From a virus, in IMG/VR virus record IMGVR_UViG_3300024262_000164, positions 1 to 30,755 of that record: DNA of 30,755 nucleotides. One strand, given 5' to 3'. Position numbers and translations under genes: made by a program. Below the pieces are notes generated by a model. The model saw only the letters and a program-made list of their open reading frames with translations, made no database searches and was not told the origin of the DNA. Positions 1-30,755 of the stretch are shown in pieces. How positions within the stretch are numbered: position 1 is the stretch's first letter; every line of letters begins with the position of its first letter.

Positions 1-34
1 AACCGGTCATATTTACCGAATATGCTGGTATACA

Positions 35-1615
35 CTACCTGTTTGTGCAATTTACCGTTTCTCCTTTGAGCGTTCCGGATGAAGGTTTTACAAAAAACCA
101 TGACGCGCATTTATCCCCGGCCACTTTCGAGGCGGAAACGTCGGTAATATACAGCGGTTTTATGCCGTGGCTCTCCACATAATTGTCCACCGCCCGCATA
201 ACCCCGATCAGGCGCCGGTTGTTGACGTAATCATGCCCGCTGATGATTCCGCCTTCCCGGACCTTGCGCGACCACAGGATAATATCCAGCATCACGAAAT
301 CGTACCAGTGCATGCCGTCGATATAAACAAAATCCAAGGAATTGTCCGGGACGTCCCTTGCGGCATCCTCGCTGAATTTTTCAATGAAAACCACATCCAG
401 ACCTTCCATTCGTTTGTGGGTCATGTTCCGGAATTTAGCATGTGTTTTTTCTCCGTACCGCCGGTTGCTCAGATCATAATCTTTGTATGGATCAACCAGG
501 TACAGTTTCAGGCCCGGGATAATATTCATCATGGCGATGGCGTTTCTTCCCCGCTGTACCCCTATCTCGGCCCCGACTTTAAACCCCAATGCCGCAAAAT
601 GCTCATAAAGCCCTGCTCTGTTCATGCCTGTTTTTATTTCGGTCATATCTGTCTCCGGTTTCTCATTTTTACCCGCCGCCCCTTTGGCGGCCTGATCTTC
701 TGCTCTCTGACCTCCGACCTCTGACCTCTGACCTCTGACCTCTGACCTCTGTCCTCCGACCTCTGACCTCTGACCCCTGACCTCTTTCCCCGGCCACCCC
801 GGTACCGGATCAAACCGCTCGATCAGCGGCCACAGCTTTTTCTCCGGATATTTCTCACAGATGGCGGCGATGCTCCGTTTCTTCTCCGGATTCCGGATCA
901 CATGCGCCCGTGTCTTGTTCCAGTGGGCGTACCAGGTGTTTCGGGTGAGCACGCAGCGCCCGCCGTTCAACCAGGCGTACAGGCTGATCTCCTGGGCTTC
1001 TCTGCCCATTGACGCGAAATTCACTTCGTCCAAAAGACCCATCATGACAAACCAGCCCCGGTGCATGAACCAGCAGGACCCCTGGAACGTCATGAGATCA
1101 CAGACCTGTTGATCCTTGACCCGGTCCGCGAACTCCGGCCATTTCCGGCCCTTCAACGTTCCCCGCTCGATGTGTTCAAACTCATAATATTTCTCTCTGT
1201 GGGGCAGACTTTCCGGTCTGTCATCCTTTTTTAACCTGTCATTTCCCAGCCTGTCGGACCTATCCCAGGTCTTTACATCCAGCACATACCGCCGGGGCAC
1301 CACCACCCAGTCCGGTTTTTTTAAATCCGCTTTGAGTTTCTGGTCAAACCCCTTGTCAAAGCAGCAATGGGCGTCGCATTTGAGCAAATACGTGCCCTTG
1401 GCCATGCGCGCCCCGGTGTTAATCGCCGCCCGCATGCCTTTGGATTGGCCGTGGTGGGCGATCCTTAATCTTGTGTCAGGCTTTAACGGCGGGTCCGGCC
1501 AGTACCCGTCCAGAACTACAATAATTTCGATGCTGCCGGCGGCTTTTTCAAACACGTCGTCGACGGTGTGTTGCAGATACGGCTCATTTCGGGCCGGAAT
1601 GATTACGGATATCAT
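35..1615 (-). CDS. Glycosyltransferase family 2 fused to a class I SAM-dependent methyltransferase
   Basis: A 526-residue two-domain protein at the distal end of the tail-fibre module. Residues 1-275 look like a GT-A family 2 glycosyltransferase: VIIPARNE at 4-11, a DxD-like CDAH at 80-83, and an acidic REAQEISLYAW stretch at 205-215. Residues 324-515 look like a Methyltransf_24-type small-molecule or sugar methyltransferase: motif I EIGVQRGRNA at 350-359, then DFVYIDGMHWYDF and GGIISGHDY. The domains are joined by a linker of RGQRSEV heptapeptides (about 278-305) encoded by a 7-bp DNA repeat. The methyltransferase begins at Met324 with its own GGAG seven bases upstream (ATG at 646), so it may once have been, or may still be, translated separately. 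Residues about 119-139 come from an inserted REP-like repeat. Start: ATG with AAGGAG 13 bases upstream. The likely role is modification of host surface glycans or virion proteins; no substrate can be read from the sequence. Confidence 0.85.
   Translation of the reverse strand: MISVIIPARNEPYLQHTVDDVFEKAAGSIEIIVVLDGYWPDPPLKPDTRLRIAHHGQSKGMRAAINTGARMAKGTYLLKCDAHCCFDKGFDQKLKADLKKPDWVVVPRRYVLDVKTWDRSDRLGNDRLKKDDRPESLPHREKYYEFEHIERGTLKGRKWPEFADRVKDQQVCDLMTFQGSCWFMHRGWFVMMGLLDEVNFASMGREAQEISLYAWLNGGRCVLTRNTWYAHWNKTRAHVIRNPEKKRSIAAICEKYPEKKLWPLIERFDPVPGWPGKEVRGQRSEVGGQRSEVRGQRSEVGGQRAEDQAAKGAAGKNEKPETDMTEIKTGMNRAGLYEHFAALGFKVGAEIGVQRGRNAIAMMNIIPGLKLYLVDPYKDYDLSNRRYGEKTHAKFRNMTHKRMEGLDVVFIEKFSEDAARDVPDNSLDFVYIDGMHWYDFVMLDIILWSRKVREGGIISGHDYVNNRRLIGVMRAVDNYVESHGIKPLYITDVSASKVAGDKCASWFFVKPSSGTLKGETVNCTNR
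704..785. repeat. Heptamer tandem repeat R1 (AGGTCAG on coding strand)
   Basis: About eleven imperfect 7-bp units (plus strand TGACCTC) in the linker of the glycosyltransferase-methyltransferase fusion. It is the longest of ten copies of this repeat family in the window. In this orientation all three frames read R-G-Q-R-S-E-V without stops. Confidence 0.95.
1199..1256. repeat. REP-like hairpin copy inside the glycosyltransferase
   Basis: The plus strand starts TGTGGGGCAG and continues to a CATCCTTT tract, matching the repeat at 11229-11300 almost base for base over its first ~35 bases. It then holds a partial second arm (AGCCTGTCGG). It is read in frame as residues about 119-139 of the glycosyltransferase. 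The hairpin GGGCAGACTTTCCGGTCTGTC is preserved with changes on both arms relative to the other copies. Confidence 0.75.
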
Positions 1616-1653
1616 AATGCGGCGATACTCCTTTCAACGGTTAAAGGTTCGTT

Positions 1654-1902
1654 TTATGACGGTGACACGCTCGGGCTGATCGACGGTGACACGCTCGGGC
1701 TGATCGATGGCGACACGCTCGGACTCACCGAAGGTGACATATTAAACACCTGCGCCTCTAATGCGTCACACCGGGCCGCCAGTGCCGCAATCGCCGCCAC
1801 ATCTATCGTGATCTGCGCATCCAGCTCCGCTAACGGCGGATTCATATGTGTCGGCTTGAAATCCGTGGTTTCCGTCCACGGTGTGTGATAATTAGTGGTC
1901 AT
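1654..1902 (-). CDS. Small tail-fibre-associated protein with Ser-Pro-Ser-Val C-terminus
   Basis: An 82-residue protein. Residues 1-53 start MTTNYHTPWTETTDFKPTHMN and continue with a short Ala/Ile-rich helical heptad region. Residues 55-81 are a pure SPSV/SPSI repeat running to the stop codon. The start overlaps the end of the preceding gene by 11 bases and has AAGGGAA upstream. N-termini of this style occur in small proteins at the end of phage fibre modules, but I do not recognise a named family. The repeat tail recurs on two virion proteins of this window, suggesting the protein is also structural; this is inference. Confidence 0.6.
   Translation of the reverse strand: MTTNYHTPWTETTDFKPTHMNPPLAELDAQITIDVAAIAALAARCDALEAQVFNMSPSVSPSVSPSISPSVSPSISPSVSPS
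1657..1737 (-). repeat. 12-bp Ser-Pro-Ser-Val/Ile coding repeat
   Basis: Twenty-seven codons of (SPSV/SPSI) ending exactly at the stop. At DNA level it is a 24-bp repeat made of two 12-bp halves (SPSI + SPSV). Related repeats close the genes at 12716 and 17091. Confidence 0.9.
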
Positions 1903-2119
1903 TTTGCATTCCCTTCGTTAATGTATTAAACATCTGTGTGACCATATTTGCCATTATCGGGTTTTCTTTTAATGCCGGATGGTCTGTTAAATTTGCCATC
2001 ATGTTGTCAATGTGGGTCTTGGCATTACCCCTGGTTTCATCCTTTGCGAAAGTTAATTCTTCCAATAGTTTAGAGTGATATTCCAACGTTTTTAAAATTT
2101 GATCGATTTTTTTTTCCAT
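1892..2119 (-). CDS. Small hypothetical protein, predicted coiled coil
   Basis: A 75-residue protein beginning MEKKIDQILKTLEYHSKLLEEL, a good amphipathic helix, followed by a second helical part rich in Met and Asn. The ATG at 2119 is chosen because GGAG lies 6 bases upstream; the longer reading frame to 2287 would overlap the preceding gene heavily. It lies 10 bases after the discoidin-like fibre gene and overlaps the next gene by 11 bases, so it is translationally coupled. Function unknown; a fibre chaperone or trimerisation partner is possible but unsupported. Confidence 0.6.
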   Translation of the reverse strand: MEKKIDQILKTLEYHSKLLEELTFAKDETRGNAKTHIDNMMANLTDHPALKENPIMANMVTQMFNTLTKGMQNDH

Positions 2120-2129
2120 TGTATCTCCA

Positions 2130-3032
2130 TTATAAGAATAGAAAAAAATTGCCGCTAACATTCCCCAAAGTGATCCCTGTATAAAAAATCCGTTTTTCGT
2201 TAGCCGACCAGGGATCCTCTCCGACCACAGCATGCACATCGTCCCATTCCCATGTATCATAGTTATACTGCTGTAAAGTCCATGCAATAGGTGTGTCGCT
2301 CACAACAAAGCTGTCATTTCTTGCTCTAAATGAATATGAAGTTGGAATAATCTCATCCAGAGCGTCAAAACTAAATCGCCACCAATGAGCAGTTTCTCCG
2401 GCATAATCCGAATGCCATAGTGTTGATGTTGAGTCATCGATGGCCCCGGATGCGACATAGGTTGAATATACCGACGAACCTTCCGATAATCCATCTGCCT
2501 CATCCAATACATCCACTGCACCCACAAGAAGCTCGATCTCAACGAATGCACAATATCCCCGATAGCTGGGTGGAAAATCGTCAAATCTAAACCTGAACCT
2601 TGGCCCACCGGATATATTAAAAGTTCTTTTTTCATTGGCTGACCAAATTGGTTCATCGACCACCTGATGGATCGTTACCCACTCATCGACAATCCATTTT
2701 TGCAATCGCCAAGCTATTGGCGTATCACTTCCGGAATAACCATCATTTCTTGCACGAAAAGTGTATGAAGTCGGATCAATTCCTGTTGTTGAATCTAAGT
2801 CAAATCGCCACCAATGAGCAGTCTCTCCGGCATAATTCGAATGCCATCCGGATGTATCATTGTCATCGCACGCATAAGATGCCGATGATAATTCACTTGA
2901 AGCTGATGCAGTTCCTTCAGCATTGTCCAGCACATCTGCCCCATCAATGAGTTCAATCTCATAAAAAAAACAATATCCCCGATAGCTGGGTGGAAAATCG
3001 TCGAATAAAAATCTGAATTTGTCACCGGCCAT
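2130..3032 (-). CDS. Tail-fibre/adhesin protein with two tandem discoidin-like carbohydrate-binding repeats
   Basis: A 300-residue protein consisting almost wholly of two copies of a ~140-residue unit. Both copies share RF.FDDFPPSYRGYC, EIEL, ADVLD, a run of Ser/Ala, then HS.YAGETAHWWRF, PTSY.FRARND, SDTPIAW and WSANEKR. The layout (indel-rich Ser stretch, W-H-S, AHWWRFDF, FRARND) fits the F5/8 type C/discoidin galactose-binding fold used by phage adhesins for glycan binding. The start is placed at ATG 3032, one base after the stop of the preceding gene, as at other junctions here. An earlier ATG at 3101 would overlap that gene by 68 bases, although the extra residues (TIWSQTYRD) weakly resemble the repeat junction WSANEKR. 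Expected on the outer tail tip. Confidence 0.75.
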   Translation of the reverse strand: MAGDKFRFLFDDFPPSYRGYCFFYEIELIDGADVLDNAEGTASASSELSSASYACDDNDTSGWHSNYAGETAHWWRFDLDSTTGIDPTSYTFRARNDGYSGSDTPIAWRLQKWIVDEWVTIHQVVDEPIWSANEKRTFNISGGPRFRFRFDDFPPSYRGYCAFVEIELLVGAVDVLDEADGLSEGSSVYSTYVASGAIDDSTSTLWHSDYAGETAHWWRFSFDALDEIIPTSYSFRARNDSFVVSDTPIAWTLQQYNYDTWEWDDVHAVVGEDPWSANEKRIFYTGITLGNVSGNFFLFL

Positions 3033-3033
3033 A

Positions 3034-4584
3034 TTATGAATATCCCGATACGTTTGCGACCAGATCGTAACTGCCGGACTCTGCATGGTATATAAACCCA
3101 AGGTACGACCTGGTATCTGCTTCCAATGAAATGGATGCTTCCGTTATTTCATCCCCGTATTCGACACTTGCAGGCAGGGTCACTACGCGAGCCCCTGTAC
3201 CATCCTGTATGATTCGTAATATTAATTTATCACCGTCAAATGCCTCTTCAAAATCCAGTGTCAAATCCCGTTCAACTGTCAATTCCGCCTTGGCACCGGA
3301 TGACCATGTGATGGTGACGGTGCCGCTCCCAGGGTCGGTGATAGTTCTAAAAAGATCATTAACATTGGGCGGCCCTTCGATTTCCAAACCAAACTCATTA
3401 ATTAGAGGTAATTTCGAAAATGCCGTTACCCCAATATCACCTATGCTGTCCGATTCTGTTATGACGGCCATAAACAATGGAGAAGTTTCTGTATTCACCT
3501 GGTTTCGCTGATAAACAAATGTATATCCCGAACCGACAAATGATTGTGAAACGATGCTGTCATCCCAGCCGGTGTCTCCGGAATATATTTGTCCGGTTCC
3601 GTCAACATTGTTTAATGTAATCGTATAATTTCCGGATAATGACCATCCGTATTGATCTTTAACCGTCACCGTAATATTTGTTTCGGGATAGTCGGTTCCA
3701 AGATTCCATTCAAATTCATCAATATGTGTAATTACGAGAGAGGCTTGATCCCTTTCGGTGAATTCCCTCCCGATATCCCCGCTTGTAACTTCAGTCATGC
3801 CTTGATATACAAGGATATATTCTCCTAATTGAACATGGTCTGCGGTAATCACCGGTTTCGTAGGGGTTGTGGACGCGGTTCCTTTAACGTAATCAATAAT
3901 CCCGTCGATGCCGACCTGAAACGTGTCATACCTGGCTGTATAAGCTCCGGCCGGAGCGGCATCCAGCGTATGAACAGCATAGATATCCCCCATTGTATAG
4001 GCCGGAAAAACCTCGTCCATTGTCATGGGCGAATCCGATTCATCCATCGTAACGTAATTTTCAATCTGGCCCATTGTTGCCGGTGGATACGTTTCGTCCA
4101 TTGTCATGGGCGGATCAGACTCATCCATCGTAAAATATCCGACGGCCCCTCCGGACAGCGTATAAGTCTCTTCATTGATTCGATACGTTCCATCAGTAAT
4201 GGAAACCGACATTGACGGTGGAATTGTAGCTAAAACGGCGCAGCCTGAAATTATACCATCGGGCAGTGCGGCGGAGGCCGGATGAGATGAATACCCGGGT
4301 ACCGGTGTCGGGATGGCCATACCATGTCCGACAATTTCTGAAAATCCACGGGTGCCTGTTCTATGAACAATCCGTACGGCATTCCCGGGTTTCATCCATG
4401 ACGGAACGGTGGCCTCGTTCCTGGGAAAATAACAGTTGATATATTCGTTTGAGCCCTGAATTTTAACACGGGCCAAAAAATTAACCCAATCAATATCCCA
4501 CAAAATTCCGTCACGCGTTTCCGCAGCAACATTGATCCGTTTTTTTATGGACCTTCCCGCGAATTTTCTGACGTACAGCCTCAT
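3034..4584 (-). CDS. Putative tail fibre / baseplate-attached protein
   Basis: A 516-residue protein. Residues 1-95 form a small basic beta-rich N-terminal domain (MRLYVRKFAGRSIKKRI... WMKPGNAVRIVHRTG) likely to dock on the tail tip. Residues 150-203 hold a ~28-residue direct repeat (TMDESDPPMTMDE...ATMGQ, then TMDESDSPMTMDE...YTMGD). Residues ~255-370 look like an Ig-like fibre segment (DYPETNITVTVKDQYGWSL). Residues ~405-515 look like a common phage fibre C-terminal domain (GDKLILRIIQDGTGARVVTLP... LGFIYHAESGSYDLVA). The start overlaps the hub gene by 4 bases (ATGA). No enzymatic motif is seen. Confidence 0.65.
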   Translation of the reverse strand: MRLYVRKFAGRSIKKRINVAAETRDGILWDIDWVNFLARVKIQGSNEYINCYFPRNEATVPSWMKPGNAVRIVHRTGTRGFSEIVGHGMAIPTPVPGYSSHPASAALPDGIISGCAVLATIPPSMSVSITDGTYRINEETYTLSGGAVGYFTMDESDPPMTMDETYPPATMGQIENYVTMDESDSPMTMDEVFPAYTMGDIYAVHTLDAAPAGAYTARYDTFQVGIDGIIDYVKGTASTTPTKPVITADHVQLGEYILVYQGMTEVTSGDIGREFTERDQASLVITHIDEFEWNLGTDYPETNITVTVKDQYGWSLSGNYTITLNNVDGTGQIYSGDTGWDDSIVSQSFVGSGYTFVYQRNQVNTETSPLFMAVITESDSIGDIGVTAFSKLPLINEFGLEIEGPPNVNDLFRTITDPGSGTVTITWSSGAKAELTVERDLTLDFEEAFDGDKLILRIIQDGTGARVVTLPASVEYGDEITEASISLEADTRSYLGFIYHAESGSYDLVANVSGYS

Positions 4585-7500
4585 ATGAGTCTCCAGCCCG
4601 TTATATCATCGGTGGTTTCGCCGCCAATTTTTATGGTTCTTTTTAAATTTGTTATGAATGTTTTAACTTCTTCCCCGGAATGTGGATGATTTACGATAAT
4701 GATGTCCCCGATTTCGTCCTGCAAATGTGATATTTTTTGATATTTGATTCGATTTCTTTGGGCCATAACAACCGCCAATTCCTGATCCGCCACTACTTGA
4801 CAAGAATTGACGGTATAACACAGTGCATCGTCAATTGTTTCCGTGATGACTTTTCCATCTAATTCGTCTTGTAATTTATAATCGTTCGCCTCTGCCTGAA
4901 ATGTCCTTTTTTCATGCCCGATGGGCCGGGCGTGAATATTATAATTATAAGATGCAATGGCCCCCAGGATATTTAAAACAACGCTTGCGCATATATTGGA
5001 GGCGAGAATATACGGTCCGCAACGACTGCCCGCACCGAATGCTCCGTCACACGTGACTGCCATGTATCCGGTAGCCAGCAGTGCAGCGACCGCGCCGATA
5101 AACGCACCTTGAAGATTCGGCGCTTCGATAGTGATGATCAGATAATGTTCGTTGGGATCTTCATATGACAGGTATTCATGGCCCTCGGAAGCAAACGCAT
5201 TTAAAAATGTCTGAAATTCAGATATTGACTGAATAATCTCAAGCCGGGGGTGCCGGCATGTGCGCTCGTGATCATCCGAATACCACACGATTTCTTCAAG
5301 GTCTTTCCCCCACCAGCCCGTCGTTCCGCTGACAGATCCTACACTTTCCTCATCGTATAAAATTTCCGTGTAGGCATTCGCCATGCCTTTGACAACCACC
5401 CTGTTGGTAAACGTCGAATACGAATCGTCCGGGCTGAATTCAACAATGATTGACGTAGTATACGTATGACTGGCCGCTTTAGTGATATCCAAATGCCGGG
5501 GTTCAAATACGCCGTCCACGTTCACGAACGGATAATACATGAAATGATCAAGAAATTCCTTGATGATATCATCCAAAGACATATCTATGTATTGATGATA
5601 AATTCCATGCTCTCCGGTCAGCGTGGGAATATCCATTTCGCTATATTCCATATCGCCGTTCGAATGCAGGATGTCTTCAATAACAATGTCCGGCAAATCC
5701 CCGTTGAACCATCGGGTCGCCACAACCTCATTGCTTTCCCAGAGCGTCCGGAGGTCTTCCGCAACGACGTCTATTTGCGGATATTTCTCATTCGAATATA
5801 CCAGTTTTGTTTCCCTGGCATAAAATACACCCTGGGCCTGCCAATATTCGGTTCCGCTGATTTTCTCACCGAGCCTTACCGTAAATTTTCGTCCTTTTTT
5901 CAAAAATATCGAGTAGGTTGATAAAAGGTTCTGCGGGTCGAACAGGTGCCCGTGGGACAGGGAAAACCGGAGCTTTGTCGGCGCTTCGATATCCCATTCG
6001 ATCACCACCATAGATCCATCCACCAGGAAATCGGACAGGTTCCGATCCCCGGCCAGACTGCCCCACATGATGGATTCCTCGTCCCCGTCTTCGGTATGCT
6101 GCCACAGATTCCACAGCACATAATCTGGGTCATAGACGATGGACGGTTCCCTCTCAAATTGCCGATACGTGTATTCGTCAAAGGTGAGACAGGTGGGAGT
6201 TAAATCCGGATTTTCTATTTCGGCATATTTTAGAACGCTATATGAACCGTATAACGAAAAAGCAACAACCAGGGTGGCATCGCCCAGCCCTCCCAGATAT
6301 GGCGCATATATTGTTTTTGTAACCGGGTCATACCCCAGGCCCTTCCCCCACATTTTTTCGAGAGCTCCATCCGGCAACATGCCCGGAACTGTTGCGTTGT
6401 TGAATATTTCCCAGCCGTTTGTCAGCGTGTCAAAAACTGCAACTCCGCCAATGCCTGTCTGGCCACAGGTCATTAAAATATCTGTTGTTTCTATTATCCG
6501 CAAATTATCAAGCGAGTATTCGCTTGCCGATCCCCATGACGGCTCGAAATATTGAACGGATTCATCAGCTACCCTTACTCGGCCCAATCCGCGCCTGTCG
6601 GACTGACCGGCATAGTATGTAAACGTAAAATAAAAATATCCGTCTATATAAACCGCCTGATTGCAGCCGTTATGCGGCATCCCTGCATTATCAACATTGT
6701 TAAAGTTGTAAACCTCATCACCATTTAAATTTGTAACGTAAATTCCCTGGGCCGTCGCAAACAGCAAGCAGTCAAGAGCTTCAATGTAACTAAACTGCCG
6801 GGCATATTGCACATGGGGGTTTGGCGGATTAGTGATGTGAATAACCTCATTCCATGTATAGTATCCGGTGATGCCGTCCGGCTGTTCCAGCAGGTCTATC
6901 CATCCGACAGCGTAGGCCGATTGAAACATGTATGCACCGGCATAATATATCCACATTCTGCTGGAGCTTTCGGTTACTCTTATAAACGACTTATTAGGCC
7001 CGATTCTGTCTCCTATTACTTCATAATTTACGGCTATGTTTTGTGGAATCCCGGTATCTAATTTATTCGTATAGTTTGTAATCGTTTCCATTTGATGGTC
7101 AAGGACCATCAATAAATTCCCACTAATATGAACGGTGTATTTGGAGTCATCGCAGAAAAAATACTCGGCTCCGGGCACTTTGACAAATGCAGGGGATGTC
7201 GTGGTATCATAATTTCTTTCATATTCCCAGTTCTCGATATCAACGTCCCAGTTTCCAATATATGTTGTGGTATAATTATATGTTGAATGGATATATAGTT
7301 TTTGATCCGCGTGATTATAATATAAATTTCTTGGAATAAGATCAGAATAGGGGAACCCGTCCATAGTGGTTATTAGCCATCTCGCGACTTTTTCATCCGC
7401 ATAGATTATCGTTAAATCGCCGTCTTCCATTTGCGATACGGTTGGATGTAGCGCTCTTTGACCAAGAAGGGTATAAGATGTTATCTGCTGGGGAGACGAC

Positions 7501-8246
7501 CACGTGCTTGCATTATCATCGGAATAAACCGAAAAAATATTATTGACTTCGGAATTGTTTTGGAAAAGGTACAAATAATCAAAATGAAGAAATATCCGGC
7601 CACTCACAAGTTGAAGTAAATGCGGGTTGTTTTTATATCCTGAATCTTCAAGCCCGGATAATGTTATCGTTGACCCGGCAGACCATGATGTAAAATTACC
7701 GGAAGTGCGTTTTGTTAGCTGATAACTGTTTTCTTCGGACGGCGGTTCATCGGTTCCTTCGGCATAAACCAATAAATACGTGTTATTTGCCAGCGTTATG
7801 ACATGCGGAGATGATACCCAGCCGAATCCTGTGGCAATGGTTCCGTATGATACCTGCACCCCTGCCGGGGTAATCGTCCTGTAATAAATCCCCTGTTCCG
7901 ATGTATATACAATGCCGATATTATTGTCTGTCAGTTCTGTTAATGATACGGAACCGGCAACGCCTATTCCGCCAACATAATCAAGCTCAACGTCGGTGAA
8001 TTGCCCGCGATCTGTATCCGTACAGATATAATGCGTTTTTCCATCTTCCTTGACATACACACCGGCCAACGCACCCGTTGACAACAACACGATGTTTGGT
8101 GAGTACTCATTTGTATCATCACTGCTCAAATATTGGCCGTAAATCGGCGGTTCCGTCGCAATGGGCGAACTAACGATCTCAACAATGGGTCGGTGATTGA
8201 TACCGTCCTGGGCGGTTTTTAGGGTGGCGTTGAGGGTAATGGACAT
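4581..8246 (-). CDS. Tail hub/tip protein with a large inserted beta-propeller
   Basis: A 1221-residue protein. Residues 1-30 (MSITLNATLKTAQDGINHRP) and 730-1220 read like a siphophage tail hub: NLSDFLVDGSMVVIEWDI at 736-753, then WQAQGVFYARETKL, VVAEDLRTLWES and a gp27-like DLPDIVIEDILHSNG... FTNRVVVKG. Between them, ~35-700 is a beta-propeller-like array of short strands with an Asp-box-like SDDNASTW at 242-249 (family S-x-D-x-G-x-T-W); no sialidase catalytic Arg/Tyr set can be assigned. Two hydrophobic segments lie at ~1047-1064 and ~1079-1098, unusual for a soluble hub. The start is a TAATG overlap with the upstream gene's stop, so the two are coupled. The propeller probably binds a receptor glycan at the tail tip (inference). 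Confidence 0.75.
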   Translation of the reverse strand: MSITLNATLKTAQDGINHRPIVEIVSSPIATEPPIYGQYLSSDDTNEYSPNIVLLSTGALAGVYVKEDGKTHYICTDTDRGQFTDVELDYVGGIGVAGSVSLTELTDNNIGIVYTSEQGIYYRTITPAGVQVSYGTIATGFGWVSSPHVITLANNTYLLVYAEGTDEPPSEENSYQLTKRTSGNFTSWSAGSTITLSGLEDSGYKNNPHLLQLVSGRIFLHFDYLYLFQNNSEVNNIFSVYSDDNASTWSSPQQITSYTLLGQRALHPTVSQMEDGDLTIIYADEKVARWLITTMDGFPYSDLIPRNLYYNHADQKLYIHSTYNYTTTYIGNWDVDIENWEYERNYDTTTSPAFVKVPGAEYFFCDDSKYTVHISGNLLMVLDHQMETITNYTNKLDTGIPQNIAVNYEVIGDRIGPNKSFIRVTESSSRMWIYYAGAYMFQSAYAVGWIDLLEQPDGITGYYTWNEVIHITNPPNPHVQYARQFSYIEALDCLLFATAQGIYVTNLNGDEVYNFNNVDNAGMPHNGCNQAVYIDGYFYFTFTYYAGQSDRRGLGRVRVADESVQYFEPSWGSASEYSLDNLRIIETTDILMTCGQTGIGGVAVFDTLTNGWEIFNNATVPGMLPDGALEKMWGKGLGYDPVTKTIYAPYLGGLGDATLVVAFSLYGSYSVLKYAEIENPDLTPTCLTFDEYTYRQFEREPSIVYDPDYVLWNLWQHTEDGDEESIMWGSLAGDRNLSDFLVDGSMVVIEWDIEAPTKLRFSLSHGHLFDPQNLLSTYSIFLKKGRKFTVRLGEKISGTEYWQAQGVFYARETKLVYSNEKYPQIDVVAEDLRTLWESNEVVATRWFNGDLPDIVIEDILHSNGDMEYSEMDIPTLTGEHGIYHQYIDMSLDDIIKEFLDHFMYYPFVNVDGVFEPRHLDITKAASHTYTTSIIVEFSPDDSYSTFTNRVVVKGMANAYTEILYDEESVGSVSGTTGWWGKDLEEIVWYSDDHERTCRHPRLEIIQSISEFQTFLNAFASEGHEYLSYEDPNEHYLIITIEAPNLQGAFIGAVAALLATGYMAVTCDGAFGAGSRCGPYILASNICASVVLNILGAIASYNYNIHARPIGHEKRTFQAEANDYKLQDELDGKVITETIDDALCYTVNSCQVVADQELAVVMAQRNRIKYQKISHLQDEIGDIIIVNHPHSGEEVKTFITNLKRTIKIGGETTDDITGWRLI

Positions 8247-8611
8247 TATGCGACCTCAGACATAATAAGCAGAATCATTTCAACATTTTTACGATAGGCC
8301 GCGCCGGCGCCGGCGTCCAGGTGATATTCCCCGTTAAGGCTCAGGACCTCCACATTGTACGTTGACCCGTTCTCCGGATCCCAGACCACCTGGGCGTCCG
8401 CGTCCCGGATGGCCAGCAGTGAATCAAACTGAGCGGTGGACATGAACGACCATGGCAAAGGGATTTTTTGCCCGGGAATAAAAACGCCCCATGAAAAAAA
8501 AGCCACGCCGCCCAGGGTTTTGATGTCACCGGTCCGGCGCTCTCCCGTGATAATGGGCACGGGCTCGTTCGGGTTGATAGCGAACGTATATGCTCCCAGG
8601 GTCATGGCCAT
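8246..8611 (-). CDS. Minor tail protein (distal-tail position)
   Basis: A 121-residue protein lying between tape measure and hub, the slot of lambda gpM/gpL or of distal tail proteins. It starts MAMTLGAYTFAINPNEPVPI and ends with a beta-rich WDPENGSTYNVEVLSLNGEYHLDAGAGAAYRKNVEMILLI, the style of tail-tip ring proteins. The start has only a weak, distant GGAG and two nearby ATGs (8611 and 8605). The stop overlaps the hub start by one base. The role is assigned by position; sequence support is modest. Confidence 0.6.
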   Translation of the reverse strand: MAMTLGAYTFAINPNEPVPIITGERRTGDIKTLGGVAFFSWGVFIPGQKIPLPWSFMSTAQFDSLLAIRDADAQVVWDPENGSTYNVEVLSLNGEYHLDAGAGAAYRKNVEMILLIMSEVA

Positions 8612-8633
8612 GATGAAAAATGCTCCGCATTTT

Positions 8634-8718
8634 GGTTTTAAGTTTTAAGATTTATGTTTTAGGTTATGGATTATTCCGTTTTTTTCCTAAAACCTAATAC
8701 CTAAAACCTAAAACGATC
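8634..8718. repeat. Intergenic inverted repeat of TTTTAGG/CCTAAAA heptamers (copy A)
   Basis: The left arm has TTTTAAG-type 7-bp units and the right arm CCTAAAA-type units, separated by an AT-rich loop; the transcript can fold into a long imperfect hairpin. It fills the gap between the tape-measure stop and the next gene. Two near-identical copies lie at 12620 and 13763. Confidence 0.9.
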
Positions 8719-8725
8719 TTTTTTT

Positions 8726-11215
8726 TTATCTCATTTCCTCGCGCAGAATATCTTTGACCTTGCGCTCGATTTCGGTTTGCAGCCTGGCGCTCAATCGACG
8801 GTCGGAAATGTTGTCAATATTCACGGGCACGCTGATGGTGGTATTTTTTACGGTCTGCATGTTATTGACCGGCTTGACGCCCGGGGGCAGCACGGTTTCA
8901 TCGTATTTTAAAATGGCCGGGAATTCGTCCGGAGACAACGGCGAATATCCTTTGTGCAACCGGGGCGCGTTGGCAAACACGGACGCGGGCACGGTTCGCG
9001 TGGGTGCGGAATCTTTACCCACGGTACCGCCCTTGTGGAATAGCGCGCCCGCGGTCTGGGCCTCGGTAAGCCCTCCCAGGGTGCCGGCGGTACCGCCCCC
9101 GCCGAACAGACCGCCGATTCCTGAAAATATGGATTTAAACAACCCGGACCCGCCCGAAGATCCGCCGCCGAACAACAGCTCTTTGGTCATCTGGCCGAGC
9201 ATATCCGAAAAACTGTCGGTCAATGAATTGCAGAACGCCCGGAAATAATCCGCCGCGCTGTCCAGCTCGTTTCGAAAAACATCTTTATAAAATGAAGAAA
9301 AATTATCCTCGATGGCGTCGGCGGTTCGCTCGGACATCTCCACCAGCCACACGTTGTTTTTTTGCGCCGCTTCCAGCCGTTCTTCATCCAGGGTCTTGAT
9401 TTGTTCCGTGAGCCACTGGTGGGCCAGGACCGCGTCTCCGGTGTACTTCTGATAATCCGCGGCCTGCTGTTCTAACTGGGATTTGCGATAATCATAATAC
9501 CCCTCGGACTGAAACCGCATGTCCGAGTACATTTCCTCGAAGGCTTCGCGGGTTTTCTCGATATCTTCCGCGGTGCTGTCAAACCCGGTCACGTACTGGC
9601 CGATATCGATTCTGAGCTGCTCTTCCATGATGGCGCCGGTACCGGACGGGATGATCAAGGATTTTTCAAATTCCGCCCGGGCCTTGGCCACTTCGTCCAT
9701 GAGTTTTTTATATTCTTTTTTGGCCGCGTCCGCACCGCTCGTATCCACGCCGCCGCCCGGTGCGCCTCCGCCGCCAAAGTCGGTTCTTGGCGGCTGGTAA
9801 ATCTCCCAGCCTTCGGTTTCAGGACCGATCTTGCCGTGATAGGAAGCCGGGGTTTGGGGCATGGGCTGGGTCTGGGGGATCTGTGCGCCGGTGTTCCAGT
9901 CCCTTTTTCGGGTAATCACGTCCATGATGTTGTCAATGGACTCTTCCCAGTCTTTCCAATGACCCACGGCGGCACCCACGTCCGCGTTGAAGTGTTTGAG
10001 CTGTTCGTTCAAAAGATAAAGCCCGCCCACAATTTTGGCCGGGCCCCAGCCGCCGAACAAAATCCGGCCCGCGATCCCGGCGCCGGCGGCCCCCACCACG
10101 CCGTCGGGCAAACTGTTATACAAGGCGATGGTTTTTTTCAAAGAGCCGTACACCGCGCCCACGCCCTCGTTGGCAAAGCGGACAAATTCTTCCCGGTTTT
10201 CCCGCACATACCCGGCCAGCTCTTTTAGGGTTTCATTCAGGATCCCGGTTTCCTGCTCGAACGTGTCGATCTCCACCCGCTCCACCGCGGATTTGAATTC
10301 CTGCCACCGGGTGATCACGTTGTCCCGCATCACCCCGGCCATCTCTTTGAGCGATCCCGTGGCATTGTAATATTGCTTGGTGAGATCTTTTACCTTGTCC
10401 CGCTGCTCGGCCAGGATAATCGCCGAACCATAAGCACGATCATCGAAAAGTTCCTGGGCGGTTTTGATCTTGTTGGTAGAGTTTAGAATTTCATCTAAGG
10501 CCTCATCATAGGACATGCCGGTCTTGGACAGCTCGGTGATGATTTTTCGTAAATCAGTGCCCGCCTTGCTCGCGTCTGTATTGGCGTCCACCAGGGAGCC
10601 CACCTTGGCCGTGAGCTGTTCGATGTCCCAACCGTAGGCATTTGCCGCGGCCCCCACATTGGCCATGGCCGCCTGGAATTTTTCCAGGTCCAGCGCCGTG
10701 CTCGTGGTGCCGGCGGCCATAACATCCATGTACCGGGACAGCTCGCTGGCCTGGGCGTTGAACGAATTCATGGTGCCGGCGGCAACCGTGGCGGCCTCGG
10801 CAAGATCCGCGTCCAGGGCCGTGGCCAGATCCAGGGTCATCCCGGTGACCTCTAAAATCTCATCCTTGGTCAACCCCAGCTTGGAATAGGCGATTTCCAA
10901 TTGCCCCACCTGGGTGGCGGTGTACTCGGTGCGCTCGCCCAGATCCTTGGCCAGGGTGGAAAGCTCTTTAAAATCCTGCTCCCCGGCCTTGGTGATGGCC
11001 CGGACCTTGGACATGGTTTTTTCGTATTCCGCGCCCGTGGCCAGGATATCCCGGCCCACAAGGCCCAGCATGGTGGCGCCGCCCAAAGTGGCAATGGCCC
11101 CCTGCAACGAAAATACACTCCCGGTCAACGCCTTGACCCGCCCGGTCACGGACTGGAATGTTTTTTTTGTGGCGTCCCGCGCGGACAATATGATTTGTAA
11201 TTTATGATCGTTCAT
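8726..11215 (-). CDS. Tail tape measure protein (TP901 core type)
   Basis: An 829-residue protein. Residues ~60-280 match the TP901-type tape measure core (GAEYEKTMSKVRAITKAG, then DLGERTEYTATQVGQLE and TGMTLDLATALDAD). A Gly/Ala hydrophobic stretch lies at 33-58. The centre has a Pro/Gly-rich hinge (GGGGAPGGGVD) and coiled-coil-like helices. The end (FHKGGTVG near 726, then APRLHKGYSPLSPDEFPAIL) resembles the lambda gpH C-terminus. Its length sets tail length, and it is the scaffold for tail tube assembly with the chaperones encoded just upstream. The ATG at 11215 lacks a clear Shine-Dalgarno; a REP-like hairpin lies directly upstream. Confidence 0.9.
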   Translation of the reverse strand: MNDHKLQIILSARDATKKTFQSVTGRVKALTGSVFSLQGAIATLGGATMLGLVGRDILATGAEYEKTMSKVRAITKAGEQDFKELSTLAKDLGERTEYTATQVGQLEIAYSKLGLTKDEILEVTGMTLDLATALDADLAEAATVAAGTMNSFNAQASELSRYMDVMAAGTTSTALDLEKFQAAMANVGAAANAYGWDIEQLTAKVGSLVDANTDASKAGTDLRKIITELSKTGMSYDEALDEILNSTNKIKTAQELFDDRAYGSAIILAEQRDKVKDLTKQYYNATGSLKEMAGVMRDNVITRWQEFKSAVERVEIDTFEQETGILNETLKELAGYVRENREEFVRFANEGVGAVYGSLKKTIALYNSLPDGVVGAAGAGIAGRILFGGWGPAKIVGGLYLLNEQLKHFNADVGAAVGHWKDWEESIDNIMDVITRKRDWNTGAQIPQTQPMPQTPASYHGKIGPETEGWEIYQPPRTDFGGGGAPGGGVDTSGADAAKKEYKKLMDEVAKARAEFEKSLIIPSGTGAIMEEQLRIDIGQYVTGFDSTAEDIEKTREAFEEMYSDMRFQSEGYYDYRKSQLEQQAADYQKYTGDAVLAHQWLTEQIKTLDEERLEAAQKNNVWLVEMSERTADAIEDNFSSFYKDVFRNELDSAADYFRAFCNSLTDSFSDMLGQMTKELLFGGGSSGGSGLFKSIFSGIGGLFGGGGTAGTLGGLTEAQTAGALFHKGGTVGKDSAPTRTVPASVFANAPRLHKGYSPLSPDEFPAILKYDETVLPPGVKPVNNMQTVKNTTISVPVNIDNISDRRLSARLQTEIERKVKDILREEMR

Positions 11216-11228
11216 TGTTTTTCATTTT

Positions 11229-11300
11229 TGTGGGGCAGGTTTTCCAACCTGCCATCCTTTATTCTGCCATTAATCGACAGGCTGGAAAGCCTGCCCTACA
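11229..11300. repeat. REP-like inverted pair (TGTGGGGCAGG.../...CCTGCCCTACA)
   Basis: Two 25-base REP-like hairpins in inverted orientation (11229-11253 and 11276-11300). Each folds on itself (GGCAGG loop CCTGCC) and they also pair with each other. They fill the junction between the gene at 11304 and the tape measure gene. The form resembles the REP doublets spread by REP-associated tyrosine transposases; none is encoded in the window. Confidence 0.85.
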
Positions 11301-11303
11301 GGT

Positions 11304-11894
11304 TTAAATTCTTTGCCCTTTCATTTTCAGCCTAAAATTTCTCTGTATATTTTTCCACGCCCGGTATTCCTCGGCCTGCCAGAACGGATCCATGATGGGC
11401 CGGGCCGGGGTTTTTAGCCGGGTGGTGGATTTTCTGATGAACATATATTTTCTGGCCACGGACCGTTTGGACATTCTGGATCCCATGCCCCGGAACATCT
11501 CCCGGCGGGATTCGGTCATCTGGCCGGTAAATCCTTCCTGCTGTTTCTGGGCGATGCGCTTCCATGATTTCGAGGTTTTGGGTCCCACCCAGCCGATGCG
11601 CATGTCAAAGGGCCGCTGATCTTTCACAAAATACCGCACCGCCAATGCCAGCCGGCGCAGCGGCTTGTTCGGCCCCAGCCGTTTGCCCTTTCCGCTCCAG
11701 GCCCTGGACAAAAACGTCAACGGATTAAATTTCTTCCCGCCCGGCGCCCCTTCCCGGATCTGCTTTTTTAAAAGTCGCATGAGCCGGAACCCCTCCACCT
11801 TCACGGCGGTGTTCAGCGCCTTTTCCTGGCGCAGGTTTTCGGCTTTTAAAACCCTGTCGAGATTTTTAAACCCCTTGGTGGTTGCCTGCAGCAT
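11304..11894 (-). CDS. Basic virion-morphogenesis / minor tail protein
   Basis: A 196-residue, strongly basic protein between the tail chaperones and the tape measure. Recognisable blocks are KQIREGAPGGKKFNPLTF, LALAVRYFV, IGWVGPKTSKSWKRIA, KQQEGFTGQ and FIRKSTTRLKTPARPIMDPFW. I recall this arrangement from phage virion-morphogenesis-like minor proteins with Mu-type heads, but the exact role is not established. ATG 11894 is chosen for AGGAAAAGG upstream; the longer frame to 11930 only reads into the neighbouring REP repeat. Confidence 0.6.
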   Translation of the reverse strand: MLQATTKGFKNLDRVLKAENLRQEKALNTAVKVEGFRLMRLLKKQIREGAPGGKKFNPLTFLSRAWSGKGKRLGPNKPLRRLALAVRYFVKDQRPFDMRIGWVGPKTSKSWKRIAQKQQEGFTGQMTESRREMFRGMGSRMSKRSVARKYMFIRKSTTRLKTPARPIMDPFWQAEEYRAWKNIQRNFRLKMKGQRI

Positions 11895-11903
11895 GCCTTT
11901 TCC

Positions 11904-11981
11904 TGTGGGGCAGGTTTTCCAACCCGCCAAATGATGATTTTGCCAATAATGTCAATGACAGGCCGGAAAGCCTGCCCTACA
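11904..11981. repeat. REP-like inverted pair, second junction copy
   Basis: Same design as 11229-11300: left arm 11904-11928 and right arm 11957-11981. The right arm overlaps the last codon and stop of the -1-frame chaperone. Confidence 0.85.
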
Positions 11982-12348
11982 TATCTTCTTTTTTGCCCTG
12001 CTTTTTTAGCTCCATCCGCTCCAGCATCCGCACCTTGCGCCACACGCACTCACTCAAATCAACATCCAGTTCCTTTGCCCGGGTTCTCACTTCCCGGTAA
12101 TCCAGCCCCACAATGCCCATGCCCGCGCCCCGCCACTGGGTGCTCACATCCTGCCACAGCTCCAGGGCCTCCAGGTTCTCGGACATGATCTTGGGCATGT
12201 TGTGGTCGCCGTATTCGCAGGTTTTACAGGGCGGTTTGTCCCCTGACCTCTGACCTCTGACTTCTGACTTCTTTCTCTTGGCCGCCCGACAGGTCTTGCA
12301 ATACTCTATTCGTCGTCTGTCTGAGAGCCATTCCCAGACGTCGGCAAG
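11977..12348 (-). CDS. gpT-like extension of tail assembly chaperone, read by -1 frameshift (DUF1799-like)
   Basis: An open -1 frame of 123 residues following the slip site at 12348-12354; the fusion with the upstream chaperone would be 212 residues. After LADVWEWLSDRRRIEY it carries a CKTC...CKTC pair, zinc-ribbon-like, with a heptamer-repeat insert (SEVRGQRSG) between the two knuckles. Then comes a DUF1799-like helical part, LELWQDVSTQWRGAGM and IVGLDYREVR. An ATG at 12198 could start a 73-residue standalone product, but no Shine-Dalgarno precedes it and the cysteine pair lies upstream of it in the same frame. Its place between tail tube and tape measure is that of lambda G-T. Confidence 0.8.
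   Translation of the reverse strand, partial: LADVWEWLSDRRRIEYCKTCRAAKRKKSEVRGQRSGDKPPCKTCEYGDHNMPKIMSENLEALELWQDVSTQWRGAGMGIVGLDYREVRTRAKELDVDLSECVWRKVRMLERMELKKQGKKEDM
12241..12272. repeat. Heptamer repeat R2 (AGGTCAG family)
   Basis: Four units, read in frame in the chaperone extension between its two CxxC knuckles, in the stop-free orientation. Confidence 0.9.
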
Positions 12349-12614
12349 TTTTTTTCCTCATCCTTGGCCCCGTAGGTTTCCTTGACGATCCCGCCGAACA
12401 CTTCCATGGTTTTCTTGTGGGATTGTTCTTCCAGAAGTTTTAAGGCCTCCGGATCCAGCACACAAAGATCCATGACCTTTTCGATGCCTTCATCCACCGT
12501 ATCCATTTTAAAGATCGGCGGATTGTAATAAGAAAAATAAAACCCGTACGGTTTAAACTCCCGGATTTCTTTCCGGGTCAGCCCCCGGACCTTTACGCCG
12601 TTCACTTCGCGCAT
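12306..12614 (-). CDS. Tail assembly chaperone (gpG-like), zero-frame product
   Basis: A 102-residue acidic protein (MREVNGVKVRGLTRKEIREF... FKMDTVDEGIEKVMDLC...) directly after the tail tube gene, as in lambda V-G. It ends with a disordered NLPTSGNGSQTDDE. Residues 87-89 (E-K-N) are encoded over the slippery heptamer, so part of translation probably continues into the -1 frame. Start ATG has GGAGG 7 bases upstream. The G/GT pair is known to coat the tape measure and recruit tail tube protein in siphophages. Confidence 0.8.
   Translation of the reverse strand: MREVNGVKVRGLTRKEIREFKPYGFYFSYYNPPIFKMDTVDEGIEKVMDLCVLDPEALKLLEEQSHKKTMEVFGGIVKETYGAKDEEKNLPTSGNGSQTDDE
12348..12354 (-). other. Programmed -1 frameshift site A AAA AAC
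   Basis: In the zero frame the codons are GAA AAA AAC, giving the canonical X XXY YYZ heptamer. The -1 frame stays open downstream with no stop. Seven bases later a possible 6-bp stem CGTCTG/CAGACG (12335-12340 with 12314-12319) could act as stimulator. Confidence 0.85.
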
Positions 12615-12619
12615 GTAAA

Positions 12620-12712
12620 AAACCTCCGTTTTACGTTTTAAGATTTAAGTTTTAGGTTAAGGATTGTTCCATTTTTTGCCTAAATCCTAATACCTAAAAC
12701 CTAAAACGATCA
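12620..12712. repeat. Intergenic inverted repeat of TTTTAGG/CCTAAAA heptamers (copy B)
   Basis: Same element as at 8634, in the junction between tail tube and chaperone. It ends in the same CGATC sequence as the other copies. Confidence 0.9.
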
Positions 12713-12715
12713 TCT

Positions 12716-13741
12716 TTAAGACGGACTCACGCTCGGGCTCACACTCGCGCTCGGGCTCGTACTCGCGCTCGGGCTCACACTTGCCGATGTCTCCAGCGCG
12801 TAGCTGGCCACGCCGTTGGTCAGCCGGGCCACGATATCCGATGTTTCGGACCCGTCCGTGTAGTACCCCACAAAATCTAGAGACACGATCAGGCCCTGGG
12901 GACCTTCGATGGGAACCCCGTTCACCGAGTAGAGCAGCTCCTGGATCTCGAACTCTAAGATCGATGAGGCGCCGGCCGTCATGGTAACCTTTAAAGACGT
13001 TTCCGTGTCCCCGGTGGCTTTGTCCAGCAGGGTTTTGTCCTCAAACAGGGCTTTTAAGTTCCCGGTCACGGCCACGAACCCTTCGGGGATGTCCCCGCGG
13101 ATCCCGCCGCCGCCGATCACAAACGAGTTGGGGTCCAGCCCGAAATCGATATTTATGGACAGTTCCGTGGCATTGGCCAGCGTGGCCTCCCCTTCTTCCA
13201 GGGCCGCGTCAAAATTATTCACCCGGGCCAAAGATATGGTGGAAGGGGACCCGTCAAAGGCCGATGTCTCATGGCTCATCTGGGCGCCTAAAACGCCTAA
13301 GTTGCAAACCAGCTCCCCGTCCCCGCCCACGGTCATGGAAAATGTTGAGATCTTGCATCCCACGTACCGCTCATACACACTGACCGCCAGATCGGTGAAC
13401 GCTTTCTCCAGGGAAAATGGGGGCATGGACGATCCCACCTTGTATTCGTGCACATAAGGATCCGCCCCGGTGGATACGGGCGCGCCGAACATGGCATACA
13501 GCCAGTAGGCCATGGCCAAAGAGTCCGCCGGCACCACGATGGGTCCGTTCACGTCCTGGTTGCCCGCGAACGGCACCACGGTGTTCCGGGTCCCGGTCAA
13601 TGTGGCCGGCACCTGGCGGGCCTTGACCCCGGTCACGCCGCACGTATTGAGCGGCAACACAAACCCGTCCACCGCCACGGTTCCGAACGTATCTTCAAAT
13701 CCCATAACGATCTGGGCATTAACGCCGCGTTGTTGTGTCAT
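12716..13741 (-). CDS. Major tail tube protein
   Basis: A 341-residue protein starting MTQQRGVNAQIVMGFEDTFG, typical of siphophage tail tube proteins. It has a central tube-like beta sandwich (SVYERYVGCKISTFSMTVGG... SHETSAFDG) and a later LKVTMTAGASSILEFEIQELL strand set. The last ~23 residues are an SPSA/SPSV repeat up to the stop, not part of the usual fold and presumably exposed on the outside of the tail. Its position before the G/GT chaperones fits. Start ATG has AAAGGAG upstream. The family is known to polymerise into the tail tube. Confidence 0.8.
   Translation of the reverse strand: MTQQRGVNAQIVMGFEDTFGTVAVDGFVLPLNTCGVTGVKARQVPATLTGTRNTVVPFAGNQDVNGPIVVPADSLAMAYWLYAMFGAPVSTGADPYVHEYKVGSSMPPFSLEKAFTDLAVSVYERYVGCKISTFSMTVGGDGELVCNLGVLGAQMSHETSAFDGSPSTISLARVNNFDAALEEGEATLANATELSINIDFGLDPNSFVIGGGGIRGDIPEGFVAVTGNLKALFEDKTLLDKATGDTETSLKVTMTAGASSILEFEIQELLYSVNGVPIEGPQGLIVSLDFVGYYTDGSETSDIVARLTNGVASYALETSASVSPSASTSPSASVSPSVSPS
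12719..12787 (-). repeat. 12-bp Ser-Pro-Ser-Ala/Val coding repeat on the tail tube gene
   Basis: Twenty-three codons of SPSx units ending at the stop codon, the same type as at 1657 and 17094 though the host genes are unrelated. Confidence 0.9.
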
Positions 13742-13762
13742 GATAAATCTCCTTTCGAAATT

Positions 13763-13848
13763 TGGTTTTAAGTTTTACGATTTAAGTTTTAAGTTATGGA
13801 TCATTCCTTTTTTTGCCTAAATCCTAATACCTAAAACCTAACTCGATC
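13763..13848. repeat. Intergenic inverted repeat of TTTTAAG/CCTAAAA heptamers (copy C)
   Basis: Third copy of the element at 8634 and 12620, between the tail-terminator-like gene and the tail tube gene. Confidence 0.9.
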
Positions 13849-13852
13849 ATCT

Positions 13853-14329
13853 TTAAAGCAGCGGATCACTTCCAATCGTAACGCCTTCCCACACCTCGAT
13901 CACCATGCCGCACATGAAAAAGGGAAACGACTCGATCATCTCGTAATCCACGGCGATCACGGAAAGCGTGAGGTTGCCGATGTCCACGCCGGCGATGGCA
14001 TCCTCGATGAGTTTCCGGAACGCCTCGATGTTCTGCACCCCGGTATATTCCGTTAAATTACTAACCCCGGCATGGCTCCGGACGGTGGTATCGTGCAGAC
14101 AGCCCACCACCTCGATCTCGTGATTTTTCTCCCGCCGGTGCTGCCCGAACTCCTTTCTCACCGAGTACAAAACCACATAAGGACAATCCGAGTCCCCGGG
14201 CGGGTTCCTGGCATCCATCCCCGCGTACACCGAATGATCCGCAGAATACGCAATCTGGCACCAGGTCTTAATCACATTCGATTCGGCCACGGCCTCGGCG
14301 AAATCCACTGTCAATGTGTTGATGTTCAT
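13853..14329 (-). CDS. Putative tail terminator / tail completion protein
   Basis: A 158-residue alpha/beta protein (DFAEAVAESNVIKTWCQIAYS... GDSDCPYVVLYSVRKEFG... HEIEVVGCLHD... FRKLIEDAIAG... SFPFFMCGMVIEVWE). It sits immediately before the tail tube gene, the slot of lambda gpU/gpZ. Strand order with a long helix before the last strands fits tail terminator proteins, but no motif is decisive. The start has no clear Shine-Dalgarno; the upstream junction is a repeat. Confidence 0.6.
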   Translation of the reverse strand: MNINTLTVDFAEAVAESNVIKTWCQIAYSADHSVYAGMDARNPPGDSDCPYVVLYSVRKEFGQHRREKNHEIEVVGCLHDTTVRSHAGVSNLTEYTGVQNIEAFRKLIEDAIAGVDIGNLTLSVIAVDYEMIESFPFFMCGMVIEVWEGVTIGSDPLL

Positions 14330-14334
14330 AAAAA

Positions 14335-14447
14335 TAAGTTTGAAGTTTGAAGTGAGCTAAAGTGATCTAAAGTTAAGGACGCCGCCAAAGGCGGCACATT
14401 TTATAACTTTAGGCACTTTCAACTTTAGACACTTTAGGCACTTGTTT
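14335..14447. repeat. Intergenic inverted repeat with CTAAAGTG units
   Basis: The left arm holds AGTG-AG-CTAAAGTG-AT-CTAAAGTT. The right arm holds the complementary CTAAAGTG series with one base fewer per unit. In the centre is a GCCGCC-AAA-GGCGGC hairpin (14380-14394). Fills the junction of the head-completion and tail-terminator-like genes. Confidence 0.85.
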
Positions 14448-14448
14448 T

Positions 14449-14766
14449 TTACCACACCGGTCGTTCATCCCGAACCAAAGACAGCTCCCACACCTGCCCG
14501 TCCCCTTTGACCGCCACTTCCGTGTCCGGATCTCTAAACACCCGCCAGGACGTTCCGGCGATCACCACGGTGTCCCGGTAAGCAGGCGAAGCCACATCCG
14601 ATGTTTTCACGATGATCCGCGCCGTGCGGGCGTTGTCCCCGTCCGAATTCATCCCGAAATCCACCAGGGCCAAAATGTCGGTCCCGTTATAGGTCACGGT
14701 TGTCGCAAAATCGTCCGCATCAAAAAACACGGACAGGTCCGTGGTGAGCTGTTCGGCCAGGGTCAT
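14449..14766 (-). CDS. Head-tail joining protein (lambda gpFII-like)
   Basis: A 105-residue protein. The stretch FFDADDFATTVTYNG, then DILALVDFG, a middle RIIVKTSD strand and a final WELSLVRDERPVW fit the small head-tail joining proteins of the gpFII type. It lies downstream of capsid and before tail genes, as expected. It starts with an ATGA overlap on the upstream gene's stop, so translation is coupled. Confidence 0.65.
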   Translation of the reverse strand: MTLAEQLTTDLSVFFDADDFATTVTYNGTDILALVDFGMNSDGDNARTARIIVKTSDVASPAYRDTVVIAGTSWRVFRDPDTEVAVKGDGQVWELSLVRDERPVW

Positions 14767-15077
14767 GAGTTTTTAAACTTTCTAAACAAAATAGATTCTT
14801 TTGCCGATGGGATTTTTTTTCTTTTTTTCTTGACCGGCGCGACTTCTTTCCCTTTTTTCTCATCCGGTTTGATCTCTTCCATGGACCGCAGCAGCACCTT
14901 GGGCACTTCCGGCAGCCGGATCACCTCGCCGGCCTTGAACTGCACCGGCGCGATAATCGTGTAAACGCCGTTTTTGCCCGCCTCCAGCTTGCGCCGCCGG
15001 GGCTCGGCCTGGGCTTGGGTCAGGCCGATCTGGCCGGTGAATAAATCCAGGGTCCGGGTCACTTTATAAGTTTTCAT
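14763..15077 (-). CDS. Hypothetical head-module protein with basic Lys-rich tail
   Basis: A 104-residue protein: MKTYKVTRTLDLFTGQIGLTQ, a beta-rich YTIIAPVQFKAGEVIRLPEVP, and then a KKKRKK-type basic end. It lies between the major capsid gene and the joining protein, a position often used for head-completion or accessory structural proteins. Start ATG with GAGG seven bases upstream. No family is recognised; DNA contact by the Lys-rich tail is possible but not shown. Confidence 0.55.
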   Translation of the reverse strand: MKTYKVTRTLDLFTGQIGLTQAQAEPRRRKLEAGKNGVYTIIAPVQFKAGEVIRLPEVPKVLLRSMEEIKPDEKKGKEVAPVKKKRKKIPSAKESILFRKFKNS

Positions 15078-15094
15078 AAATATCCTCGTTTTAT

Positions 15095-15232
15095 AGGTTC
15101 CGGGTTCAGTGCTCAGGTGTCAGGAAAAAAAAAGAAAATAAGAAGGTTAGAAGATCAGAAGGTTGGGCAGCCTGAGAATAGCCGACCTTCTTACCTTCTG
15201 AGCTTCTATCCTTTAATACCTGACACCTTTTT
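15095..15232. repeat. Nested intergenic inverted repeat (AGGTGTCAGG outer, AGAAGGTT inner)
   Basis: Outer arms AGGTGTCAGG (15115-15124) and CCTGACACCT (15219-15228) are perfect complements. Inner arms are 8-bp-type units (AGAAGGTT, AGAAGATC) with a complementary CTTCTTACCTTCTGAG series. The full junction between capsid and next gene folds into one long hairpin. Confidence 0.85.
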
Positions 15233-16186
15233 TTAACCCAACGTCACCAGGCACGCATTTTGCCAGTATCCGTATCCAACATTTCTCCAGGTATCGATCC
15301 CGTACTGATGCGCGTCATTGTCAAACTCGTATTCCGAGCCGTATCCCTTGACCTTGAGATTAACGCCGGTCTCTTCCTGGCGAACCAGGGCCTTGACCTG
15401 GGAGTCGGTGCGAAACATCGCGAACTTGGTGGTCCAGCTTGACAATCGCACATTGGGAACCACTTTGATGGTGAATTCCTTTTTCATCTCGGACAGCGCG
15501 CTCTGGTCACTACCCACCTGATAGGGTGTCGCAACCGCCTGAAGCGCCGCATGCATAAACGTGGGCGGCACCATGGCCAAAAACGCGGTAGCGTTCTCAT
15601 TCATGGGTTCGGCCTGGTCATCCACGATTTTGACAATGGCCTCGATGCCCTTCATGATGGCGAACTGCATGTCTGCCACTGACGGCAGCGTGGTGGACCC
15701 GGACTCGGTGATGGGCAACTCTGAAATATCCACGGTGATATCGTTGCTCTGCTCCCCGGAGTCTCCTTCTTCGTGGTCCGTGTCGAAAAAATAGTCCCCG
15801 TCATAACACACAGTATCTTCTCCGTTCACAATCAGCGTGGATAACAGGCTGGCCCAGTGGGCGTTGGCCCGGCGGGCCATTTCCGAGATCCGGACCAGGG
15901 CCTGGCCGGATTTGTCCCGGCGAAGGTCCCGCACCAGTATTTCCAGGGTGGCCTCATAATGCTTGTTGATGATGGTCAGGCTGTTCTCGCGGAACCCCTT
16001 GGCATCGCGCCCGCCGATCCATTCTCGCAGGGTCGGGCTCATGCCCAGCCACGCGTATTCCTCGGACGCCTGGTCCGAGGTGAAATAATTTGAAATCAGC
16101 CCGACCCAGGACGCGCCGATATCCTGCTCCAGGGTCTTATAGAAATGACCGATAATTTGACGTTCGGTGAGTTTATCAAGTCCCAT
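15233..16186 (-). CDS. Major capsid protein (Mu gpT-like)
   Basis: A 317-residue protein whose pattern follows Mu-like major head subunit gpT: AWLGMSPTLREWIGGR, SLTIINKHYEATLEI, DLRRDKSG, RISEMARRANAHWASLL, CYDGDYFFDTDHEE and a closing YGYWQNACLV. HK97-fold subunits of this group form the icosahedral shell. Start ATG has GGAGG upstream. Packaging and portal genes are lambda-like instead, so the head module is mosaic. Confidence 0.85.
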   Translation of the reverse strand: MGLDKLTERQIIGHFYKTLEQDIGASWVGLISNYFTSDQASEEYAWLGMSPTLREWIGGRDAKGFRENSLTIINKHYEATLEILVRDLRRDKSGQALVRISEMARRANAHWASLLSTLIVNGEDTVCYDGDYFFDTDHEEGDSGEQSNDITVDISELPITESGSTTLPSVADMQFAIMKGIEAIVKIVDDQAEPMNENATAFLAMVPPTFMHAALQAVATPYQVGSDQSALSEMKKEFTIKVVPNVRLSSWTTKFAMFRTDSQVKALVRQEETGVNLKVKGYGSEYEFDNDAHQYGIDTWRNVGYGYWQNACLVTLG

Positions 16187-16204
16187 TTTTATGTCCTCCG
16201 TTTT

Positions 16205-16292
16205 TTAAAGGTTCCGGGTTCAGGGGTTCAAAGGTTCAAAGGTTAAAAAAAGAAACCAACCGTGAACCGTGAACCGTGAACCGTGAACCATT
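16205..16292. repeat. Intergenic inverted repeat of GGTTCA(aa)/GTGAACC units
   Basis: The left arm holds GGTTCAAA units; the right arm holds four perfect GTGAACC heptamers. The arms are complementary over GGTTCA per unit. It fills the junction of decoration protein and capsid. Confidence 0.9.
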
Positions 16293-16298
16293 TTTTAA

Positions 16299-17060
16299 TT
16301 ATTCCTTGGCCCAGGTGCCGCGCACAGCGGTCACCACCCAGCCGTTGCCGTCCCCGTAATCCAGATCAATGTAATCCCCTCTCCGGGCCGTGGCTTTGGT
16401 GTTGACAATGTCTTTATTGTCCACACCCGCCGCGTCCACGGACTCGATCATGTCGTTGGCGTTGGGCGATACGGTAATCTCCACGGTGCCAAAGGCGCCT
16501 AAGTTTAAAAACCGGATATTGGAAATGCCTTCCACCGCGGGCAGGGTCTGGGTCAGGGCGTCCGTTGTAATACAGAGAACTTTCCCCGAATCTTGGGCGT
16601 CGATGGTCAGGCCCGTGGTCACGGTCTGGGCCGTGTATCCCGCGTGGGGATCCTTGAGCACGCCGGCGTCAAACTCCACGATCACGTATCCGGCGCTGAC
16701 CCAGCGGCGCACAAACCCGATGAACACCCCGCCCGTGGGCAGGAACACGAACGTATTATCATCCGTGGCATAAATAGGCTGGCCCACGTCCGTAATCAGG
16801 GACCCTGACACGGCCAGCAGATTGCAGCCCTTTTTGATGACCCGGACATTGATATCCGCGGCCGACCCGGAAGAATTGTCCGCCCGTTTTTCCGCGAACC
16901 CCACGAACTTGTCCGCGGAGGTTAAAGGCTGGGCGTGCCCGGTGCCGTCCACCAGCCCCACGGCGGCGCCCTCATAGATAATATCCGCGGCGATGACCGG
17001 AAATTCGTTTCGATCCCCCAGTTCATAGTTCCTGGCGAGATCGGCTGCTAAAGTTGTCAT
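16299..17060 (-). CDS. Head decoration protein, paralogue 2
   Basis: A 253-residue protein, colinear with and clearly homologous to the neighbour at 17091-17930 over its whole length (shared DRNEFPVIA..IIYEGAAVG, DGTGHAQPLTSAD, YATDDNTF, FVRRWVS.GYVIVEF, DPHAG.TAQTVT, TARRGD.IDLDY). It ends WAKE with no Ser-Pro tail. The N-terminal half resembles phage head decoration/cement proteins; the C-terminal half resembles a beta domain common on decoration and fibre proteins. Start has AGGAGG. It would cap capsid surface sites (inference from family and position). Confidence 0.7.
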   Translation of the reverse strand: MTTLAADLARNYELGDRNEFPVIAADIIYEGAAVGLVDGTGHAQPLTSADKFVGFAEKRADNSSGSAADINVRVIKKGCNLLAVSGSLITDVGQPIYATDDNTFVFLPTGGVFIGFVRRWVSAGYVIVEFDAGVLKDPHAGYTAQTVTTGLTIDAQDSGKVLCITTDALTQTLPAVEGISNIRFLNLGAFGTVEITVSPNANDMIESVDAAGVDNKDIVNTKATARRGDYIDLDYGDGNGWVVTAVRGTWAKE

Positions 17061-17090
17061 AATATATCCTCCTGTTAAAAATTGTTTATG

Positions 17091-17930
17091 TTACGACGGG
17101 CTCACGCTCGGGCTTACGCTCGGACTCACGGACGCGCTCGGGCTCAACGATATGCTCGCGCTGCCGATGCCGGTGCCCTTGGCCCAGACGCCGCGCTTTT
17201 GGGTCACCACCCAGCCGTGGGCGTCGCTGTAATCCAGGTCGATGAAATCGCCGCGCCGGGCCGTGACCAGGGTATTGATAACGGCATACCCGTCGGCGGC
17301 GGAAACATCCGCCAGCTCGATCATATCCAAAGGTTCCGGGTCCGCGGTGACCTGCACGGTGCCAAACGCCCCGCAGTTTAACAGTCGAATATTTCCCATG
17401 CCCTCAATGGCCGGCATGGCAATGACCGCGGTGGCCGTGACACAGAGCACCTTGCTCGAATCCTGGGCGTCCAGCTCCAAATCGCCGGTCACGGTCTGGG
17501 CGGTAAATCCCGCGTGGGGATCCTCGAACAGGTCCGCGTTAAACTCCACGATCACATACCCCGAACTGACCCAGCGGCGCACAAACCCAACGAACACGCC
17601 GCTGGTTTTCAAAAAACTAAAAGTGTTGTCATCCGTGGCATAGACCGGGTTGCCCACGTCCGTGATCACCGCTCCGGACACCGCCAGCTTGATATTTCCC
17701 TTTCGGACCACGCGCACGTTGACGGCCGCGGCGGCGCCCAAAGAATTGTCCGCCTGTTTCTCCGCGAACCCGGCGAACCGGTCCGCAGAGGTCAACGGCT
17801 GGGCGTGCCCGGTGCCGTCCACCACACCAACGGCGGCGCCCTCATAGATAATGTCCCCGGCGATCACCGGAAATTCGTTTCGATTCCCGAGTTCATAGGG
17901 CCTGGGCACATTGGCTGCTAAAGTTGTCAT
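17091..17930 (-). CDS. Head decoration protein, paralogue 1, with Ser-Pro tail
   Basis: A 279-residue paralogue of the next gene. Residues 1-250 align end to end with it; residues ~257-279 are an extra SPSA/SPSV tail (SLSPSASVSPSV...). It lies just after the protease-scaffold gene and before the capsid, the usual decoration slot. AAGGAG lies 10 bases upstream of the ATG. The tail is absent from the paralogue, so it was gained by one copy or lost from the other. Exposed serine-rich tails of this type could be glycosylated; this is hypothesis only. Confidence 0.7.
   Translation of the reverse strand: MTTLAANVPRPYELGNRNEFPVIAGDIIYEGAAVGVVDGTGHAQPLTSADRFAGFAEKQADNSLGAAAAVNVRVVRKGNIKLAVSGAVITDVGNPVYATDDNTFSFLKTSGVFVGFVRRWVSSGYVIVEFNADLFEDPHAGFTAQTVTGDLELDAQDSSKVLCVTATAVIAMPAIEGMGNIRLLNCGAFGTVQVTADPEPLDMIELADVSAADGYAVINTLVTARRGDFIDLDYSDAHGWVVTQKRGVWAKGTGIGSASISLSPSASVSPSVSPSVSPS
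17094..17162 (-). repeat. 12-bp Ser-Pro-Ser-Ala/Val coding repeat on the decoration gene
   Basis: Twenty-three codons ending at the stop. The period and codons (AGC GTG AGC CCG) match the copy on the tail tube gene. Confidence 0.9.
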
Positions 17931-17955
17931 AATTTCTTGTCTCCTTCCGGCCGGT

Positions 17956-18429
17956 TTATTTTTTACCGATAATTCTCACGCGACCGGCGGACATGGCCGT
18001 TTCCGCCGCCAGATATGCCTCGTAATCCCCGTCAAACTCTTTCCGGATTTTGGGGTCTTTTTCCCAGTTGGCCTTGGCCCGCTCTTCCACGGGCAGGTCT
18101 TTATCATGGGCCGTGATGTCCCCGGTATCCGTGGACGGATCGGGCAGGGCGTCCGGCGCATCGCCCTGATGCTGCTCCAGCGTGTCGGTTCGCAGCTTCT
18201 TTTCCGCCGCCAAAACCTTCACCGCCGCTTCCGGGCCGCTGGTTTTTCCGTCGAACATTAAGGTTTGAATGAGTTTCTCATGCCCGGGGATGGTTTGCTC
18301 CTGCACGGATTTGATGCGCTCTAATTCCAAAACAGCACCTTTTTTCACCCCCTCGGCTTCAGCCGCCAGCTCGATCTCTACCAAAAGCTCAGGGTTTTCT
18401 TGTTTGATTAAATCAAGTGTAATCTCCAT
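17956..18429 (-). CDS. Internally initiated scaffold protein (in-frame, nested)
   Basis: ATG at 18429 (Met238 of the protease) is preceded by CGGAGGAAGAT, a near-ideal Shine-Dalgarno with 5-base spacing, inside the coding sequence. The 157-residue product (MEITLDLIKQENPELLVEIE...) is a helical acidic/basic scaffold. This copies the lambda C/Nu3 plan, in which the scaffold is the in-frame 3' part of the protease gene. Confidence 0.7.
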   Translation of the reverse strand: MEITLDLIKQENPELLVEIELAAEAEGVKKGAVLELERIKSVQEQTIPGHEKLIQTLMFDGKTSGPEAAVKVLAAEKKLRTDTLEQHQGDAPDALPDPSTDTGDITAHDKDLPVEERAKANWEKDPKIRKEFDGDYEAYLAAETAMSAGRVRIIGKK

Positions 18430-19140
18430 ATCTTCCTCCGTTTTTTCTTGGTTATTGTTATTGTCCCATGACAGATCGGGCAAACAGGAAAGGGTTTCCA
18501 CCACATACTTTTCTTCTGACATGCTAATGGCCGCGGTATTGTCATCCGCACCCAGGCTCACGAAAGACACCTCTCCAACCTTGGATTCCCGCCAGATCTC
18601 CAGCGGCCCCGATTCTTCCCGCCCATTGACTATTGATTTCGTTTTTTCATCCTCCAGCCGTTCTACCTTCGTGGGTCGAACCGATATGGACGCCTGCCAT
18701 GGATATCCTTCTTCCGCCAGGGCCAGCACCTCCTTTGCATCCGCGGTGCTCTTGGAAAATTGGCCGGAAATATAAAAATTGTCTTCCTTCCAGGCATCTC
18801 CGTAACCCACCACCCGGTCCCGGGCGTGTTCGCGCAAAATCGGCATTTTTTCCTTGGTTTGAATGCCGGAAATATCGACCACAATATCCCCAAACCATGA
18901 ATTGACTCGGGCTCCGGTATATCCGGTGATCAAAAATTCCCGGGTGCGGTCTCCATCCTTAAACTCGGCAATTTCAGGGCTGGATGTCATGTTTAGCGCG
19001 GATCGCTGGCTTTTGGCATGATCCCAGTATGCGTTACACGCGGAATAAGCATGTTTGGAGTCTTTTCCTTCATCCATAACCTCGGCGGTGCACCGCTTTA
19101 AAAAATCTTGCTTGCTCTCGTTTTTTTTTGGCTTCGGCAT
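17956..19140 (-). CDS. Prohead protease with C-terminal scaffold domain
   Basis: A 394-residue protein. Residues 1-46 form a basic Cys-containing leader (MPKPKKNESKQDFLKRC... ACNAYW). Residues 50-205 look like an HK97-type prohead protease: PILREHARDRVVGYGD with candidate catalytic His105, WQASISVRP with candidate Ser151 or Ser153, and the typical late strand GEVSFVSLGADDN. Residues 238-394 are helical, Glu/Lys-rich and scaffold-like. An internal ATG with a strong Shine-Dalgarno begins exactly at the scaffold part. The family cleaves scaffold and capsid delta domains during maturation. It follows the portal by 14 bases. Confidence 0.8.
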   Translation of the reverse strand: MPKPKKNESKQDFLKRCTAEVMDEGKDSKHAYSACNAYWDHAKSQRSALNMTSSPEIAEFKDGDRTREFLITGYTGARVNSWFGDIVVDISGIQTKEKMPILREHARDRVVGYGDAWKEDNFYISGQFSKSTADAKEVLALAEEGYPWQASISVRPTKVERLEDEKTKSIVNGREESGPLEIWRESKVGEVSFVSLGADDNTAAISMSEEKYVVETLSCLPDLSWDNNNNQEKTEEDMEITLDLIKQENPELLVEIELAAEAEGVKKGAVLELERIKSVQEQTIPGHEKLIQTLMFDGKTSGPEAAVKVLAAEKKLRTDTLEQHQGDAPDALPDPSTDTGDITAHDKDLPVEERAKANWEKDPKIRKEFDGDYEAYLAAETAMSAGRVRIIGKK

Positions 19141-19154
19141 TTTATTATTTCCTT

Positions 19155-20780
19155 TTATGCTTTTTCCTTTGTCTCATCCTCCAAATCCGAACCTGATTTT
19201 TCTTTTTCTGACCTCTGACCTCCGACCTCTGACCTCTGATTTTCCGCCCCCATCCCCGCATCCTTTTTCATCCGCTCTTCCTTGGCCCGCTGGGGAAACT
19301 TCTGCTCCCAGTCCCCGCCGGTCAATGCCGCGGTTTCCTCGGAATGGGTGGTCAAGGTCAATGCCAGCCGTTCTTTGGCCGCGTTCACTTCCTTGAGCTC
19401 ATCGATCTGGCCCTTGGACGGCCCGGTCCATTCGGATCCCAGGTACGCCATTTTTATCAATGGATCTCCGGTCAAAAATCCGGGCGCAGCGATCCGGCCC
19501 CGGGCCACGGCCTCGGTCATCCACAATTCGTACACGGGTCTGCACAATACGTCTTCCAGCCATTTTCTCCGGCCCATGTAAAACCGCCACGCTTCGAGCA
19601 GGGCGGCCCGGGCCGCGGAATAGCTGGCCGTAAAATGTTTGACAAGGATCTCGAAGGGAAGCTCCAAGGCCACGCCGATCTGGCGGGAGACGGCCAGCAC
19701 AAACGCGTCAAACGCCTGGTTGGGACGCCCCGGATTGGCGGTCTCGATGCTTTCGTTGGGCAAAAGATCCAGGATCGCGCCGGACCCCATTTTATAATCC
19801 TTGTCCGCGGTGGACCCGCCGATCTCGGTGGTGGGCTGCATGGGATACATGCCCGCGTGGTATTCGGATTTGATAAACACGGTAAAAAACGCGGAAATCA
19901 CCGACGCGTCCACCTCCGCGTCCGTGTACCGGCCCAGTTGTTTCAAGGTTTCGATCACCGGGGCCAGGTCGGGCACGCCCCGGGACTGGCCGATGCGCAG
20001 CTTTCTAAATAAATGCAATACGTTTTTGCGCCCGGTGGCCGCACCGTATGCGGGCACCATGGCCCATTGGTTTTGTTTGGAGTATATGTTTCCCGGATGC
20101 CCTTTTAAGATGTGGTATTGTTTGGGCCGGCCATTGGCGTCTTTTAAAATACCGCCGGCCAAAAACTCCGTGTCCGGGTCGCTGTCTTTGTTGCACACCC
20201 GGTCCGCTTCGATGAGCTGGAGCTGTAAATTATAGGCCCGGAATTTATTGGATGTTGACGGGGTGAGCACAAACCCGTCCCCGTTTTCCAGGGTAGTGCG
20301 AAACGACAGGTCCTGGATGCCCGCAAAATTCTGGGCGCCGGACACGTCACAGTCAAACGAGTCCGCCCAGAGTTTCCACTCGGCCTCGGTTCGCGACTCC
20401 CAGGCATCGGCCTGGTCTTCGGTGAGGTTTAAAATATTGCGGTCAATGCGGGATTTTAATTTCAGTCCCGTGCCCACCACGGACGTGCATTTGGTATTGA
20501 TGGCGCCGCACGCCAAAGGATTGTTTCTAATCAGATCCCGGGACCGCTCCCTTAAATCCGGCAGCTCGGCAATAATATCCGTGTCCGCGTCCCCGGCGGA
20601 AGGGTTCCACTCGGACAAAGAGCGCCGCTTTTTGGACGCCCCGTGATACGCCCCGGCCAGCGCCATGGCATACCGCGCCCGCAGGCGCTGCGCCCCGCGA
20701 CGCGGTGAAAAGAAATTCACCGCGCGATCAACAATGTTCTGGTGGACCTCAATCTTTTTCCGATGTCTGACTTCTCTCAT
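19155..20780 (-). CDS. Portal protein (lambda gpB type)
   Basis: A 541-residue portal protein. Signature RSRDLIRNNPLACGAINTK followed by VVGTGLKLKSRID is typical of lambda-family portals. Middle motifs include the SFRTTLENGDGFVL strand and LQLIEADRVCN. The C-terminus (~520-533 when counted from the upstream TTG) is a heptamer-repeat insert, NQRSEVGGQRSE, then KEKSGSDLEDE. The start is set at ATG 20780 with AAGGGC upstream; an in-frame TTG at 20801 adds seven residues. The portal is the dodecameric vertex through which DNA enters and which the terminase docks on. Confidence 0.9.
   Translation of the reverse strand: MREVRHRKKIEVHQNIVDRAVNFFSPRRGAQRLRARYAMALAGAYHGASKKRRSLSEWNPSAGDADTDIIAELPDLRERSRDLIRNNPLACGAINTKCTSVVGTGLKLKSRIDRNILNLTEDQADAWESRTEAEWKLWADSFDCDVSGAQNFAGIQDLSFRTTLENGDGFVLTPSTSNKFRAYNLQLQLIEADRVCNKDSDPDTEFLAGGILKDANGRPKQYHILKGHPGNIYSKQNQWAMVPAYGAATGRKNVLHLFRKLRIGQSRGVPDLAPVIETLKQLGRYTDAEVDASVISAFFTVFIKSEYHAGMYPMQPTTEIGGSTADKDYKMGSGAILDLLPNESIETANPGRPNQAFDAFVLAVSRQIGVALELPFEILVKHFTASYSAARAALLEAWRFYMGRRKWLEDVLCRPVYELWMTEAVARGRIAAPGFLTGDPLIKMAYLGSEWTGPSKGQIDELKEVNAAKERLALTLTTHSEETAALTGGDWEQKFPQRAKEERMKKDAGMGAENQRSEVGGQRSEKEKSGSDLEDETKEKA
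19208..19240. repeat. Heptamer repeat R3 at the portal C-terminus
   Basis: About 4.5 AGGTCAG-family units, in frame near the end of the portal gene, stop-free orientation. Confidence 0.9.
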
Positions 20781-20801
20781 TCGCCCTTGCCCTTCATTCA
20801 A

Positions 20802-20863
20802 AATTCGATGTTGGACGTTCGATGTTCGATGTTCATCTTTTTATGGTTCGATGTTCATCTTTT
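20802..20863. repeat. GTTCGAT heptamer repeat between gpW-like and portal genes
   Basis: Units GTTCGAT, GTTGGAC and GTTCATC repeat with a 7-bp period. A shorter relative (GTTGAAC, GTTCGAT, GTTGGAC) lies at 24325-24355. Confidence 0.85.
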
Positions 20864-21082
20864 TCAATCCGTCACCGGCGTCACGCCGCGCACACGGATC
20901 CCGCCGCCGTCGGCTTCCCGCTGGGCCAGGACCTGGAGACGCTTGCGTTCGTCCATTAAAGTTTTTAAATCCGCGTTGGTTTTGGATCGGGAGCCCACGG
21001 AATAGGATTGCGCGCCCGTGAGAATGGCCGTGATGGCCGTGTCGATTTGTTCAAGCTGCTCGGTATAGGTAAGAACCGCCAT
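20864..21082 (-). CDS. Head-tail joining / connector protein gpW-like
   Basis: A 72-residue protein, MAVLTYTEQLEQIDTAITAI... SYSVGSRSKTNADLKTLMDERKRLQVL, matching the gpW layout (helix, beta hairpin with Tyr/Val, helix). The gene order terminase - gpW - portal equals lambda A-W-B. It ends with a basic GGGIRVRG and a flexible tail. The ATG at 21082 follows a T tract directly; the GGGG that could act as Shine-Dalgarno lies in the stem of a strong hairpin. Start residues further upstream (to 21127) would read through that hairpin and are not accepted. Confidence 0.8.
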   Translation of the reverse strand: MAVLTYTEQLEQIDTAITAILTGAQSYSVGSRSKTNADLKTLMDERKRLQVLAQREADGGGIRVRGVTPVTD

Positions 21083-21083
21083 A

Positions 21084-21141
21084 AAAAAAACCCCATGCAT
21101 GGTGTTTGCTTGTTTTGCAACAACCATATCATGGGGTTTTT
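21084..21141 (-). terminator. Long hairpin with T tract immediately before the gpW-like start
   Basis: Arms CCCCATG (with A/T flanks, 21084-21096) and CATGGGG (21130-21141) pair. Inside, ATGGTGTTTG pairs imperfectly with CAACAACCAT. On the minus strand the hairpin is followed by eight Ts that abut the ATG. It looks like an intrinsic terminator (potentially bidirectional) or attenuator that also hides the gpW Shine-Dalgarno. Confidence 0.7.
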
Positions 21142-21292
21142 GTGGAAACCGTTATGCGACGAAAAAAGAACCTAAAAAGATGATAAAAGTATTTAATCAG
21201 GTGTTGACAAGGCTTTCGGCGGGCCGAAAGCAGAGGTCAGAGGTCAGGGGTCAGAGGTCAGATAATGCAATTCGTTGGCCAACCTTCTTTTG
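21142..21292. promoter_or_regulatory. Non-coding control region with palindrome and reversed heptamer repeat
   Basis: This stretch has no gene. It holds a 20-base inverted repeat GCTTTCGGC-GG-GCCGAAAGC (21212-21231), directly followed by heptamer repeat R4 (21231-21262), the only copy of that repeat in reversed orientation. On the minus strand TTGTCA and TATCAT lie 19 bases apart below the palindrome, a weak promoter candidate feeding the head genes. None is proven. Confidence 0.4.
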
Positions 21293-21520
21293 TTATATTT
21301 CGTATTTTTTAACCACTTCTATGGGTTTTGGCGTGACGACATCACCCTTGATAATTAATACCCTGTTGTCACGACACATCTTGTCTGCATCCGGCACGTG
21401 GTCATAAAACCCAATATCGCCATAATGATTTTCTTCAAGGTCTGACAATAATGAATCTTTTTTTTCATATTTAACAAAATCCAAACGGCCATCTTCGTCA
21501 CAATATATAAGCAAATACAT
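21293..21520 (-). CDS. Small hypothetical protein
   Basis: A 75-residue protein MYLLIYCDEDGRLDFVKYEKKDSLLSDL... PKPIEVVKKYEI, beta-alpha style, acidic. ATG 21520 has AGGAGG five bases upstream. It sits between the large terminase and gpW with another small gene, an accessory (moron-like) slot. Family not recognised. Confidence 0.6.
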   Translation of the reverse strand: MYLLIYCDEDGRLDFVKYEKKDSLLSDLEENHYGDIGFYDHVPDADKMCRDNRVLIIKGDVVTPKPIEVVKKYEI

Positions 21521-21549
21521 GATTTCCTCCTTTCTCACCTTCTGATTTT

Positions 21550-21783
21550 CTAACTTTCTTTAATATATTTCGGTGTATCCTTCAAGTATTTATTCCGCTG
21601 ATACAGCATCCAGTGATACAGATCCACATTCAACGCCCGCCAGGTCCGCTCCCCGGGCCGTTTCCACGCGGGCAGGCCTTCTTTTTCAATCAACTGCACG
21701 ATCTGTTTGTGATCTTCCTTCACAAAAGAACAAATCTGCTCCGCCCCCTTCAAACACTCAATTTTCGCCGGGATAGATTTCAT
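21550..21783 (-). CDS. Small helix-turn-helix-like protein
   Basis: A 77-residue protein. EDHKQIVQLIEKEGLPAWKR then RTWRALNVDLYHWM resembles a MerR/excisionase-type HTH (helix, turn with LPAW, wing, D-L-xx-W). It might be a DNA-binding regulator or a second terminase-associated small subunit. No Shine-Dalgarno is visible; the 112-base AT-rich gap upstream (21784-21895) contains no other gene. Confidence 0.5.
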   Translation of the reverse strand: MKSIPAKIECLKGAEQICSFVKEDHKQIVQLIEKEGLPAWKRPGERTWRALNVDLYHWMLYQRNKYLKDTPKYIKES

Positions 21784-21895
21784 TTATCAATTTTTAATTT
21801 ATGATTTATTTTGGCCAAGAATATAATTACAATAACCAATTCTAAATATATAAGGAAAAGTATAAAAAAAATATATACCTTCATTTTTTAATCCC

Positions 21896-23839
21896 TCATT
21901 TTTTAATCCCTTTACTCCGCACCCTCCGCCCTTGCCGACCTCCGCCCTCCGACCTCTGACCTCCGTCCTGTTTGGGCCAGTGCATCATGCCCAGAACATC
22001 ATGGGCGCACAGGCACAGCACCGCGCAGTCCCACAAATGGTTATCCTTCCCGGACGGGCACTCCCACACGCCTTTATCGTTGATAAACTCGGATGTCATG
22101 TGCCGGGCGTAGGCTTCGGAGAACTCCGTGTTTTCGTGCCACGCGCCCGGGTCCGCCGGCGAGATCTCCAGCAGGGTGGACAATTCATCCTTGTAATAGT
22201 TTGTGTTCACGTTCACGGCTTTGAGCCCGCCCGGGATGGGCTTTTTACCGCCCGGGAAATATTCCAAATTGTTCCAGGTATGGGACTGGGCCATTTTTTG
22301 CCGACCGATGGATGGAAATATCTTGCCCCGGTGTTTCAAGCAGAACTGATACACCTCGGACGTGCGATGCCCCAGGGCGTCCTGGATCACCAGGCGGATC
22401 ACATACGCGTTTCCATCCTCGTCCATGTATTTATCCGCCCACAACACCTGCTCCAGCGCGCCCCAGGTGGTCACGAACCCTTCCCGGACCCCCCAGGACT
22501 CTTTGACCAGCTCGGGACCGCCAAACCCGAACGCCCGGATCCGGTACCAGAACCCGTCGTCCTGGGTGTCCACCGACGCCACCAGCCCGGCCACGATCCC
22601 GCCGCCCGGGACCCGGCCCCTGGGCCGATCATCGCGCAGCGCCAGGATCGCGTCCTCTTTGCGCAACACCTCGTAGTGCCGCCACGGCACCGCCTCATCC
22701 GCGTTTTTGAAATCTTTGAGTGCGGTTTTGTCTTTCCGGCCTTTTAAAAACCTGGCCATAATTTCCGACAGGCCCACAAAATGGGACAACCAGGACGGAA
22801 TGTGAAATCCGATTTTTTTGGGCTTGTACGCGTTAAGATAGTCCATTAAACCCATGGAATTTTCCGCATGAAACATCGCGCCGTCTTTGATATATCCGGT
22901 CCGCCACTGGCCGTTTTGAACCGCCTCGTCCCGCAACTCGTCATCCCAGTTGGCATGACACGCGCTGCAGTCATACCAGGCTAAATTCTGGGTCTCTATT
23001 ACGTTCGGATCCCGCTCGTCGCCCGGTATCTTAAAACGCTTTTCATTAAACGTCATGTATTCGAACGCGCCGCACTCCGGGCATTGTGCCAGGAAAACAA
23101 AAACCACCTGGGCTTCCACACACATGGCGTCCCACACCGGGCCGGTCTCGATGGTGGGAGAGGAAAACTTCCAGATCTTGCGAAACCCCCGATAGGTCCG
23201 GGTGCGCTTTTCCCCCAGCGCCATGGGCGAGGCCTCTTTTTTACCGGCGGTGTCCGGATATTTGTCGATCTCGTCGAATATCACATAAGGAAGAGGCTTG
23301 TTGGCCAGGCGGGCCGCGGACCTTGCCCACCCCATGTATATCTGCATGTGTTTTAAATTATGCCGATAAAACGAGATATCGTCATCCGTGCCCGTTAAGT
23401 ATGATTTCAATCTCGGGCTGGTCAGAATCATGTCCGCGATTCTGTCTTTGGAGTTTTCCCGGGCGGTCTGCTCATCCGGATAAATAAACAGGGCGGATCC
23501 CGGGCGCCGATCAATGGCGTAGCCGATACAGTTGTTTATGGCCTCTGATTTTCCGGTTTGCGGCGCAGCGCATACGATAATGGTCTCTATGGACGGAAAG
23601 AACGCGGCGTCCATGATATCCGTTAAATAAGGCGTGGTCGCGTTGCGCCAGGGTCCCGGCCTGGAACTCATGGTGACCACCCGGTGGTTTTCAGCCCACA
23701 GGCTGCACCGCATGGGCTTTTTCTTCCGGAAGATCTTGCGTTCCCCGGTTTTGAGTTTCAGGTGGTATTTTTCAACCTCCCCAAACCCCGGCGGAAGCCA
23801 TTTCCGGTCAATGACTATGGGTTGCTCAAATATTTGCAT
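21896..23839 (-). CDS. Terminase large subunit (GpA family)
   Basis: A 647-residue packaging motor and nuclease. Walker A APQTGKS at 92-98; Walker B YVIFDE at 185-190. A GpA-typical zinc ribbon CPEC...CSAC follows (~255-300). The nuclease part has acidic strands SVDTQDDGFWYRI and VIQDALGH and ends with a DNHLWDCAVL block. The C-terminus is a heptamer-repeat insert (GGQRSEGGGR). A 15-bp unit GGGATTAAAAAATGA is duplicated across the stop codon. Start ATG abuts the upstream stop. The family cuts concatemers at cos-like sites and drives DNA into the prohead. Confidence 0.92.
   Translation of the reverse strand: MQIFEQPIVIDRKWLPPGFGEVEKYHLKLKTGERKIFRKKKPMRCSLWAENHRVVTMSSRPGPWRNATTPYLTDIMDAAFFPSIETIIVCAAPQTGKSEAINNCIGYAIDRRPGSALFIYPDEQTARENSKDRIADMILTSPRLKSYLTGTDDDISFYRHNLKHMQIYMGWARSAARLANKPLPYVIFDEIDKYPDTAGKKEASPMALGEKRTRTYRGFRKIWKFSSPTIETGPVWDAMCVEAQVVFVFLAQCPECGAFEYMTFNEKRFKIPGDERDPNVIETQNLAWYDCSACHANWDDELRDEAVQNGQWRTGYIKDGAMFHAENSMGLMDYLNAYKPKKIGFHIPSWLSHFVGLSEIMARFLKGRKDKTALKDFKNADEAVPWRHYEVLRKEDAILALRDDRPRGRVPGGGIVAGLVASVDTQDDGFWYRIRAFGFGGPELVKESWGVREGFVTTWGALEQVLWADKYMDEDGNAYVIRLVIQDALGHRTSEVYQFCLKHRGKIFPSIGRQKMAQSHTWNNLEYFPGGKKPIPGGLKAVNVNTNYYKDELSTLLEISPADPGAWHENTEFSEAYARHMTSEFINDKGVWECPSGKDNHLWDCAVLCLCAHDVLGMMHWPKQDGGQRSEGGGRQGRRVRSKGIKK
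21936..21968. repeat. Heptamer repeat R5 at the large-terminase C-terminus
   Basis: About four degenerate AGGTCAG/AGGGCGG-type units read in frame as GGQRSEGGGR near the end of the gene. Confidence 0.8.
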
Positions 23840-24010
23840 TTAATTCAATAATTCCAAAACCCTTTTGAGTAAAACATCTTCATTCTCCATAAACTCAGCA
23901 GGGTGCCAATAATCTGCGTCATCGTAAATTCCTTCTTTCACGTCCATCCCCGTTCCGGGATAAATAAAAACTTTATCGTCAATTTTTTCTACACAAAGGT
24001 ACTTTCTCAT
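23840..24010 (-). CDS. Small hypothetical protein
   Basis: A 56-residue acidic protein MRKYLCVEKIDDKVFIYPGTG... VLLKRVLELLN. ATG 24010 is chosen for the AAAGGAAAGGG purine tract; the longer frame to 24094 overlaps the neighbour. The stop directly abuts the large-terminase ATG, so translation is likely coupled. Family not recognised. Confidence 0.55.
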   Translation of the reverse strand: MRKYLCVEKIDDKVFIYPGTGMDVKEGIYDDADYWHPAEFMENEDVLLKRVLELLN

Positions 24011-24042
24011 GTTTTTTCCCTTTCCTTTGACAGCTCTAATTA

Positions 24043-24255
24043 TTAACCTATAACACGCTCCAAAACATAAGCGCCGGAGATGCCTTTCAACCATACCACG
24101 GGCGTGTGGCCGCTAAGAATTTCGGCGGGATACTTCACGGTTGTTTCTATTTTTGCGCCAAAATCTTTTACAACAGTCACGGACGACCCCACCGGATGTC
24201 TCAAATTAAACGCGTCAACCTTGCTTTGTATAACTTCTTTAGATTCTCGAACCAT
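24043..24255 (-). CDS. Small hypothetical protein
   Basis: A 70-residue protein MVRESKEVIQSKVDAFNLRH... then a beta-barrel-like VGSSVTVVKDFGAKIETTVKYPAEIL... PVVWLKGISGAYVLERVIG. The second half looks like a small SH3-like barrel. ATG 24255 has AAGGAGG upstream. Accessory gene in the packaging module; no named family. Confidence 0.6.
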   Translation of the reverse strand: MVRESKEVIQSKVDAFNLRHPVGSSVTVVKDFGAKIETTVKYPAEILSGHTPVVWLKGISGAYVLERVIG

Positions 24256-24312
24256 AAAGCCTCCTTTTTTTTTCATTCATCATTTTTACCCCGTGAAACC
24301 TTTCTTTTTCTG

Positions 24313-24393
24313 TTTCACTGGGGCGATGTTGAACGTTCGATGTTGGACGTTCATCTTTTTTTTTCCGACCTCCGATTACCGACCTCCGACCTC
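24313..24393. repeat. GTTCGAT heptamers plus AGGTCAG-family repeat R6
   Basis: Upstream of the small protein at 24043, GTTCGAT-type units (24325-24355) adjoin degenerate AGGTCGG units (24364-24393). The latter encode the last residues (EVGGR) of the putative small terminase. Confidence 0.75.
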
Positions 24394-25116
24394 TATCTCT
24401 ATCTCATCCATCCTGGCAAACTCATCGAACAAATCCTCTGTTTTTGAAATCAACAGGTTTATCACGGCCTGGGTGTGTTCTAAGTTCCCCCCGGCCAGCC
24501 GGATCAGGTCCCTTGCGATGCTTCGGAACGCATGGTTCATCCCGGCCATCAGCGCGCCGGCTTTAATGGCCTGCTCGGTTTCCACCTGGTTGCGGTCGAG
24601 CAGGTTCTTTTTCATTACGTCCAGTTTGAGGGTGGTTTCTTCCAGCTTGGCGGACAGCATTTTCAATTCCTGCTCTTGTTTTGAGCGGATCATCCGGGTG
24701 GATTCAATGTCGTATTCGACCTGGTGGGGCTTGACCAGGCCGATTTTGCTTATATATGATTTTACCTGACTTTCCAGCACGGATCCGTCCGACTCTATTT
24801 TCAACAGGCCGTTTTTTACATCCTGATACAATTTGCCCTGGCTGATTTTATACCCCAGGCGTTTTAAATATTTAAGCACTTCGGACCGGTTTTCAAACGA
24901 CGGCTCCGCCTCCCCGGCCAAACAGACGGCCAACATCTTAGACGCCTTGTCAAATGCCTTCAGATTCGCCTCGGAAGGCTCCTTCTCCACCGCCTTCCGG
25001 GCCGTATCCTTGGCCGTCTCTAGTAATTTTATATCACTATCCGGCACTTTTTCCCCTATCCTCTTTTTCCGATCTCTGACCTCAGACCTCTGACCTCTAT
25101 TCCCTTCCTCATCCAC
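24376..25116 (-). CDS. Putative terminase small subunit
   Basis: A 246-residue helical protein located before the large terminase. The segment RSEVLKYLKRLGYKISQGKLYQDVKNGLL (~77-105) is a good DNA-binding wHTH of the Nu1/small-terminase style; a long coiled coil follows (RMIRSKQEQELKMLSAKLEETTLKL). The first ~17 residues from GTG 25116 (GNRGQRSEVRD) are heptamer-repeat sequence. GTG 25047, preceded by AGGGGAAAAA and 9 bases after the upstream stop, is a plausible true start. It would recognise the packaging site; assigned from HTH and position. Confidence 0.6.
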   Translation of the reverse strand: MDEEGNRGQRSEVRDRKKRIGEKVPDSDIKLLETAKDTARKAVEKEPSEANLKAFDKASKMLAVCLAGEAEPSFENRSEVLKYLKRLGYKISQGKLYQDVKNGLLKIESDGSVLESQVKSYISKIGLVKPHQVEYDIESTRMIRSKQEQELKMLSAKLEETTLKLDVMKKNLLDRNQVETEQAIKAGALMAGMNHAFRSIARDLIRLAGGNLEHTQAVINLLISKTEDLFDEFARMDEIEIEVGGR

Positions 25117-25331
25117 GCCCGCATCTTCCCGGTCTCCATGGCCACCGCAACACTCACCGACGGCAGCATCTCATCCGGATCCACGATCACAAAAACCCGA
25201 AACCTGCCGAGTTTAAAATAATACTCTTTTTTCCGCACAGGGCGTCTCGTGGGCGTAAACTCATGATGATATGTGGCCCCTCTGCGGGTGCTCTGCATAT
25301 CCCCAAGCACATAACGAAAAATTTTCTCCAT
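25056..25331 (-). CDS. Small hypothetical protein ending in repeat-derived residues
   Basis: A 91-residue protein MEKIFRYVLGDMQSTRRGATYHHEF... EYYFKLGRFRVFVIVDPDEMLP. It ends EVRGLRSEIGKRG, coded by heptamer repeat R7, so its natural C-terminus was probably replaced or extended. ATG lies one base after the HNH gene stop, with GGGGG upstream. Function unknown. Confidence 0.55.
   Translation of the reverse strand: MEKIFRYVLGDMQSTRRGATYHHEFTPTRRPVRKKEYYFKLGRFRVFVIVDPDEMLPSVSVAVAMETGKMRAWMRKGIEVRGLRSEIGKRG
25070..25098. repeat. Heptamer repeat R7 at a gene junction
   Basis: Four units coding in two frames at once: the C-terminus of the 91-residue protein and the N-terminus of the long form of the small terminase. 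Both frames read RGQRSEV-like residues, as expected for a 7-bp unit. Confidence 0.85.
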
Positions 25332-25332
25332 T

Positions 25333-26148
25333 TCATACCCCCGTTTCTTTTATTTTCTCAAACATTTTGACTTCCATCTTCACCATGGCCAATATGCTCG
25401 GTTTTAATGACGCCGACGCGTCTTTATAGCCGTGCTTATTCAATCTCAACAACTCCGCCCGGGATACCAGCATTAAATTGTCGGGATCATCACAGTTGAG
25501 CTTATCGCCGTCCCTAAAACACACGGCAAACCCGTCCGGTACCGGACCGTACGCCTGCTCCCATGTGTGGACATGCTTAAACTTCCACCGGGTCGGCCGG
25601 TTAAAATTATGATCCCACTCCGCGACTTTTATCAAAACGTATCCGTCCTTTAAGCAGATCCGCTCCGAACCGAGCGGCTTTCGGTTCGGCGGTACACTTC
25701 CTTTTTTAAAACTCGTCTTGTTCGCGCCCGTAAGACCCTGGCCTTTAGTTCCGTGATTCCAGGGTTTGTGGCCTTTTGGGAAATGGCCGGTTCTTCCGGA
25801 TGTAAAACCCCGGTTATGGACAGCCGTTTTAATTTGATCCCAGGTCATATGGGTATTGAATTTATCATTAAAAATTATTCTAAGCTCGGTAACAGAACGG
25901 CCCTTATATTCTTTTCTAAGGAATTCAACCTGCCCTGGCGTAAACAGCCGAAGCCGGTTGACTAATCGATCCTTGTGCGCCCGCCCGCACCTGATCTTAT
26001 GATTTTTAAGCGCAGCGTTAATGCTTCCTTCGCCTTGTTTTGATTTGAAATGCTTATTAAACGCCTTTGTCAGGTCCCCGACAGTCATAGACGGATATCC
26101 TGCTCTCAAAAAATCGAGGTGATCGGTTGTGTATTTAAATCTCTTCAC
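25333..26148 (-). CDS. HNH endonuclease with two N-terminal DNA-binding repeats
   Basis: A 271-residue protein. Residues ~5-60 and ~68-120 are two copies of a HTH-like module (F/YT..L.FLR..Y....V..L...FN..F......I..A..N). The HNH nuclease is at ~190-232: KHVHTWEQAYGPVPDGFAVCFRDGD...NLMLVSRAE, the His-Asn type common in phage homing-like enzymes. GTG start, overlapping the upstream gene by 14 bases. It could be a free-standing homing endonuclease or a helper for packaging; no nearby intron or split gene supports the former. Confidence 0.8.
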   Translation of the reverse strand: MKRFKYTTDHLDFLRAGYPSMTVGDLTKAFNKHFKSKQGEGSINAALKNHKIRCGRAHKDRLVNRLRLFTPGQVEFLRKEYKGRSVTELRIIFNDKFNTHMTWDQIKTAVHNRGFTSGRTGHFPKGHKPWNHGTKGQGLTGANKTSFKKGSVPPNRKPLGSERICLKDGYVLIKVAEWDHNFNRPTRWKFKHVHTWEQAYGPVPDGFAVCFRDGDKLNCDDPDNLMLVSRAELLRLNKHGYKDASASLKPSILAMVKMEVKMFEKIKETGV

Positions 26149-26389
26149 GTTTTTCTATACCAAGCATGGCCGGGAATTTATCAATGAGACCCTCGTTAAA
26201 AGCCTTCGCGGCTTCGACGGAAACCCTGGCGTTTTGTATTATCTGGCTGGCAATACCGCTCATGGATTTTGCGCGCGCGATTTCTTTTTCAAAAGCCTCT
26301 CCCTTCAGGTCGTTGTCGTTTAAACGTTCCATTTGTTCAAATAAATGGTTGTTCAAATCGATCATTTTATTCTTTGTATTGTTTTTCAT
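26135..26389 (-). CDS. Small helical hypothetical protein
   Basis: An 84-residue protein MKNNTKNKMIDLNNHLFEQMERLNDNDL... AKSMSGIASQIIQNARVSVEAAKAF. ATG 26389 with GGAGGG upstream is chosen; the Shine-Dalgarno overlaps the last codons of the primase, whose stop is one base before this ATG. Similar small helical proteins are frequent next to phage replication genes, but their function is unknown to me. Confidence 0.65.
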   Translation of the reverse strand: MKNNTKNKMIDLNNHLFEQMERLNDNDLKGEAFEKEIARAKSMSGIASQIIQNARVSVEAAKAFNEGLIDKFPAMLGIEKREEI

Positions 26390-26390
26390 T

Positions 26391-27866
26391 TTACCCTCCA
26401 AAAATATTATCCCCGGTAATTTTTCCCTCCGGATGCGCGGAAATAAAACTGAAAACCTCGGGCGTTAAAAACACCAGCGCCGAAATCCGCTTGTAAATTT
26501 CCCAGTTCTGCTGCTGCCACGTCACCGGCGCCGCAATATACGTTCGCTTCGGCGAGTTATGAACCACCACCGGATGCCGCCGCAACAACCCCGCCAACTC
26601 TTCCACCGCCGGTCCCTCTGTCCTCTGTCCTCTGTCCTCTGTCTTCTGATTTCCGACCTCCGACCTCTGACCTCTGTTCCCTTCAACACCCCCAGGTATT
26701 TCGCGTCCCTTCTTCTGATCATTCAAAAGCAAACCTCCAACCCCCCACGCCGAGGGAAGCCCGGCGCTGATCCACGCCTTAATGTCGATTCCAGCCTGAA
26801 ACGCCTCCCCCGGATCCGTGCCCTCGGGCACCGGCCAGGTTTTGGCCTGGTGAAATTCATCTTTCCACCACTTCATAGCCTTGGCGCCGGCGTCATCAAA
26901 ATCCTGGGCCAGTAAAATAACCGCCGCATTCCGCAGTTTTTCCATTAATTGTTCGCCGGGCTTGGCGGATGCGGATCCTAACGCCAAGACCGAACACACC
27001 CCCCCGCCCCTCGAGTGGCACATCTCCCCGTCCAGCTCCGCCTCGAGTACTAAAACCGCGCGGTGATCAGCGGAAATATACATCATATCCATACAGGATC
27101 CGGGTAACACGTAATATCTGGGCGGATTCTCCTCGGGTCTGCGGATCCGGATCCTTCTGACCTCTGACCTCTGACCTCCGATCTCTGGAATTACAAGCCC
27201 CCTGGGGATCCATAATTTCTTTTTCACCATCGTCCCGGTTTTATTTTCCTTCATCACCGTGGCCAGCCCCCATGTCTCCCTGGGGCGCCACAGATCCCGG
27301 CCGTCTCTGCCGGGATTCCATCCCAGACGAAAATTTTTAACCGTATCGAGACAAATTCCCCGATCGAGTAGCCAGGCGAGCTGCTCGTCATTCTCCAACA
27401 ACTGATCATGTGCCCAGGTGACCAGCTTCTCCGCCTGCAGGCGCCAAACATCCGGAGGAAGCTCCGATTGTTTTTCTTTTTTTTCCTGACCTCTGATCTC
27501 TGACCTCTGACCTCTAATCTTTTCACCCGGCGCCCTGGGCGTCCGGTATTGATAAGTATTGTCACACATTCCCGAATCCGGCAGCCCGATACCCGCCCGG
27601 ACCGCCAGGCGTTTCACGGCATCCGTAAACGATACCCCGGATTTTCGCGTAACAAATTCAACAACATCCCCGCCCGCACCACACCCAAAACAATAAAATA
27701 TCTGTTTTTCAGCAGACACCGAGAAAGACGGCGTTTTTTCATTATGAAACGGGCACGATCCAAAAAAATCAACGCCGGTTTTTTTCAACTCAACACACTC
27801 GGATATCACGTCGACAATATTCACCGCCGATTTGATTTCGGCTATTTTCTCATCAGATATGTGCAT
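26391..27866 (-). CDS. DnaG-like primase (CHC2 zinc finger + Toprim)
   Basis: A 491-residue protein. The zinc finger is at ~35-70: CPFHNEKTPSFSV then FYCFGCGAGGDVVEF (C38, H41, C59, C62). The Toprim core includes VLVLEAELDGEMC (271-283; catalytic Glu275) and ILLAQDFDDAGAKA (317-330; DFD). No helicase domain is present. Three separate AGGTCAG-repeat inserts lie at residues ~117-127, ~229-237 and ~397-417, all outside the catalytic motifs. ATG is one base after the BRO gene stop. It would make RNA primers for phage replication; a second primase-helicase is encoded upstream. Confidence 0.88.
   Translation of the reverse strand: MHISDEKIAEIKSAVNIVDVISECVELKKTGVDFFGSCPFHNEKTPSFSVSAEKQIFYCFGCGAGGDVVEFVTRKSGVSFTDAVKRLAVRAGIGLPDSGMCDNTYQYRTPRAPGEKIRGQRSEIRGQEKKEKQSELPPDVWRLQAEKLVTWAHDQLLENDEQLAWLLDRGICLDTVKNFRLGWNPGRDGRDLWRPRETWGLATVMKENKTGTMVKKKLWIPRGLVIPEIGGQRSEVRRIRIRRPEENPPRYYVLPGSCMDMMYISADHRAVLVLEAELDGEMCHSRGGGVCSVLALGSASAKPGEQLMEKLRNAAVILLAQDFDDAGAKAMKWWKDEFHQAKTWPVPEGTDPGEAFQAGIDIKAWISAGLPSAWGVGGLLLNDQKKGREIPGGVEGNRGQRSEVGNQKTEDRGQRTEGPAVEELAGLLRRHPVVVHNSPKRTYIAAPVTWQQQNWEIYKRISALVFLTPEVFSFISAHPEGKITGDNIFGG
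26612..26678. repeat. Heptamer repeat R8 in the DnaG-like gene
   Basis: About nine units (AGGTCAG, AGGACAG, AGGTCGG variants) encoding residues ~397-420 in a linker. Confidence 0.9.
27154..27187. repeat. Heptamer repeat R9 in the DnaG-like gene
   Basis: About 4.5 units encoding residues ~229-237, just before the Toprim domain. Confidence 0.9.
27486..27518. repeat. Heptamer repeat R10 in the DnaG-like gene
   Basis: About 4.5 units encoding residues ~117-127, between zinc finger and core. Confidence 0.9.
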
Positions 27867-27867
27867 T

Positions 27868-28716
27868 TTAATTAACGTTTTCTACTTCTTTAATATTTTT
27901 CACCAAACCAATTCCAATATAGGAATAAGTTCCGCTTTTACTTCTTTCAAAATGATCGGCCACCATAGTCCCAAACCTTTTTTGAGATGGTAATTCTCTC
28001 ACTTTATATTTTTTGGGAAACCAAGAACAAAACTCGTTATATAAATCTGATGCGCTCGTTTTGGCATCAACATGTAAAAAACATTTTTCTTCAACAAAAT
28101 CAGCCAAAACAGACCTGGTGAATCTTTTATATTTTATCCGTTTCGGAGGAGGAAGCCGGTAATCCTTATCTGGATTTATGGAATTTTCTACAAAATCTTT
28201 GACTTCCAAAAGATCAAGCACATCTATACCGGTGCTTTTTTCAACAACTTTATTTGTCATCATTCGCCCAATATCACCATTAAACCCGAAAGCCCTGACC
28301 ATCTTCATGGTTTGCTTTACACGAAAAGCAATCTCGGCCAATTGTGGTCTTGATATAACAGTTTCATTTATAGCTTTTTCTTCTGGAATTTCATAATAAC
28401 CGTTCTTGCGGATCGACGGCAGGACATCATTGGTAATCCATTTTTTAAACTTTTTGGCTTCAGGTTTGTTTGATCGAATAATAAAAGTGTAAAGACCGGG
28501 TTCGTTCATGAGATACATTTCTTGCGATCTACCAGAGATGTCGTTAATTTTTTTAACTACACAATCATCAGGGTCCAATTTCGAAACAGCCCTATTAATA
28601 TTTTCCAAACCCAAAACTTCACAAACATCCTTTACAACCCACCACGGCAACCCATTGTCATCTTTAATAATTCTTACGTTTTGCGACTCATAAGAAAAAG
28701 GCATTATACTCTCCAT
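27868..28716 (-). CDS. BRO-N antirepressor-like protein with primase-type C-terminal domain
   Basis: A 282-residue protein. Residues ~5-108 are a BRO N-terminal domain: WWVVKDVCEVLGLEN, VSKLDPDD, MYLMNEPGLYTFIIRSNKPEAK and FKKWITNDVLPSIRKNGYY. Residues ~205-273 match the C-terminus of the D5-type protein upstream: FGTMVADHFERSKSGTYSY against FGGMMVKKFKRSKSGTYRY, then G.GL. ATG 28716 is chosen for AAAGGAG six bases upstream; an ATG at 28752 lies in the spacer repeat. BRO-N domains bind DNA and act as phage antirepressors; the C-terminus suggests action at the same site as the replicative helicase. Confidence 0.85.
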   Translation of the reverse strand: MESIMPFSYESQNVRIIKDDNGLPWWVVKDVCEVLGLENINRAVSKLDPDDCVVKKINDISGRSQEMYLMNEPGLYTFIIRSNKPEAKKFKKWITNDVLPSIRKNGYYEIPEEKAINETVISRPQLAEIAFRVKQTMKMVRAFGFNGDIGRMMTNKVVEKSTGIDVLDLLEVKDFVENSINPDKDYRLPPPKRIKYKRFTRSVLADFVEEKCFLHVDAKTSASDLYNEFCSWFPKKYKVRELPSQKRFGTMVADHFERSKSGTYSYIGIGLVKNIKEVENVN

Positions 28717-28977
28717 AATTAACTCCTTTCGTTTAAAATTTATTAATTTCAATGGTCCAAAATCTATTTTTTTATTATTATTAAATACTTACACACATTC
28801 TTTTTATATATTTGGATGATAGAGGGGTTAATGTACATAAAACCGAAAAGTTTTTTCTATATAACGTTTTTTCGACTTCTATACATTAACCCCCTGATCG
28901 TCCACCACCGCAGCCGCAACCATGTATAACGTACCCAAAAAATTACAAAATTATATTTTGGACCATCGAGCCCCATT
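28717..28977. promoter_or_regulatory. AT-rich spacer with nested inverted repeats, replication-origin candidate
   Basis: No gene is seen. ATGGTCCAAAAT (28752-28763) and its exact complement ATTTTGGACCAT (28955-28966) bracket the region. Inside, GGGGTTAATGTA (28824-28835) and TACATTAACCCC (28882-28893) form a second perfect pair. Between them are two direct GTTTTTTC copies 17 bases apart. It lies between two genes sharing a wHTH-like domain. It could be origin, operator or both; the BRO promoter must also lie here or further upstream. Confidence 0.5.
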
Positions 28978-30687
28978 CTACTCACTTTCCCATCCGGCCA
29001 ATAGTCCAACCCCAAAATACCGATACGTTCCGGATTTTGACCGTTTGAATTTTTTCACCATCATACCACCAAATTTTTTCTGGGAGAGTACCTTCTTGGA
29101 CACGTTGATTTCCCACCACTCCCCGAACCGGGCATATAATTCCTTGGCTGTGGTTTCCATGTTGGGACCCTCAATACAACACTCATTTAAAAAATGTCCG
29201 AGGAGATCCTGATCCGCCCGGTATTCCCGGGTGGCGTCGATCACCACGGCCGGCGGCGCCAACCCGACCCGCTGCCATTCCAGACACCCGCGCACCAGCC
29301 AGGCCAGGATCCCCGACGCCTCATTAAGAAGTTTTTCATCCAGGTGTTTATCGGCCGGCCGCTCGTTAAATTTTTCCGGCTTTCTTAAAATAAATGAGAG
29401 TTCAAACGGTATTAAATGGACCCTTTCCCAAAATGCAAAATCGTCATCAGCAACATCAGGTTTGGAATTTGTCATTAAAACTAAAGTGTGTGTTGGTTTG
29501 AATTTAGACTCGTATTTATCGTGTGGATGCCTGCCTTTTAGTGTGTCCCCACCCGTGAGCCACTTGACCCGGGACGTGGAAAACCGCCGTCCCTGGTCGG
29601 TCTCGGACGCGAACGCGATTCGCAGGCCTCTTAATGACATAATATCCGGAGATGGCCCGGAAGAGTTTTTAACTCTACCTTGGTCTAATAACATATCTGA
29701 TTGAACGGGCGCCGAATAGTCCCCTAAAATTGTGGATATGGTTTCAATAATAGTGCCCTTCCCGTTCCATCCCTGGCCATACAAAACAGGTAAGAAGTGC
29801 TCAACGGTTAATCCTAAAATCCCATAACCAAATAATCTTTGGATATAATCGACCAAAAGTGGGTGTTCTTTAATCACCGGCTCTTGGTTTTTATCATTCG
29901 CACTTTTAATTATCACCAAAACCTGTTTTAAAAACATTTCCCAGTTTGGCGCGGGCGTATCAATACCTGTAAACTCGAACGGGCTGGCCTTTGAAATCAG
30001 ATCCTCCGGACGGCCATCGCGCAGCTCCCCGGTTCTCAGATCGATCACCCCGTTCGCACATCCCAGTAACCAAGGGTTTACATCCAGCTCATCCCCCTTA
30101 ATAGCGATCTGGTTTGAAATATTGGTATGCGCGAATTTCAACGTATTGGTCCGCCCCCGCTCCGACCGCAGCCGGCCCACGCGTTTATAAATAGACGCCT
30201 GGCCATCTTGTAATTTTCCCACCAATTCTTTATCTTTATTTTCAATGGCCTTGCCGATTTTACCCTGCATCCGCGCCGCCTCGTCCAAATATTCCCGGGC
30301 AACATTCTCCACCGCCGCCCGGGATCTGTCCATAATATCCCGCTCCCAATAATGCCCCGCCCAGGACAGCCACTCATCTGATGATTTGCTGAAAAGAAAC
30401 TGATCTTTACCCAGCGCCGCAAAGAGCATCCCGTCCCCCAGCTCGTTGGCATACAAACATTCCTGCACAAACCTGGACGTGATCTCCGGAGGCCCCGGTT
30501 TTTTCTCCGCCGCCAGCTTCTTATCCAACTCCCGCTTCCGAGCCTCCACCTTCTCGATCATAGACCGGGCGCCGGCGTCATCCCCGCCACTACCACCGGC
30601 GCCATGGCCTTCCCGGCCCTCACCGTTCTCCGGATTAATATCTCGCCCGCCGCTGCCCGGCGTATGTCCCCGATCATCACCGCTCAA
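28978..30687 (-). CDS. Phage/plasmid primase-helicase (D5/P4 family, SF3 helicase)
   Basis: A 569-residue protein. After a disordered Gly/Glu-rich ~60 residues comes a D5_N-like region (~100-290: DEWLSWAGHYWERD, then PWLLGCANGVIDLRTGELR). The SF3 ATPase follows: Walker A GQGWNGKGT at 304-312, Walker B LRIAFASET at 355-363, motif C LVLMTNSKPD at 402-411, then FWERVHLIPF. The last ~70 residues are a winged-helix-like domain (AKELYARFGEWW... FGGMMVKKFKRSKSGTYRYFGVGL) shared with the BRO protein. The start is a TTG with a weak AAAAGAG; an internal ATG at residue 43 is an alternative. It unwinds DNA at the origin. Confidence 0.88.
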   Translation of the reverse strand: MSGDDRGHTPGSGGRDINPENGEGREGHGAGGSGGDDAGARSMIEKVEARKRELDKKLAAEKKPGPPEITSRFVQECLYANELGDGMLFAALGKDQFLFSKSSDEWLSWAGHYWERDIMDRSRAAVENVAREYLDEAARMQGKIGKAIENKDKELVGKLQDGQASIYKRVGRLRSERGRTNTLKFAHTNISNQIAIKGDELDVNPWLLGCANGVIDLRTGELRDGRPEDLISKASPFEFTGIDTPAPNWEMFLKQVLVIIKSANDKNQEPVIKEHPLLVDYIQRLFGYGILGLTVEHFLPVLYGQGWNGKGTIIETISTILGDYSAPVQSDMLLDQGRVKNSSGPSPDIMSLRGLRIAFASETDQGRRFSTSRVKWLTGGDTLKGRHPHDKYESKFKPTHTLVLMTNSKPDVADDDFAFWERVHLIPFELSFILRKPEKFNERPADKHLDEKLLNEASGILAWLVRGCLEWQRVGLAPPAVVIDATREYRADQDLLGHFLNECCIEGPNMETTAKELYARFGEWWEINVSKKVLSQKKFGGMMVKKFKRSKSGTYRYFGVGLLAGWESE

Positions 30688-30755
30688 ATTATTAGTCTCT
30701 TTTCATTTTTACATTTCATTTTAAAAATTTAACACACCCAAACCCCGCGCTGAAG
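30688..30755. other. Window edge, no complete gene
   Basis: Sixty-eight AT-rich bases upstream of the primase-helicase. On the minus strand a short frame reaches a double stop (TAA TAA) two bases before the TTG start; it could be the tail of a gene cut by the window edge. Confidence 0.3.

Follow-up and report, generated by a model that had tools for sequence, protein, structure and literature searches.

Dispersed heptanucleotide arrays with a length peak near 31 bp and an exchange of units at fixed sites of phage genes

REP/BIME elements are discrete, short, dispersed palindromic repeats, found between genes either alone or in inverted pairs. Heptamer families have been described one at a time (TAACTGA, GGGNATC, GGGACCG), with a separate reason proposed for each. 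TAACTGA direct repeats occur in Beggiatoaceae, Cyanobacteria and Bacteroidetes, and their horizontal spread was proposed, with no mechanism given (MacGregor 2015, PMC4679880). GGGNATC heptamers are found in Xanthomonas and Nostoc, where the preference for four units was attributed to G-quadruplexes (Rehm 2015, PMC4692102). In Geobacter metallireducens, 49 copies with four tandem heptanucleotides are located within and between genes, next to a second class with five tandem heptanucleotides (MTYCTGA), and the set is mostly paired according to the authors (PMC2700814).

The window analysed here is the whole stretch of 30,755 nucleotides of the virus record IMGVR_UViG_3300024262_000164. AGGTCAG-type 7-bp arrays were confirmed by TRF and two-unit matching at all ten loci listed in the preliminary description, nine of them genic and in the stop-free direction and one reversed and intergenic. 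Like the bacterial repeats of STRR type (long simple sequence repeats with dispersed heptanucleotide units), the units are 7-bp tandem repeats present in at least three copies (TRF, direct scoring), one unit recurring at many unlinked sites of the genome (ten in the window), and two-unit matches with at most two mismatches number 38 in the window, against 0.04 expected from dinucleotide shuffles. The arrays are the following:

705..785, minus strand: AGGTCAG array of 11.6 units and 81 bp (TRF), interdomain linker of ORF 35-1615
12243..12272, minus strand: AGGTCAG/AAGTCAG array of 30 bp, tail assembly chaperone, -1 frame extension
19207..19239, minus strand: AGGTCAG array of 33 bp, close to the C-terminal end of the portal protein, ORF 19155-20801
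21231..21262, plus strand: AGGTCAG array of 32 bp (TRF), intergenic, opposite to the genes
21937..21963, minus strand: short and degenerate AGGTCAG array, C-terminal tail of the terminase large subunit ORF 21896-23839
24364..24393, minus strand: degenerate AGGTCGG/TAATCGG array, C-terminus of ORF 24376-25116
25074..25098, minus strand: AGGTCAG array, overlap of ORFs 25056-25331 and 24376-25116
26615..26677, minus strand: AGGTCAG/AGGACAG array of 9 units, linker site 3 of the primase ORF 26391-27866
27156..27187, minus strand: AGGTCAG array of 32 bp, primase linker site 2
27486..27515, minus strand: AGGTCAG array of 30 bp, primase linker site 1, right behind the zinc-ribbon (aa 4-96)

In ORF 35-1615, the array falls at about aa 277-303, between the Pfam domains Glycos_transf_2 (aa 3-125) and Methyltransf_24 (aa 350-463). 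The count of nine genic copies holds, with the refinement that 12243-12272 is genic solely in the -1 frame extension of the chaperone, where an AAAAAAC slippery site is followed by an open frame (12348-11977) and two CxxC motifs flank the array; in the relatives L174 and L179, this extension lacks the array and is 24 nt shorter. The portal array lies past Phage_portal_2 (Pfam, aa 59-412) and is missing from L174, the terminase array lies past the GpA_nuclease domain (Pfam), and the stop codon of ORF 24376-25116 is supplied by the array itself. A poly-A tract stands behind four of the window arrays and is also seen in close relatives, but as it does not hold for arrays at large it was rejected as a mark of retro-copying. 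The AlphaFold model of the primase, built on a four-sequence alignment, is uninformative (mean pLDDT 39.5).

Related phages (terminases about 60-80% identical) differ in what they carry at matching linker sites of primase and terminase: AGGTCAG, GTGTCAG, GAACATC, GGTTCAG or nothing. At primase site 1, GTGTCAG is found in L174, L012 and L176 and GAATATC/GAACATC in L308, and at site 2, AGGTCAG in L174 and L012, GTGTCAG in L176 and GAACATC in L308/L309, both sites being without an array in L175, L180 and L181. The C-terminal site of the terminase has a GGTTCAG heptamer in L308 and none in L174, L175, L177, L178 and L180. The gap orthologous to 21231..21262 has CTGACCT in L012, GAACC-type arrays in L174 and GTGAACC in L308. 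The 24364..24393 site shares an AGGTCGG-type unit with L174, has a GGTTCAA heptamer in L176 and is empty in L175, L012 and L308; the overlap array is absent from L174, L012 and L176. Replacement of one heptamer by another at a fixed site is seen at primase sites 1 and 2, at a loop and the C-terminus of the terminase and in the intergenic gap. Arrays come and go, or give way to a different heptamer, at fixed sites of phage genes that tolerate them, namely interdomain linkers, C-termini, gene overlaps and intergenic gaps. This swapping of units offers a natural assay for array movement.

The preliminary description had proposed that one unit spread into unrelated genes or that pre-existing seeds were amplified, and the spread is supported by the comparison with orthologues that it had suggested, as the inserts are missing from many of them. 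Presence or absence of the whole array is clean, for example, in the pairs L254/L273 and L318/L313, close pairs being few and insertion lengths rough. Among Streptomyces, Marinobacter and Aquamicrobium relatives, a search for empty sites found close Streptomyces relatives without the array, with junctions too diverged for exact reading. In known phages, the terminase has distant matches alone (at most 30% identity among the matches listed), and no match to the arrays was found by a sequence search with the low-complexity filter on.

Regarding direction, frame translation reproduced the peptide cycle R-G-Q-R-S-E-V and the TGA in every antisense frame, both noted before. Nine of the ten arrays lie on the minus strand, as do all the main genes, the reversed exception being 21231-21262; this is no independent evidence by itself because every main gene is one-stranded, and such evidence is supplied by pooled loci instead of the window alone. 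Over about 210 AGGTCAG loci, with codon-based gene calling and masked arrays so that neither strand was favoured, 37 of the arrays internal to genes are sense and 4 antisense, and no bias is seen in the gaps between co-directional genes (43 versus 53). The counts for all heptamers that have one stop-free strand, whatever their sequence, are 69:15 in genes and 100:97 between genes, and the direction rule first drawn from nine genic copies is upheld by both genic counts. The genic bias together with the intergenic balance therefore indicates no intrinsic direction of insertion: the rule is a stop-codon filter, by which genic copies bearing a stop are removed, and it is an example of a direction bias that arises without directed insertion.

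It had also been suggested that unit gain or loss could toggle terminase, portal, primase or chaperone as an on/off switch, since 7 is not a multiple of 3 and a single unit shifts the frame. There is a precedent for a heptanucleotide switch in neuO of E. coli K1 (PMC13001214). However, array copy number is identical in 52 of 52 comparisons between contigs 93-100% alike, with no sign of the hypervariable copy number among close relatives that marks phase-variable contingency loci, and on this stability the switch was rejected. In addition, the named genes are essential structural and replication genes, the arrays are short (most 30-33 bp) and interrupted, and half of them are intergenic or at extreme C-termini, which leaves such a switch highly improbable.

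In genomes mostly chosen for carrying AGGTCAG, GTGTCAG or GAGTCAG, the lengths of period-7 arrays, whatever their sequence and whether genic or intergenic, peak at 30-33 bp, which is four units with some 3 bp added. The peak persists for AGGTCAG arrays that do not contain the 21-mer used for selection, and among 185 distinct units at least three substitutions away, 87 arrays fall at 30-33 bp, 54 at 26-29 and 19 at 34-37. No comparable peak was found for periods 6 and 8-12, and a Markov shuffle gives almost no arrays longer than 27 bp. AGGTCAG arrays start preferentially with CAGA and finish with TCAG or CAGA. Histograms of perfect runs were not used, as their steps at 20, 27 and 34 reflect variants recurring at the same unit position. 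Both this length peak and the swapping of units at shared sites had escaped the preliminary description. Frame preservation by three added units (21 nt) was rejected as the cause of the 31-bp length because intergenic arrays peak identically. G-quadruplexes were likewise rejected as the cause of about four units: AGGTCAG, GTGTCAG and GTTTTAA have no GGG, hence no four runs of at least three G, and units free of G-tracts share the length, so this reason cannot be general.

Genomes from many phyla contain exact AGGTCAG arrays, with up to 148 exact matches in a single genome. With AGGTCAG excluded, units are shared by 5.3% within a genome versus 0.46% between genomes (about 11-fold; 0 of 500 permutations); the unit sequence varies among genomes and is common to many sites inside one. 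GAGTCAG, picked as a shuffled control in viral contigs, is another abundant family (32 stretches), and AGTCGAG and GACTGGA were used as composition controls in its place. These arrays could be ordinary microsatellites, grown by slippage from chance seeds with a polymerase-favoured period of 7 and a direction set by stop codons. Long simple repeats of many prokaryotes most often have period 7, according to a survey summarised in PMC4679880, array lengths of 7n+3 agree with slippage at a direct repeat of 3 nt, and variants are common to neighbouring units (191 adjacent identical variant units versus 144 expected, all arrays), so some local tandem duplication occurs. Against this stand ten sites of one genome with one unit out of 1172 possible, the higher sharing within genomes, a length distribution that is peaked with no decay, the stable copy number and the composition-matched controls, which have 0 matches in 148 genomes that contain 6 for AGGTCAG. 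Taken together, slippage growth is an unlikely, though not negligible, origin of the arrays.

Heptad arrays are also arranged as hairpins in the window:

8635..8714: GTTTTAA array of 31 bp, 21-nt loop and CCTAAAA array of 29 bp, together taking up an intergenic gap
12628..12707: the GTTTTAA/CCTAAAA hairpin again, in an intergenic position
13765..13841: the same hairpin for the third time, also intergenic
16204..16289: heptad hairpin GGTTCAC/AACCTTTG

The GGTTCAC hairpin has copies about 80% identical in relatives, at another gene gap. Neighbouring arrays form 66 inverted versus 15 direct pairs, but an inverted partner lies within 110 bp of only about 19% of the intergenic arrays. This excess of hairpin-forming pairs and the peaked length would suit sites with a function in DNA or RNA (protein binding, a hairpin or translation), selected near 31 bp, about three helical turns, and regulatory roles were proposed by the authors for TAACTGA and the Geobacter heptanucleotides (PMC4679880, PMC2700814). 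Nevertheless, intergenic arrays show no direction preference, close relatives differ in unit at one site, arrays lie within coding linkers and many relatives have none, all of which makes a selected function improbable.

The arrays are probably discrete heptad-repeat elements of about 31 bp, members of a widespread class, spread by copying from site to site and surviving only where tolerated. New arrays would arise mainly when an existing array is copied into a new site. This could happen by template switching over a short patch or by illegitimate recombination, in either case with a copy in the host or in a phage, and CAG or AGG at both ends would serve as an anchor of about 3 nt of homology. 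Gradual growth by slippage at a local seed would not be the main source, and an array in a linker may be nearly neutral for the phage. Unrelated units have the length of about 31 bp in common, both in genes and outside them and in phages as well as several bacterial phyla, which suggests a single generator with a mechanism open to testing. An activity of bacteria or phages dedicated to building fixed-length arrays, starting at a 3-nt anchor and running through about four cycles of 7 nt, is a speculative candidate, to which we give little weight; it might be telomerase-like templated addition, synthesis by fold-back at breaks, or single-strand transposition of REP type. If true, it would account for period 7, the length and the free choice of unit, and also for genome-specific units, swapping at one site and inverted pairs.

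Compared to the known systems, the copied elements proposed here resemble REP/BIME in their discrete length (30-33 bp peak); however, no conserved element sequence is found, as units differ freely, and the phage elements are tandem 7-bp units frequent in coding linkers. With TAACTGA they have in common dispersed heptamer arrays in distant lineages and a tolerance of one direction in coding sequence, which was argued likewise, but TAACTGA is another unit, found in cellular genomes and there mainly ahead of start codons, whereas the phage arrays lie in essential genes, with units swapped at the same sites and a peak at about 31 bp. GGGNATC sites are similarly conserved among related species with sequence variation (PMC4692102); in contrast, AGGTCAG, GTTTTAA and others reach an equal length without G-tracts. 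The Geobacter elements also have four heptanucleotides within and between genes, but carry a regulatory annotation in one cellular genome, while here many units occur in phages, with turnover at fixed sites. Dispersed heptanucleotide repeats were already known, and a length independent of sequence and the swapping of units at fixed sites appear to be new.

Across the entire IMG/VR record (30,755 bp), the ten AGGTCAG-type arrays located in the preliminary description were borne out at every position, with 38 two-unit AGGTCAG matches observed versus 0.04 expected. The array-bearing genes encode a glycosyltransferase-methyltransferase fusion protein, a tail chaperone read through a -1 shift, a portal of lambda type, a terminase of GpA type and a primase; two further small genes also carry arrays. 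In genes with Pfam hits, the arrays occupy interdomain or flanking positions:

Fusion gene: between the glycosyltransferase and methyltransferase domains
Portal: after the portal domain
Terminase: after the nuclease domain
Primase: after the zinc ribbon

In the fusion gene (35-1615), both domains are joined via an 81-bp heptamer array, which possibly created the fusion or served as its bridge. The tail chaperone gene ends with the slippery heptamer AAAAAAC (12340-12355), beyond which the -1 frame stays open over a long stretch and encodes two CxxC motifs. Regarding the primase, its first ~105 residues (27486-27866), a DnaG-type zinc ribbon, are very unlike those of the related phage contigs L174, L012 and L181, and DNA homology with these contigs begins ~30 bp ahead of array site 1, which places a domain swap next to the array. 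A-rich tracts immediately follow four window arrays in the sense direction (19190-19206, 24355-24363, 25060-25073 and 27470-27485), as well as some arrays of close relatives, and are not general in other loci. Three unrelated window genes carry Ser-Pro-Ser-Val tails at their C-termini (1654-1739, 12722-12781 and 17097-17130); these consist of CGGGCTCACGCT units and form a second repeat family common to several genes.

Because all main window genes lie on one strand, the window alone is unable to split insertion bias from selection. In about 210 loci, genes were called with the arrays masked and neither strand favoured, an AGGTCAG array being counted as inside a gene when at least 60 codons of that gene lay on each side. 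Inside genes, 37 arrays are sense versus 4 antisense (binomial P ~1e-7), compared to 43 versus 53 between co-directional genes (P 0.36), in agreement with the earlier claim that genic arrays keep the stop-free direction. For all heptamers with exactly one stop-free strand, the ratio is 69:15 for genic arrays and 100:97 for those between genes. The direction rule amounts to filtering by stop codons, and the like argument was made by MacGregor for TAACTGA (PMC4679880). It had also been proposed that copy number acts as an on/off switch; array length is unchanged in all 52 array comparisons at about 27 sites (contigs 93-100% identical), which is strong evidence that these arrays are not a switch, though not final, as metagenome assembly can mask minority lengths.

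Meanwhile, the arrays turn over at fixed sites, as seen by site-by-site alignment of relatives with about 60-82% identical terminases:

Primase site 2 (27156-27187): AGGTCAG in the window, L174 and L012; GTGTCAG in L176; GAACATC in L308/L309; none in L175, L180 and L181
Primase site 1 (27486-27515): AGGTCAG in the window; GTGTCAG in three relatives; GAATATC/GAACATC in L308
Terminase ATPase-nuclease linker: empty in the window; GAACGTC in L174 and L012; AGGTCAG then GTGTCAG in L176
Terminase tail: AGGTCAG in the window; GGTTCAG in L308

Point mutation turning one unit into another at shared sites is implausible for these pairs, and whole arrays are therefore gained, lost or replaced.

Neighbouring arrays at most 120 bp apart are mostly inverted (66 versus 15 direct), and about 19% of the arrays between genes lie no more than 110 bp from an inverted partner, versus 3% in a swapped control. 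Three gene gaps of the window each hold a GTTTTAA/CCTAAAA hairpin (about 80 bp), and a GGTTCAC/AACC hairpin (16204-16289) has about 80% identical copies in L174 and L308, located at another gene gap. In L012, the gap that bears the reversed array in the window holds a small reading frame flanked by inverted heptamer arms of GGTTCAC and CCTGACA type (6000-6260).

The lengths of period-7 arrays peak at 30-33 bp, in agreement between two different scoring methods, and the peak is seen in AGGTCAG arrays that do not contain the 21-mer used for selection and in stretches of array-rich genomes. Among 185 distinct units, each at least 3 substitutions from all three scanned units, 87 arrays measure 30-33 bp, 54 measure 26-29 and 19 measure 34-37. 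The generality of the length peak is limited, the genomes having mostly been picked for bearing one of the three units. Periods 6 and 8-12 fall off with no peak at 30-33 bp. As the peak is alike inside and between genes, the reading frame is ruled out as its cause. AGGTCAG arrays preferentially start with CAGA and end with TCAG or CAGA, so that they comprise four units and three further bases, or 31 bp; this length is kept even though four-unit arrays are mostly imperfect (18/89 perfect).

Exact (AGGTCAG)4 matched at least 119 stretches, from Verrucomicrobiota, Planctomycetota, Acidobacteriota, Desulfobacterota, Chloroflexota, cyanobacteria and Bacteroidota, as well as Marinobacter, Thalassolituus and Streptomyces, and (AGGTCAG)3 matched 46 viral stretches. 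Prevalence among genomes is low: 6/148 in the phylum of carrier G003, at least two of them (G003 and G001) already known, 4/115 in the phylum of G015, itself included, and 1/150 in that of the Marinobacter genome G021, the sole one being this centre genome. Two controls, AGGTCAG reversed and its shuffle AGTCGAG, gave no matches in the 148 genomes. A few genomes are AGGTCAG-rich (up to 148 matches in one) and also bear many other heptamers. Units are genome-specific, sharing being 5.3% within versus 0.46% between genomes with AGGTCAG left out. In viral contigs, GAGTCAG and GTGTCAG arrays are almost as common as AGGTCAG, and many units match CAGnnGT. In two Marinobacter loci (L089 and L112), the array is part of a sequence present in many copies throughout the genus; these may be gene-cassette repeats. 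Genomes belonging to the same class as G003 (a Desulfatirhabdium MAG) contain terminase relatives that are at most 57% identical, and we infer that this class holds the phage host.

As a mode of origin, whole arrays would be copied, anchored on about three bases; no enzyme for such copying was found in this analysis. Adjacent units share variants above chance (191 versus 144), so some local duplication also occurs.

Dispersed heptanucleotide repeats are of a known kind (PMC4679880, PMC4692102, PMC2700814, PMC6749651), and the literature search found no paper naming AGGTCAG arrays in bacteria or array-encoded peptides. For GGGNATC, a preference for about four units was ascribed to quadruplexes (PMC4692102), whereas here units without the G-tracts that quadruplexes need show this preference as well.
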